DNA of 64,000 nucleotides. It comes from Acanthococcus lagerstroemiae (Eukaryota; Arthropoda; Insecta; Hemiptera; Eriococcidae). The position numbers were made by a program, and so were the translations under genes. This document shows positions 1 to 64,000 of this stretch, piece by piece; within the stretch, counting starts at the first letter, position 1; each line of letters starts with the position of its first letter. The notes under the pieces are model-generated. The model was given only the letters and a program-made list of their open reading frames with translations. It did no database searches and had not been told where the DNA came from. The stretch covers positions 10,416,001-10,480,000 of the forward strand of contig CM063114.1 in NCBI GenBank assembly GCA_031841125.1. Direction: 5' to 3'.

Positions 1-800
1 ATTTGAAATTTTTGATTTTGTCGAATTTTGAAAATTTCTCCATACTATACATCATGTCTTTTTTTGGGCGAAAAAAATTTTTTTTCGGCTGAAGAAACAG
101 TCTTATTCTAAATTGTCTCCTCTATCCAAAATTTCACACCGCTTCGCTCTAGCTCTTACCGATCCAGAGATTTTGGCATTTTTATTAGTTCAATTGGTGT
201 GAATTGGGTTGCATGTTCACCGTGTTGAAGGCGTTTTTACATTCTTCAAATATTCGCATTTATCTTACCTATTTCCGAGTGTATCTCGGTAACAGAGCGT
301 CGCCGCCAAATTTGAACGCCAAATTCGATCTCAGAGTGATAAATTTAGTAGAATACAGTCTTTAAATCAAAATTTTTGATTTCTTCGGAATTAGAAAATT
401 TCTCCATACTGTATACATCATGTCTTTTCGGGGCGAAAAAATTTTCTGAGTGCTTCTGCGTCAACGCTGGTGTTGATTACTCAATTTTTCACGGCGAATT
501 CGAATCCGTTACCAAAATTGAGCTAGTGTCATAATTTTTGACCACATTTTCGAGTGTATCTTGAGAACGGAGTGTCGCCGCCAAATGTGAACACCAAATT
601 CGAACTCAGAGCAAAAAATAGAGTAAAAGATGGTTCTGAATTCAAAATTTTTGATTTTTTCGAATTTTGAAAATTTCTTCATTATACATCCTATCTTGTT
701 TGGAGCGAAAAAATTTTTGGAGAGCCTCGGCGTCGGCGCTGGTGCTCATTACTCGACTTTTCGAGGCGAATTCAAGAATTCCGTGAAGGAGCCGATCTTT
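1..800. repeat. Dispersed repeat, two to three tandem units of about 280-370 bp
   Basis: The phrase AAAATTTCTCCATACT and its surroundings recur near 30, 396 and 672, each followed by a CATCATGTCTT-like string and a GGGCGAAAAAA tract. Other shared parts are a GTATCTNGNGAACGGAG segment and CGCCGCCAAATTTGAAC. The same family occurs in the opposite orientation at 25310-25695 and 28241-28340. No coding potential is seen. The class of element is unknown. Confidence 0.75.
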
Positions 801-1255
801 TGACATGGATACTAATCAACCAGAAAATTTGTGCGTTATATTTAGACTGATTTGTTACTCAAAATATGTTATTATAATGACATCTGTGTTACCTATTGTT
901 ACCAATGTGTTCGGATTACTTAATATTCGGTAATTCTGTTCTCATGTAGAGTACTTTTTGAATACCTACATTTTCCTGTATTTTTCTAAGTATTATTAGG
1001 TCATGTGATTTTAATTAATTAAATTATCCATTACTGTTAGAATTTGATTTTAGTTACTTTGATTCAGTATTGTAAGAAAAAATTGATTTTCTGGAATAAT
1101 AAACGATTTTCCTGGAGTTTCATAATCTTCTGTGAGTAATAGAGCGGCAATTAGTACCATTGTATTCGAGCATTTATACAGATTCCTTCAGAATACGACT
1201 ATGCAACCTGCCGAACACCTCAAACAAATTTGAGTTCCTGCAAAAAGAAAATATG
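801..1255. other. AT-rich stretch, nothing recognised
   Basis: I see no ORF, inverted repeat or recognisable element here. Confidence 0.5.
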
Positions 1256-1623
1256 CAACCCAATTAACACGTCCAAATCTGCCTACTCGCTTAAATTCAC
1301 TCGAAAATAACACTAGTTTCATTAGGAGAATAGGAGTCGTGTGGAGGTACTACGTTCCTAATATTTTTAATACCCGACATTCTACACTGAGGGGCGTGGC
1401 TAAAAATGTAGACCACGCCCACTGAGCTGCTGGCTTGGAAATGGCTTACAAAATAGGTGCAAAATCGCTGGTTGCATTAGGAGAATATAACTCGTAAAGA
1501 GGTCGTAGGTTCCTAATATTTTATTTTCGCAATGTTAATAGAGTTGCATACTGATGTATATTGAAGGCAGCGTATGAATTATTTCACCAAATTCAGACTG
1601 TTAATTGGGTTGCAGACTGTTAG
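1256..1623. repeat. Segment bounded by an inverted repeat, with an internal hairpin
   Basis: The left edge GCAACCCAATTAACACG (about 1256) is mirrored at the right edge by GTTAATTGGGTTGC (about 1607-1623). Inside, a perfect 8-bp stem GGGCGTGG / CCACGCCC (1392-1399 and 1413-1420) could form a hairpin. A CATTAGGAGAATA...TTCCTAATATTTT segment occurs twice, about 150 bp apart (near 1320 and 1465). A small non-autonomous DNA transposon is possible, but no TSD is clear. Confidence 0.4.
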
Positions 1624-1815
1624 TACGAAGGGGCAATATATTTTTCAAATAACATGCCACCTTCCGAAGATTTTTCCGATTTTGAATTGTTAGTTAAGTT
1701 GCATTTCATCAGTATGAAGGCGCAAACATTTTTAAAAAGAAAATGCCACCTTCTGAAGATATTTTCATTTCTGAACTGTTGGTCAGGTTGCATCAATCAG
1801 TATGAAAGGGCGTGA
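1600..1815. repeat. Short tandem repeat, about 85-bp unit, 2.5 copies
   Basis: Three units share a GTTRNTTNRGTTGCA string, a CAGTATGAAGGCGCAA-like string and ATGCCACCTTCYGAAGAT. They begin near 1605, 1688 and 1775, and the last copy is partial. Confidence 0.6.
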
Positions 1816-2099
1816 AATGGGTGTGAGCAGGAAAATAAAGACTCAAACACATTAAAAAGTTGTATTTGTTATCACTGAAACAAAGATTTACATCTTACTA
1901 TGGCAAATATAGAAACATGTCCGGAAAAATGAGATAGATAATTTACAACAAGCACGTTTACGCTTATAAAAAATTATACAAATAAAAACAACAGGTTTAT
2001 TTTGCCAAGGCTGGAGTTCGTCCTCCAAATTCGCCGCTGCGTTCTTCCGACCCGCTCTACCGAATATATTCAGCAATTCGGTGATGGCGGTTGCAAACT

Positions 2100-2990
2100 C
2101 AACCCTTTTATGAACTGGTTAGCACTTATACTCTAGATCTCATTTCATTTGACCTTCAAACTCGAATCTTTCGCTCTGCTTGTTAAAATTCCGCCCTTGT
2201 AATTGAAACTCAACCCTTTCACTTTCTGCTTAGCCCTTTGATTCTGAGAGTTCATTTTACCTCCTTCATTTGACCTTTTGCTCGTTTAAATTCGGTCCGT
2301 GTAACCTTTGGACTCAACCCTTTCGCTACCCGCTCAACCCTTTCACTCCAGATTTCCTTTTACCTTCTTCATTTGACCTTCGGACCCGAACCCTTCGCTC
2401 TGCTCGTTTAAATTCTGTCCTGTAACCTTCGGACTCTACCCTTTCACTACCCGCTCAACCCTTTCACTCTAGATTTCCTTTTACCTTCTTCATTTGACCT
2501 TCGGACCCGAACCCTTCGCTCTGCTCGTTTAAATTCTGTCCTGTAACCTTTGGACTCTACCCTTTCACTACCCGCTCAACCCTTTCACTCTAGATTTCCT
2601 TTTACCTTCTTCATTTGACCTTCGGACCCGAACCTTTTGCTCTGCTCGTTTAAATTCAGTCCGTGTAACCTTTGGACTCAACCCGTTTACTTAACCCGCT
2701 CAACCCTTTCACTTTAGATTTCATTTTACCTTCTTCATTTGACCTTCGGACTCTATTTTTTCGCGCTGGTGGTCTAAATTCCGTACTCATGGCCTTGAAA
2801 CTCAACCCTTTCACTACCTGGGCAACTATTTCACTCGCGATTTCATTTTACCTCCTTCATTTGACCTTCGAACTCTATTTTTTCGCCCTGGTGGTCTAAA
2901 TTCCGTATTTGTGGCCTTGAAACTCAACCCTTTTACGACCTGTCAGCCATTTTACTTTCAATTTAATGTTATCTCGGTTTATTTGACCTT
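2100..2990. repeat. Satellite, about 120-bp unit, roughly seven copies
   Basis: The unit contains CAACCCTTTCACT, then GATTTCNTTTTACC, CTTCATTTGACCTTCG, and a CTGCTCGTTTAAATTC-like string. Equivalent points fall near 2341, 2462, 2583, 2706 and 2829, giving a period of about 121 bp. The middle copies (2340-2640) are nearly identical and the outer ones are more diverged, as expected for unequal crossing-over. The short ORFs inside it are frame accidents of the repeat. Confidence 0.85.
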
Positions 2991-3006
2991 CAGACGCCAT
3001 CTTTTC

Positions 3007-3160
3007 CCTGGGTGGAGCCAGAGAGCGACAGACCCAGAGAACAAGATGGCGAGAGACCCAGAGAACAAGATGGCGAGAGAGCCAGACAACAAGATGGTGA
3101 GAGAGCCAGAGAGCGAGAAAGCCAGAGAACAAGATGGCAAGTGAACCAGAGAGCGATAGA
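3007..3160. repeat. Minisatellite, about 24-bp unit
   Basis: Repeats of AGAGACCCAGAGAACAAGATGG-like units follow the 120-bp satellite directly. The 24-bp period keeps the frame open, so the tract reads as a charged REQDGERP-type peptide on the plus strand and as LSPSCSLG-type repeats on the minus strand. No start context or conserved domain supports a real protein. Confidence 0.7.
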
Positions 3161-3628
3161 CTCAAACCTATGCATCGATCTTTTCATTTCCATCCTTGTA
3201 ACGTTCAAACTCAACCCTTTCACTCTCTGTTCTCGATCTATTTACTCTGCACGACTGCCTGTTGGCTCATTTATCTCATGGACACGGTAGCTATCTGTCC
3301 AGGATATAGGGAAGGTATGCCAACGTTTGTAACAGCTGGCGAAGTATCGTAGTAGAATCGACCCTAGTTGGTGGAACTGGATCAATAGTTAGCAAATGTC
3401 CAATGATGGTAAATTGTCCAACATGGATATGTCTTTTTGCTGACCCTCAACGAATAATGTATGCCATATTTTACCGACCAACCGACATCAAGAAGGCCGA
3501 CCGACAACGAGAACGTTATCAGGATGATGATCTCGCTCAGTTGTGTGCATGTTCAACGATATCGGATGACGTTGACATTCCTATGTTGACTAAATGAATG
3601 GAATACGTTCAATAGCTATAAGCATATC
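3161..3628. other. Unassigned sequence with a short ORF
   Basis: A 64-codon open frame at 3403-3597 has mixed composition, but no recognisable domain and no clear splice context. I do not call it a gene. Confidence 0.4.
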
Positions 3629-3882
3629 CAGCCCCGTAGCCATCGAGGGTGCAAGCTGTGGCTGAGCCCCCTCGAAAGGTATCTTGAGCCCCCTAGGCAA
3701 AGATACCACCATTTAAAAAAAAAATCATCATTATGCTGAACGAGAAGGAAAGAAGGGATGAAGAGAATTAATATCACAGAAACATTTTAAAATTTAGAAC
3801 AAAAACTTGGTTCACCAATTTAGGACTCTTGGATTGAGGTTCGAAGAGCCCCACTCACACATAAACTCTGGCCACGGGGCTG
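3629..3882. mobile_element. hAT-like MITE, 254 bp
   Basis: The termini are CAGCCCCGTAGCC and GGCCACGGGGCTG, an imperfect terminal inverted repeat (TIR). The flanking 8-mers are AGCATATC (3621-3628) and AGTATATT (3883-3890), matching at 6 of 8. A CAG...CTG end with an 8-bp TSD is the usual hAT signature. The interior has no coding capacity. Confidence 0.75.
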
Positions 3883-3890
3883 AGTATATT

Positions 3891-4420
3891 CATGTACCGA
3901 TGTATCTGCATGCAATGTAGATACTTGTCATCAGTTTCCATCTGTGAGTTTCAGGGATGTTAAAACCCTTAAACAGCACACGTCAATTTTTTATTTAAAA
4001 TTTCTGTAATATTTCTAAATTGGGAAACTCACCTTAGTATGTTACTTCATTTACAGAAATACAAAAAAACTCCTCAAAAAGAATTGCCTATTCTCAAAAT
4101 TGAAGGGGCTGTATATTAGGTAATTTAAAAATTGATATTATTGGCGAATTTTTTGCGCCTTCAATAGTGAAGATAGAAAATTATGTATCAAAGTATTTCG
4201 TTACAAATAGGCTGAAGAAAATGAAATACCAGGTTTGAATTTTTATTGCATTGCCCCTTTAAAATAGAAAGTATGCAACCAAGCCTGTAGCGAAAATTGA
4301 AGCTTTATTTCAGGCGCACCAACACCAAGCGTACACAGGCTGAGTTCTCATGTTCTCATCAACAGCCGCAGCGCGTGAAGTTCCAGTGCAGTGGTGGTGA
4401 ATTTCCCCACGTGTGCCATT
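3891..4420. other. AT-rich stretch, nothing recognised
   Basis: No ORF or repeat could be supported here. Confidence 0.4.
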
Positions 4421-4855
4421 AAAGGGTTCTGAAGCCATTAGTGGCTTAAGCTAAAGCTCAAGTCACAATTTCGGTCGTTATTCATTCAGCCAAAAATCAG
4501 CAATGCTGTAAGTCGGCTTTCAACTCATAAGCCAGGCATACGCCAGGTTTTGTGGCTTAAATTAATTAATTCAGCTAATGCCAAAAGTCAAATAAAAATA
4601 ATTTGTAAATAAACTGTTAAGAAATTGGCTATCATTTACGTACAAGGAATTTACTGCTTCGAATTGGTCATTCAATTATCGAAATGGTGGCAAATTGCAA
4701 GCTTTGTAAATTTAAGTCAACTAATGTACAGATCCAAACAACATTAAGCCATATTTGAAGCCGGAAAATTAGCTTAAAGTCATAGGCCAAGTCAACCAAC
4801 AACTTAAAAGCCATCAGCTAAGCTTAAGCCAGCGGCCATTGACTTAACACCCCTG
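4421..4855. mobile_element. Probable hAT-like element rich in GGCTTAAGC
   Basis: The right end GGCTTAAGTC...CACCCCTG is complementary in outline to a left end AAAGGGTTCTG...GTGGCTTAAGC. The right terminus read inward, CAGGGGTGTTAAG, is a typical hAT end. Flanking 8-mers GTGCCATT and GTGGGCTT agree at only 5 of 8, so the left boundary is tentative. The interior is full of AAGCC / GGCTT motifs. Confidence 0.5.
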
Positions 4856-4863
4856 GTGGGCTT

Positions 4864-6050
4864 ACATGAACTTGTGTATGATTATGTTGGACATACTACT
4901 TTACAGCTTCTGTAGAAGTAGACTTGATGTTAACACTTACATAACGAATGAAAGTAAAGCAATCACCCCAGTTAAAAGTGACCGAGGGAATCTCGTAGAA
5001 AAGTGGCAAGAAAAAGGATAACAAGGTACAGTGAAAATCGACTTTTTCTCAGACTATATTTTGGTCTCTCTTCCATTATCCCTTTTCCAAGTTACGTCTA
5101 AGAACTTGATACTAAAAAATCTCTGGTAATCCTTACGAATTGGCCAAGGTTAAGGACCAGACGATCTTAATGCTTCAATATATCCTCGCGCCTGTCGTCT
5201 CCTCTGTTATGGATGGGCGTGCTTCAAATTACTGTGCTCTCCCACCTGCAATTAAAAATCATTCACAATGAGCTCCTTTTAGTTATCAAGAACCCGAAAA
5301 GGCTGCATGTGTAAGAGAAAAAATTGTTCGGCCACCATTTTCATCCTTCCATTCCTCGGCAACCTCGATCAGCCGTGATTGGGATTGGGACTGTGCAAAT
5401 TGTAGAAGCGCTAGTGTAGAATAGGTATTTCTTGATAAGCAAACGGTGATTTGACGTCACACAGTGTAACGAAACACAAAAAAACCGCTCATAATAGGAG
5501 AAAACGAATACGAAAAAAAGAAAAAAACAACAAAAGGAGTGTGTTATAGACAGTCTGGAGGCAACGTTTTCGTACTCCACATATTCATCACCCCACTCTT
5601 TCAACTGCTAGACATAACCAAAGACAAGACAAACATTAATCGTGTGTCACAATCATTGACCTTTCTGTTTTGTGCGCTTCACGTGTCAAATTAATTTTGG
5701 TTGTACTGAGTTTTTTTCTTTGAAAAAAATCATGAAGGAACCTGAAGGTAAGTCCATTCCCATAATTTTGAATGTATTTTTCCAAATTAATTTCTTTGGG
5801 CATACAAAAGTAATTACTAGACACTAAAATTTAACAGCAAAATGGTGCATTTAGGACTGCAACTTTTTTGGCAGGTCCTGGCCGGTCTTGAATTTAGTAC
5901 CATCATTTAGAGTGCATCTTAAGCTACAAATTAAAAAAAAAATTAGCTGCCAGAACTTGCCTAAAAAATTAGAAAAAATTTTTAGTCATTAAAAAACAGG
6001 TGAAAAACAAAATTAGTAAAAAAATAAATAGATAGACTAATAAGTAATCA
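4864..6050. other. AT-rich stretch, nothing recognised
   Basis: Two short minus-strand open frames (5341-5604, 5636-5824) show no domain, splice signal or repeat. I see no supportable gene here. Confidence 0.4.
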
Positions 6051-6435
6051 ATCTTGATGAATGATACATCAATGCCCACAATTCTTGGGGAGCTGAATCC
6101 AACTTTAGCATCAAATTTTAGCTAGCCCCCCCCCTATGACCCAAAAGTGGGCCCAAAAAGGGACTAAAAAACAGAGTAACTAATTTTTGTAGATGATATA
6201 TCATTACCTATAGTTTTTGAGATGCTGAATTCAAATTTGCCATTAATTTTTAGTCAGCTCCTACCCATGACTCAAAAATAAACTTAAAAGACAGCTTTAA
6301 AATAAAGTTAGTAATTTTAGTGTATGATACATCATTGCACATACCCAGTTATTAGGACGTTGAATCTAAACTTGGTATTAATTTTCAGCTACTCTCCACC
6401 TCGGACTCAAAAAGGAGGTTTTAAAAAAATTTAAA
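6050..6435. repeat. Tandem repeat, about 130-bp unit, three copies
   Basis: Units begin near 6064, 6198 and 6325 with GATGATACATCATT-like sequence, followed by a TTGAATCNAA segment and a run of cytosines. A related array at 7270-7620 appears to lie in the opposite orientation. Confidence 0.6.
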
Positions 6436-7269
6436 GAGATTTTTCAAATTTTTTTGGTAGGAAATATGGCAGGTAATAGAAATATAAAATATTTCAACTC
6501 TTGAAATCTTTTTTTAAAAAAATGTATTTAATAGTTAGGTATTAGTAGGTTTTAAGACAAATAAATGACAAAATTTTCTGCTAAATTTTCTACGTTTAGT
6601 TGCGCATCACATAAGTGAAATAAAATTTAGTATTATTCTATAGGTTTGAATAAAATGTAACTTTTTCGTCTGAAAATAACTCCAGCTACCTACATCAAAG
6701 TTGCAGGCCTATTTTGTCACATTGTTATATCATTAAGTTATTTAATCGTAAATGATGTTTTTGATTTAGGCTTAACAAGACTGACTGCTGAAGAGGGAGA
6801 GGTAAATGAAAGTAGCGTTGATGATACTGATGATATTTTTAATTAATTTGTACATGTTATTTTTAATTTTATTAAATATAAATTTTTGATTTTATATACC
6901 TTCATATTTTTATATGACTTGTTTACCCCTCCCCTTGAATCACATAGTACAGGATAGACAGCAAGCCATTTTCAAAGTGTCAAAATTTGGAACGGTGCAT
7001 GTGGTTAAGTTCCGCACATATGCACTTATCTAAAAGTGGTCCAAATCGTAGATTGTATATATGAGATAAAATTAAATCGGGGTTAAGTCTATCAAAAATC
7101 TAAGAAAATCTGACAGGAATAATTCAAGTGCGCATGCATAGGACTTTACCTCCATTTAGTACCAGGTTAATGTAAACATACCCAATTGTTAAGGAAAGGA
7201 TTTACCGCTGACTATCCAGTACTGTATGATTTAAGCCCCTCCCTATTCTATATACACCTTTATATTGCA
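6436..7269. other. AT-rich spacer, nothing recognised
   Basis: This spacer lies between two inverted 130-bp arrays. No ORF or TIR is seen, although the symmetry of the arrays could mean it is the core of a larger element. Confidence 0.4.
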
Positions 7270-7620
7270 TAAAATTATCTAAACACTGTAATATTTGGAT
7301 TCAGAATACTAAAATTAGTCGGTTTCATTATCCAACTCATATTTTATCATACAATTTTCAGTTTCCTCTTTACCTATCTTCTCATAAAAGTATCTAATTG
7401 TCAAAACAATCAAATATTTGGATTTAACATACCAGAATTAGTTAGTTTCAATACCCAACGCAGTTTTTTCAGAAAATTTTTCACTTTTCCCTCTCCTATC
7501 TCTTCCCCAAAGGACCCAATCGTCAAAACAATCAAAAAATTGGATTCAGCATGTCAGAATTATATAATTTCAATACCAATGTTGATTTTTTTGGTAAACT
7601 TTAATTTTTGTCCCCCCCCC
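7270..7620. repeat. Tandem repeat, about 130-bp unit, inverted partner of 6050-6435
   Basis: Three units contain CAATCAAANATTTGGATT, then AGAATTAGTNNGTTTCAATA and a pyrimidine-rich tail. The reverse complement resembles the 6050-6435 units (TTGGTATTNA and TTGAATCC segments). Confidence 0.55.
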
Positions 7621-7863
7621 CACTACACAGCCCCCCCAGAACCGCCAACTGAAAAACTGAATCAAAACTCAAAATTTACATTTAAAATACAATTTAGGAG
7701 GAACTCTTTTTTTCTTTTTTGGATCAGATTCTCTTCAAGAATTAATTATGAGCGCTTTTTTAGCATTTCATTACACTGTGCGTCATACAGTGAGTTACAG
7801 TTCTTGGTTACTGTTAGCAAAAATACCCACTTTTGGCCAACGACCGTTTTGACTCCCATAAGA

Positions 7864-8267
7864 TAGTAATGGAAAATGCTCGAGCATTTTCTTTTAATAA
7901 GCATATTCTCAAAATGCTCGAGCATATGCTCAGCATGAGAATATGCTCAAAATGGAAGAGCATTTTCTATTGAATGAGCTCAGCATTTGAGCAAATGCTC
8001 AGCATTTTCAAAATTTATACTAGTTTTATCTGTATAATTAAGAAATGAGAAAATGCTCACGGAACATGAGAAAATGCTCGGGAAAATGCTCATTATTTCT
8101 ATGCTTTCCCGAGCATTTGCTCATTGAGCATATATAAATGAGGAAATGCTCGGGAAAATACTCATTTTTTAATGCTTGGTTGATCATTTGCTCATTGAGC
8201 ATATGCTGAGAATATTTTCAAAATGCTTAGCATTTTAAAAATTAGCATATTCTCATTTCCATTCAAG
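7864..8267. mobile_element. hAT-like element of the GAGCAT family, diverged copy
   Basis: It starts TAGTAATGGAAAATGCTC and ends GCATATTCTCATTTCCATTC, like the better-preserved copy at 22858-23249. The interior is packed with the palindrome GAGCATATGCTC and with ATGCTCGAGCATTTT. No clear TSD remains. Confidence 0.65.
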
Positions 8268-8359
8268 GGTGGACAGTTTTTCCTTTCATTAACTGCTGCT
8301 GTTTTTGACTTACTGCTGTTGCGATTTGTTTGTTTGACTGACTAACTGACTGACTTTTA

Positions 8360-8790
8360 CTCAAAGATGGAAAGCAAGCCAAAAGCTGAAAGCGGAAAGC
8401 CAAAAGCGACGAGTTTTTTTACCTAAAAAGCAAAAGCTGAAAGCAAAAGCTAGAACGCACAAATAATTGAAAGCAAAAGCAAAAGTTTTATTTTTTACAG
8501 CTTTTCCAGTATTTATCTATTTATAAATTATAATTTCAAATTTTCATTTTTATTTTCATTATCTCAATGGTCAGTGCTGTTCAAGTGTTCACTGTTAAGC
8601 AGTGTTGTGAAAAGCCATTTCTAAAAAATATAATGTTGTACACAATATTCAAAATTTAGGGAAAAGCCAAAAGTCAAAAGCGGAAAGCTGAAAGCTTATG
8701 ATTTTTGCGTTGAAACCCAAAGCCAAAAGGGAAAGCTAAATATGAAAAAATTTGAAAAGCAAAAGCTAAAGTTTTATTTTTCAACTGCTT
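8360..8790. repeat. AAAGC/AAGCTGAAAGC-rich repeat
   Basis: Dense GAAAGC, CAAAAGC and AAGCTGAAAGC strings mark a family also seen at 23500-23850, 29830-30445 and 35152-35583, and in degraded form at 18663-19120. The complete copy at 29830-30445 has hAT features, so this is probably a fragment of the same family. Confidence 0.55.
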
Positions 8791-9309
8791 AAAAATTTTT
8801 TTAAATTTTCAATACACAATGTTCGATATTGATAACATGATAAGACTGATAAATGATATGGGTTTTTAGGTGGTCTCCTTTCACGCTTTCACATAATTTG
8901 GCATCTTCATTATTTTCTTGCTTTTTTGACCAAATTCCAATAGTGTGTCTTCTCTTTTGTTTGTTTTGAATGATATATGTGTGCTGCGCGCTACAGCCAG
9001 TTTCCCAGTGTGCAAAATCTGACATTAAACCGCCACAATGTGGCGTGAGAATAATGGCGCTTTTTTCTACAGAATGTGGCGAAAATTTCAACCAATCGGA
9101 AGACAGAATGCAATGGCCACAGTTTTAGAAAAGAGCCATATTGTGACAGTATTGAAACGAAAATGGTTCCAACATGTGTCGACAATTTCGTCACTTTGTG
9201 GCGCGTTTTTAGAGTCATTTTCTGGCGGTTTAATCTGCATATTGTGACGAAAAGGGTTCTAATATGTGATGACGGTTTCGACACTTTGTGGCGTATTCAC
9301 CTTAAAGCC

Positions 9310-10137
9310 TATTTCTGTTCTGTGCGCACACAAATATGAGAAATAATAATGCAAATAAATTAAGAGTTTGTAATAATAATGATATAATATGCGAGTAGAA
9401 TAATTTTAATTTTACAAAATTATGAGGAATTTTAAATAAAGGGTATGGCAAGTCGTTGAACCTAGTAGCGCCTATCTCAACATACTGACCCGAAAAAATA
9501 AAATAGGTAAATGAAAAATATGATAGAACAAATACAAAATTACAAAAGACGAGACGCAGAAAATGTGAAGATTTCGGTATTATGTGCAAAATACTAGAAA
9601 CTATTACAAAATATGGAATGAATACAAAAATTAAAGCCTATTCCTAACAACGACAAGGAAAATTTCCGTGTCCAGGCCCAACTTACTAATAACAAAAACA
9701 AATTTAAAAAATAATAAACGTACAATATACTAGGGACAAAGAGAACTAATAACACATGCAAACGTTAATACAATAATACAAATTAGATACGTAAGCCCAA
9801 CAGGGTAACAAGAGGAACATTATACAGTGAACTTTCTGTAATTCGAACCAATACCGTGACCTGCAGTAATACAACTCGAAAAATTGTACAGTATAATATT
9901 TTACAAAGTTATAATAGATGTTCTGATTATAAGATTTTGAGCTTTTTTCTGTACGTAGAACTTGTGCGGGATTTTTGCCTGCAAACCATAAAACGATAAC
10001 TGTTAGAGGACTACAGCTCATTTTTATCAGTGTATTAGTACAGTCGTACAACTATGAGAAAATGCTTTTCTGTTGTACATCTGATATTAGTAGTGAATAG
10101 TGGTTGTAAAATTCAAAAGTTGTAGGATTCTGTGACA
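9310..10137. other. AT-rich interior with a Tigger/pogo-like terminus
   Basis: At about 9826 the string CAGTGAACTTTCTGTAATTCG resembles Tigger/pogo ends, preceded by TA. I found no matching inverted end, so this is at most a fragment. The rest is anonymous AT-rich sequence. Confidence 0.3.
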
Positions 10138-11200
10138 TTTTTGATCCGACTCCCCCTCCCTCCCTGAAATTATATTCTGTATTCACCCACTTCACCTCCC
10201 CTCCACTTGCTACCACAAGGTCAATAGCAGAAGAAGGTTCCAGGGCACGACGAGGTGTCACTGCACGGCGCTCAAGTGCTGGCTCAGTAGCACTTGATTG
10301 AGGCTCTCGACGGGTAGCTCGTGGAGTGTGACGCATAATAACTCAACTAGAGGAATAAGCAAGAGGTGAACATAAATTCTACGATACTAGTACCAATCCT
10401 GACTGAACGAGTGCGATGCCCCTGAACTTCTATTCAAATTTTCCCTGCTCCACCATACCCCAGCCCATCCAACTGGAAGATTGACTTGGTGAGATGGAGC
10501 CACACAAGTTCCAATCCCAGCACCGAGGGTACCCCCTCCAGTTCCACCCAAGAGCGTACCCAGGTTGTCCTAGAGACCACCTACCCTTAGCGCCATGAAT
10601 GCATGACAGTACACCATCCCCAATTTTCACACATTAAAGCTGCCTGTAACGTGCAATGGAATGGAGGCCAGCAGCTAACTCAAGCCGTGAACCGGATGCT
10701 CCCCACCTCCGTGACACAATGCTCCCTGACAAGGCTACAGCCCCCAGTGCTACTACACTAGTCATAGGTTCTGGAAGGTGCGACCCTCCCCCATGGTGTC
10801 CCTGGACAAGTGAATCAAGTCCGTCTGATTTACCCTGACTCCGATCGTGATGCACCAACCAGCACATGAAGCCAATTATGGGAGTACAATGGACATCCCG
10901 CAGGACTATCCCCCACTAGTGTCCACCTTCAACCTCCACTTGACAACCGTTCGCCCCCATCTTCCGTTGGCTACAGGACTGCAGTGGGTGCTTGAGCTGA
11001 AGTCCGAGACACCTCCCCTGTAGTACTCTCTATCTGACAATGCAGACTACTACAGCCATACTGAGGAGAAACCCTATCAAGCAAACATCGCATCCAACTA
11101 GCTCTGTCTACTTTGTTCGCACCTCTCTCGCATCAGGCTGCTTCTTACCCCTAAGTACATGCACATAACTATATAAGTACGGACAGATTCTCAAATCGGC
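10138..11200. other. GC-richer block, possibly degraded coding sequence
   Basis: The composition shifts to a pyrimidine- and GC-richer mix quite unlike its surroundings. Short open frames occur on both strands (minus 10052-10336, plus 10656-10838), and plus-strand pieces around 10850-11200 read as protein-like stretches broken by stops. I recognise no family. It may be the decayed gene of the surrounding element or an unrelated insertion. Confidence 0.35.
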
Positions 11201-11554
11201 GCAACCAATACAACACATGTCCTCGCATCATCTAGAAGTCTCTCGACCGCTTTCACCTTTCCCTTCGCCTTTAGCTAACGCGGCGTTTTTTTTTTTTGTT
11301 GTTTTAAAACGGTTTCACCCTGCCGAATTCCATGACCATTGTTCACATCACGTTTCCAGTACCCAGTACAAGGATATGATACAAGGCGATTTCGTATCTG
11401 ACTTGCGACTTTTATTGTTAACCAATTACCAGGCGAGTGGATTCCACCGGCGAGTAAATACACAACTGTACCCAAAAAACACTGAATAAAATTCGAAAAC
11501 ACTAATCTTTTACAATAAGTTAGGTAAGTATAGAGAAATTAATAGAGAACTTAC

Positions 11555-11621
11555 CTCGTACAAAGTATTTTATTGTGATCCCGTTTTCTTCAGAGGCCGA
11601 AACGTCCGAAACTCCAGACAT
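11555..11621 (-). CDS. Candidate first coding exon (22 codons plus one base)
   Basis: On the minus strand an ATG at 11621-11619 opens a frame beginning MSGVSDVSASEENG. It runs 22 codons to a strong splice donor, CGAG|GTAAGT, at 11555/11554. An ATG followed by a short acidic and serine-rich leader and a consensus donor looks like the first coding exon of an intron-containing gene. A weak acceptor (TTTTATTCAG) lies about 65 bp downstream on that strand, but the frame it opens closes quickly, so I cannot identify exon 2. The exon sits inside the 9004-12098 segment, so it could belong to a transposon gene rather than a host gene. Product unknown. Confidence 0.35.
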
Positions 11622-11762
11622 TCTTTGCCGGTAAAATTAAAACAGTGAACTTGAAAACACGCAACTACAAATAACGAACTCGAAATTCAAACTGGCTTTA
11701 CGCGCGGTGACAATGAGTATAAACAAAGAAATTACCCGTATAGATCGCGCTAACATAGAACG

Positions 11763-11955
11763 CATAACATAATCACAATCTGACGATATGCAGTGAAAAA
11801 TCTACATATAACGGCCATTTAACTGGTGACACATTGTGGCACATGTGTGGACACATTATGGCGCATAACGCAGTCATAATCTGACGAAATATTATAAAAA
11901 CCTACACATAATGGCCATTTAACTGGCGACACATTGTGACACATGCGTGGCTCCT
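11763..11955. repeat. Tandem duplication, about 100-bp unit, two copies
   Basis: Both copies share CATAACNNANTCANAATCTGACGA, then CCATTTAACTGGNGACACATTGTG and ACATGNGTGG. They lie just inside the right TIR of the 9004-12098 segment and may be subterminal iterons. Confidence 0.65.
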
Positions 11956-12098
11956 TGTCCCTGTGTCGGTCGACTGAGACGCACTCTATTTCTTGCTGGT
12001 GGAGGACAACTGAACTACACCTTTTCGCCATGAAATGGCGCTTGAGACGACTTTGTGACGCTTTTTGAGCGTCACACACAGAGATTTTGCACACTGGG

Positions 12099-12336
12099 TT
12101 ATCAATCACAAGTTTATCATCTAATTTTGACTGACAGTTCCGATTCAACCGTGTTACTGTGTACATGCTCGCTATCACGTCTATTGTAATCGATCTTTAT
12201 TATTCTTTCGGCCGGTTTGTACAGGCGCGTTTTGAATCATATGATTCCTTTCGTCACATATCGAAACCAGTGCATTACATTACTTTATTTATCGTGTTTT
12301 CGTGTAATTTGCTTGGTTTCGGCCCGCCGGCCGAGT
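12099..12336 (+). other. Possible 5' UTR of the LINE at 12337
   Basis: This is a non-coding leader directly upstream of the LINE ORF1 start. It follows the 17-bp inverted repeat at once, so the true 5' end of the LINE is uncertain. Confidence 0.35.
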
Positions 12337-13531
12337 ATGGCCACAGCTGAAGAGCTCGCTGCTATACAAAAGCAACTTGAAGAGCTCCGTAATGAACTGA
12401 AGTCCGTTAAGGATGAGAACCAACAATTGAAGAGAAAACTTGGCATCCGCCAATTTCTCCAGTCACCACCCTCGAATCGCGACTCCCCGATGGAGACAGT
12501 TTCCGACGCGTCTCCAAATCAACCCGTTCCAAGCGTCAGAAAACCTCCCCCCCTTCTACATTAGTGGCGTGAAATCCATCGCCAACTTAAACAAGCTAAT
12601 CAAGTCGGCCAATATCACTCCACACGAAATGAGAGCGATGTCCAACGGTGAGTTAAAACTTACACTTACTAACTCCGACGACTATCGTAAAAGTCGTTCT
12701 ATTTTAAGTGAAATCTCAGCGCTCCCTGACTCTGAGAAAAAATTACTTGGACCCATCAAGTTTCACACCTATCGTCTTCATGAGGACAAACCTTTCACCG
12801 TATTTATTAGAGGCCTTCACCATACGACTGAGCTACAGGACAGCGTCTCTGAGCTAGCCGAAGCTGGACACAATGTCACTAACATCATCAACGTCCATAT
12901 TAAAAAGCGAAACGACAAAAAATCCACAATCATTAAACTACCGCTCTTTAAGATTGACTTTAAAGTCCTCGAAAACAACCGAGATATTTTCGACTTTTGA
13001 CTACTCTTTGTTCCTGTCGTATAACTGTCGAAAAACCCCGAAAAGTTAGCGCTATTCCACAATGCAGGCGTTGCCAGGACTTTGGGCACTCTGCTAATTA
13101 TTGTACAAAAACGCCAAAGTGCGTAAAATGTGGAGATAGACATCTCGTTAAGGATTGCCAAACTGCAAAATCTACTCCACCTCGCTGTGCCAATTGTAAC
13201 CAAAACCACACTGCAAACTACAAAGGATGCTCATATTACCAGGCTAAAGTTGCCGCGTCCAGTAATCCTCCAAAAGTCACAGCTGTGGATCGTAGGTATC
13301 AGATCATCTAGTGCTACTGGAACCATCCCAATGGGTGGAGCTCGTACATACGCATCTGTATCATCAGTCAATCGCCCTGTACACATCATGAAAACTTTTC
13401 TCCTCCTACACAGAGTTCTGATCTTCTTCCAAAGGGGAAAATCTTACAATGAAGAAATCCTCAAACGTCTTTATCCCTCAAAAGACAAAAGTCGAAAACA
13501 CACGGTCTCGAAAGTCGTGTTGCAGCCATAG
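12337..13531 (+). pseudogene. LINE ORF1 (Jockey-like gag protein), frameshifted
   Basis: ORF1 proteins of Jockey-type LINEs bind the element's RNA and form the ribonucleoprotein used for target-primed insertion. The likely start is the ATG at 12337 (MATAEELAAI), opening a short heptad-rich helix of about 35 residues, typical of the N-terminal coiled coil. After a frameshift near 12550 the frame continues to about 13000 with a block ending KLPLFKIDFKVL, resembling the PRE_C2HC region known in these proteins. A second shift near 12998 leads to three zinc knuckles: CX2CX4HX4C at 13063-13104, a CX2C...C knuckle at 13120-13158, and CX2CX4HX5C ending at 13230. A third shift near 13290 leads to a ragged C-terminus. 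At least three frameshifts make it a pseudogene. ORF2 (endonuclease/reverse transcriptase) is not recognisable downstream, where the sequence becomes damaged. Confidence 0.85.
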
Positions 13532-13539
13532 AAAGTTTT

Positions 13540-14330
13540 TTAGATATCAAAACATTTAACAACACATTATTCAACAAATTTCCCCCAGACCAAAGGCTTT
13601 TTTATTTTTCCAAAACAAACACAATACCTCTTTTATCGAAACGTACCGTTCTAAAAACGAAAAAACCCCCGAAGAGTAAAACTACATAGATTGTAGAAAC
13701 AGGGCAGAGCGCCCTGGCGGCACGTTATGTTATTATACTACAGAAAGCACAACTTCTACACCGAGTCCTCCCCGGTTTAAAAACCCGGAAAAAAAAAAGA
13801 GGGCCCCTCATCGCAAATGAAAATTCTATTGGAAGCCAACGAGTTCTCTCTCGCCCAAAAATTTAAATTTTAATCATTTTTGCCCTCCATGATTTGAATT
13901 TTTTGTTAGTATTCCCGAAAAACTTCCCAAAAAAATTTTTTTTAAATTTAGGGGTTACAAACGAAAAAGTTTCCTAAAATTAACAAAATTCCAAAAACTA
14001 ATCTTTATTTGGGGAACATCTAGGTCTACGCTAATCCTCAAAGCCTTTTCACAAACCACACAGGGCCCCAAAAGAATTTTCGAAAAATTTAACCCCTGCG
14101 GTTTTTTACCTCATCTTGGGGATGACTTGGGGGTTTTGGACAAATTTTTGGAATGGGGTTTTCCCGGGCCCCTTTTGGTAAAAGGACCAAACGTTTAAAA
14201 AGAACTTGGGGAAAGGAGGGGGTCCTTTTTAAAAATAAAAGAAAAACGGTGACGCCTATTTTACACCAAATTTTTTGGCATAAGGGGTAGAGACAAATTG
14301 GAAAAAAATTCGGGGTATCAGAGATACGTT
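13540..14330. other. Start of damaged sequence downstream of LINE ORF1
   Basis: Homopolymer runs of four to eight bases become far commoner than in the flanks, and no frame stays open. This may be the LINE ORF2 start with heavy base-calling error. I cannot recover a protein. Confidence 0.5.
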
Positions 14331-14875
14331 TAAAAGGGGGGCCAAGGCTGGGAAATCTTTTGGGAGGGGGCCCTACAAAAGAATACGTACACCCCGAAAC
14401 TGGTAACAATTCCAAAAGGGAAAAAGCGATTGGGGCCCCGGGGGCCGGAGGTAAGTTTTGGGGGGGGGGGGGCCCCGGGGGGGGCCCCCGGGGGGGAAAA
14501 ACCCCCCCTTTTGGGGGGGGTTTTCCCCCCCGAGGGGCCAAAACCCCGGAAAATTTTTGGGTTTAAAAAAAAGGCCTTTTCCGGGGGGGAAAAAAAAAAA
14601 CCGAGGGGGAAAAACAAATTTTCCCGGGCCCCGGGGGGGGGGGCCCCGGGGGAATTTTTTGGGGGAAAAGGGGGGGGGGGGGGGGGGGCCCCCGGGGGGG
14701 GGGGGAAAAATTTTTGGGGGCCCCAAAGGGGGGGTTTAGAACCGGGGGGCCCGGGGGGGGGCCCGAGGGGGGGGGGAAGCCCCCCCGGGGGGGGGGGGAA
14801 AAAGGGCCCCGGGGGGGCCTAAAAAGGGGGGGGGCCGAGCGGGGGGGGGGGGGGCTCAAGCGAAGTTGAGAAAAC
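14331..14875. other. Artefact-like G/C homopolymer block
   Basis: The block consists almost wholly of runs of G, C and A, such as CCCCGGGGGGGG and long G tracts. Glycine/proline-rich open frames on both strands are by-products of this composition. It looks like failed base calling rather than genomic sequence. Confidence 0.75.
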
Positions 14876-16440
14876 CCAAAGCATCAAGGAAAAACCGTTA
14901 GGACTCCTTCCTTTGGGTCCAAAGGAGGGGACCTTGGGCAGGGGTTGGTCCCCATAGCCAAAAAACCGGGGGGAAGGAAGGGAAGAAAGGGGAAAAAGAA
15001 AAAAAGATTTCAGAAAAAAGAATTAAATTGAAACCCACGATTTGGTAAAAGGAAAAAGAAGGGCAATTAGAAAAGAAAAAGGAAAAAGGGGGAAAGGCCA
15101 CGGGGAAAACCCGAAAGGATGTGAACAAGAAGGGAGAAAGGGGGAAAAGGGAAAAAAAAGAAAGAAAGAAGGGGAAAAACCGAAAAGGAGTCAAAATTTT
15201 GAGAAAATTGGAAAATTTAAAGATGAAAAAAGTTGGGAGGAGAAAAAGCAGTGAAAAAAGGAGCAAAACGAAAAATTTGGGGAAAAAAATAGGGGAGTTT
15301 TGGAGAGGGAAGATGGGGGGGAAAAAAAAATAAATGGGGCAGGGAAAAAAAGGAGAATAAAGTTGGAACGAATTTGGACAGTGGAAAGGGAAAAAGAAAG
15401 GGGGGGGGGGAAAAGAACGAAAAAGAGGGTGGGTTTGCAGAAAGGTTTTGGAACAATTAAAGGGGATCCCTGGCGAGGGGGAAAAAGGGAAAAATGAAAA
15501 GAAAAAGGGGGGGAAGGGGGGGGGGGGTAAAAGGGGGGGGGAGGGAGGGGGGGACAAAGAAAGGGAAACCAAGAAATAACGGAAAAGAAAAAAAAAGGAA
15601 AAAGACCAAAGAGCCGGGGACAGAAAAAGGAAAAAAAAAAAAAAAAAGATGTGGACAAGGGAGTTGGGGAAAGAAAAAACCAAAAAGAAAAAAGAAAATG
15701 GAAAAGAAAAGGGGGAAAATGAAAAAGGAGCCGCAGGGAAAAAAAAAAGACAAAAAAAGGAAAAAAGGGAAGAAAATTTGGGGGCCCGGAAAGGGAGGAA
15801 AAAAAGAAAAAAAAAGAAAAAGTTTTGGTTTTAAAAGTTTGGGAAAATAAGGGAATGGGAAAAAGGGGGGGGGGTTAAAGATTGGTTAAGAGAGGAAAAA
15901 AATAGGAAAAAAAAAGGAAAAGGGGGAAAAAGGGTTTTAGTGGATAAAAGGGAAATTGAAGAAAAAAAAAGGGGCGCCGAAAAAAAAGAAAACAGGGGGA
16001 AAGAAGTAAATGAGAAAGAAATTTGGAAAGAAGAAAAGAAGTAAAAAAAGGGAAAAAAAGGGGGGGGAAAATTTAAAAGGGTAGAAAGTGTTTGGGGGGA
16101 GAAAAAACCGTTAAGTTTGGTTTTGAAAAAAAGATGCAAAAGCGTGGGGGGGGAAGGGAAAAGAGGGGGGTAAAAGGGGGGGGGGGGGGCTAGGGAAAGG
16201 GAAAAGAGGGTGATGGGGAAGAAAAAGTTTGGGTTTTAAAAAGGGGAGGAAAAAAAGGAGAAAGAAAAGAGGGAAAAGAGGCAAGGAAAAAAAGAAAAAG
16301 GGGGAGAGGAGGGGGAAGGAAAGAGAAAAGAAAGAAGGGTGGAGGGGGGAGAAAGAGAAGAAAGGGGAAAAGGGAAAAGGGGGGGGAAAGAAAAAGGGGG
16401 GGGAAAAAAGGGGGGGGCCCGGGGGGGGGGGGGATTTTTA
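14876..16440. repeat. 1.5-kb purine-only tract (probably artefact)
   Basis: Apart from its first bases, the plus strand is almost only A and G with many homopolymer runs. The result is long frames of K/R/G/E on the plus strand and F/P/S/L on the minus strand. A genuine polypurine tract could form triplex DNA, but the damaged sequence on both sides makes a technical origin more likely. Confidence 0.6.
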
Positions 16441-17560
16441 AAACCTTTCTAAATTATTTAAATTCCCCTTTTTTTTAATTTATTCTCTAATCTAAATTTC
16501 CAAACAAAATTTTATCATTTAAAATCTATTTTATTCTCTTTCTTTCCTTTTATTAATTCACTTTTCATCCTCTTTATAAAATTTTTTTTCCTTCCATTAC
16601 TTTTTATTTTCCTACTTTTTGTTTATTTGTTAATCTCCATTCAGTTTATTCAACATATTTACAAATTTCTTCTTTCTGACCACTCTGTCTAGTATTGTGG
16701 CTTTTGCTTTGGGGTTTCCAGGTAAAATTGTTTAACTTTCGCGTATAACTAAAGTACTATAGCCTTGCAGCCTTTCACCATTAAATAAGGTCAAATCATT
16801 GTTATCATTTTATAAAACATTTTATACCAAAGTTTATTTAAATTTAAAAAACCTTCGACTAAAATTATCCTTTGGTTTAACTTCAGTACCCTAAAGCAAT
16901 GATGTTTGCCAGTATGCTTTTTGGTGTCTAAGTAACATCACCAATTTCAAAGTCATTAAGCCAAAAAAACCGATCAATAATCCGCCAGCACAGCCAATGA
17001 ACTATGTTTTATTCGGTTTCTGGACCATGAGTAACCGGTGAAGGAACGTTTCCGCGTACTGTCGTTCCGTCGCAGTTTACATTGTTCTGAGCTTAAGGCC
17101 ATGTCCGACAATTTTAGTCAACACCGTTCCCAAAGTCTTAATCCAATAAATAAAATTACAAGTCTTTCCGCGGCGCTGTCACCAGTTATTATTGATCCAC
17201 AACTTCATTGTCCAGCCACTTTCCAATTTTAATTCACTTTTCTGTCCGCTTTATCTCATCATTCGATAAGGCAAATACAGTGGACTCGCCATTGGTCCAA
17301 GGTCTGTCCGTATCAAATTTACTTCGGACGCGAATATTTTACAGCAATACAAACCAATTCAGTTCAAATTTCTCAAAATAGCTAGCCACATATATATTCT
17401 CACAGCATAAACAATGAAAATATTTACCAGCTTTTTGGTAAAAAACAAATGCGACTTGTTCTTTTTCTTTTGTTCACCATTTCTTACTGCAGTTTCCATT
17501 TCTTTAAGACCTTAAATCTAGTGAAAGTCGCAATTTAGTCCTTAAACTGAATGAAAATGC
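16441..17560. other. Less damaged island, nothing recognised
   Basis: T-rich at first and then more normal in composition around 16660-17540. A 64-codon open frame at 17038-17232 has no recognisable domain or splice context. Confidence 0.4.
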
Positions 17561-19607
17561 GAAAATCCGAATTTTAAAAATTATGAAAATAAAACAACAA
17601 AACCCCCAAATAATTTTACAAAAAATGGCTCTTCAAATAATGGCCATTTTATTCAAAATTCAGTTTAAAGGAAAAGGGGTTTAGGGGAAGAATCAAAAAA
17701 TATCAAAACAAAAAATTCCCAAACCCCCGGGGGTTTTTTCAAAGAAGTATTATTTTCATAAAAAATTTTTTAAACCAAAAAAGGAAAAGGAAAAAGACAA
17801 ACCAATTCATTAATTTTCGGCCGATAAACACCGATCTCAAATCAAAAAAAAATTTAAAAAACCCTTTAAGTAGGGGTCTTAAATTTTAGGTAACAACCAA
17901 AAGGTAAATACCTTTTAACAAAAAGGGTATTTTTTCCCCTGATATTTCCTTCAAAAAAATAAAAAAATAATTACTGAGCAAAAAAGGTAAACCTAAAAAT
18001 TCTTTTTCCTTTTGAAAAAAAAAATTTTTAAAATTCCAAAAAAATTTAAACAATACTTCCAAATTTTTGGGGTAATATGAAAAAACGGCCGTTGTCTTGT
18101 TTCTTGGAAAAAAAAAAAGAATAACCCGGTTTTCCCTAGTAAGGAAACGACATTTTTTCCCCCTTTTGGCCCCCTTCTAAAAATCTAATCCAACCATAAG
18201 ATGATTTTTGACTTTTTTTTTTGGAGTCCATTTTCGATTTGATAAAAAAAGAGCGAAAAATTTCGAACTGTCGGGTATTCTTTTGAAAAATCTGTAACTT
18301 CCAAATTAACCAAAAGAATATGCGGCGGGGAACTTGAAAAATTTGGAAAAACCATTCCCCAAGCTAATAAAAACCCCAGGTTTGTAACCAACTAAATTTG
18401 AAAAAAGAAAGTTTTTTGCCCCTGGTTTTTAAACTAGAGCCCGGGGAAACAACCGAGTATGGACATCCGCCATTTTGAGTCCAACCGCACCCGTTGAATC
18501 CGAATTATTTACCCGGCCGTACGCCCCATAGTCCGATAGTCGGTTCGGCTTCGTTTTCGACTAGAGCGCTATAGATACAAGTAGGATATACCCCCCTTTT
18601 GGATCAAAAGCCCCGTCGATCCCAAAATTTGCTAGGCGGAAAGCTCCGCTATCAGTGTATTGCAGGGCCAGCTGAAAGCTGAAACCCAAAAAACCAAATT
18701 CAGTCAAAATTTTTTTACTGAAAAGAGAAAAGCGAAACCCAGTTTATTTTTCCCTTCACAAGCCAAAAGTCAAAAAAAGAACCCAAATTTTTTCCCGTTT
18801 TTCTTTTGGCTTCTCAAAAACCTATAAAAGTGTGGCTCTCTCATTTTCCTTGTGTGTGACAATTTTTTAGAAAATGCATTTTCCCTCCTTAAAACTTTAA
18901 ACCCCAGCTCGGTGTCGTTGACGGAAAAATTTCACTTTTTTTGCGCCCGAAAACGGAAAAACCAAAATTTAGCGGAATTTTTAGTGATAAAGAAAAGCCA
19001 AAAAACCAGCCGAAAATTTTTTTAAAAAACCCAAAGCAGAAAGGCCAAAACCGTATTTCCAAGGTCAAAAGTTTAAGCCGAAAGCTAAAAACTAAAATTT
19101 TTTAGCTGCAAACACTGCCCATTTTGTTGGGTCCGGGATTTGACGGGCTTTTGGATCTAAAAAAGGCGTACGTCTCCCCCTCGTGTATTCTAGCCTTTTG
19201 GGTTCGACGGGCGCGGTTTGGAATCAAGTGGCGGGTGTCCATCCTCATTTTTTCCAGATGATCTGATAGACAGTGATGGACAGAAATTAAAAGTGAAAAG
19301 TTTTAAACAAAAAGCCTTTAAATTATTCGAATTTTTTGAAAAAGCAAAAAAAAAGATAACGGGAAAGCGAAAAGCAACACGTTTTATACAATTTCGCTTT
19401 TCACTTAATTGGTGAGATGTTTTTAAAGTATTTTTTTTTAATTTTTTTTTCAAAGGGCTCTTGATTCTTTTCATCCTTTTTTTTGAGTTTACAAAGCAAA
19501 AGCAAAAAGTTTTAAGCCAGAAATTTTTTTAAAAAGGGGAAGTGAAAAGCAAAAAATAAAAGCAAAATAAACGTTGAAAAAAGTGAAAAGCCGAAAGGCA
19601 AGTTGTA
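17561..19607. other. Homopolymer-inflated sequence with traces of known repeats
   Basis: Runs of A, T, G and C are again inflated. Traces of the AAGC family are visible at 18663-19120 (starting CAGGGCCAGCTGAAAGC). Confidence 0.55.
18455..19250. repeat. Inverted repeat of about 48 bp bounding an 0.8-kb segment
   Basis: GGACATCCGCCA...CCAACCGCACCCGTTGAA near 18460-18500 is mirrored near 19202-19248 (read on the minus strand: GGACACCCGCCA...CCGCGCCCGTCGAA). An AAGC-family fragment lies between the arms. This suggests a TIR transposon carrying a nested insertion, though base quality here is doubtful. Confidence 0.5.
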
Positions 19608-21255
19608 GCATAATTTTTATCCAAATTTTGAATCGTTTTAAACATAGTTAATTTTTTGATCGCAGACCAAAAAGTCATGGGATAACATAAAATTTTTGTC
19701 TTTGGTTTTGTCATTTGATTCATTTTTTTGTTTTGTTATTTCAATTTTGTCCCTATGACAAACTTTTTAAAATTTTAATTGTCATTTTTTCATTTTGTTT
19801 TGTTATGTCTAAAGACAATGAAGTGAGTACACATTTTTGAATCGTTTCCCCCCAAAATTGGGAAAAAATTTCCCCTTTTTACGCTCTTTCCCAAAACTAC
19901 TAGTAACTCCTTACAAATGTTGGTTGGGTTTCCCCCTTGCCCGAATAGCGTCCATATACTGAAGCTGGGGAAAAATAGAAGCGAGAAGCTGGGGTGAGGG
20001 AAATTTGGGGCTAAAAACTGGAAGCGGGAAACTGTTTTCATTCGGCTACCTCATCCCCCGATTTTACGAATTCCTAAAAAAAAAGCTATCCGGCTCCGCG
20101 GTGATTGGGGTTTTGTCATTCTGAATTTTTTTAACATCTGAACTTTGGAACCTGATCCCCTTTCGGGTCATTTGTTTTTTGTGTTTACCCCCAGTTTGCG
20201 GCAAAAAAATTAGCCTTCATTTTTAGCTTTTAGCCTTTAAACTTATTGAGTTTTGCACTTAAGCTAAGGGCGTTAGCCGCCCTTCCTGGCTTCAAAACCC
20301 TTAGCTTCACCTTTATCCCTTTTTGTCTTATCAGTTAATATCATCAGTTTTTGGCTTAAGGGTTTTGCCCTTTTTTAAATAGCTTTGACTCGTGATGGAA
20401 AATGCCGAGCATTTTCTTTTGGTGAGCATATTCTCAAAAAAGTCGGGCATATGCTCAGCTGAGAAAATTTCTTAAAATTGCAGAGACTTTTTTTTAGATG
20501 AGCATATGCTCAAACATTTTTAAAAATTTAAAACTAATTTTATTTTTATAAATGAGAAAAAGCTCGGAAGGAAAAAAGGAAAAAGCTTGGGAAAAAAGCT
20601 CATTATTTTTTATGCTTTTTTGAGCATTTGCTCATTGAGCAATGAGCATAATAAATGAGGAAAAATTTCCTCGTGAAAAAGCTCATTATTTCCCAAAGTT
20701 GGGTGATTTATTGGCTCATTGAGCATATGTGGAATATTCTCAAAATGCTCAGCTTTTAAAAAATTTGCATATTCTCTTTTCCATCACTACTCATGACCTC
20801 TGACATTGGGCTATCTGAAAGTTATCCAAGGTTGTTATTGTTTTGGCAGCCCCATAATTAGCGTTTGGACACTTCCGTAGGAGCGCTTTGTGTCGTGAAA
20901 AAAAAGTGATCATTTTTAATTTTTATCAGGGGTGCGGAGAAGCCCCAAGTAAGGGGGGCTTTAAGGGGGGGTATAATGGACAGTCATTTTGATTGCAAAA
21001 AAAAATAAAAAAAACGCGTATTGATAATTTCCCTTCCCTTAGAGCCGCTTCACGAAAAGTTGGAAATGAATGAGTTAAAAGCTGGAAGTCAGAAGCGGAA
21101 GCTGAAAAGGGTTTTTTTGTTCTAATTGCTTTTTTAAAATTTTTTTCAAAGTTGTTTTTTTATGTTTTTTTATTTTAAAAAGGAGGGGGGCAGAGAAAAA
21201 AAAGATTAATGAAAAAGAAAAAAGTGAGAATAAGTAAAAAAAGCTGGAAGCTAGG
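19608..21255. repeat. Smeared duplicate of 22096-23705
   Basis: This segment aligns along its whole length with 22096-23705 in the same order and orientation, including a complete GAGCAT element (20390-20789) with the same flanks. Differences are dominated by a base copying its neighbour or a run being lengthened (GATTGGCGTTTTG becomes GATTGGGGTTTTG; GATCCGCTTTCG becomes GATCCCCTTTCGG). That pattern fits a poorly called read placed beside its own clean version better than natural divergence. Confidence 0.8.
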
Positions 21256-22095
21256 GTTTGTACCGGGTTTTCGCCACTTTTAACCCTTTCCCAATTTGAT
21301 CTTTAAAAAAAATAAATAAGGGAAAACTCCCAAAAGTGACAAGTCTAATTCTTTTTTTCTGTGGTTTTTTTAAATTTTTTCTATGATAAAAAAATCGATT
21401 TCCTTTGAATTGGGGGGCATTTTTTTGACTGCGAAGCTGCATTGCTGTTTCGGCCCTTTGGCATTCACTTTTTTTCTTAAAAGTTTAAAGGAAAAAAAGG
21501 ACCCAAAAAAGGAATTTATTTTTTGAACGAGAAATTGGGGGTGATATTTTATTATATTATACGGTTTAAAAAATCATTTAGAATAAATGTAGATACTTCA
21601 TTTTTGGGGTTTAAAATTTAAAATTTTTTCCCAGAAATTTAAAACTGCTATCCTTAGGAAGACAAAGGACGGCCCAAAATTATTCCACCCACTTGCCTTG
21701 ACTGTGATTCTATTGTTTAGTAACAATACAATAAAATCTAGGACGAGATTTTTCTTAAAATCAATTTCCAATTGATTTAAAGATGCTTAAAGTTTGCTGT
21801 AATCTTATGGGAAAAATCCGCTTTTTGAGAACACGTGATTCGAAATTCAAGAGACATGTAGAAACTGTTGCGTTTACTGATAAGCTTTTTTCAACGCAGT
21901 GTCGTTAAACAAAACAATTTTTTGTCATTTTGTCAGGGGAGCATTTCATCTTTTTTTGTTACGTCATAAGTCTTCACATGTTCAGATTCTTGTCATTTTA
22001 TTTTTTCATAGTTTTGTTATGTCCTGACAAAATTATTTTGTCATTTTGTCTGCCTTTTTGTCATGTCGTTTAGCATAATATACTGGCAATAGCAA
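21256..22095. other. Transition back to clean sequence, with repeat fragments
   Basis: Homopolymer inflation fades by about 21680. The part at 21580-21900 resembles 28870-29060 (AAACTGCTATC...; AGTTTGCT...) and the reverse of 29330-29420 (CGAATCACGTGTTCTCAAAA). These are fragments of unnamed dispersed repeats. Confidence 0.45.
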
Positions 22096-23705
22096 TGTGG
22101 CTTAGCATAATCTGTTATCAATTATGAAGTCGTTTAGCATAGTTCATCATTTGATCGCAGACAAAATGTCATGGCATAACATAATATTTTTGTCATTTGG
22201 TTTTGTCATTTGATTCATTTCTTGTTATGTTATTTCAATTTTGTCATATGACAAACTTTCTAAAATTCAATTGTCATTTTGTCATTTTGTTTTGTTATGT
22301 CTAACGACACTGAAGTGAGTACACATTTTTGAATCGTGCCCCAAAGTTGAAAAATTCCACTTTTTACGCTCTTTCCAATACTACTAGTAACTCATTACAA
22401 ATGTTGGTTGGTTCCCTCTTGCTGAATAGCGTCCATATACTGAAGCTGAAAGCTAGAAGCGAGAAGCTGGATGAGAATTAGGGGCTAAAAGCTGGAAGCG
22501 GAAGCTGTATCATTCGGCTACCTCATCCCTAGATTTTACTGAATTCCTAATAAAAAGCTATCCGGCTCCGCGGTGATTGGCGTTTTGTCATTCTGAATTT
22601 TGAACATCTGAACTTTGGAACCTGATCCGCTTTCGCTCATTTGTTTTTGTGTTTACCGCAGTTTGCGGCAAAAAAATTAGCCTTCAGTTTTTAGCTTTTA
22701 GCCTTTAGCTTATTGAGTTTTAGCACTTAAGCATGATAGTCGTTAGCCAGCCATTCACTGGCTTCAACCGTTAGCTTCATCCTTTACTCTTTTAGTCTTA
22801 TCAGTTAATATCATCAGTTTTTGGCTTAAGCTTTAGCTTTTCTAAATAGCTTATGACTCGTGATGGAAAATGCTCGAGCATTTTCTTTTGGTGAGCATAT
22901 TCTCAAAATGCTCGAGCATATGCTCAGCATGAGAATATGCTTAAAATAGCAGAGCACTTTTTATTAGATGAGCATATGCTCAGCATTTTCAAAATTAATA
23001 CTAATTTTATTTGTATAAATGAGAAAATGCTCGGAAGAAAAGAGGAAATGCTTGGGAAAATGCTCATTATTTCTATGCTTTTTCGAGCATTTGCTCATTG
23101 AGCAATGAGCATATATAAATGAGAAAATGCTCGGGAAAATGCTCATTATTTCAATGCTTGGCTGATCATTGGCTCATTGAGCATATGCTGAGAATATTCT
23201 CAAAATGCTCAGCATTTTAAAAATTAGCATATTCTCTTTTCCATCACTACTCATGACCTCTGACATTGACTATCTGCATGTTATCCAAGGTTGTTATTGT
23301 ATGGCAGCCCTATAATTAGCGTTTGGACACTACTGTAGGAGCGCTAGTGTCGTGAACAAAAAGATGATCATGGTATTTCTATCAGGGATGCGGAGAAGCC
23401 CGAAGTAAGGTGGCTGTAAGGGGAGGTATAATGGACAGTCATTTTGATTGCAAAAAAAGTAAACAAACGCGTATTGATAATTTCTCCTTCCCTTAGAGCC
23501 GCTTCACGAAAAGTTGGAAGCTGAATGAGTTAAAAGCTGGAAGTCAGAAGCGGAAGCTGAAAGTTTTTTAGCTTCTAATTAGCTTCTTAAAATTTTATCA
23601 AAGTTGTTTTTTTATGTTTTTTTATTTAAAATGGAGGGGGGCAGAGAAAAGAAAGATTAATGAAAGTGAAATAGTGAGAATAAGTAAAAGAAGCTGGAAG
23701 CTAGA
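22096..23705. repeat. Clean copy of the duplicated segment
   Basis: It holds TTTGTCATTTTGTTTTGTTATG-like repeats (21950-22310), one end of a CTGAATAGCGTCCAT element (about 22405-22440), a GGCTTAAGC-rich part, and the GAGCAT hAT-like element. Confidence 0.7.
22858..23249. mobile_element. hAT-like MITE of the GAGCAT family, complete
   Basis: Ends are TCGTGATGGAAAATGC and CTTTTCCATCACTA. The flanking 8-mers CTTATGAC (22850-22857) and CTCATGAC (23250-23257) match at 7 of 8. The 392-bp interior repeats GAGCATATGCTC and ATGCTCGGGAAAATGCTC in both orientations and can fold extensively. It is non-autonomous. Other copies lie at 7864, 20390 (smeared) and 29610/30677 (split). Confidence 0.8.
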
Positions 23706-23850
23706 AGACGGAAGCTGAAAAAAAAATTAGAAGTTAGAAAGAAGTTCATAGACTGAGGCCGGAAGCTAGAAGCGAGAAGCTAGATGAGAACTGGAGGCTA
23801 GAAGCCGGAAGCGAAAGCAGTATCGTTCGGCTTCCGCATTCCTGATTTTT
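23500..23850. repeat. AAGCTGGAAG-rich repeat
   Basis: AAGCTGGAAGCTAGAAG strings are densely repeated. It is probably related to the AAGC hAT-like family. Confidence 0.5.
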
Positions 23851-24205
23851 ACCATAAAAACATGTACAAGTAAAATGAGTTTGAGCATCTATAATATTGT
23901 TTTTAGGGAAAACTGAAGAGAACGAAAGTGTCAGCCCTTATCATTTTATTTCAGATGAGCCCAACTTCTTTTTTTTTTTTTTTTTTTGTGCAGAATATTT
24001 TTGTCTTTTGTCACTGACGGTCTTTTTGTCCAAGTACACCGTACACCAATAAGCGCACCGCATTTCATTAGACCACCTTCTTCGTATCCAAAAATGCAGC
24101 CTCATAGAGAGAAAAAGAGAGCCTGAGGGAATTTCCACTAGCCCCCCTCTCCTTCCAGTTCAATTTATTCTCTTATTTAATGGAGAAAATGATAAGCTAC
24201 GGGAA
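23851..24205. other. Nothing recognised; long T run
   Basis: An 18-base T homopolymer lies near 23970. A minus-strand open frame at 23941-24138 has no domain. Confidence 0.4.
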
Positions 24206-24466
24206 GGCCCATTTCACACGTATCCGACATGCTGGTCCGACGTTGGACCGGCATAAAATTGATACGCGTCAGGAAATAAGAGCTTTCACACAAAGTCGGA
24301 CTTTCGGTTTGATGTCGAGGAATGTCGGCTCTTGCCTCGACACGTATCCGACAAAATGACGGCTAAATGGCGCGGACCGACGTGTGTGTCGGATAGGTGT
24401 GAAAGCGTTGCTATTTGCTGTCGGAACGACGTCGAGCCGACGTATCGGATACGTGTGAAACGGGCC
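24206..24466. mobile_element. MITE with about 22-bp TIRs (GGCCCRTTTCACACG)
   Basis: The left end GGCCCATTTCACACGTATCC is inverted at the right end (minus strand: GGCCCGTTTCACACGTATCC) with a single mismatch. Internal copies of the same end (ACACGTATCCGACA, GTCGGATAGGTGTGAAA) make the whole 261 bp strongly palindromic. I found no convincing TSD, so the superfamily stays open. Confidence 0.75.
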
Positions 24467-24570
24467 TAAGAGGTTTCTTTCACGGTGTAAGGAGTGATTG
24501 CTGAATTGATGTACAGTATGATTGAAATTCAGACCTTTTAGAAATATCGGATTCCCTTGAATATCCGGGC

Positions 24571-24889
24571 CAGTGTTGTGCCGTAAAATTTTGTTTTTTC
24601 TTTACATGATTGTTTTCTACGCGTAAAATACCAGGTAAAATGTATGTGTAGAAAAATGAAGTTTTTTACGTTGCCTGTGAAATACGTAAAAAACTGTAAT
24701 ACACTCAAAAATCCAGCAGATGCCAGCATGCTAATTTATGTTTTTGACGAGGTTTTCTTCATTTTTTACATTTTTTACATATTTTACATGTTTTACATAT
24801 TTTACATATTTTACATCAGTTACCTTTTTTACATGGTTTTTTACATGAAACGTAAAAAACTGCTCTTTACGCGTAGAGGCACAATACTG
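24571..24889. mobile_element. hAT-like MITE, TTTTACA-rich family, copy 1
   Basis: Ends are CAGTGTTGTGCC and GGCACAATACTG. The flanks ATCCGGGC (24563-24570) and GTCCGGGC (24890-24897) match at 7 of 8. The interior repeats ACGTAAAAAAC and TTTTTTACAT. A second copy lies at 28439-28746. Confidence 0.85.
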
Positions 24890-25310
24890 GTCCGGGCCCA
24901 GGGTATTTCCCCCCTTTCTCCCGCTCCTCTCGACAGGGTTGCAAAAATAGGAGACCAAAAAAAATGTTTAAGAAATTGTCGTCCGCTAGAGAGCGACTCT
25001 TTAGATCCAAACGCGAATACGGCTTCGGCTTTCGGCTGCTCCAATTTTTAAAAATAAAGTTGGCTTTCGGGCAACCCGGTGCGCAAAATCCCACAAGTTA
25101 CCCGGTTAACTTTAAAAGGGAACAAGGGTAACTATAGGGGAAGAAGGGTAATATGAGGGTAATCGAAGGTAACAAATGGGTAACTTTTCCACCGCGGGTA
25201 ACTGATTGCGTATCGCAAAGGGCTCACTTGGGTAGACTACACGCAACAATTCTTCCGGTCTCACCCGCGCCGAAATTCACTTCATAAGAAAGTAATGGGA
25301 AAATTGAATT
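24890..25310. repeat. GGTAAC-motif cluster and unassigned flank
   Basis: Between about 25097 and 25206 the motif GGGTAA(C/T) occurs repeatedly on the plus strand, with GTTACCC at the left side, so the cluster has partial inverted symmetry. Nothing else was recognised. Confidence 0.4.
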
Positions 25311-25695
25311 TTTGTTGTAGAGGGCTACTTTTCACGCTGAATTCGAATTCGGTATTCAATTAGGGCGCTGAGGCTCCGTTCCCAAGATACATTCGAAAAT
25401 GTGGTCAATTTAGGTCAGAAAATGACTCTAGCTCAGTTTTGACGACGGATTTGAATTCGTCTCGAAAAATTGAGTACACTTACATTCTTACATGCTTACA
25501 CACATACTTACTTACTCACATAAAAAAATCTAAAAAACCAAAAATTTTGAATTAATGACTGTTTTCAACTTCATTTTTCGCGCTGAATTCGAATTCGGTG
25601 TTCAGTTGGGGCGCTATAAGGCTCCGTTCCCAAGATAGGCTCGAAAATGTTGAAAAAATTGTCCTTTAAAAAAATGACTCTAGCTCAATTTTGAA
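25310..25695. repeat. Dispersed repeat (family of 1-800), left part, opposite orientation
   Basis: The reverse complement matches the 470-560 stretch: GACTCTAGCTCA, GACGACGGATTTGAATTCG and GCTCCGTTCCCAAGATA correspond to its complement. Two tandem units are present. The second is interrupted by the element at 25696-28240 and resumes at 28241. Confidence 0.75.
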
Positions 25696-26280
25696 GGGTC
25701 GTTTCCCCAGCAGCGCCCATTTCAGATTTGAAGTTCAAAATTTCAGGATCGTTAGTACTACGTTGGTGCTGGTTAGTGCCGTAAAAATTTTCGTTAGTGC
25801 TTCTCCCCTTCCATACTTTTTAAAAAATGAAGTTGGACGCTGCTGGGGAAACGGTGGCACCGCCCATGAGGCCTAGCTCTCCGAAACACTCAGGATCGTT
25901 AGTGCTACGTTAGTGCTGTGAAAATTTTCGTTAGTGCAACCCGCCCACCCCCGCAGTCGACCACATCCACATTGTAGGGCACAAAATATAAGGGACCGAA
26001 GACCCCATTCCAGAATCGAAGCTCAAAATGTCAGGATCATTAGTGCTACGTTAGTGCTGGTTAGTGCAGTACAAATTTTCGTTAGTGCTGCCCCACTTCC
26101 ATACTTCTTGAAAAATAAATTTGGGCGCTGCTGGGGAAACGACGGCACCGCACATGAGGCATAGCCCCCCGAAACACTCGGAATCGTCAGTGCTACATTA
26201 GTGCTGGTTAGTGCTGTGCAAATTTTCGTTAGTACAACCCACCAACCCCCGCCGTCGTTCACATCCACAAATACTTCCAA
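25696..26280. repeat. Left iteron arm
   Basis: Read on the minus strand, three successive modules contain GCACTAACGAAAATTT, CCAGCACTAAC and GTAGCACTAACGAT. They are separated by spacers with CCCCAGCAGCG and TTTGAACTTCGA/TTTTGAGCTTCGA. Confidence 0.75.
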
Positions 26281-27300
26281 AGTATTCGGGAATTTTTCTC
26301 GAAATATTTTTTATTGGAAAATATTAGAGATTTTCTCAAAAGATTTCCAATAAAATTCTTCTGAAATTTTCGGATATTTCTTTCCGTTTCTGGTGAAATT
26401 ATCAGATAATTCTTTGGAAATCATCCGATTTTTTTCCACGAATAATTTTTTGTTTATAACAGCGCCACACTGGGCTCAGTAATGTTGCGTTTTATTAACA
26501 CGCAACGAACGGGCTTTTCCTAATGCTGAGTTTTAAACGGCATAATCCTGCGAAAATTATCGGAATTTTTTCCTAAAAATTTCTGACAAAATTCCTTAAA
26601 AATCATCGGAGATGTTTATCGAAAATATCGATGAAGTTACTCGGAGATCATCGAATATTTTTCCTGAAAATTGTTGATAAAATTCTCCAAAACCATTGTA
26701 GTTTTCCCTCAAATATTTCCATGATCGGGAAATCTTCTCGAAAAATTTCTTGAATGAAATTTTTTTTAGAAAACATTGGAAATGTTCGGATGAGATTCTT
26801 TCGATATAATTGGAATTTTTTCCTAAAAATTCCTCATGAAATTCTTTAAAGATCATCGAAGATTATTCCTGAAGATTTTCGATGAATCTCTTCGGAATAC
26901 ATTTTTTTCCTGGAGGTTAGTTGTCTCGAATATTACCGGAATTTGTTTCCGAAGATTTCCAGTGAAATTCCTTAAAAATCCTCCGAGATTTTCGCAAAAA
27001 ATCTTCGATGAAAGTCTTCGGAGAACATTTTTTCTGAACATTGTTGATACTTCAAAAATCATCTGAGTTTTCCCCTAATGAAATTTTTCAAAAATTATCG
27101 GAATATTTCCCCCAAGAATTTTGAAGAAATTCTCGGGGAAACACTGCGAATTTTTTCCAGAGATGTCCGATAAGATTATCCGGTTCAGCATTAAACTCCT
27201 TAATAATAAAATAATAAAAAAAAAAAAAATGAAAAATGAAAAACCTATGGATCTTTTTTCGAATCTTGCCGATGAAGTTCCTTCAAAATCATCGGAAAAC
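26281..27300. repeat. AT-rich degenerate minisatellite core
   Basis: Loose repeats of GAAATTCTTCGGAAATCATCGGA-like units of roughly 30-45 bp alternate on both strands. An unrelated piece at 26459-26540 interrupts them. The short ORFs are composition effects. Confidence 0.6.
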
Positions 27301-27304
27301 TTTA

Positions 27305-28240
27305 GAATGTTTCGGAGAGCTAGGCCTCATGGGCGGTGCCACCGTTTCCCCAGCAGCGCCCACATTTATTTTTCAAAATGTGTGGAAGTGGGGCAGCACT
27401 AACGAAAATTTGTACGGTTCTAGCCAGCACTAACGTGGCACTAATGATCCTGACATTTTGAGCTTCGATTCTGGAATGAGGTATTCAGTCCTTTATATTT
27501 TGTCCCCTACAATGTGGAATTGAATGACTGCGGGGGATGGCGGGTTGCACTATCGAAAATTTGCACAGCACTAATGTAGCACTAATAATCCTGACATTTT
27601 GAGATTCGATTTTGGAATGGGGTCTTCGGTCCCTTATATTTTGTCCCCTAATACAATGTGAATGTGGTCGACTGCCGGGGTTGGCGGGTTGCACTAACGA
27701 AAATTTGCACAGCACTAACCAGCACTAATGTAGCACTGACGATTCCGAGTGTTTCGGTGAGCAAGGCCTCGTGGGCGGTGCCACCGTTTCTCCAGCAGCG
27801 CTCAATTTTTTTTTTTTCAAGTATGGAAGGAGGCAGCACTAACGAAAATTTGAACGGCAATAGCCAGCACTAACGTAGCACTAATGATCCTGACATTTTG
27901 AGCTTCGATTCTGGAATGGGGTCCTCGATCCCTTATATTTTGTCCCCTACAATGTGGATGTGGTCGACTGCGGGGGTGGGCGGGTTGCACTAACGAAAAT
28001 TTGCACACCACTAACCAGCACTAACGTAGCACTAACGATCCTGAGTGTTTCGGAGAGCTAGGCCTCATGGGCGGTGCCACCGTTTCCCCAGCAGCGCCCA
28101 AATTCATTTTTTAAAAAGTATGGAAGGGGGGCAGCACTAACGAAAATTTGTACGGCACTAACCAGCACTAACGTAGCACTAACGATCCTGAAATTTTGAA
28201 CTTCGAATCTGAAATGGGCGCTGCTGGGGAAACGGACCCC
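27305..28240. repeat. Right iteron arm
   Basis: About four modules lie in forward orientation with GCACTAACGAAAATTTG, CCAGCACTAACG and TAGCACTAACGATCC, plus the CACCGTTTCCCCAGCAGCG spacer. The arm has more modules than the left one, so the arms differ in copy number. Confidence 0.75.
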
Positions 28241-28340
28241 AATTAGGACGACGGATTTGAATTCGCCTCGAAAAACTGATTAATCAGCACCAGCGCCGAT
28301 GACGAAGCCGTCCAAAAAATTTTTTACTCCCAAAAAGGCA
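28241..28340. repeat. Dispersed repeat (family of 1-800), right part
   Basis: It continues the copy interrupted at 25695: GGACGACGGATTTGAATTCG follows on from GCTCAATTTTGA. With the target duplication removed, the two parts join to match the intact phrase near 25430-25480. Confidence 0.75.
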
Positions 28341-28438
28341 TGATTGGCTAGGCAATAAAGGAATTCGGCAAAATTATCAGTGATTCTTGTGAATCTTGTC
28401 CTCAAGCGAGATACCAGGTAGAGGTTTGGTTAGAGTAC

Positions 28439-28746
28439 CAGTGTTGTGCCGTAAAATTTTGGTTTTTACTTTACATGTTTTCTACGCGTAAAATATCAGG
28501 TAAAATACACATGTGTAGAAAACTGAAGTTTTTTACGTTGTCTGTAAAATACTCGTATGTAAAAAACTGTAATACACTTCTTGAAAGTCCAGCAGATGGC
28601 AGCATGCTACTTTATATTTTTGATAATGTTTTCTACGTTTTTTAAGTGTTTTACATATTTTACATCAATTACCTTTTTTACATGGTTTTTAATACTGACA
28701 CGTAAAAAACTGCTCTTTATGAGTGGAGACACAAGACACAACACTG
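28439..28746. mobile_element. hAT-like MITE, TTTTACA-rich family, copy 2
   Basis: Ends are CAGTGTTGTGCC and ACACAACACTG. The TSD TAGAGTAC is perfect (28431-28438 and 28747-28754). The interior matches the copy at 24571-24889. Confidence 0.9.
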
Positions 28747-28754
28747 TAGAGTAC

Positions 28755-29194
28755 CCGCTAAACGGTAACAGGCTAGTACAGCCATTGGGATTTAAACATG
28801 CACTAGAGTGCGCTGCAAAATTACCTGCGCGGGTGTTAGCAGGTGAAAATGAGTGAGTGATCACGTGTGTACTTTCAAATAGAAACACTGCTATCTTCAG
28901 TAGGACAAAAAACCGAGTAAAGATCATTCTGCCAGTAGAACTGATTATAATTTAATTTTTTGGTGATGATACAGTCGAATTTAGGAAAGATTTTCTTTGA
29001 AAGTGAATTTCTAATCGACTTAATGATAGTTGAAGTTTGCTACACGCTTACCGGTAAATCATACGTGATCACTCCCACATATCGCAGGGCTGCCAACACT
29101 TGAAACTCCAAGTTTAAATCCCAATGAGATGAGCGTTAGCTAGAGCGTAAGCACGGGAGCTCCAAGTTCTGAGAAATTCTCATAACCAGCGCTC
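28755..29194. other. Unassigned, with a GAGTGATCACGT inverted pair
   Basis: GAGTGATCACGTGTG near 28855 is mirrored by TACGTGATCACTC near 29064-29077. This may be a small element of about 220 bp, but no TSD is seen. Similar GAGTGATCA/TGATCACTCA ends occur near 34811 and 35070. Confidence 0.35.
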
Positions 29195-29454
29195 AAATGG
29201 ACACTGTTCAACGAAAGGGACGAACCAACCAACATTAGTAAACAAAATGATTTATTAGTACCGTTGGAAAGAGCGTAAAAATTAGAATTTTTCAAAACAG
29301 GGGCCCCGATTTAGAAATGTGTAATCACGTTGAAAAAAGCTTATCAGTAAACGCCATGTCATATAGTTTCTACATGGCTCTTAAACTTCGAATCACGTGT
29401 TCTCAAAAAACAGATTTTGCTGGTTGGTTCCCTTACACTGAATAGCGTCCATTT
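29195..29454. mobile_element. MITE with about 35-bp imperfect TIRs (TGGACRCTRTTCA)
   Basis: The left end AAATGGACACTGTTCAACG and the minus-strand right end AAATGGACGCTATTCAGTG are inverted copies that continue into ...GGGAACCAACCA. Partial copies lie at about 22405-22440 and 29748-29815. No convincing TSD was found. Confidence 0.65.
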
Positions 29455-29609
29455 AGCAAGGCGCAAAGGCGTCAGTGACGTCACTGGAGTGCCAATCACA
29501 CAGACCGCTTATGGAAATACAGCTTTCTTCAATCCTTACCTTACTCATAATTGATGTCCTTAACATGTTATTCTGTTAATTTTACAACAATATGTACAAG
29601 CTACAAAGC

Positions 29610-30677
29610 TAGTGATGAAAAATGCTCGAGCATTTCCGTTTTGCGAGCATATGCTCAAATTGCTTGAGTATATGCTCAGCATGAGAACATGCTCAAAATA
29701 GCGAAGCATTTTCTATTGGATGAGCATATGCTCAACATTTTCAGAATTGGACGCTATTCAGCAAAAGGGAACCAACTAGCAAAATTCGCTTTTTGAGAAC
29801 ATGCGATTCAAACTGTGGGCACATTATTGCAGGGCAGGAAGAAAGCAAAAAGCTAAAAAGCTGAAGCTAGACTCTTTTTAGCTTCAAAAGTTGAAAGCTA
29901 AAAGCCAGAGGTATAGTTTTAAAAAATATATAAGTTGAAGCTCAGCTTTATTTTTATAGCTTCTTTTGGCTTTTTCCACTATCCATTTTTTGTAATTATT
30001 TCGTGATACTCATTGAGTATGACTTCTTCTAACGTTCTAACTTCTACCCTTCTAACATGTCATAATATTCTGACGTGGACACTAAAACCCTTTTCTTGTG
30101 TTACTTCTTTTCTGGCCCCATATTCCTGTCATATCACTTTTTCAATTTTCGGTCCACCCTTGCATGTTCACCTTGTTCAGCTTCACTCGTTAGCGTTCAG
30201 ATGTGTTCGATGTGTACGCGTCTTCAATTGAAACCAATTTATATGCCGAAGTTCGAGAAAGCTTGTCATTTTATTGTATAGTGTCTTCTCCTATAAGTAA
30301 AACTGTTGAGAAGCTGAAAGAAAGCCAAAAGCTGAAGGCCAAAGCTATGCGAAAAAAGTTAAGAAGTCAAAAGCTAAGCTTTATACTTTTAATCTAGAGA
30401 AAATAAGCTGAAAGCTAAGCTTTATGTTTCAGCTTTCCTGCTCTGCATTATTGTCAAGAAATTTAAAACCTTATCTTGAAAGCCAAAAAATTCCAAAACG
30501 GTAAAAAAAGTGAAAAAATGCTCGCAAAACTGCGCTCATTATTTCAGTGCTTTGCTAAGCATTTGCTCATGGAGCATATGCTCAAATTATGAAACATTTA
30601 CTCAACGAGCATATGCTGAGAATATTCTTAAAATGCTCAGCATTTTTAAAATTAGCATATTCTCATTTCCATCATTA
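29610..30677. mobile_element. GAGCAT hAT-like element split by later insertions
   Basis: The left end TAGTGATGAAAAATGCTC starts at 29610, and the right end ...CTCATTTCCATCATTA finishes at 30677. The family's interior is present on both sides (29610-29747 and 30505-30677), but 29748-30504 is foreign and includes the complete 29830-30445 element. Flanking 8-mers are ambiguous because GTACAAGC and TACAAAGC both precede the left end, while GTACAAGC follows the right end. Confidence 0.65.
29830..30445. mobile_element. hAT-like element of the AAGC family, complete, 616 bp
   Basis: Ends are CAGGGCAGGAAGAAAGC and GCTTTCCTGCTCTG. The TSD CATTATTG is perfect (29822-29829 and 30446-30453). The interior contains several short AT-rich open frames without a transposase domain. 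It is the best-preserved copy of the AAAGC-rich repeats in the window and defines their ends. Confidence 0.85.
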
Positions 30678-30685
30678 GTACAAGC

Positions 30686-31202
30686 TTGGGCTGTCAAAAA
30701 TATGCCTAAAACAGGTGAATTATGCGCATATTTTATGCTTTTTTGCCGCTAAATATGCCAAAAATATTCTCTAAAAAGTCGAAATATTCCAAAATATGCT
30801 GCTCTAATATGGGTATTATTTTGGAGGGGGAAATGAGTAGATTACAACAGCAACATTGTTTCAGGGAGTTTTCCCTACTGGCGCGACAAACAACGAAACA
30901 ACAGTGAACCAAACAATGTTTCCACAACCATTAACTTTCATTTTCTCCAACGTTTACGGTAAAGTGGGGGAAAAAAAAGAATTAATAAATACGACATATT
31001 GTGGTCGTGGTTGTTCAATGTGTCCAAAAATGCAAACAATTTTAAAATACCAAATACGCAATTGTGTCGAAATATGCAAAAATATGCAATTCTGAGTAGG
31101 GCTTATTTTATTCAGAATTTTATGTTTCGCAAAGATATCTTGAAAATGCTCAACTTGCTTCACAGAGGAAAAATATGCCAAAGCATACTTTTGATAGCCC
31201 TA
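30686..31202. mobile_element. hAT-like element rich in AAATATGC
   Basis: TTGGGCTGTCAAAAATATGCC at the left is mirrored at the right (minus strand: TAGGGCTATCAAAAGTATGC). The flanks share GTACAA (30678-30683 and 31204-31209), although the alignment is off by one base, so the TSD is imperfect. It directly abuts the GAGCAT element. Confidence 0.65.
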
Positions 31203-31457
31203 TGTACAACATTCAATTGGCTACTGTCAGAAAAAAAGAGCCCTCTACAGCAAAAATTCAGTTTTCCAATTTCTGTTTTATGAAGTGAATTTCGGCGCAA
31301 GTGAGACAAGACGTTTGTTTGCGGGTTACCTATCCGAATAGGCCAACCTTCTTCAGTTATATGAACCTTGCAGGTTATCGGAAAAGTAAGGATCAAAATG
31401 GCGGATGAGCATACCCACACGACGTTTACAGAGCCTAACTATGTTTATAGGTACCTA
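31203..31457. other. Spacer with a lone MITE end
   Basis: At 31392-31432 the string AAAATGGCGGATGAGCATACCC...GTTTACAGAGCC matches the right end of the MITE at 38694-38855. No left end is present. Confidence 0.5.
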
Positions 31458-31598
31458 AAGTCTGGTCCAGTTAAGAAACATAACCAGCTACCCGCAATAC
31501 ACATCGATATATGGGTGTTTTGAAGTTGGAGGGAAGGACGAGTTCGAGAACACGTTATCAGCGCCGTGAAAAAATTATGTTTCTACTGGACCAGACTT
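31458..31598. mobile_element. Tc1/mariner-like MITE, 141 bp, TA target site
   Basis: AAGTCTGGTCCAGTTAAGAA at the left is inverted at the right (TTCTACTGGACCAGACTT) with a 2-bp indel. TA flanks both ends directly, as expected for Tc1/mariner-type insertion. Confidence 0.75.
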
Positions 31599-31920
31599 TA
31601 CACATTACACAAATGGCTTCCTGTGGACTGCCAAAATGAAAAACAATTAGGTCGGGAGTCCGTAGTGCCACTGAAGCCTGCTTTGCAGTACATAATAATA
31701 AACGAGATTTACTTGAGGATGCCTCGCTACAGCAAGTGTATTTCAAACAGCTTCGGTGGAAGACTTCTGCCTCCTGTTTCGATTTTCTCCAGCGGATAGA
31801 CTTACTTCGAGAAAGAAACGCGAATCCTGGTATAGTGACTTGTCCTGCAAACATCGAAACAACCATTTTAGTCACTATAGAACTGAAACACAGCTCGTAT
31901 TTCTCACAGCCGCGTTGGTT
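31599..31920. other. Nothing recognised
   Basis: Short open frames exist on both strands but show no domain, splice signal or repeat. Confidence 0.35.
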
Positions 31921-32400
31921 CATTTAAATACGAGTATATTGTTTACAGATCATAGTTCAGTGTTAGTTCAGTTTCATGTTAAAATAGGACCTCTTTACAC
32001 GTTCTCCGTTGACTGCTGCCATCTGTCGGTAAGTCGGTCTACTGTTATGAATATTTCCTCTAGGTTAGGAATGCAACTTGGAAGTTGGAATTTAGAAAGA
32101 TGAAAATAAATGATTCTCATTCTGGCGTATTTTTGTTTTATCGCATAGACGTTGGTACAGTGTCTAAAAATATAAGCTTCAAAGCTTCAACATTTCAGAT
32201 TTGGTTTTGTTTTATCAATACCATAAAAAGTTAGCGCAACAACACCTTTTAAAAATGAAGCTAGCGAAAAGCTTATTTTACTGACTTTAACTTATCAGCT
32301 AGTCAATGAATGCAGTAAAATTCCCATAGACAACAACATAGAACATAGCAAACACCCTCTTACTACGTCGCCATCTGCGAGGTAGCTTGTTACTCTGAAC
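31921..32400. repeat. Dispersed repeat, copy A (uninterrupted)
   Basis: It matches 34256-34760 and 35592-35632 closely, including GACTGCTGCCATCTGTCGG, TTCTCATTCTGGCGTAT, AGCTTCAAAGCTTCAACATT and GCGCAACAACACCTTTTAA. Copy A lacks the insertions found in copy B and so serves as their empty site. The class of element is unknown. Confidence 0.8.
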
Positions 32401-33370
32401 CCCTGAAGTAATAGTGTTAGCGTCACTTACCTTAAATCGGTGAGTTCGTTGGTCGGCTGTTAGTTCGGCTTTCAGCAATTTGATGGCATTTTTATTCACT
32501 GCTTCTGTGGGTCCTATAACTCGAACTTCTCATTCAGCTCTTCGGTCTTCATCGCACTTTGAACCTGTAACAGAGAGTTTGCAGAGGTTATAAATTGATC
32601 TAGTTGACAAGTATGTAGAAAAATACGATCCTCAATTATCTTCTTCTATTTTTTACCCTATCTTCCATTTTCTGTTCTATATTCTTCTCTATCTATATTC
32701 ATACTCTAAAATGAAGTCACATTTTTTGTCACTGTATCATATTCTTCTCTATCCATCTGTTCTATTCCCCTATATACATAGTACATAACATAGAATGAAA
32801 TCACATTTCTTTCTCACATCATCACGGCTAAACATAATGAGTGTGGAAAATAATAAATGTGGCTATAGATCCGAGAAGCATTCGTCAAAGATCTCTGTCT
32901 CTATCTGTAGGTTTGGAAGTTTGTAAGTTCGGGTTTGTTTACATTGGCACCTGATGTCTGGGCAGTCCTGAACTAGAAGAGGAAGAAATCTGTGAGGCGT
33001 GATGTCATGCTGAAATAAAGAAGCCTGGGTTAAAATACAGCACCTGAGAATAATACACCATATTTGGTCCTTACATGCCCCGATGATTTGAAATTCACTA
33101 TACGCGGAACGTTCCGCGTACTGAACTGTGAATCATCGAGCACTAAAGCGACGGAAAATGGCGGAGGTCAATACTGGGGTGTTTTCGGGTACTCTAGGTA
33201 AAGGAAACATGTAGACACTTCTGCGCATTCATATGTATTTATTGGTGTTATGTTCAGAGATTCGAGGCCGAGCTGGCTCGATTAATTCATGCTCGAACAC
33301 TTGAGCATGGAAAGTGCAAATTCTAAGGGTTTACGGAAAATGTTTATATGTACTGCAAGAAAAAAAGAAG
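32401..33370. other. Nothing recognised
   Basis: TCTATATTCTTCTCTATC-type phrases repeat loosely around 32640-32780. There is a partially palindromic motif GCGGAACGTTCCGCGT at 33105-33120. No gene could be supported. Confidence 0.35.
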
Positions 33371-33376
33371 AAAAAA

Positions 33377-33411
33377 TAATAATAATAATAATAATAATAA
33401 TAATTATAAAA

Positions 33412-33444
<33 letters not shown>
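33377..33444. repeat. (AAT)n microsatellite
   Basis: About 20 AAT/ATA repeats with one interruption (ATTATAAAA). The isoleucine/asparagine runs in overlapping frames are an artefact of the repeat. Confidence 0.95.
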
Positions 33445-33445
<1 letters not shown>

Positions 33446-33929
33446 GAGGTAATAATAGCAGACAAATAGATCACGTTTTAAGCTTTGAGAGAAATAAAAA
33501 CTGCGCCCTTTGAGTGGAGCTACTTCTGACACCTGATTATTGGAATCAAACAATTGGTCCGGAGCATATTATATATTTTATGCATATTGGTGCCCCTTAG
33601 CATAATTATGGTAATATTTTAATCTATAATTGCAACTCCGGATGAAAAATCAGATTTTCAGATATAAAGAAAAGAAACACTGCGCACTCGTTTTCGGTGA
33701 ACAATCGTCCAATTTACGACGTCTGTCTAACCAGAAAAATGATTTTTTTTTCCACCACATGTGCGGAATGTGCCTCATTTTAAACCTCTTTTCAGCACAA
33801 TAAGTGAAACTTTTGAAGCGATAATAGAGTGTACATACCTATATCTAGAAAGTATGTCAAAATTATCCAGTTTTGCTTAGAGAAAAATGAAGAAATTAAA
33901 CATCTGCATATAAACCTTCCTCCTATAGA
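33445..33929. other. Nothing recognised
   Basis: AT-rich sequence without a supportable gene or repeat. Confidence 0.35.
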
Positions 33930-34200
33930 AATGCACCAATGCTCATCTGCTATCATCCATCCTCACCTTTTCCAATAACTAACAAACGCATTAAGGCCCA
34001 CCTGTCTTTCTGATCTTACATTTTCCAATAACAAGCAAACACATCAATACTCATCCATCATTTTCATCCTTACTTTTGCAAATCACAATTTAACAAGCAA
34101 CCGCATCAATACTCATCCGCCATTTTGATACTTACTTTTTTCAAAAACTGGCAAAAAATGCATCAGTGCTTGTCTGCCATATTGATCCTTACTTTTTAGG
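33930..34200. repeat. About 60-bp satellite, first block
   Basis: Four to five units of the type GCTCATCYGCCATTTTGAT...CTTACTTTTTCCAATAAC...CAAACGCATCAAT. The array resumes at 35633 after the dispersed repeat copy B. Confidence 0.75.
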
Positions 34201-34510
34201 GTATTTGCCGTGCACAGCGCTACAAGCACCCTATTGGAATCGAATTTTCATCATTTCTTTAAATACGAGTGAATTGTTTACAGATAATAGTTCAGTTTCA
34301 TGTTCGTCAACTGCTGCCATCTATCGGTAAGTCGGTCTACTATTATGAATATTTCCTCTCGGTTACGATTACGAATGCAACTTGGAAAGATGAAAATAAA
34401 AGATTCTCATTCTGGCGTATATGTATATTTGTTTTATTGCATAGACGTTGATACTGTATCTGAATTTTAGCTTCAAAGCTTCAACATTTCAGATTTGGGT
34501 TTGTTTTATC

Positions 34511-34611
34511 GGCACTGATGCGATGCCCGAAAGGGTAGTTTCCAGTGCTGGGGGTGCGGTGTCTCAGGGGCCACTTTGGCATGCGTGCATCGCCATACGT
34601 TCCACTACACC
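34511..34611 (+). mobile_element. R1-clade LINE 3'-end fragment, about 100 bp
   Basis: This stretch (from ACTGATGCGATGCCCGAAAG to CATCGCCATACGTTCCACTA) is almost identical to the 3' terminus of the R1-type element at 54959-55613, read on its own strand. It is an extremely 5'-truncated copy. Copy A of the host repeat lacks it, giving a natural empty site (GTTTTATC|AATACC). A clean 14-bp TSD is not visible here. Confidence 0.85.
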
Positions 34612-35151
34612 ATCAATAGTCAATACCAGTGTATAGGAAGTTAGCGCAACAACACCTTTTAAGAATGAAGCTAGCAAAAAGTTCATTTTATTGACTTTAA
34701 CTTATCAGCTAGTCATTGAATGCAGTAAAGTTCCCATACAAGCAGACAACAACATTGCGATGTGGAACAGAATATAGGAGCGCTAATGTGCGCTTCCTAA
34801 TGAAAGGTTGAGTGATCACAAACGGAAATAACATTGCCGTAAACGGAAAATACGGGTTTTTATAAAAATCATTATAAATTGAGAAATGACGGACATGCTT
34901 CAAATTTGAACTGTAGCTGTAGGGAGCTACATATTCGAACTTGCGATTAAAAATTTAATATGTCAGGTAGCAAAATTAATAGAAGTGCGGTGTAGTACAA
35001 AATGAGAGGTACGTTATCAGTTGCCGGCCCGACCCGCGCGCACCCCGCGTGACCTATTTATTTTTTCTCCATGATCACTCAGTGAGGGTTCACAAAACAT
35101 CCGCTAGGTGTCAGCCACTTTGATTCCGAGTCTCAATAGATCATAGCAAAC

Positions 35152-35583
35152 CATCAGGGACTGGAAGCCAAATGATAAAACTTCAACTTTCCGCTTTTGG
35201 CTTTAATTCTAAAACTAAAGATTTCGCTTTTGACTTTCAATTTTTCAGTTTATTCTGACCTTTGGCTTTTGGCTTTCGACTTTTTTAAAAATCATTGGCT
35301 TTCAGCTTTAAACTTTCAGCTTTCAACTAGCTTCCAAAAAATTATTGAAAAAATATACTAAGTATAAAAACAAAATTTCAGTTTTAACTTTGTCTCTAGA
35401 CATCTACTAGTTTCTAAAATTGGAATTTCAATCATATTGGAAATAAGATACCTATTTTTGCGGAAAAAGTTTAAAAAAGTCAAAAACATAAAGATTTTGT
35501 TTTTGACTTTCAACTTTTCAGTTCATTCTGACCTTTTGCTTTTGGTTTTCAACTTAAGGTTTTTGGCTAGCTTTTAGTTCCTG
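35152..35583. mobile_element. hAT-like element of the AAGC family
   Basis: The left end is CAGGGACTGGAAGCC (from 35155) and the minus-strand right end is CAGGAACTAAAAGCTAGCC. Flanks TAGCAAAC (35144-35151) and TAGCAAGC (35584-35591) match at 7 of 8, with three extra bases at the left. The empty site in copy A reads TAGCAAACACCCTCTTACT, confirming the insertion. Confidence 0.75.
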
Positions 35584-35632
35584 TAGCAAGCACCGTCTTA
35601 CTACCTCGCCATCTGCCAGGTATAGCTTGTTC

Positions 35633-36790
35633 CAATAACAACTAAACCATCAACACATTTTGCTGCTCATCCGCCATCTTGATCTTTTCTGTTTTCAATA
35701 ACAAGCAATCGCATTGATGCTCATCTACCATTTTATTATCATTACATTATTGCTGTTTTTAACCTCACTTTTTCCAGTAACTAGCTAATGCATCTAAGCT
35801 CATGTGCCATTTTGATTCTTGCTTCTTCTGATAATACATCAAAGCTCATCCGCCATTTTGATCCTTACTTTTCCCAAAAACTAGGAAATGCCGTTGTGCT
35901 TGTCTGCTATTTTGAGCCCTACTTTTTACCAATAAGCAAACGTTTCAATGCTCATCTGACATTTTGATTCTTACCTTTTCAAATAGCAAGCACTCTAATA
36001 ACGGCATCAGTGCTCATCTACCATACTGATCCTTACCGTTTCACCATTTTTATCCGTACTTTTTTCAAAAACGAGCAAACACTTTCATACTCATCCACCA
36101 TTTGGTTCCCTACTTTTTCTGATAATAAGCATACTCATTGACGCTCATCAGCCATTTTGATCCTTGCTCTTTCTAATAACAAGTAACCGCATGACGCTCA
36201 TCAGCCATTTTGATCCTTGCTCTTTCTAATAACAAGTAACCGCATCGATGCTGATCTACCATTTTGATCCTTACTTTTTCCAAAAATGAGCAAACACATC
36301 TGTGCTTGTCTGCCTTTTTTAGCCTAACTTTTCTAATAACAAACGAACGCTTCAATGCTCATCTGTCATTTTGATATTTACTTTTTTCAATAGCAAGCAA
36401 ACACACCGATGCTCTTCCATCATTTTCATTAATAGGTACTTTTTCCAATAACAAGCAACCGCATCAATACTCATCCACCATTTTGATCCTTACTTTTTCT
36501 AGCAATTAGCAAACGCATCAGTGCTCATCCACCATACTGATCCTAAACTTTTCTGATAATTAGTACACTCATTGTGATCCTCATAATATGTATATATGTC
36601 ATTTTGATCCCGATTTTTGCCAATAACAAGCAACCACATTAATGCTCAATCTACCATTTTGATTCGTATTTTTCTGATAATAAGCAAACGCATCACGCAT
36701 ATGCGTCGCGAGCGATGATCAAAGTTGCATGGGGAATGAAAGGATAAAAATGGTGACTGAGCATACCTAATGCGAAGTTTACATAGCCCT
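35633..36790. repeat. About 60-bp satellite, second block, ending in a MITE-type terminus
   Basis: Roughly 17 units of the GCTCATCYGCCATTTTGAT type. Two neighbouring units at about 36140-36247 are almost identical, so amplification has continued recently. The block ends (36720-36790) in TTGCATGGGGAATGAAAG...AAAATGGTGACTGAGCATACC...GTTTAC, which is the right end of the MITE at 38694-38855. Confidence 0.75.
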
Positions 36791-36801
36791 GTGGCGCAAT
36801 C

Positions 36802-37033
36802 CAGGGATGTTTTTTGATTCTTTTTTTCATAAAGGTTTTAGGAAATCAAATCTTCTGGGATAAGAAAATAATATATCTACAAAATTTTACAAGCCCCTCA
36901 AATTATTTCAGGAATCTGAAATTGCGAAGTCCGGTTGTTGTTTTACAATTTTTCATCAGGCAATGGGAAACAGGAATTCTTGTTTGAAAATATCAGGAAA
37001 AGGGAAAACAATTTTTATTAGGTAACATCCCTG
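36802..37033. mobile_element. hAT-like MITE, 232 bp
   Basis: Ends are CAGGGATGTTTTTTGATT and GGTAACATCCCTG. Flanks GCGCAATC and TTGCAATC match at 6 of 8. The terminus CAGGGATGTT is shared with the larger element at 45031-45609. Confidence 0.75.
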
Positions 37034-37041
37034 TTGCAATC

Positions 37042-37782
37042 TGATTAAGGTCTCTGCATCATAACTCTCTAAATCAGAACAGAGACGGGGGATATTTAAA
37101 CTTAAGAGAATCATCAAAGAGAACCAACAGGAAATTTTTTCATTTTTGATTTTAAAATCCCATATGTTAATGATATTAATTTTGTGACTCACATAAATCA
37201 CGCCTGCATTTTTTTTTTTAATTTTTTCGATCTTAAAACCAACAATTACATAAAAATTGATTTTCATTATAATTTTTAACAAGTTTTTGGAAAAAACGTT
37301 TTTTGACTTTCAAATTGTGATTTCTGAAAGATTTTGGTTGAAAATTTTTGATTTTTCCTATTTCTGGGCTGATGTAGCAGTGTTCAGTGTTATTCTATTG
37401 TTCGACAATAAATTAAAATTTACAGAATGTGCCCTTTGTGTTCAATTTATGCTCAAGCAGAAATTGAGCACGCTTTGTCAAGAAATCATGATCGAGCATT
37501 TCTCATCTCTGGTTCCATTGAGTGACATTGTTTCGCCATATACCTGCACATGGTAAATTGTTAACTTAAAAATTTTAAAGTCAAAGGGAGCCGCCATTTT
37601 TTCTTTGAAATTCCGCAAATTTAGAGGTTAGGTATACTTCTAATCTATGTTAGGACCAAATAATTAGAAGAGTCTCAAGCGTAAAGTTTTCAACAATGAA
37701 AAAAAAAAGTATTTATTCATTATTATTAGTCAATTTGCACGGGAGTATGGCACATGTCAACTCCAAATTTCTAAGTCAAAAG
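37042..37782. other. Nothing recognised
   Basis: Open frames on both strands (minus 36956-37282, plus 37257-37556) are AT-rich and lack domains. The TTTTCAACAATGAAAAAAAAA part at about 37690 recurs loosely near 38375 and 38595. Confidence 0.35.
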
Positions 37783-38284
37783 TAGGGTTACCATCCGTCC
37801 AGAAAAACCCGGACATGTCCTCATTTTAGACCTTTGAAAAAGCATCCAGCCGGATTTTTGAAAAAACTGAAAACGTCTGGATTTTTCCTCACATATGATT
37901 CACATGCAGCAAAGAACAAAAATAAAAAAACTGCACGATTTTACAGAATACCCGCGGAAAAATATCTCTTTTGTTGAAGTTTGTGTTTTCAGCAGTGGAT
38001 GGTTTTTAGTATGCCATTTTGGCTACCCTGTTTTTCTTCCCGCCACTGCCTGTGATAACTATGAATTATTTGCTTTATACTATTAAAATACAAATGACGA
38101 AATAACATTTAAGTTAATTAATAAAATGGAGTTTATTTACGAGCATAGTTAATGACGTTAGAGAAGCCCATCTATCTATCTGTATTGTTCAGGGGGAAGC
38201 TTGAAAGAAGGGGGTTCGTTCGTCAAGTTTATGTTGCCTAATCCTTGTGTCCGGATTTCTGGATTTGGAAATATGGTAACCCTA
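37783..38284. mobile_element. hAT-like element, 502 bp, TAGGGTTACCAT termini
   Basis: TAGGGTTACCAT at the left is perfectly inverted at the right (ATGGTAACCCTA). The TSD GTCAAAAG is perfect (37775-37782 and 38285-38292). Just inside the ends, CCGTCCAG/CCGGACATG and GTGTCCGGATTTCTGG extend the symmetry. No transposase frame. Confidence 0.9.
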
Positions 38285-38292
38285 GTCAAAAG

Positions 38293-38690
38293 GCGACACT
38301 GTGTTTTCTTCAACGTTTTCCAAATTTTTAGAGTATATTCCTGACAAAAAATTATAAAATGCGCCTGAAGTTTGGAATTTAAAAAAAAAAAAAAAAAATG
38401 TACACTTATCCTTGAGTTTACATTTACATTTACATGTTAAATGGGAGATCCAAAATTTTCAAAGATAAAAAGCGGTGCCATTCAAAATGTTCAAGTCAAA
38501 AGCTGAAGCTATTTTTCTCCAAAATTTCTCAGATTTGAAGGGTACATTACTGATCGAAAGTAAAATGACTAGAGGTTTCTGAAGTTTGAAATTTTCAACA
38601 AAAAAAAAAAAAAGTATCTTCCATTTAGTCTGCCTACTATATACGCCTAGTAAATATTTTATTTAAATTTTTAAGATTCCCTGCCAAAAT
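38293..38690. repeat. Degenerate tandem repeat with poly-A runs
   Basis: CTGAAGTTTG(G/A)AATTT followed by an A run appears near 38367 and 38579, and a looser version lies near 37690. The period is about 200 bp but poorly kept. Confidence 0.4.
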
Positions 38691-38693
38691 TCA

Positions 38694-38855
38694 AGCTCTG
38701 TAAACATTGCACGGGCATGCTTATTCGCCATTTTGATTTTTTTTTTCAGCAAGAAAATGCAATGAGGAACGCGTTGTTAGTGAGGATTGAGGTTGCACAG
38801 GGAATGAAAGAACAAAAATGGTGGCTAAGCATACCCATACAAAGTTTACAAGGCC
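38694..38855. mobile_element. Small MITE, about 160 bp, related to the 60-bp satellite
   Basis: The left end CTCTGTAAACATTGCACGGG...GCTTATTCGCCATTTTGAT is mirrored at the right (minus strand: TGTAAACTTTGTATGGG...GCTTAGCCACCATTTT). Its left half (GCTTATTCGCCATTTTGAT, T run, CAGCAAGAAAATGCAATGAG) corresponds to one unit of the satellite at 33930-36790. Lone right ends lie at 31392-31432 and 36745-36790. Confidence 0.75.
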
Positions 38856-39173
38856 TAACCAAAATTACTCATAATATAGGAGAAAATTCTGAGGTACAAT
38901 AACTTAGGAATGTAAGCGTTACTAGTCACGTACTGTAATGATACAGTTGCCAAGAAGTTCCACTGTCACAAGAAATCATTCGATCAGTGTTGTACATATT
39001 TATTTTAAAAACCCACATCACTGTACCTTCAAAAATGGGAACTGGCAAGTACCTAGTCAGGATGAGTTGCCTACTTACTCAGTTGAAAGGGAGTCACACA
39101 TGCCGAGACACCTATAGGGATGTAATGAAGACGAAACTGTATACTTCCCTTCCATACATAGAATTCATTATAC
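38856..39173. other. Nothing recognised
   Basis: A 70-codon open frame at 38987-39199 runs into the next TIR and shows no domain. Confidence 0.35.
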
Positions 39174-39774
39174 GTGGCAGTTTCTATAAAAAGGGGTAAC
39201 TTTGTCAATTGATCAGTCTCAGAAAATGCGAAAAAGAAAAACAAAATTTTTTGGTCGAAAACATCAATTTTGAGATTTTGGTTGATTTCTGTAGAAAAAA
39301 CATCGCAATAACGAAGAGACAAAATTTACGCGCATGAGGGAGAGGAGGGAGAGAGAGAAAGAGAATTATGAAAGAGAATGAGAAAAGAATGCGAATGTCT
39401 GCGTTCGCTTCTTCGTGGTTTTTCGGAGCTCACGAATAAATCCGATGTTCTGAATTGTTGCCACGCAGAAGAGCGAAAAATTACCTTTCCAACAAACCCT
39501 CGTCGAGGCTGGTAACGTGATTCCGAGGCGAGTTACGACCACTTGAAGGAGTGGGAGAAAAAGGTGTGTCCAACTTCAGACGCGTTTTTCTCAAAAACGT
39601 GTTTATGCACATCTTGTTACACTCATCTTTGACCCCTTAGATCTCCGCAACAAAAAACGCTACAGATCTCGCCGATAGCTCGTTGAAACGGGCATTCGTT
39701 CCTCTATTACATACTGTCCATAACTCAAAATTCGTCGGATCGACAAAGTTACCCCTTTTTATAGAAACTGCCAC
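39174..39774. mobile_element. 601-bp element with perfect 33-bp TIRs
   Basis: GTGGCAGTTTCTATAAAAAG and the next 13 bases (39174-39206) are perfectly inverted at 39742-39774. The interior has ordinary, CpG-containing sequence, including a 39340-39370 purine stretch (GAGGGAGAGGAGGGAGAGAG). The TSD is unclear: flanks ATTCATTATAC and ATATTGAGC share little. The superfamily is unassigned. Perfect arms suggest recent activity or gene conversion. Confidence 0.8.
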
Positions 39775-39779
39775 ATATT

Positions 39780-40186
39780 GAGCTGGCAATTTAAAAATTT
39801 CAAATGAAAACGAAAAACTATTGGCGTCCAAGTCGAATGATCCTTTGATTCTTCTAAATGCGATGGAGAATTGGTGACTACCTGTCTGATCGCAGGTTTC
39901 TAGTCTGATGGGAAAACCAAATTCCACTTAGACCTCCATCGAGAGTGAATTTAGATCATAGAGGATGGATGATTGATACGACAATAATGAATTCTAATGC
40001 ATAAGAACGTTCGACGGTCGAGGAGAACCGGTTGTTTCCCAAATAACGCATGTAATTTATAGTCGCGCACCTACAATCAACCAGTTCCTCGGACAAGTTC
40101 AGCTATTAACTATCTTCTACAATACACTAGACTACGGAGGTAACCACCAAGTTCGTAGACGCGTTCGTACGTTAGTGTCCATTCAT
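39780..40186. other. Apparently unique sequence upstream of a possible promoter
   Basis: No internal repeats are found elsewhere in the window. CpG dinucleotides are commoner here than in the repeat-rich parts, which would suit a host gene's upstream region. Confidence 0.35.
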
Positions 40187-40386
40187 TTTATATATCCGTA
40201 TCAATAATTCAATTTTTTTTTTTTTCGTTGAATACGATGACCGTGAATTATTCGTAATTTAATTCGTTTAATGTTTGGAATTTAAAAATCGGGCATATGT
40301 CGCGAATAAATTGTATCGCGCGTTCTGAGTGACAGATTAATTCAGCGGATCGGAGGTGATACAACTTGCGAGTGTGCTCACTTTAG
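40187..40386 (+). promoter_or_regulatory. Possible core promoter and non-coding first exon with splice donor
   Basis: A TATA-like TTTATATATCC (40187-40197) lies about 190 bp upstream of a consensus splice donor, CTTTAG|GTAAGC, at 40386/40387. The stretch between them has no ATG-opened frame of note and would be 5' UTR. If real, the gene reads on the plus strand and the candidate exon at 47626-47851 could belong to it. The evidence is positional only. Confidence 0.3.
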
Positions 40387-40457
40387 GTAAGCTTGTACCC
40401 TTGCATCAATCGTAAAATGATTTCGTGGTACTTCGTAAGCATCCCCTTGTTTAGTGA

Positions 40458-40640
40458 TAGGGGCGCAACCAGAACTTTTTTTGGTGGGGCTAGAATTTAG
40501 AACAAAAAACTTGAGTAGGGGTGAAAACTCAATTTGGCATTACCTGATTTGGAACCTATCCATTGTCGTGAATTGATTTCGAAAAAATTTCGAATTTTGG
40601 AGGGGCCTATAGCCCCTAGCCCCCCTTGGTTGCGCCTTTG
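40458..40640. mobile_element. hAT-like MITE, 183 bp
   Basis: Ends are TAGGGGCGCAACCAG and CTTGGTTGCGCCTTTG. Flanks TTTAGTGA (40450-40457) and TTTAGTGG (40641-40648) match at 7 of 8. It inserted just downstream of the candidate splice donor, that is, inside the putative intron. Confidence 0.8.
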
Positions 40641-40648
40641 TTTAGTGG

Positions 40649-41190
40649 AATTATGAATGGAAGACAGAATGATGTAACTCAGCTGACTATGAATGTTATG
40701 ACGAAAGTAACGAACCTTTACTCAAATATTGTAGAGCCTTGTCCATAAGGGTATTTACGGAAATTTGCTGAAGAGAAAGGAATGACAAACTTAGACTCGG
40801 CAAAGTTAAGGTTTTCCCTCACCCCTTCTTTTTACTTTGTCAACAGGAATTTCATGTACCTACTAATTCAATTGTGGAGCACTAAGTGCAAAAAAGCTTT
40901 AATTCGATTTTTTGTAACCGACTATGTCAGCCAACAACCAGAATGATAGTGTAGCCGCTCATATCAGAATAATCGACTTAACCACTTCTTGCATTGAGCC
41001 TTCCATGCAGTAATCTTTCGCAAATCAGAGGCAGTAAGATATGAGAGGAGGTGTGGAATTTCTTCAGTGTATCTTGAGATTTGACAATTGTAGGGTGAAC
41101 TTGCCCCAGCCAGCGTTAAATTTACACGACAGGACAAGCAGGGTCCCAAACTCTGGAATACTAGCAAGTAAGAGACACTCGAAAAACCTG
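40649..41190. other. Unassigned, with a minus-strand open frame
   Basis: The minus-strand frame 40964-41167 (67 codons, ending KKWLSRLF) has fairly protein-like composition, but I recognise no family and see no convincing splice sites. Confidence 0.35.
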
Positions 41191-41690
41191 GGATGAAATC
41201 AGTCTACTCTGAAACGATATGGAAATCTTGGGCAGTCTTAATCAAGTCTGATGAAATTTCAACGAATACTGAGCAAGTTTGGAAGAGCTTTATAAAGGCT
41301 TACAGAATACAGAGTTACGATTTGAGAGTTTAAAAAGAGTAGGTATTAAAAATCTTGAACAAGTCTAGAAGCGTCTACACAGATAGTAACTCACGTAAAA
41401 CAGTTTTGAAAAAACCTAATTAAGTTTGAAAGACTCTCCTGGGAGTTTTTAAGAATTTTGAAGAGTCTTATACGAGTCTGAAAGATTCCTAGAGTTCGAA
41501 TAAATTCTAGGGAAGTCTTCAGAAATTTCGAAATGTTTTCAAATAAGCACAGAGGATTCTTAAATTCTCAATCAACGAATGAGTTTCAAAGAGACGTACA
41601 CAAGCGTATAAAGAGCCTTACAGAGCTTCAAGATGTTCCGAATGAATGTAGAGTGACCTCTAGAGTCTTAAACCTGGAAATGACGTAACC
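41191..41690. repeat. Degenerate AGTCTT/AAGTCTG repeat
   Basis: Loose repeats containing AAGTCTGA, GAGTCTTA and TTTGAAGAGTC recur every few tens of bases. Related tracts lie at about 44030-44300, 44765-44880 and 49650-49910. Confidence 0.45.
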
Positions 41691-42680
41691 GTGTACAACT
41701 CGTACCATCTTTCTCCCTCGATTATCAGCAATCTGGAAGTTATTAGCTTTCCTGGCGATAAAACCAAGAACTAGCTAAGACAGGCCTAACAGCCTCCCCG
41801 ACGTCTCTGAGGTAATGCTCGAAAGGGCGGATTCCAGAGCTCGGGTTGAGAGCAAATTAGAAAAGAAGAGTTCACATGCAGTTCTCAATTTTACCACCAG
41901 AAAAGTATTTCACAGATTCACTAATAACTGAGAGGAAAGGTGGCAATATGATTTGGACATCATCCCACGTACCCAGCCTATAAGAAGAATCAAACCTCAT
42001 CAAAGAGCAGAACCATATCATTTTCAAAATAGATATTTTCTCTTAGTCTGTAAAATTATAACTTCGCAGAAATCTTTCTAGAAGATTAATTGATCGATTG
42101 GAAAATTGATACGAATACCGAGTGCACAACTTATTGAAATTCTTTTCGCGACGTCAAGGCGAGGAGCAGCTATACCTGCGTCTCAACAAGTCAACAGTGG
42201 TCATGGTCGTTCTGGAACGTGATGTCCTTTAGTGCATAATAATATTTGCAACGTATTATCGACTTTACGTATTCCATGCGCGACATAGTCGCGTGAATCG
42301 CTTTCGGCATCGTCAGTAGACTTGTCCCGATTTTCATCTTCCCATGAGCGCGCGTGAGATTCTACGTTTAGAATAATTCAAAATGGTACGTGGATACTGG
42401 GAACGTTTACTGTGTAGGCATGACAGTATTACATGTACTAAAATCTGGCCTGCGCCATTCCACATGAAGAGAAACTGAACCAAGTCCAAATACTAATACA
42501 GTCTGAATGATTTTGGTCGAGGTTCGAATAAATTTGCATTGAAGCTGTAACACTCGAAATAGTCTTAATAGGTCTAACAAGCTTAGACTGAATTAATTTT
42601 ATTAGCTTAACTAACAAATGCAATGCAAACTCGCGACAATTTTAAAGCATTTTCAGCCCCACCTGTGGATGTGCAAACAA
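41691..42680. other. Nothing recognised; a CpG-richer patch
   Basis: Around 42145-42370 CpG is noticeably commoner (CGCGACGTC, GCGCGACATAGTCGCGTG, GAGCGCGCGTGAG). This could be regulatory or exonic, but no ORF or splice pair supports a gene. Confidence 0.3.
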
Positions 42681-43149
42681 TTACAGAACTCCATTGCAGA
42701 TCATCTATATTAATTTAATGATCTGCAACTAATTAGAAAACTCTTGATTAACAGGAGCAATGCGAAATCTCTACAATGTTATAGCATTTTCAGAGCCACC
42801 TATAGATTGTTACTGTGACAAAATGTGCTACCAATCAGAAAACTTCATTGCAGATCGTCTATTACTTCAATGATCTGCAACTATAATAAAAAACTTCGAT
42901 GTACATCGCCACTGGTAACTGAACAATTCACACCAATCAGAAAGCTCCATCATAGATTACTTTTTGCCATTATTACTTCAACAATCTGCAGCCAATCAGA
43001 AAGCTTCATTGTAGATTTCAGTTAGTAACTTGACAATTCAGCAACCAGAAAGCTCTTTCATAGATTGCCACCAATAACTTGACAATTCACACCAATCAGA
43101 AAGCCCCTTTGTAGACTGCCACTGTTACTTCAACGATCTAGGTACAACC

Positions 43150-43361
43150 CATAGGCGTCAATTCCATATGTGGCAGCTGGAAAGTTTGCTGCATTGAAAA
43201 TAATTGGAGATATATACCAAGTATATGAAAATTTGAACGGCAAAACCTCCACCGCTCAATGTATTTCTCATGAGACGGAGGGAGTTCTGCTATATAACTC
43301 TTCATGTATGGCGTACTGCAAGAATGCCGCATTGAGATTTTGAAAAGTTTTTACGCCTACG
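43150..43361. mobile_element. hAT-like MITE, 212 bp, inside the satellite
   Basis: Ends are CATAGGCGTCAATT and TTTTTACGCCTACG. The TSD GTACAACC is perfect (43142-43149 and 43362-43369). Confidence 0.85.
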
Positions 43362-43557
43362 GTACAACCAATCAGAAAGCCTTTGCTCACTTGATGATTC
43401 ACACTGATCAGAAAGTTCCTTCACTGATCGCCACCAGTACCTAATATACAAACAGTTAGGGATGTCTGTTATATATTGCTACTGTTACACCTCAACAACT
43501 TGCAACTAATCAGAAAGCTCCTCTGTAGACCACCGCTATTATTTTAACAATCTGTAA

Positions 43558-43816
43558 CAGTGGCGTAAATACGGGGGAGGGGGGATTTTTGGGACACCCC
43601 CCGAACCCTTTAAAAGTAGGTAAAATTTTTTCGGAAAATATTTGTGATCTCAAAATTGACCATTCGATTTTTTTTTTTTGCTTATCTGAACGATTCTTTT
43701 TACTTAACCAGTTTGTTTCTTTTTTTGAACTTGGTGAAAAAATATACCTACTTCTTATTCTATGATTTCAATCCCCCCAGACCCCCCCCCCGAGGGAATG
43801 AGTAGTTACGTTACTG
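43558..43816. mobile_element. hAT-like MITE, 259 bp, inside the satellite
   Basis: Ends are CAGTGGCGTAAATAC and GTAGTTACGTTACTG (12 of 15 inverted matches). The TSD ATCTGTAA is perfect (43550-43557 and 43817-43824). G runs just inside the left end face C runs inside the right end. Confidence 0.9.
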
Positions 43817-43905
43817 ATCTGTAACCAATGAAGGAGTTCTGTTATAAATCGCCACTGGTGCCTTAATAATTCGCCCCAATCAGAATGCTCCGTTGTAGAT
43901 TGCTA

Positions 43906-44303
43906 CATGAGGCGTTGGTGGCGATCTACAACGCAGCTTCCTGGTTGGTTGCAAATTACTGGTGGCGTTTTTGAGGTTATAAAATTTTGGTGGTTTTGCA
44001 CTACTCTTAGAACTCGCTGAAACACATCAGATGCTTGAAATTCAGTCAGCTTTGTTAAGACTCCTTGACTGACCAGAGCAAAGCGAAATTACCAAAATCT
44101 TGCAACCTTAAAATCTGAACAGAGCTAACGAGTTTCAAAAGAGTCCGATGCCTCTGAGCGAGTTCTATAATGCGTCTCACTCAATTTCAAAAGCAGCTGA
44201 ATCAGTCTTGTAGTCAAAATTAATTAAAGCCTCTGGACGGGTTTTAAAAAAGTTTCGAGACTTTGTGCGTTCCAAAAAGTAGTCCGAATAAGTCTTCGAA
44301 AGT
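43906..44303. repeat. End of the satellite and degenerate AGTCT repeat
   Basis: A last inverted satellite piece (GGTGGCGATCTACAACG...) is followed by GAGTCCGA/AGTCTT-type degenerate repeats. No gene seen. Confidence 0.35.
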
Positions 44304-44763
44304 CTTCTTCTCTAGACGCTATATCCAATGTCGGACAATGACGCTCGCCGTTTCTGACACGTGACTCTCCGGGGCAGGTTAGCCGGGGTAATTCGTCATT
44401 GCCTGCTTCATGGTTTTATAGACTTTTCTTTTTCTATTCTGAAGAGTGTGCAGCGACCGGTCACTTACTAGTCACGGGTTTCACGGCGTTGAGTTAGCTG
44501 CCCGTGACATGCACACGCACAGTACCAATCTTTCTGATCTGGTGGTAACACGCACTACAACTATAATGCCTTGTATCTGCGAACTGGCGGGGGTTACAGG
44601 ATACGCTATGTTCTCCCCTCGATTGATACTGCAGTCGCTGTTTTCGTTATAGGATGTTATTGGTGGTATTCGAATATCACTAACTTTCAGGCACTGGTGG
44701 GACTCGAACCTGAGAGGTAAGGATAGCGAAGCGAACACGTTGCCACTTGGCTATACAGTGACT
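44304..44763 (-). mobile_element. tRNA-derived SINE, copy 1
   Basis: Read on the minus strand, the head (44763-44690) has an A-box-like TAGCCAAGTGG and a consensus B box GGTTCGAGTCC, so the internal RNA polymerase III promoter is recognisable. The body carries AGTGATATTCGAAT, CAGTATCAATCGAGG, GCGTGTTACCACCAGATCAG and GCTGCACACTCTTCAG, shared with the copies at 48485 and 50193. The tail reads CGACATTGGATATAGCGTCT. It is non-coding and would depend on a LINE for mobilisation. Confidence 0.85.
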
Positions 44764-45030
44764 TCGAGAGTCTTAAGGGAGTCTGAAATTGGGTAGGAGA
44801 GTCTACCCGAGTTCCAAAAGTATCTGAATGAGTTTTGACAAGTTTCAATGAACCCTAAAAGAACTGCTGACTGAGTGCTGTAGTAGGGCCTAAATGTATT
44901 TCAAAAAACGGATTAGTCTTATTGTAGCTTTATGTGACTTCGCTCGGGAAAATTATAGACCTCAGTTCTAATTCGAAGGCACGTTTAGACCTAGAAATAT
45001 TCGGAACAGTTTACATATAACAGCTATATG
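44764..45030. other. Nothing recognised
   Basis: Degenerate AGTCT-type sequence with no supportable feature. Confidence 0.35.
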
Positions 45031-45609
45031 CAGGGATGTTCCCATAGGGGGGGGGGCTACCGGGGCTCAGCCCCGTCTCAAGAATTTTTAGGAAAATCGA
45101 GGAAGGGCTCAGCCCCTCCTCGAGAAATTATCTAAAATAAACAAAATTCAGTCTTGCAAAATCAAAAATTCATCAAGATACTAGTCGATGATTAGACTTT
45201 GAAAAGTGTAATGCAAAAAAGTCCGACTTCAGCGTTACTATTGGTCCGTGTTGTAATTTTATAGTGTTGTTAATTGTTGCATAATATTTTTTTGCTGTTA
45301 CATTTTTATGTCTCCTTAACCTACCATACTGATAGTGATAAAAATACTCAGGATTTAAAAAAAAAATGTATTTTCTAAATAAACCTTTGTACCCACTGTA
45401 ACGTCTGTAATTATTTCAAATTTTAATCCATTTTGTTAAAAATAAATTTTTTTGTACTTTTTATAAATTTATTGCGGTTTTATTGCGAATTTATAAACGA
45501 TGACCTATTTTAAAGCGAATATGACCTTTGACTGAGATGTTTTTTTTTTAATGAGAGAAATTATTCATAATTTAGAGCCCCCTCAAAAAAATTCATGGGG
45601 ACATCACTG
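45031..45609. mobile_element. hAT-like element, 579 bp
   Basis: Ends are CAGGGATGTTCCCATAGG and TTCATGGGGACATCACTG. The TSD GCTATATG is perfect (45023-45030 and 45610-45617). GGGGCTCAGCCCC palindromic pieces lie inside the left end. No transposase frame. Confidence 0.9.
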
Positions 45610-45819
45610 GCTATATGTTTCTTTTTATCTAACAAATTATTAATGTATACCACAAATTCTGGCGACTCCGGGACTGATGATACCAGTGCTATGACTTTTT
45701 CAACGCGACAACGTGATCAAATTTGATACAGAATTCGAGTTACTGTATCAACATCGACTTCTGAATCAAATTCTGCGCCAAATTGGATGCAGAATTCTGT
45801 ACAAAGACTTTTGTATCGG

Positions 45820-47030
45820 CCACAACCCGTAAAACACTGTTCACGTTGACAAAAATATCAACATTCGTATCGACATCATTTTTTCACTTTGAATTTTTGT
45901 ATCCAAATACTTTGGAACACATTATATTAAACCCGAACATAATTGTAATAGCAATTTAATTAATTTATACAAAAATTATTCGGCCTGAGCCATTTGTCAA
46001 GCAGACATGTCAATGCAAATACTGACTGTGCAGATGGGTCTTTTTTATATACAGTGATACTACAGTGTTGATACTTGTCGACTATACAAACATTTGTCAA
46101 CGTCTACTGAACGTGTGCCTATTCGCTACATATTACAGTATTTATATTAATGTCGATACTCGTAGGTATTTGTTGACTAAAATGTCAACTACAGTTTACA
46201 TCCTCTAAACGCATGTTTTCATCATTTTGTTTACAGAAGTGTATACTACACAGTCGACAGTAAACAGAGCATCGACATGTGTATGTGCACTGCACATGAA
46301 AATGTGTACTAAAAATGTCCTGGATTTTGATATTGACATTTTAGTCGACATTTCCATACGCACGAGTTTCACGGGAATGCATAGGATAACCCGTGAAACT
46401 CTGTCTATGTTGATAGAAGCATCAACATTTGTATCGATATCATTTTTTTACACTTTCTTTTTTGTTTCCCCAGTTAGTATGCAAATACTTTTGAACACGT
46501 TGTATTACACCCAACAATATAAGAATTATGAGTTATATGACTATAACTTAATTTATACAAAAATTATTCAGCCTAACTTATCTGTTGCATAGACATATCA
46601 ATGCAAATGTCGAATATATAATTTGGCCTACTTTTGAATACACTGATACTACAATGTTGATTTAAAAAAAAAAAAAAAAAAAAAAAGTCGATACTTGTCT
46701 ACTATAATGTCAACTGAAATGTCGACTGTACAGAAATTTGTGGAGTCTACCAAATGCGTGTCAATTTGCTGCATACTACAAAGTTTATGGTAATAATGTT
46801 ACATGTAGATATTTGTTAACTAAAATGTGAACTGCATTTTACATCCACTGAACTTGTTCATCATTTTGTCTGTGTAAATGTACATCACACAGTTAACCAT
46901 GAATAGAGCATCGACATTTGTATGAGCAGTGCTCGTGAAAATGTGCATTAAAAATGTCCTGGATTTCAGTACTGACATTCTAGTTGACATTTCCATACAT
47001 ATGTGTTTCACAAGAAGATATGAATTTTGA
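45820..47030. repeat. Two tandem copies of a roughly 640-bp unit rich in TGTCGACATTTG
   Basis: Landmarks recur in the same order: a poly-T tract with ACTTT and CAAATACTTT, AATTTATACAAAAATTATTC, GATACTACANTGTTGAT, TTTGTTNACTAAAATGT, then AGAGCATCGACAT and AAAAATGTCCTGGATTT (near 46310 and 46960). The copies are clearly diverged, and the second holds a 24-base A run (46662-46685). Similar TCGACTTTTGTATCGA fragments extend to 48420. Confidence 0.75.
46364..46401. repeat. Perfect 12-bp hairpin
   Basis: GAGTTTCACGGG (46364-46375) and CCCGTGAAACTC (46390-46401) form a perfect stem with a 14-base loop. The second tandem copy of the surrounding repeat keeps only GTGTTTCACAAG there, so the hairpin is specific to copy 1. 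Confidence 0.7.
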
Positions 47031-47169
47031 AGGTCGACAAAGGAGTCGACTTTTGTATCGACTGTGTCTTATGGGAAGTCTGCAATAGTATATCAAGCTG
47101 CTGACCCTCACCGTTATGAATTTTCATCATACCGAACTTCATCCCTCAAACTGTGCGACGGCAAGAAAG

Positions 47170-47349
47170 CAGGAACGTAGCGAAGAGATTTCTTGGAGGG
47201 GGGGGGCAAAATTTGTTAAATTCCTAACTCACAACTCAAAATTCCAAGAATCAAATTTTTTCTGTGTTGAATTTTTCCAACTTTTGGTCCGTCTACTAAA
47301 ATTTCCCAACTCTGGTGGAGGTTTGGGGGCAAGCTGCCCCCGTGCTCTG
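47170..47349. mobile_element. Probable hAT-like MITE, 180 bp
   Basis: The left end CAGGAACGTAGCGAAG and G run face a right end GGGGGCAAGCTGCCCCCGTGCTCTG. Flanks CAAGAAAG and TAAGGAAG match at 6 of 8. The TIR is weak, but the G-run/C-run layout resembles the MITEs at 43558 and 50526. Confidence 0.5.
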
Positions 47350-47625
47350 TAAGGAAGCCTTTGAAAACGCGGAAATTATGCTTTTAGACAGCGGTGCGTT
47401 CGAATGAATCATTCCACGAGTCATTACGAGTGAGAATAAATATTATGAAGATGTTATCATTCCAAGTTAACCGCGTGAAACGTTCACCTAGTGCGGCTAT
47501 TTAACGCGAACTTGATTATTACAATCGTGTCTGGATACCTGTAACCAGTGTCGTAACGAAAAAAGCGAAGCTAGCCTCTCTGGTTAATTTTTTCTTTCCT
47601 CCTATATCGACGTGATGAATTTCAG

Positions 47626-47851
47626 CTTACGTAGGCATGGCACCAGTTGTATCGCCGCATTCCAGCATAAAATTCGGCATCCAGTCTACTTGGCCTTGAA
47701 TACGATCATGAACGAAGAACCGGATTCAGAACTCGTGTACAGGGCGGATACCAGATATCAGAATTTCTTCGATTGTAACAGTCTCTCGCAGATGAGGTAC
47801 GGTACAATGTCCCGAGAACATACGAAGTATTTTGATTGCTATGTGAATTAG
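47626..47851 (+). CDS. Candidate last coding exon, unknown protein
   Basis: A pyrimidine-rich tract (TTTTTTCTTTCCTCCTATA) and TTTCAG end at 47625. From there one frame (phase 1) stays open for about 75 codons to a TAG at 47849-47851. The peptide includes KIRHPVYLALNT, EEPDSELVYRADTRY and REHTKYFDCYVN. Its composition looks like real protein, balanced in charge and aromatic residues, unlike the repeat-derived frames around it. The segment is not repeated elsewhere in the window. I recognise no family. No AATAAA lies close downstream, and the upstream exon is not identified, although a splice donor at 40386 is on the same strand. Confidence 0.35.
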
Positions 47852-47859
47852 AAAGCGAA

Positions 47860-48484
47860 TGCAGGCCCGTGGGTCAATGATTGCTTCGAGCAAACCACCC
47901 CACGTGAAGGTATCTATTTGAAATCTTTGCCATAATTAGCAAAAACTCAATTCACGAGGTTTCATATCTTCGGTAAACCTTCAATGTACCGCGGATCCGG
48001 TATTGGTGACAATCAGAAATCGCTCAGATTAATTACATTAACGGATTCAACATAAAAGGAACAGAGGCTCGCAGAGGAGAGAAATGCAGGAAGGTGCCCT
48101 TTTTTGGAAGAAGGGGGACTTGATAATTAACGGCACCCTCAAAACCAACGTCAAGCCAAATCAGTCAATTTTTCAACACGGCATTATAGTTAAATGTGAT
48201 ATGCAGAATTCGATGTGGAAGTTGAGTTGACATCGATTTTTGAATCCAATCATGCATCTACTTTGATATAGAATTCTATCCAAAAGTTGATATCGACATG
48301 GTTATTTGATTTTTGTATCGAATTTTGTATCAAATTTGACTACAAAGTTGTATCGGGAAGTGACGGATTTTGAATGTTGATAAAAGAGTCGATTTTTGCA
48401 TAGACTGTTTTTCAAGGACAGAATTATGAGAGTGATAGTAAGCTTTTTTCTGCTTATAGATATTTTTTGACTACCATTTGGCAA
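47860..48484. other. Unassigned; fragments of the TCGAC repeat
   Basis: The part from 48190 to 48420 resembles the 45.8-47.0 kb repeat (GTTGATATCGACATGG, TTTTGTATCGAATTTTG). The rest is not recognised. Confidence 0.4.
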
Positions 48485-48930
48485 GACGCTGTGTGACCAA
48501 GTGTTGACATGCCCACTTCGCAATCCTTGCGTCTCGGGTTCGAGTCCCACCAGTGCTGAAAAAGATAGTGATATTCGAATACTCCCACTAACAGCCTAGC
48601 GAACACAGCGACTACAACATCAATCGAGGTGGAAACATGGCGCATCCTGTAACCTTCGCCAATTCACACGAACGAGGCATTACAATTGCAGGGCGTGTTA
48701 CCACCAGATCAGAGAGATTGGCACTGTGCATGTACCCGTCGTGGGTAGATTACTCAACATCGTGAAACACGTGGCTAGGAAGTGAACTGCGGCTGCACAC
48801 TCTTAGGCACCAAGAAGGAAAACTCTTAACACAACAAAACCATGAAGAAAGGCAAGCTTCCCCGAATTGTCCAGGAGACCGCGACCACCAATTTCCGGCA
48901 TCGGATATTGCACCTGAAAAAGATGATCGT
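48485..48930 (+). mobile_element. tRNA-derived SINE, copy 2
   Basis: Head: GACGCTGTGTGACCAAGTG...TGCGTCTCGGGTTCGAGTCC, with the consensus B box GGTTCGAGTCC. The body and tail match copies 1 and 3 (AGTGATATTCGAAT, ACAACATCAATCGAGGTGG, TTACCACCAGATCAGAGAG, GGCATCGGATATTGCACCTG). At AACACAACAAAACC it gives the empty site for the MITE that interrupts copy 3. Confidence 0.85.
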
Positions 48931-50000
48931 CCGGCAAACGTGGGTTTGCACCTTTCCTTGTGGTCATAAAGGTCACGCGAGGTCCCTGCTCCCTAGATAG
49001 GACCACAAGACCACCGTGCCCTTTTTTACTATTCATTCGACTGAAGGTCTGTACACATCTAGGATTCTTCAACTCTTTGGAATGACTGTTTGGTACTTAT
49101 TGATCGACATACCATGCATACTCATGCGTTGTTTGCAGAACGCACTATGCGCTTTTTTCTTGCTCGGTAAGACGTGAACCATCCAACAGCCATAGCTTGA
49201 ACCTAGTTTTCGAATACTTCACTATGAATCACGTCCGTAACCAGTTTACACTCAGCGGCGATCTAAAAAACAAGGAATTACCATCGCTGGCGAGTCTGTT
49301 TGTCTTCTACTTTTCTCGGTTAAGCAAATAAAAGCAAAAGTGGCACTCTTTGTGTTAACCGCAGTACACACAAAAGGAAAAATGTATGGCCTCAGCGTAG
49401 GCTTAATTCAGTTGATTCATTCGATTAATTTTCATGTATTAAATAATCTAATCTTTAATCTCTATCTGCTTCCGGTATCCGTTTCTGTTGACTCAATTTT
49501 CACAGTCTAATTATTAAATTCGTCGAATATTGATCGTAAGAACTGGCCAAAATAAGATGGATCCGGAAGAATAGCCTGTGGAAAGTAAGGTTTTCGAAAT
49601 TCGAAAGTAAAAAGCAAGTACAAGTGCAACTTCTTAATTAAATTTAGTGAAATCGATAAAATCTGGAAGAGTTTTCAGAAAGCTTAAGCATGATAGAAGA
49701 ATCGTTTAAATGGACTTCGAACATTCTTAGAACGCCCTAAACAAGCTGAGAAGAGCTTTGAAGAGTCTCAAACAGGTCTTAAGGTGTCTTAAACATTAAA
49801 GAATTGTTAGAAGTCTTGATCAAAAGTCTTGAAACATTTCAGTAAGTCCGAAAGCGTCTACAGATTCTTAAGCGAGGATTGAGGAGTCTTAGCTGGCCTT
49901 AAAAACTGATCCCCTCGTCCCAAAAGAATGAATTGTACGACATTTCGATGATCTTTGATTATTTTCTAAAAACAGTCATCCAGTCGATATTCCCGTGAGT
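48931..50000. other. Unassigned, with degenerate AGTCTTA repeats
   Basis: 49650-49910 belongs to the loose AAGTCTTGA repeat seen at 41.2 kb. The remainder has no ORF or element I can support. Confidence 0.35.
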
Positions 50001-50125
50001 CAGTGGCATAGCCGGGAGGGGGCTCTTTGCAACTTCGTCAAATAGTGGTTTTTAGAATCTCAGTACCCCCTCCTCTGTTGGTCACGACCCAATCTCCCTT
50101 GAACATTAGGCAGGCTATGCCACTG
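50001..50125. mobile_element. hAT-like MITE, 125 bp
   Basis: Ends are CAGTGGCATAGCCGGG and CAGGCTATGCCACTG. Flanks CCGTGAGT and CCATGAGC match at 6 of 8. It is one of the shortest elements in the window. Confidence 0.8.
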
Positions 50126-50192
50126 CCATGAGCTGAGTAATTTCAATAGCGCATATGTGAGAGGGTATTCTTATTTCCACCATTCTAATAAA

Positions 50193-50903
50193 GTCGCTGT
50201 GTGGTCAAGTGGTAACGTGCCCGCTTCGCCAACCTTGCGTCACGGGTTCGAGTCCAACCAAAGCCGGACAGACAGCTAGTGATATTCAACCACCCCCCTA
50301 ACATCCTAGCAAACACAGCGACTACAGTATCAATCGAGGTGGAAACAGTCCGTCCGGTAAACCCCGCCAATTCACTGAAACAAGGCATTATAATCGTAGA
50401 ACGTGTTACCACCAGATCAGAAAGACTGATACTGTGCGTATGCAGGTCATGAACAGCTTATGTGGCTAGCAAGCAAACTGCGGCTGCCCACTCTTCAGCA
50501 CAGAAAAGGAAAACTCTAACGCAACCATGGGCGTAGCCACCGAGGGGCAATGGGGACAATTGCCCCCCTCCCGAATTTTGAAGTGCTCACAAGATTATTT
50601 TCGAATGAAATTTGCAGAAAGTAGGATGTACCTAGAGGCTGAGACGCTAGACAACGAAAATGTGTGACTGGCACCATACTGATAGCAAAGCAGCGACTTG
50701 CAACTGCACATAATTTCTACATTTTTTCCCTCTCCTCCTCCCCATGAAAAAGTTCTAGCTATGCCCAGGAACGCAACAAAACCGCGGGAAAAGCTACGGC
50801 AAACTACCCCAACTAACCCACCTATGACGGTCACGCGTTAGAATCGCGACCGCCGACGTCCAGCATCGGATAAAACGCCTGAAGATGCAAGAAGAGAAGA
50901 TTA
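50193..50903 (+). mobile_element. tRNA-derived SINE, copy 3, interrupted
   Basis: Head: GTCGCTGTGTGGTCAAGTGG (A-box-like TGGTCAAGTGG) and GGGTTCGAGTCC (B box). The body matches the other copies. The MITE at 50526-50769 splits the 3' half, after which the tail resumes (GCGACCGCCGACGTCCAGCA, TCGGATAAAACGCCTG). Confidence 0.85.
50526..50769. mobile_element. hAT-like MITE, 244 bp, nested in SINE copy 3
   Basis: Ends are CATGGGCGTAGCCA and TAGCTATGCCCAGG. The TSD AACGCAAC is perfect (50518-50525 and 50770-50777). SINE copy 2 reads AACACAACAAAACC without interruption, which proves the insertion and its boundaries. Confidence 0.92.
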
Positions 50904-52865
50904 TAACTAGAAAATAGCTCACAGACATTTCATTCAAGACTTTGAGTATTTCTCCTCTATCTACTCGTTCAATAATCACCTCGAAGGCGTCGGAATAATC
51001 CAACAAAATACTTGAGGGAGGGGGAGTAAAAATTATTCAGTTATTATACGTTCTAGATTTCCCCTCTCGAGATGGTCTTCTGAAACCATCATTGCAGGGG
51101 GTGACCCGCGTCTTAAGGACTGATCTTTACAGGCGCAAACAGGAAAGTGGGAAGGGGCTTATTCTTCAGATCTACTGGAAGTCATCTTTCCTGAAAAAAT
51201 TATACAAGCCTAAGTATTTTCAGCATTGATTTGTAACAGTCTCAGTTTAAGACCTCATTCCACCAGCTTATACCTTCAAGAACGCAGATTTCAAGCTGAA
51301 TATTTTTGATTAATCGATTATTTGTGATTAATCAACTCCTGAGATTAATAAATTGATTGCACTTCGTTAATTGGTTATTTTCGATTCATTTGTAGAACTC
51401 ATTTCCAGTCATTGTTTCATAAAAGAAAATATAACTGACGTCAATCTATTTTCACTTCAATTCCCCCCATTCCCCCCTTCTGAACTGAGCACATTAAATT
51501 GTAGTAATTCAAACTGCGGCACCGTGTCGCGCACAGGAAACTCGCAGATAAAGTGCAGCACAAATATGTACATATTCATACGTTTATTAAACAGGTTTCT
51601 TTCTCACGTTTCAGTTTGGGTTTCATTTATAATGTATTTGTACATATCAGACGCGGGGGGGGGGGGGTCTCTTATGGTATTCGTGTTGGCGCGGGATTAC
51701 GCTAAACCTTTGCCCAACAGGAGCCTAGATAAGTAAGGGAAAACTATTTATCCAAAAAAGATAAATACTTCACTCAAGTGAAATGGCTGCAGTGGATAAG
51801 AAGAGACGAAAAACCAGCTGATTTTCAGATTTACTTTGCTGGTAGTTTCCTATGCAGAACTTGGCACTTCCGTCCTAAGCGCCAGCAGTCGCTCCTGGAG
51901 TGGGACGGCTCACGTGAGGCTGACACGTGGCAATATAATGCTGATAATTCTTTCGTTCGCATAATTTTTAGTTCTTTGGAGGGGCTTCCAAAGGATTTGG
52001 GGGCGAAGCCCTCAAAGCCCTTCCTCCCTAATTTAAGCCTATAGTTTCTGTATCTCCTCTCTGTTGCCTCATGTCAATGTACATGAAAAATGAACGGAAC
52101 ATAAACTGTAGTAATTAGCATCCGGAAAAAATGGCTGATTAAAAACTTCAACTTCTCCTTCCTGCTTTCGATTTTGCTGACCTTCGATAGGGTTCCATCC
52201 CTAATAGTACTTAATCACCTATTTGAATTTTGTCACAACCCATAATACAGAAAAGTGCATGCACTCATCTCCCTCGCACACAGTTGGGCCACGAGTTATT
52301 GTAAGTAATTTTATACCCTGGAAAAGTTCTTGTATTGGTATTAAGAGTATGGGCTCGAAAATGATTTCTACTGTTTTTCATTCTCTGGAATGTTTGTTAG
52401 AACAACCCTGGTGATCCTCCGGAACTAAATGTCTGGAGCTTTGGAGATTGAAGTCTGAACACGAGACAAAAAATAACATCTTGCATCTTTCTACATTCAC
52501 GTAACAGTTCCAGCACGCACACTGATACACTTGCTATATTTGATTTGCGATAATTCGGTAACAGCGGAAAGCACATTTTAGGTCAAGTTTGAACCGGTCC
52601 TACAAATTTCCTTTACTTTTGGCAATGGGACAAGTAAGCTAGCATGCCGACTATGTATACTCGTTACAGGACGTAGATAAAAGTGGATTACCAAGGTTAA
52701 GGTGCACGCGGCACATCGCATAGCCAGGCGAACATAGTGAAGGCACTAAGCCACCTTGGTTCTTATGTTACCGCCGATCACCCAAATGAAGGGCAAAATG
52801 GTGAACCAGTGTACATCTGCATAAAGGCATCCATTAAATTGTAATTTTCACGTCAAATACGCAGT
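50904..52865. other. Nothing firmly recognised
   Basis: A long G run lies near 51655. Plus-strand frames at 51371-51736 and 51778-52044 lack domains. A GGAGGGGCTTCCAAAGG...CCTTCCTCCC patch at 51975-52030 resembles the G-rich parts of hAT-like MITEs, but no ends were found. Confidence 0.35.
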
Positions 52866-52871
52866 ACTGAC

Positions 52872-53027
52872 CTGCGTTACAAGCGGATTTAATCTCAGCA
52901 TACGAGCTGACTAAACCAAAACTCTCTGCCTGTATTGGCCTTGATGGCGACGGAATCGTGATTCCAAGTTTTGAAATGTCATGAGATACATCAGTCGGCA
53001 CACCGGCTTGATCTTTTATCGATGAAA
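52872..53027 (-). CDS. Candidate internal coding exon, 156 bp, unknown protein
   Basis: On the minus strand a good acceptor (TCTACCCACATTTATTTCGGCAG, its last G at 53028) precedes exactly 52 codons. These end at a consensus donor, GCAG|GTCAGT (52872/52871). The open frame reads SSIKDQAGVPTDVSH, then SKLGITIPSPSRPI and SYAEIKSACNAG. The length is a multiple of three, so the exon is symmetrical and could be skipped without a frameshift. Composition is protein-like and the sequence is unique in the window. I recognise no family. Neighbouring exons were not found. Confidence 0.4.
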
Positions 53028-53689
53028 CTGCCGAAATAAATGTGGGTAGAATTGGTAACATCACTGCCCTCGAGCTGATCACGAGCGTAGGAGATTTTCA
53101 CCGAGGCAGTGGTGTATCAAGAACTTTCCAGAAGGGGGGGAGGGAGGCAGGAGCTCCAAATTGTTCTGATTACGAACGGTCAGAGGTGAATCCACGATTC
53201 TTCGACTTAAGCCGATTTTCAAACGTCGAAGGGTGTTGGTATACTTCCATATCAAGGAGGGGCAATTTTTTAAGTCGTTATGAGGGAAACTACGTGTGCT
53301 ATACCTTGGCGTGGCGAGGAGGCTTAAAGAAGAACTAAAGGCACGTGAGAGAAGGAAAACTCAGACCGATAAACCCTGATAGAAGCAAGGGGAAAGTACA
53401 TCAGTATGCTTCCCAGACGTCTCCAATTATGATGGCAACTCACTGGGTATAAATTAATAATTCCGGACGTAAGAAGTCTTCCATTCGGATGTCCGGGCAG
53501 AGACTACCTAGTGAGAAACTATATCAGAATCGAGACCAGGGACATGGAATGTAAGGACACTGAATGAGATAAGCAAATTAAAAAATTGAAGAAAGAGATG
53601 TAAACATTAGAATTAGATTGTGAGAGATGGCCAGAAGAAAATTATTTTCGGACGGGGGCGTATAGAATAATTAATACAGCAGCAAAAAC
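53028..53689. other. Unassigned; possible MITE left end at 53109
   Basis: CAGTGGTGTATCAAGAAC followed by a G run (about 53109-53150) resembles the hAT-like MITE ends, but no inverted right end was found. The plus-strand frame at 53042-53338 has no domain. Confidence 0.3.
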
Positions 53690-54245
53690 GGGGCAAGCCG
53701 GGCTGTAGGTGAGTTGCGGCCCGAGTACTCTATCAGTAAAAACGGGACAGGTGAATTCCGGGCCGAACTATTTTTGATGACGAGTGAATTCCGGCCCAAT
53801 GATATCAGTATCGATGTTGGTGAGTTGCGGTCTATCATTTAAATATCCTATGTGCAGTGCAGCAGATATACATATGTGGATGGGACCTTCAAGAACCTCC
53901 ATGTCGCCAGTTCCCCACCTATCGAAATTTGAAAATTTGACACATGGATTCGTTTGTGCTACGTTTGTGCTGGTTTGTGTTGAAAATTTCATCGTTTGTG
54001 CTGCTATCCTTAGAGAGATATTAAAAAAAAAAACACTGTCAAAGTCAGTGGAGAACTGGCGACATGCTCTTCCCCACCTAACAGATATCAGGCATTTGAA
54101 TATGCCATTCGTTTGTGCTACGTTTGTGCTGATTTGTGCTGCCATCTTTTTCGTTTGTGCTGCAACCCCCTCGCCCCTACACTTAAAACAAGTTTTTATA
54201 CACATATATGTATAAAAATTTGAAAATAGTCAAACCATTGAAGCC

Positions 54246-54944
54246 CGGTGCCAATCGTCTTGAAACCTTATACCTATATTAGAAGGAAGGGGGTGCAGCA
54301 CAAACGAAAAAAATGTCAGCACAATCCAGCACAAACGTAGCACAAACGATTGATACCATTCTTAGCCATCTCGAGTGATTTTCAAATTTTTCTCATACAT
54401 AGGCTATGGATTAAAACTGAAACACTAGATGGAGGAGGGGGTGTAGCACAAACAAAAATAAGGCCAGCACAAACCAGCACAAACGTAGCACAAACGTTTC
54501 GTACCATTTTTAGCCATTTCGAGTGATTTTCAAATTTCCCTTACTGATAGGCTAAACTTGAAACCTTATACCTATATTAGAAGGGAGGGGGTGCAGCACA
54601 AACGAAAAAAATGCCAGCACAATCCAGCACAAACGTAGCACAACCGATTGATACCATTCTTAGCCATCTCGAGTGATTTTCAAATTTTTCTCATTCATAG
54701 GCTATGGATTAAGACTGAAACACTAGATGGGGGAGGGGGTGTAGCACAAACAAAAATAAGGCCAGCATAAACCAGCACAAACGATTCGTACCATTTCTAG
54801 CCATGTCGAGTGATTTTCAAATTTCCCTTACTGATAGGCTAAACTGGAAACCTTATACCTATATTAGAAGGGAGGGGGTGCAGCACAAACGAAAAAAATG
54901 CCAGCACAATCCAGCACAACCGTAGCACAAACGATTGGCACCGT
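54246..54944. repeat. Iteron array, higher-order period about 290-300 bp
   Basis: Two alternating modules each carry GCACAAACGAAAAAAATG or GCACAAACAAAAATAAGG, then CAGCACAANCCAGCACAAAC and GTAGCACAAACGAT, followed by an AGCCATNTCGAGTGATTTTC spacer. The module pair begins near 54283, 54581 and 54868. This array enlarges the nested element between its left arm and the R1 insertion. Confidence 0.8.
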
Positions 54945-54958
54945 GTTTCAATGGTTTT

Positions 54959-55613
54959 GGTGTTGTGGGACGTATGGCGATGCACGCATGCCAAAGTGGC
55001 CCCTGAGACACCGCACCCCCGGCACCGGAAACTACCCTTTCGGGCATCGCATCAGTACCGAGGGGAACGCTTTGGGGCCGGGCCCGAGCCCCCATTTCTC
55101 CTGGTCGGAACGGTGCGCGCGTCCTGCCAGGGCCATCACGGGGTTCCCTACTGACCGAGGTCCGCGCTCCCAGAGCACTCGCCTGGGAATTTCAGGTTCC
55201 CCGCAGCCGGACGCGCTGCCTCTTCCTCTTCACTCACTCATCGTATGAGACTCTTCCGATTGAAGCTCCAGCCCTTGCACTGCGGGCGAGCTCTGCTCCA
55301 GCCCTGGTGCTACGGGCGAGCTTCGCTGGATGGTATCCGCCGCCGCAGTAGCAGCAGCAACATCCGCTTCTCCTCCTTGCGTCCTTTGTCTCGACCACTC
55401 AGCCTCCATCTTCCGTCGCATGATGGCCGAAACGAAACCCGACACCCGGTTCCAACCGCTTCGGCTCCTCAACAGCTCCAGGACCAAGGTGTCCGGCGCA
55501 AGACGGTCGATCACGCCGTCTCCGGGATCGATCGTGACCGCCCCGCGCCTCATCTCCTCCCAGGCGTCGCACTCGAACAGCGTATGCCACGGCGTGTCCT
55601 CCTCTCCGCTTGC
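54959..55613 (-). mobile_element. R1-clade non-LTR retrotransposon, 5'-truncated 3' end
   Basis: This GC-rich block is flanked by a perfect 14-bp duplication, GTTTCAATGGTTTT (54945-54958 and 55614-55627). R1 elements are known for 14-bp TSDs. Read on the minus strand, the block begins inside ORF2 and ends in a 3' UTR whose last 100 bp also occur at 34511-34611. There is no poly-A tail; the 3' end reads CATACGTCCCACAACACC. It lies outside the 28S rRNA gene, so this lineage does not use the classical R1 site here. Confidence 0.9.
55230..55611 (-). pseudogene. C-terminal fragment of an R1-type ORF2 (reverse transcriptase) protein
   Basis: ORF2 of R1-type elements carries endonuclease and reverse transcriptase. 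Only the extreme C-terminus is left. The minus-strand frame includes WHTLFECDAWEEMRR, which fits the conserved HTLFEC...W segment after the reverse transcriptase domain in R1-clade proteins. It continues to SGWNRVSGFVSAIMRRK, typical of the final helix, and then to a low-complexity tail (EADVAAATAAADT; repeated SSPVAPGLEQ / SSPAVQGLE). The stop is at 55230-55232. The 5' truncation at 55613 removes all catalytic domains. Confidence 0.85.
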
Positions 55614-55614
55614 G

Positions 55615-55965
55615 TTTCAATGGTTTTGACAATTTTCAAATTTTTATACATATATGTGTATAAAAACTTGTTTTAAGTGTAGGGGCGAGGGGGTTTCAGC
55701 ACAAACGAAAAAAATGGCAGCACAAACTAGCACAAACGTAGCACAAACGAATGGCATATTCAAATGCCTGATATCTGTTAGGTGGGGAAGAGCATGTCGC
55801 CAGTTCCCCACTGACCTTGAAAGTGTTTTTTTTTAAAAATATCTCTCTAACGATAGCAGCATAAACGATGAAAATTTCAGCACAAACCAGTACAAACGTA
55901 GCACAAACGAATCCATGTGTCAAATTTTCAAATTTCGATAGGTGGGGAACTGGCGACATGGAGGT
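55615..55965. repeat. Right inverted arm of the nested element
   Basis: It is inverted and nearly identical to 53895-54245, including GGGGAACTGGCGACATGG, the GCACAAACGAA modules, TGCCTGATATCTGTTAGGTG and the TATACATATATGTGTATAAA palindromic stretch. Confidence 0.85.
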
Positions 55966-56879
55966 CCTTCAAGAGTTGTCCAGACCACTACACGCAACTT
56001 TTTACTGTCCACGGTTCGAAGGATTGGATTTACGTGTCATTGGCTTGTTTGTTCGTTTGTTTGATAGCTTGCTTTCTGTTGTTGTTGTTTTTTTGCCCAA
56101 CAAGTCTACAACTACGTACCATACTGCTTTTGGACACGTTGGTTGTTGTTGCTTTCTTTTTGCCCAACAAGTCTACATCTATACGTACCATACTGCTTTT
56201 GAACACGTTATTTCTAAGTGTGCTTCTCTTGGTACTCGATGTTCTCCTTCGGAAGTTTTCATCGTTTTTGAATCAGCCATCCATAAAGCGGTACAGGAGG
56301 TGTGGCCTGCCGCTCAAATGAGAGGATGTCGATTTCATTTAGGCCAAAGTTGGTTGCGGAAAATTCAACAAATAGGTCTCACTCGAGTTTACAAGGCACA
56401 ACCAAATACACCAGAAAGTTATTTTTTGAAAAACTACTTCGGCCTACCTTTTTTAAAAACTGGAGATGTCATGGACTGTTTCACTGAAGACTTTATGCCG
56501 CTATTCTCGGCAGAGAACGAAAAGATTGTGCAGTTCACTGACATTATGTTCGAAACGTATATTTCTCCTGACGCAACATTTCCTCCCTGTATTTGGGCAG
56601 ACTACTCCGCTAACTGCAGTCGAATCACCAATAGTTGCGAAAGTTTTCATTCTAAATTGAACAGCTCCTTCTACAAAGCCCATCCTAATCTCAGTCAACC
56701 TCCTTGTGGTATCTCCTGGGTCGCGCTAATGGACTGAGGAGTGAGTAGCTAGATACGGGGACGCAATTCGTACGTGACGTCGGGCCGGAATTCACTCGTT
56801 AGGGAAAAGGTACTGGGCCGCCATTCATACCAATTTTCACTGATAGGCCGCAACTCACCGACACCGGCAAGCAGGCGTA

Positions 56880-58099
56880 AGTTTTATTACAGGGTGGCCA
56901 CTTTTCTTCAGTTATGAATTTCCTTGACTTTTTCCTGATCTTTCCAGATCCACTTCTCAGTTTTTCCTAACGAGTAAGCTCACTGTTGGAAGTTCATTAA
57001 TGAGTGTTGCGGGGTGTGATTTGTTCGCCCCCAAAACCCCTCGATCTATATTCAGTACAATAAATGCGACAAATCGCGTTTACTATGATGATATTCTACA
57101 TACTCGAATCTCAGTTCATCAACTTCTCCATAAACCTTCGCTCGTAGATATATAGTCTAGACGAGAATGTCATTCAATTCTCACTTTCATGTTAAAAATT
57201 CCTTTATAAACTGAAGGCAAATAATTTAGTTTTGTATGAGGTCAACTCCATATATACGAGAATAACTTAGAAAGTAATAAGTACTCATAGGTATACATTT
57301 TACCTTTATTCGTATATTACGTTTTCATCAATTAGCTTCGGCATCAAAGCTCCATGCTGCGATTTGTACATAATTTATTACACTGTTTCCCAAGAAAAAC
57401 ACCTAAGTCCTATTCCGGCGCTTTTATAACGTACGAAAAAAATTTGTTTTCATGTTTTATTGCTATATCATTTATACGGCCGTCATTGTACCATCATATA
57501 GTGACTTTCATTTCATTGCATTCGGATACAATAATTTACTCATTATTATTGGAAGCCATTTGAAATTTGCTTAGGATTTTATCCTTTTGCATTGATTCTA
57601 ATTAATATTTTTCATTGGGTTAAGGGGGAGGTGATAATACGTCATATTTCAGGATCAAATGAAAATGACGGTTGCTAGCCACCCGGTCCAAGTCCAATGA
57701 AATGATGATGCGGAGGCAAGACACCCAAAATATTGGAAGCCTGGAGTTGTTGAATCAACCATACTGAAATCCCGCAAATCAGAACCATCTATTGAGATGG
57801 GGAGGGGTGGGGTTAAACAAAATTGTCTTGAAAATTGAAGAACATCGCTGAGCTATTTACTCCGCAAAAAGGAAACTTCTGTTACAGATTTACAGTCTGT
57901 TTCACGAATTGGTCAGTCCCTATTTGTTTTTATTATTTCAAAGTTAGATTGAGGAGGGACAAACTGACATATTCAAAGACTAAGGTCCAGTTTATTTTAG
58001 AGTTAAGAACCCCCCCCCCTCCACCCGCAGGAGGGCTAGGCCACACCATCAAGTTTAGAATTTCAAAAGGAAACATATCGAAAAACATATCAAAATAAG
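56880..58099. other. Mostly unassigned; truncated hAT-like end at 56886
   Basis: CAGGGTGGCCACTTTTC (from about 56886), followed by CCTTGACTTTTTCCTGA repeats, looks like the left end of a hAT-like element, but no right end was found. The frame at 57354-57563 has no domain. Near 58008 a C run faces GGAGGGCTAGGCC. Confidence 0.35.
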
Positions 58100-59440
58100 T
58101 GTATTTTGGGTCATCGAGTTCGAAATGCAATCAAATTCGAGTCGGTTCTAATTTGTGCCTCAAATTCGATTTTTCTCCTCTCCAAATCGACCAGTTTGAC
58201 TTTGTCGAAACATTTAACAAGATATTGGAATTGCGGTTTCATGGGTCGCTGAGCTCAATCACTCTCACCAAATTTTTGATTCGACTATGCTTAGAGCATT
58301 CAAAATCTTTATTTGACTATTTTAAATAGACCATTTGATTGCCTTGCCTAAGGAAAACCGAACAAGGTATCGGAATATGAGGTTTCGTGGTCGCCGATTT
58401 CGAAGGTTCATCAGATTCGCTTTAAGGTCTCGACTGGAGCTCCGAATTTAAATTTGATCCCTTAAAATGGGCTAAATTAGTCCAACTTGAAACATAGAGG
58501 GAAGTATCGCAATATAAATTTTTAGGCCACCGAGTTCAAAAATTCAGTCAGTTTTCTAATCTGATTCTGATTCAGGCCCCGACTTCGACATCCCTTCCCC
58601 TTTTACGTAAGCGGTTTGACTTTCCCGAAAATTTTGAACAAAGTATTGAAATCAGGAATTTTTATGTCTCTAATTCCAAGAATCGAATTAGGTTACTAAT
58701 TCAGACCTCCAATGCGGACTCTAAAATCAAAATTTGACTCCTTAGAATTAAAAAAATTGACTTGTAAAATCTAGTATCAGATTAGGGGTTCATCAGGTCA
58801 CTTTGAAAATGTAGTCATTTTCAGTGCATTCCCAGTTTGGTCCCCGGATGTAGCTTTTCTCTTTTTCAAAGAGCCAATTAATGAGTGTTCCGCAAAAACA
58901 GGAAAAAACCTCTTTTGTTTCCAAGACAAGAGAAACTTGGATATCTCTTACATGGAAGAAAAAAGTCGTTTTTTTTTCAACTAAACCAGCTTAGAAAACC
59001 GAACAAAGTACTCGAAGGGATTTTCTGGGTTTTTGATTTCAAACATGCACCAGGTTTTCGATTGGACCATGATTGATGCGCCCAAAATTCGACTTTTCTC
59101 ACTTTAAAAGAGCCAATTTGACGGGTAAAAAATTGAATGAAGAACCAATTTTTTTTTGGCTGAATTTCGTATGAACTCAATAAAATTCTGCGACTTAGGC
59201 AAGAAATTGAACGAAGTATTGGAAGAGAGGTTTTTGGGTCGCCAATTTCATATAAAACTGCGTAAGATTCAGCGATTCCATTTCAATTTGGCCCTCAGAA
59301 TTTATATTTCATACTTTCAATGAACAAAATCAACTTGCTTCAAGAAAATCATTAGATTAGAGTGACCATCACCCCATCATATTTGTGATTGTAAAGTCGA
59401 ATCAGATCGAAGTGGAACGGACGGACAGATATATCTTCAA
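58100..59440. repeat. Degenerate satellite, about 120-bp unit, forward orientation
   Basis: Units contain ACCGAACAAAGTATTGGAA, GAGGTTTNTGGGTCGC, GATTTCAAA, CAGATT and CCGAATTCGACTTTTCTC-like parts, ending with TTTAAAAGAGCCAATTTGAC. About ten strongly diverged units are present. Confidence 0.65.
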
Positions 59441-60758
59441 GGGTTAAGGTCTGGTTATGACGTTTTCCCTCCCCCATAAAAAGGACTGGACTGCCTTATA
59501 AATGTTATTCGGGTCCTCAAAATCAATTTTTCTACCTGCAGAATTTGGATAGGAAAAACATTCTTTTTCTCTCTTGAATAGACAATGGACAGATTTCTTC
59601 TCATTAAAAGAAACCTTATTTCTTTTTCCACAAAACGAGGCCATCGTTTTTTTTTTTGTTTTTTATTTATTTAAAGAGAAACGCAGATACTTTACGTTAA
59701 GAAAAAATGAGATGATTTTCTTTTCTTCTTTCACAAGAGAAAAGAATGAAGTTTTTCTTGAAGAGGAAAGTAAATGTACAATTTACAACACTTTTCTCGA
59801 GAAAAGGAAACAGTTTTTCTTTGTTCTAAGAAAGACATGAAATTAATTTTATTAGCAAAATGAAAAAGGTAATTTTATTTTACTTTTCCAAAAGAGAAAA
59901 ACGATGCTCTTCTCACTGTTTTTTTAATATTTTTATTCTCCCAGTGTTGCCAATAAAAATGTTTTCTCTATTCTCTATGCTAGATTGAAGTAAAATCTGT
60001 GCTGCATTATGCCAGGAACCCCCCCCCCCTCGCAAAAAAAAACTAAATTCATTATGCCAAAATTTTTCTTCAATCTTTGCTAGTCTAAGTTGCAATCAAA
60101 TCGTTTTCAAGGACCGCACTGTTTTTTTCTGAGGATTTTGTCGGTGAAAAATTGTGTTACATTATGCCAAAATGTGTAAAAATTATGCCAAAAAAGTATG
60201 CTAAATTCTTCTTTGGGCCAACAAACCATATGCCCATAAGCTGTGTAGTTCAAGTAAAAGACCCAGCTACAGTGGTTTCTGCCATCCTTCAGGTTCATAT
60301 TTTCTCAGAACTCTAAAATAACTACAGACTATCCTTGATAAAAAGTAGACATTAATTTTTTTTTTTTTTAAATCAAAACGGACCTTAGTTTCGTATATTT
60401 GGCACACTCTTTAAGTTGATTTTCCATAGAATTCGTCAATTCGTGCATGTTGATACGCCTCAAACAGCATCTGTATCCGCTAGCCTCGAAAAGAAGACTT
60501 TAATAACAATCTCTAACGAAGTTTTATTTACAAACTTTTACATAGGAAAGGAAAGAGAGAGACTATTTTCTTCTTCATCGTTCCTTCTTTTTCTGACAGT
60601 TTTTCCCGTAGTTGAAAAAAAAAAAGTCCTCATTTAAGAAAAAGGAGGGCAATTTTCTCCTTCTTCCTCAGAGAAAGAAACATAGTTCATTTCATCTAAG
60701 CTAATTTTGAGGAAAATAAGACGGTTCCCCTTCATCTCGTTATTTCGATAAATCATGT
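59441..60758. other. AT-rich region with A/T runs, nothing recognised
   Basis: TTTTTCTCTTNAAAAGAGAAA-type inverted pieces recur (59560-59920), and ATTATGCCAAAA recurs near 60005, 60050, 60150 and 60185. No supportable ORF. Confidence 0.35.
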
Positions 60759-61680
60759 CGTGGAAATCTAAATAAAACTCGAAATCCAAATAAGCTTCAG
60801 ATGAGCTTAACTGACTCAATTTGAAAAACTGAACCCCTCCCCATTCCAATACTTTATTCGGTTTTCTAGGTCCAATCAATTCCGTCCATTATAGAAGTCA
60901 AATTCGAATTTGAAAAACAAATCGATGTCTGATTGAATATCTAATTTGATTTTCGAAACGAGTGACCCCAGGAAATATCATTTCGGTACTTGGAAAGCCA
61001 AAATAGTCCCTTCAAAGAAGGTAAGAGGAAGTCAAATTCGGAGCTCAATCGAAGTCGGATTGAAAATCTGGTTACATTTTGGAATTTTCCGACATTCTGA
61101 TTTATTTTCCAAGTTGTGTTAATCTCGCACAATTGGAGGGGTCAAATTTGGATATTTTTTAAGGGCACTTAGGAACTAGAGTATTGTTTGAAAATACGGA
61201 TGTTAGTCTTATTCAAGGAGAAAAACTTAATTTCGGGGCACGAGTTTAGTCACAAAGGAAATCTAATTAAATTTTCGAACTCAGCGACTTAAAAAAGCAC
61301 AATTCTCATACTTTGTTCAATTTTCTATGTTCAGCTACCTAATTTTGTCCAATTTAATGGGACCGACTTTGAAATTTAGTACCTAAATCCAGACTGGATC
61401 AGAAATCTGATATAATGTTTGAATACAGCGACCCAAATACCCATATTCCAATATACATTGTTCAATTTTTGGCAAAGTCAAACTGGCTCCTCAGAAGGAG
61501 GAAAAGTCAAATTTGAATTTTAGAACCCAAATGCAGACTGGATCAAAAATCTGGAACAATTTTTGGACTCAGCACCCAAAAATCACAATTCCAAGGCATT
61601 GTTCAAAGTCAAATTGACTCATTAGAACGAGGAAAAGTCGAATTTGGGTCTCATATTTCATTTTATTTTGTACAGAATTA
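60759..61680. repeat. Degenerate satellite, same family as 58100, reverse orientation
   Basis: The reverse complement of the 58.1-kb unit is recognisable: AATTCNNATACNTTGTTCAATTTT, AATTTGAATTTNNGAACCCAAATGCAGAC and GATCAAAAATCTG. Orientation flips relative to 58100-59440 across the AT-rich spacer. Confidence 0.65.
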
Positions 61681-62755
61681 TACCCCCTCCCCTCTTCTCT
61701 CAGGCGAGCCCAATTCGGGGCAAGTTAGCAGATAAGATACAACTGGTTGCAATACTTAGTCTCCTTCTGTATACCAATATATAAAAATGAATTTATGTGC
61801 ACTAGTCTGTCTGTCTGTCCTTTATATTTCCATGGAAATTTTTATTAACAGCACGGGGGGGTAGAGAGGGTGCGCGGAGTGGAGGGTAAACTGCCCCCGA
61901 CACGCTCCTGTTACCATGACGGCATACTGCTGAGTATACTTGAGCGACTACTGAGTATACATGAGCGAAAACCGTGCCTCAGTGGTTGACATTTCCATGG
62001 AAATTTCTATTAACAACACGGCTGCAGACTTTACTACACAGTTCATTGTTCATTCGATTGCCATGAGACTTTGGGAAGTTGTTCAGTACACTCCCGCGAA
62101 AGTTCCTTGAGGAGGGGGGGGGTAGTGGACGCCACGGTATGCTACCTACACATCCCAAAAAAATCCGCTATCAAGTAGGTATCGTCACGAAAGACATTTG
62201 AATAGGTACCTAAGAGTTTGGGGTAGCCTCAGGATTTTGTGTTACTGTTCAGAAAGAAAGATGGAAAATATGTGTCGAAATGTTTGTTCAACGAGATAGA
62301 ATTGAGAACTATATTTAGCGAGAATATTAAGCAAATGTAAATATGGAGTCACTCTATCGAACTCAGTTAAGCCAACTCACAATACACTTGGATACTGTTT
62401 CGCATTCATTTATGTACCACACTGCCCATTTTCAACCACATATCTCTCAAATTTCAGTTTTTGGAAACTATAATCAGCATTTCTTCCAATTATCCAATTG
62501 AATTTTTGAAAACACCAACATCTTCGTCCGAAGAATAAAAATATGAAGCGATACACACTACACCGCCACTCACCACCAACACACGCATACATAGAACAGA
62601 AATCAATTTTTATTGTTTGATTGTACTAAAAATGTGCCGGGTGTTTCATGTATCAAAATATGAAATAATTACAGCTATAAATATTGTTCACTGTCATAAT
62701 CACACACATTATTACTAATCAAACTTCCAATTTGATGCACAAGTTTACCAACACG
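61681..62755. repeat. Duplicated CCATGGAAATTT segments and unassigned sequence
   Basis: TATATAAAAATGAATTTATG (61780) and TCTGTCTGTCTGTCC precede TTTCCATGGAAATTTTTATT (about 61827). A second copy, TTTCCATGGAAATTTCTATT, lies near 61988, with ACTGAGTATAC occurring twice between them. The minus-strand frame at 62410-62592 has no domain. Confidence 0.4.
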
Positions 62756-63152
62756 TAGAGGGTGACCAGATTTGAAAATCAAAATTCCGGGACAAAAATT
62801 TTTTGGGGGAATTTTTTGCCACTTGTCTCAAAATAGTCAAAATAAACATGGCAACTTGGGTCTCATTTTACAGGGTTTAAAACGGTGAGTAATTTTCATC
62901 ACTTTTGAACATATTAACCTTTGACCATGCATATATCATTAAGAATTAAGATGTACTCGTAACATTTTTAGTACATTAACATTACCAGCAGTTTCCTCGG
63001 TCTTTTTTCAATAATTTGTGAAAATTAGTATAATCATTCGTCATTTTTCGATTTCGGGACAATCGAGTATCCCGAAGACCTTATTTCGAGACGCAAAAAT
63101 TGCCCTCAAATTTAGGGACAATCCCGGAATTTCGGGACGTCTGGTCACTCTA
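62756..63152. mobile_element. hAT-like element, 397 bp, TAGAGGGTGACCAGA termini
   Basis: The left end TAGAGGGTGACCAGA is inverted at the right (TCTGGTCACTCTA). Flanks CCAACACG (62748-62755) and CCTACACG (63153-63160) match at 7 of 8. ATTCCGGGAC and TTTCGGGAC pieces extend the symmetry inward. Confidence 0.85.
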
Positions 63153-63482
63153 CCTACACGCGAACATGGAGTCACTGCCTAGCAGGCCAATAAGATGATA
63201 AATCAAAGGCAGAAGAAAAACAAGAAAGAAAAAGAAGTCTGGAAACCAATGTGAGGGAAGTTGTGCACCAAATAATTCGCTTGATTAGCAATAACTTACG
63301 TGTCTCAATTAAAACCAAATCACTTGAGCCCACGGTCAACTAGTTATGTATATAAAACAAAACAAGCGATAGCCATATTCGGATCAAAGAATCAAAAATC
63401 GGATTACATTTTCGGAATCAACAACCGCGAAAAACAGTATTTCGATGTTATGGTAATTTTGTCCCTTTGAAGGGGTCAAAAT
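63153..63482. other. Nothing recognised; end of satellite
   Basis: From about 63380 the reverse-orientation satellite reappears (ATCAAAAATCGGATTACATTTTCGGAATC). Confidence 0.35.
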
Positions 63483-63835
63483 CAGGGGCGCAACAACCTT
63501 ATACAGTGAGTGGGTGCTCAGAGCATGTGCCTATCGATAACTAAAAAAATAATATTTTTAAATTCAAAACTATATTCTTCATTGGGGTGTCCATAACAAT
63601 TGCGTGGGTGTCCTGGCAACCTTGGACCCAAATTTTGTTTCTTCGAAGAGGTCAGAATCAGGGGCACAACAATCTTATACAGTTTATAGAGTGTTAGTAC
63701 TCAGAGTATGTGCCTATCAATGACTAAAAAAATAGAATACGTAGTTTTTACATCAAAATGATATTTTTCATCGGGGTGCCCATACCAATTGAATAGGTAA
63801 GGTATCCTGCCACCGTTGGATCACCATTGTTCCTG
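63483..63835. repeat. Tandem duplication, 176-bp unit, two copies
   Basis: CAGGGGCGCAACAACCTTATAC (63483) recurs as CAGGGGCACAACAATCTTATAC (63659). Each is followed by CAGAGNATGTGCCTATC and a TTCATNGGGGTGNCCATA part. The start resembles a hAT-like end, but no TSD or matching right end is certain. Confidence 0.6.
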
Positions 63836-64000
63836 GTCAAAATTGGATTGTGAGGCCAAAATCAAAATCAAATCAAAAATGTTGTCGAATTTTCAAACTC
63901 AACAAATCAAGAAACCCTCATCCCGATACCCTGTTAAATTTTTTCAACCAAGTCAAACTGGCCCCTTGGAAGGGAGAAAATATAAATTTAGGGCTCTAAT
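63836..64000. repeat. Degenerate satellite, reverse orientation, cut by the window end
   Basis: It continues the family of 60759-61680 (CAAAATCAAATCAAAAAT..., ATACCCTGTTAAATTTTTTC, AGTCAAACTGG). Confidence 0.5.

Follow-up and report, generated by a model that had tools for sequence, protein, structure and literature searches.

Two foldback-type elements of Acanthococcus lagerstroemiae share a four-box arm module and differ by one coordinated letter

Can two diverged mobile elements keep one arrangement of short repeated motifs in their arms while a single letter differs in nearly every motif? The window analysed here, a whole stretch of 64,000 nucleotides from the scale insect Acanthococcus lagerstroemiae, raises this question with two elements, E1 and E2. 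The window contains 50 copies of the box GCACNAAC, where 5.26 would be expected, and the maximum among 100 shuffles was 11. E1 holds 23 of these boxes (22 with T, 1 with C) and E2 holds 25, all with A, leaving two in the rest of the window. The limits of E1 are better placed as below than in the initial annotation, and E2 includes a later insertion of 654 bp. E1 has the following features:

25695..28239, no strand: E1, T-type foldback element, 2545 bp
25686..25694: left TSD of E1, CAATTTTGA; the right copy, CAATTAGGA, at 28240-28248 is 7/9 identical
25695..26269, boxes on the minus strand: left arm, four modules
26186-26235, 26039-26088, 25898-25937 (one box missing) and 25751-25800, minus strand: left-arm modules
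25700..25853: outermost unit, with a tip motif (25700-25719), one four-box module and an inverted tip motif (25834-25853)
27305..28239, boxes on the plus strand: right arm, six modules
27396-27445, 27547-27586 (one box missing), 27691-27740, 27836-27885, 27987-28036 and 28134-28183, plus strand: right-arm modules

E2 is built of the same parts, with an additional inner array:

53895..55965: E2, A-type foldback element, 2071 bp with the later insertion counted
53886..53894: left TSD of E2, CCTTCAAGA; the right copy at 55966-55974 is identical (9/9)
53895..54258, boxes on the minus strand: left arm, two modules (53952-54001, 54111-54160), with an inverted tip motif at 54047-54066
54298..54932, plus strand: inner array, five modules with a 298-bp two-module period
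54298-54347, 54446-54495, 54596-54645, 54744-54782 (slot 4 missing) and 54883-54932, plus strand: inner-array modules
55629..55965, plus strand: right arm, two modules (55699-55748, 55859-55908)
55793-55812 (plus strand) and 55941-55960 (minus strand): tip-motif copies of the right arm
54960..55613, minus strand: inserted fragment, 654 bp, with a 15-bp duplication, GTTTCAATGGTTTTG, at 54945-54959 and 55614-55628

The arms are complementary in both elements, at 96% over 219 nt in the outer part of E1, and at 96% over 210 nt and 93% over 147 nt in E2. As the initial annotation had stated, no transposase is recognised in either, and both are non-autonomous; the interior of E1 has no open frame of at least 120 aa.

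The layout shared by E1 and E2 was confirmed. The order and spacing of the motifs stood as described, with the correction that a module holds four GCACNAAC boxes rather than three motifs, at offsets 0/21/31/42 bp. The spacing is the same in E1 and E2, and also in a third element, E3. All four slots are present in eight of the ten E1 modules (box 2 is worn in two of those), and the remaining two are exactly 10 bp shorter, the equivalent of one box; eight of the nine E2 modules keep four slots and one lacks slot 4. Among the flanking letters that had been proposed as common, manual counts uphold the CA linker between boxes 2 and 3 (8/8 modules in E1, 8/9 in E2) and the GTA preceding box 4 (9/10 and 8/8), whereas GAAAA following box 1 (10/10 in E1) and GAT following box 4 (9/10 in E1) occur in only 5/9 E2 modules and 3/8 of those having box 4, respectively. 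From the tip to the outermost box the distance is 56 bp in E1 and 57 bp in E2; in both elements the 20-bp tip is found again, inverted, past the first module, and the two-module period is 296 bp in E1 and 298 bp in E2. In a scan of the window for 8-mers repeated at the module offsets, the matches listed (60 of 64 on the plus strand, 34 of 34 on the minus strand) fell in E1, in E2, in low-complexity stretches and at one isolated site, 41430.

Within this common frame, position 5 of the box separates the two elements: E1 has T there in 37 of its 38 boxes and E2 has A in all 35, the motif-wide replacement that had been claimed. Between the consensus modules, position 5 is the sole difference within boxes, in all four slots (the figure of 1 in 35960 assumes that box positions vary independently, an assumption that may not hold). 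With the modules masked, the best match between E1 and E2 is not significant (E 0.11). Boxes are better preserved than linkers in the module pairs of both elements. Both flanks are less than 60% identical in 14 of 45 pairs in E1 and 8 of 36 in E2; mean flank identity in these pairs is 0.51 and 0.45 (random, 0.52), and their box identity is 0.89 and 0.92, compared with 0.89 in the remaining pairs of E1 and 0.94 in those of E2.

The family of E1 is dispersed through the host genome. In 35 T-family loci, taken from one genome search list obtained with a T-type query and therefore biased toward T, the 812 exact boxes have T at position 5 in 792 cases. Across 11 T-type elements, 20 of the 22 ends have their outermost module 56 bp from the tip, and of the 89 steps from one module to the next, 49 measure 147 or 151 bp. 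One locus has up to 25 modules. E3 is older, and the A type is known from E2 and this one degenerate element. Slot 2 has the sequence GCACAATC in three modules of E2 and in 3 of 10 listed E3 rows; this listing retained a row only where A stood at position 5 two or more times, and the E3 letter count comes from the unfiltered listing.

The elements have moved in the past, as their 9-bp TSDs show. The TSDs of this length assigned to both elements are exact in E2; that of E1 is imperfect, and its insertion is backed by two unoccupied paralogous sites within the window and by 12 distinct perfect 9-bp TSDs among the T-family loci. For lengths of 7 to 12 bp, perfect TSDs were found at 16, 16, 15, 3, 1 and 0 of the 35 loci, and a control that paired flanks from different loci gave a 9/9 match in 3 of 351 pairs. 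Three same-strand copy pairs with one common TSD (L049, L064, L065) would yield the three matches of the control. Five loci (L049, L050, L064, L065, L066) carry an identical T insertion within another repeat and represent one event.

Taken together, these traits make E1 and E2 probably two related, non-autonomous foldback-type families that are Mutator-like. Their arms are long, inverted and made of repeats, as in foldback-type elements, TSDs occur at many loci, and a 9-bp TSD falls in the 8-11 bp range of MULEs. The hAT superfamily makes 8-bp TSDs, a length that does not account for the number of loci still perfect at 9 bp. Members of the P superfamily make TSDs of 7-8 bp (7 bp in Galileo), again shorter than those seen here. 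The statement that no such group had been described went too far: the available portions of PMC3169594 and PMC4079207 describe Mutator elements of foldback type whose arms are filled with repeats. Like E1 and E2, Tm1 of root-knot nematodes and Tetris of Drosophila virilis have long tandem-repeat arms, TSDs of 8-10 bp (mostly 9) and many or all copies devoid of transposase, according to those portions; Tm1 has a redundant motif of about 14 bp and Tetris has TIR-220 repeats, whereas E1 and E2 have four-box modules. Neither modules of four boxes at constant distances nor a letter that changes in concert between families is reported for Tm1 or Tetris in the same portions, and our literature search found no case that combines the two. 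The Rehavkus group of MULE relatives, as far as the accessible text of PMC6446971 describes it, has a 9-bp TSD, arthropods among its hosts and a minisatellite before the 3' TIR; the E2 inner array is likewise confined to one side. Rehavkus encodes a PHD-finger transposase, whereas no such enzyme was recognised in either element or in any of the 35 loci.

No transposase of any kind was recognised in these loci by Pfam or tblastn, a search that genes with large introns or strong decay could escape. Seven MULE relatives compared with the 35 loci by tblastn gave no match at E up to 0.01. Frames of at least 100 aa lying mostly inside the elements number 39, in 23 of the 35 loci, and by eye many of them look like translated arm repeats; Pfam searches of 10 of the 39 returned only one DUF, below threshold. 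Outside the host, a search pattern built from boxes 3 and 4 had no matches in IMG/VR or in GTDB contigs, and a looser three-box pattern matched no viral contigs and 13 GTDB contigs. We rejected these 13 as coincidence: they represent one similar Mesorhizobium-type site with mixed T, A and C, matched once in each contig.

What would keep the geometry and change one letter? With slightly better than even confidence, we lean towards the end arrays being multi-site docking arrays of common ancestry, with T and A as two specificities that arose by a change of protein. The boxes would then be protein-binding sites, read cooperatively by a transposase, presumably of MULE type, or by its DNA-binding partner. 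The first module would present four near-identical 8-bp boxes 56-57 bp inside the tip. Their offsets lie near multiples of 10.5, which is suggestive of helical phasing and no more; at nearly whole turns, four subunits could sit on one face of the DNA. Further modules, following at a pitch of roughly 145-151 bp, would let the array sum weak 8-bp contacts into end recognition. The module geometry would have been inherited from the common ancestor of E1 and E2, and in one lineage the fifth letter would have changed in all four slots together, most likely when the mover protein of that family altered its base preference; GCACTAAC and GCACAAAC would be the spellings that a partner domain tells apart. 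Modules multiply as units, so a single founder module may lie behind each array, in which case four substitutions instead of dozens may have been enough for the coordinated change.

The letter split could instead be a by-product of recombination, in which one box mutated, its neighbours were converted and the module was amplified, with protein specificity unchanged. Arrays do grow and shrink by whole modules (4 against 6 per side in E1, 2 against 7 in E2, besides the longest array above), and three modules have cleanly lost one box (10 or 11 bp), showing that boxes within a module can recombine and leaving room for box-to-box conversion. Such conversion between slots would erase slot-specific variants, and these persist: a G variant, counted as copies and not as independent events, is found in 15 of 211 exact boxes at slot 3 and in 2 of 601 at the other slots of the 35 loci, and GCACAATC keeps to slot 2 in E2 and E3. 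Position 5 is also as conserved (0.959) as the other box positions (0.806-0.975). We regard this explanation as unlikely, and the concerted evolution by box-to-box homogenisation suggested in the initial annotation is disfavoured because variants born in a module tend to keep their slot. Boxes that outlast their linkers, together with the slot-confined G, favour selection over blind homogenisation, and a DNA-binding protein that selects all boxes in concert is the better fit.

That protein might belong to the host, with the boxes serving as sites of a DNA-binding or chromatin protein exploited for expression, nucleosome phasing or heterochromatin and not as transposase sites. A module pitch near 147-151 bp and the two-module periods would suit nucleosomes, and the 35 loci yielded no recognised transposase; yet the nearly constant distance of the outermost module from the tip is what end recognition predicts, and one host protein leaves two letters unexplained. 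We judge this reading quite improbable. It is hardly credible that E1 and E2 are unrelated and agree by chance or convergence: similarity outside the modules is indeed not significant, but the two have in common four boxes, three spacings, the CA and GTA linkers, the distance to the tip and an inverted inner tip, and A-type E3 repeats the spacing.

E1 and E2 form a natural matched pair, with the same spacing, one letter changed in nearly every site and no significant similarity outside the modules; if the docking-array reading is correct, they separate a fixed part (geometry and tip distance) from a changeable one (one base). Such a pair brings the question of how a many-site transposase changes its specificity within reach of an assay that needs a single binding domain and two short DNA molecules. 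Tentatively, and somewhat short of an even chance, one lineage may have switched its end-recognition specificity through one letter at all four sites, giving orthogonal T and A systems next to each other in one genome, with conserved spacing and changeable sequence. Galileo offers a parallel in the P superfamily: in the available portions of PMC3688188, its THAP domain recognises sites that are repeated in foldback-like arms; of two sister subfamilies, one is bound weakly and the other not at all. Its first site is about 70 bp in and others are at about 561 and 701 bp, compared with 56-57 bp for the first box here; when the authors looked for this site in subfamilies K and N and in the elements of D. 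mojavensis and D. ananassae, they obtained no significant match. The discussion of the same paper, in 2013, called the role of Foldback and Phantom tandem repeats as transposase-binding sites untested.

E2 itself sits inside a decayed MULE, of which the following remains:

53709..53833, plus strand: left-end boxes of the host MULE, GTGARTTSCGGSCC, with mirror boxes at 56782-56858 on the minus strand
56240..56734, plus strand: MULE transposase fragment of the host element (PF10551, under the curated cut-off)

This MULE was considered as the obvious partner of the E2 boxes and set aside because its end boxes differ. Capture of the inner protein-like stretch by E2 was likewise rejected, because that stretch is flanked by its own 15-bp duplication. 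A Pfam search of 55233-55616, in the inserted fragment, gave no match; the fragment has what we take to be a likeness to the 3' end of a LINE, and part of it is also present at 34509-34612.

The window holds two non-autonomous foldback elements whose inverted, repeat-filled arms carry modules of four 8-bp boxes, the T or A type being the letter at box position 5:

25695-28239, E1, T-type foldback element, target-site duplication (TSD) 7/9 identical
53895-55965, E2, A-type foldback element, perfect 9-bp TSD

The sequence GCACNAAC occurs 50 times in the window against 5.26 expected, with 48 of the 50 occurrences inside E1 and E2. Boxes stand in slots at 0, 21, 31 and 42 bp; all four are kept in 8/10 E1 and 8/9 E2 modules, and each of the three incomplete modules lacks exactly one box. 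When 8-mers recurring at this spacing were scanned for, with no sequence specified beforehand, the positions listed (60 of 64 on the plus strand, 34 of 34 on the minus strand) fell in E1 and E2, in low-complexity stretches and at a single isolated site, 41430. The linker CA lies between boxes 2 and 3 in 8/8 E1 and 8/9 E2 modules, and GTA lies 5' of box 4 in 9/10 and 8/8, whereas GAAAA follows box 1 in 10/10 E1 modules and 5/9 E2 modules, and GAT follows box 4 in 9/10 and 3/8, respectively. Spacing is thus more widely common to the two elements than the outer letters, and the same motif order and spacing claimed in the initial annotation holds for the former and in part for the latter.

The motif-wide T-to-A replacement it described was borne out, position 5 being T in 37/38 E1 boxes and A in 35/35 E2 boxes. 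Consensus modules of E1 and E2 differ at this position in all four slots and at 0/28 other box positions, a pattern with a chance of 1 in 35960 if box positions are independent. Box conservation is independent of the surrounding sequence: in module pairs with both flanks below 60%, box identity was 0.888 vs 0.887 in the remaining pairs for E1 (14/45 pairs) and 0.915 vs 0.937 for E2 (8/36), with mean flank identity in the low-flank pairs of 0.51 and 0.45, respectively (random sequence, 0.52).

The element ends show further architecture, beyond that initial description. At either end, the distance from the tip to the start of the outermost box is 56 bp in E1 and 57 bp in E2; a 20-bp motif begins 5 bp inside each tip, and an inverted copy of it lies shortly beyond the first module (25834-25853 in E1, 54047-54066 in E2). 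Two modules repeat with a period of 296 bp in the E1 right arm and 298 bp in the E2 inner array. The 20-bp motif itself differs between E1 and E2, and with modules masked their best match had an E-value of 0.11; thus, the order of tip, module and inverted tip is common to both, while tip and linker letters are not.

Both elements had been credited with 9-bp TSDs, which is exact for E2 (9/9), but E1 matches at only 7/9. The repeat hosting E1 is rich in GAATTCGAATTCG (25329-25690, 28240-28344 and 304-775) and also occurs elsewhere in the window, where two paralogous copies of the E1 flank span the site uninterrupted by E1. No open frame of at least 120 aa (stop to stop) was found in the E1 interior. 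The longest E2 frames are contained in a later 654-bp insertion, extend over its borders or cross the arms, and the single one searched against Pfam (55233-55616) gave no match. This insertion, which may be a LINE end, has its own 15-bp duplication and is partly repeated at 34509-34612; without it, E2 is ~1.4 kb, nearly all arms, with two modules on the left and seven on the right.

Searching the host assembly (658 Mb, 438 contigs) with the E1 arm gave at least 149 matches, with 40 of 289 candidates scored. In 35 loci picked non-randomly from the matches to this T-type query, 310 modules held 812 exact boxes with T at position 5 in 792, G in 17, C in 2 and A in 1. Perfect 9-bp TSDs flank 15/35 loci, representing 12 distinct target sites; six more match at 8/9, six at 7 or fewer, and eight have no recognisable tip pair. 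Among 11 elements with 8-9/9 TSDs, two of which (L049 and L050) are a single insertion event, the outermost module lies exactly 56 bp from the tip at 20/22 ends (202 and 45 bp at the others). They are 0.9 to 4.4 kb long with up to 24 modules; one additional locus has 25. No transposase was recognised in the 35 loci: tblastn with seven MULE (Mutator-like element) relatives gave no match, and Pfam searches of 10/39 inner frames returned one sub-threshold DUF and nothing else. At L049, L050, L064, L065 and L066, the T-type element occupies the same position of another repeat and is one insertion carried along. That carrier repeat starts with CAGGCCCGTGCGCAGGATTG, presumably a hAT-like tip.

The A type is known from two elements, E2 and one encountered by chance, since a T element sits in a repeat that is itself inserted into it:

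L064 1301-5719 (G000:C5:20050500-20056500), E3, older A-type foldback element, slots 0/21/31/42

E3 arms are about 67% complementary, position 5 is A in 24/28 boxes (seven modules), and its modules have the slot-2 spelling GCACAATC in common with those of E2.

The fixed tip distance, the spacing close to whole helical turns and the survival of boxes beyond their linkers suggest that the boxes most likely serve as an array of docking sites, read by a protein that has to recognise the two element ends. In Galileo, a THAP domain is described as binding repeated sites in foldback-like arms and discriminating sister subfamilies (PMC3688188). With this precedent, the T and A letters may mark a split in recognition specificity. 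A purely mechanical cause, a single letter change spread between boxes by conversion, is less favoured. Clean single-box losses indicate that recombination between boxes does occur, but G at position 5 is found in 15/211 exact slot-3 boxes vs 2/601 others (copies, not independent events). Since within-module variants tend to remain in their own slot, we infer that selection of four changes accounts better for the four-slot replacement than the spread of one by conversion.

TSD length, the sole basis for the assignment, would place elements of the E1/E2 type among MULEs. Mutator elements of the foldback type, with 9-bp TSDs and arms filled with repeats, were already known (PMC3169594, PMC4079207), as was the Rehavkus group (PMC6446971), and MULEs occur across arthropods (PMC13359780). 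A literature search, with most subscription papers and Repbase outside its coverage, listed no report in which foldback arms show such a four-box spacing or a coordinated letter.

Neighbouring features in the window were:

53709-53833 and 56782-56858, end boxes GTGARTTSCGGSCC of the decayed MULE hosting E2
14089-16400, extended low-complexity block, rich in G and in pyrimidines
44420-44764 and 48483-48826, a further long inverted repeat with 78% complementarity over 230 nt and 3.9 kb between its arms

The low-complexity block has spurious-looking long open frames on both strands, and the inverted repeat is possibly a further transposon. The closest named relatives of the window's MULE fragment are in Parthenolecanium corni (50%) and Uroleucon formosanum (43%). 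The GTGARTTSCGGSCC boxes of E2's host follow a coordinated pair of spellings, GTGAGTTGCGG and GTGAATTCCGG, and the outermost box at either end reads GTGAGTTGCGG; this may be a code of the same kind in a different family.
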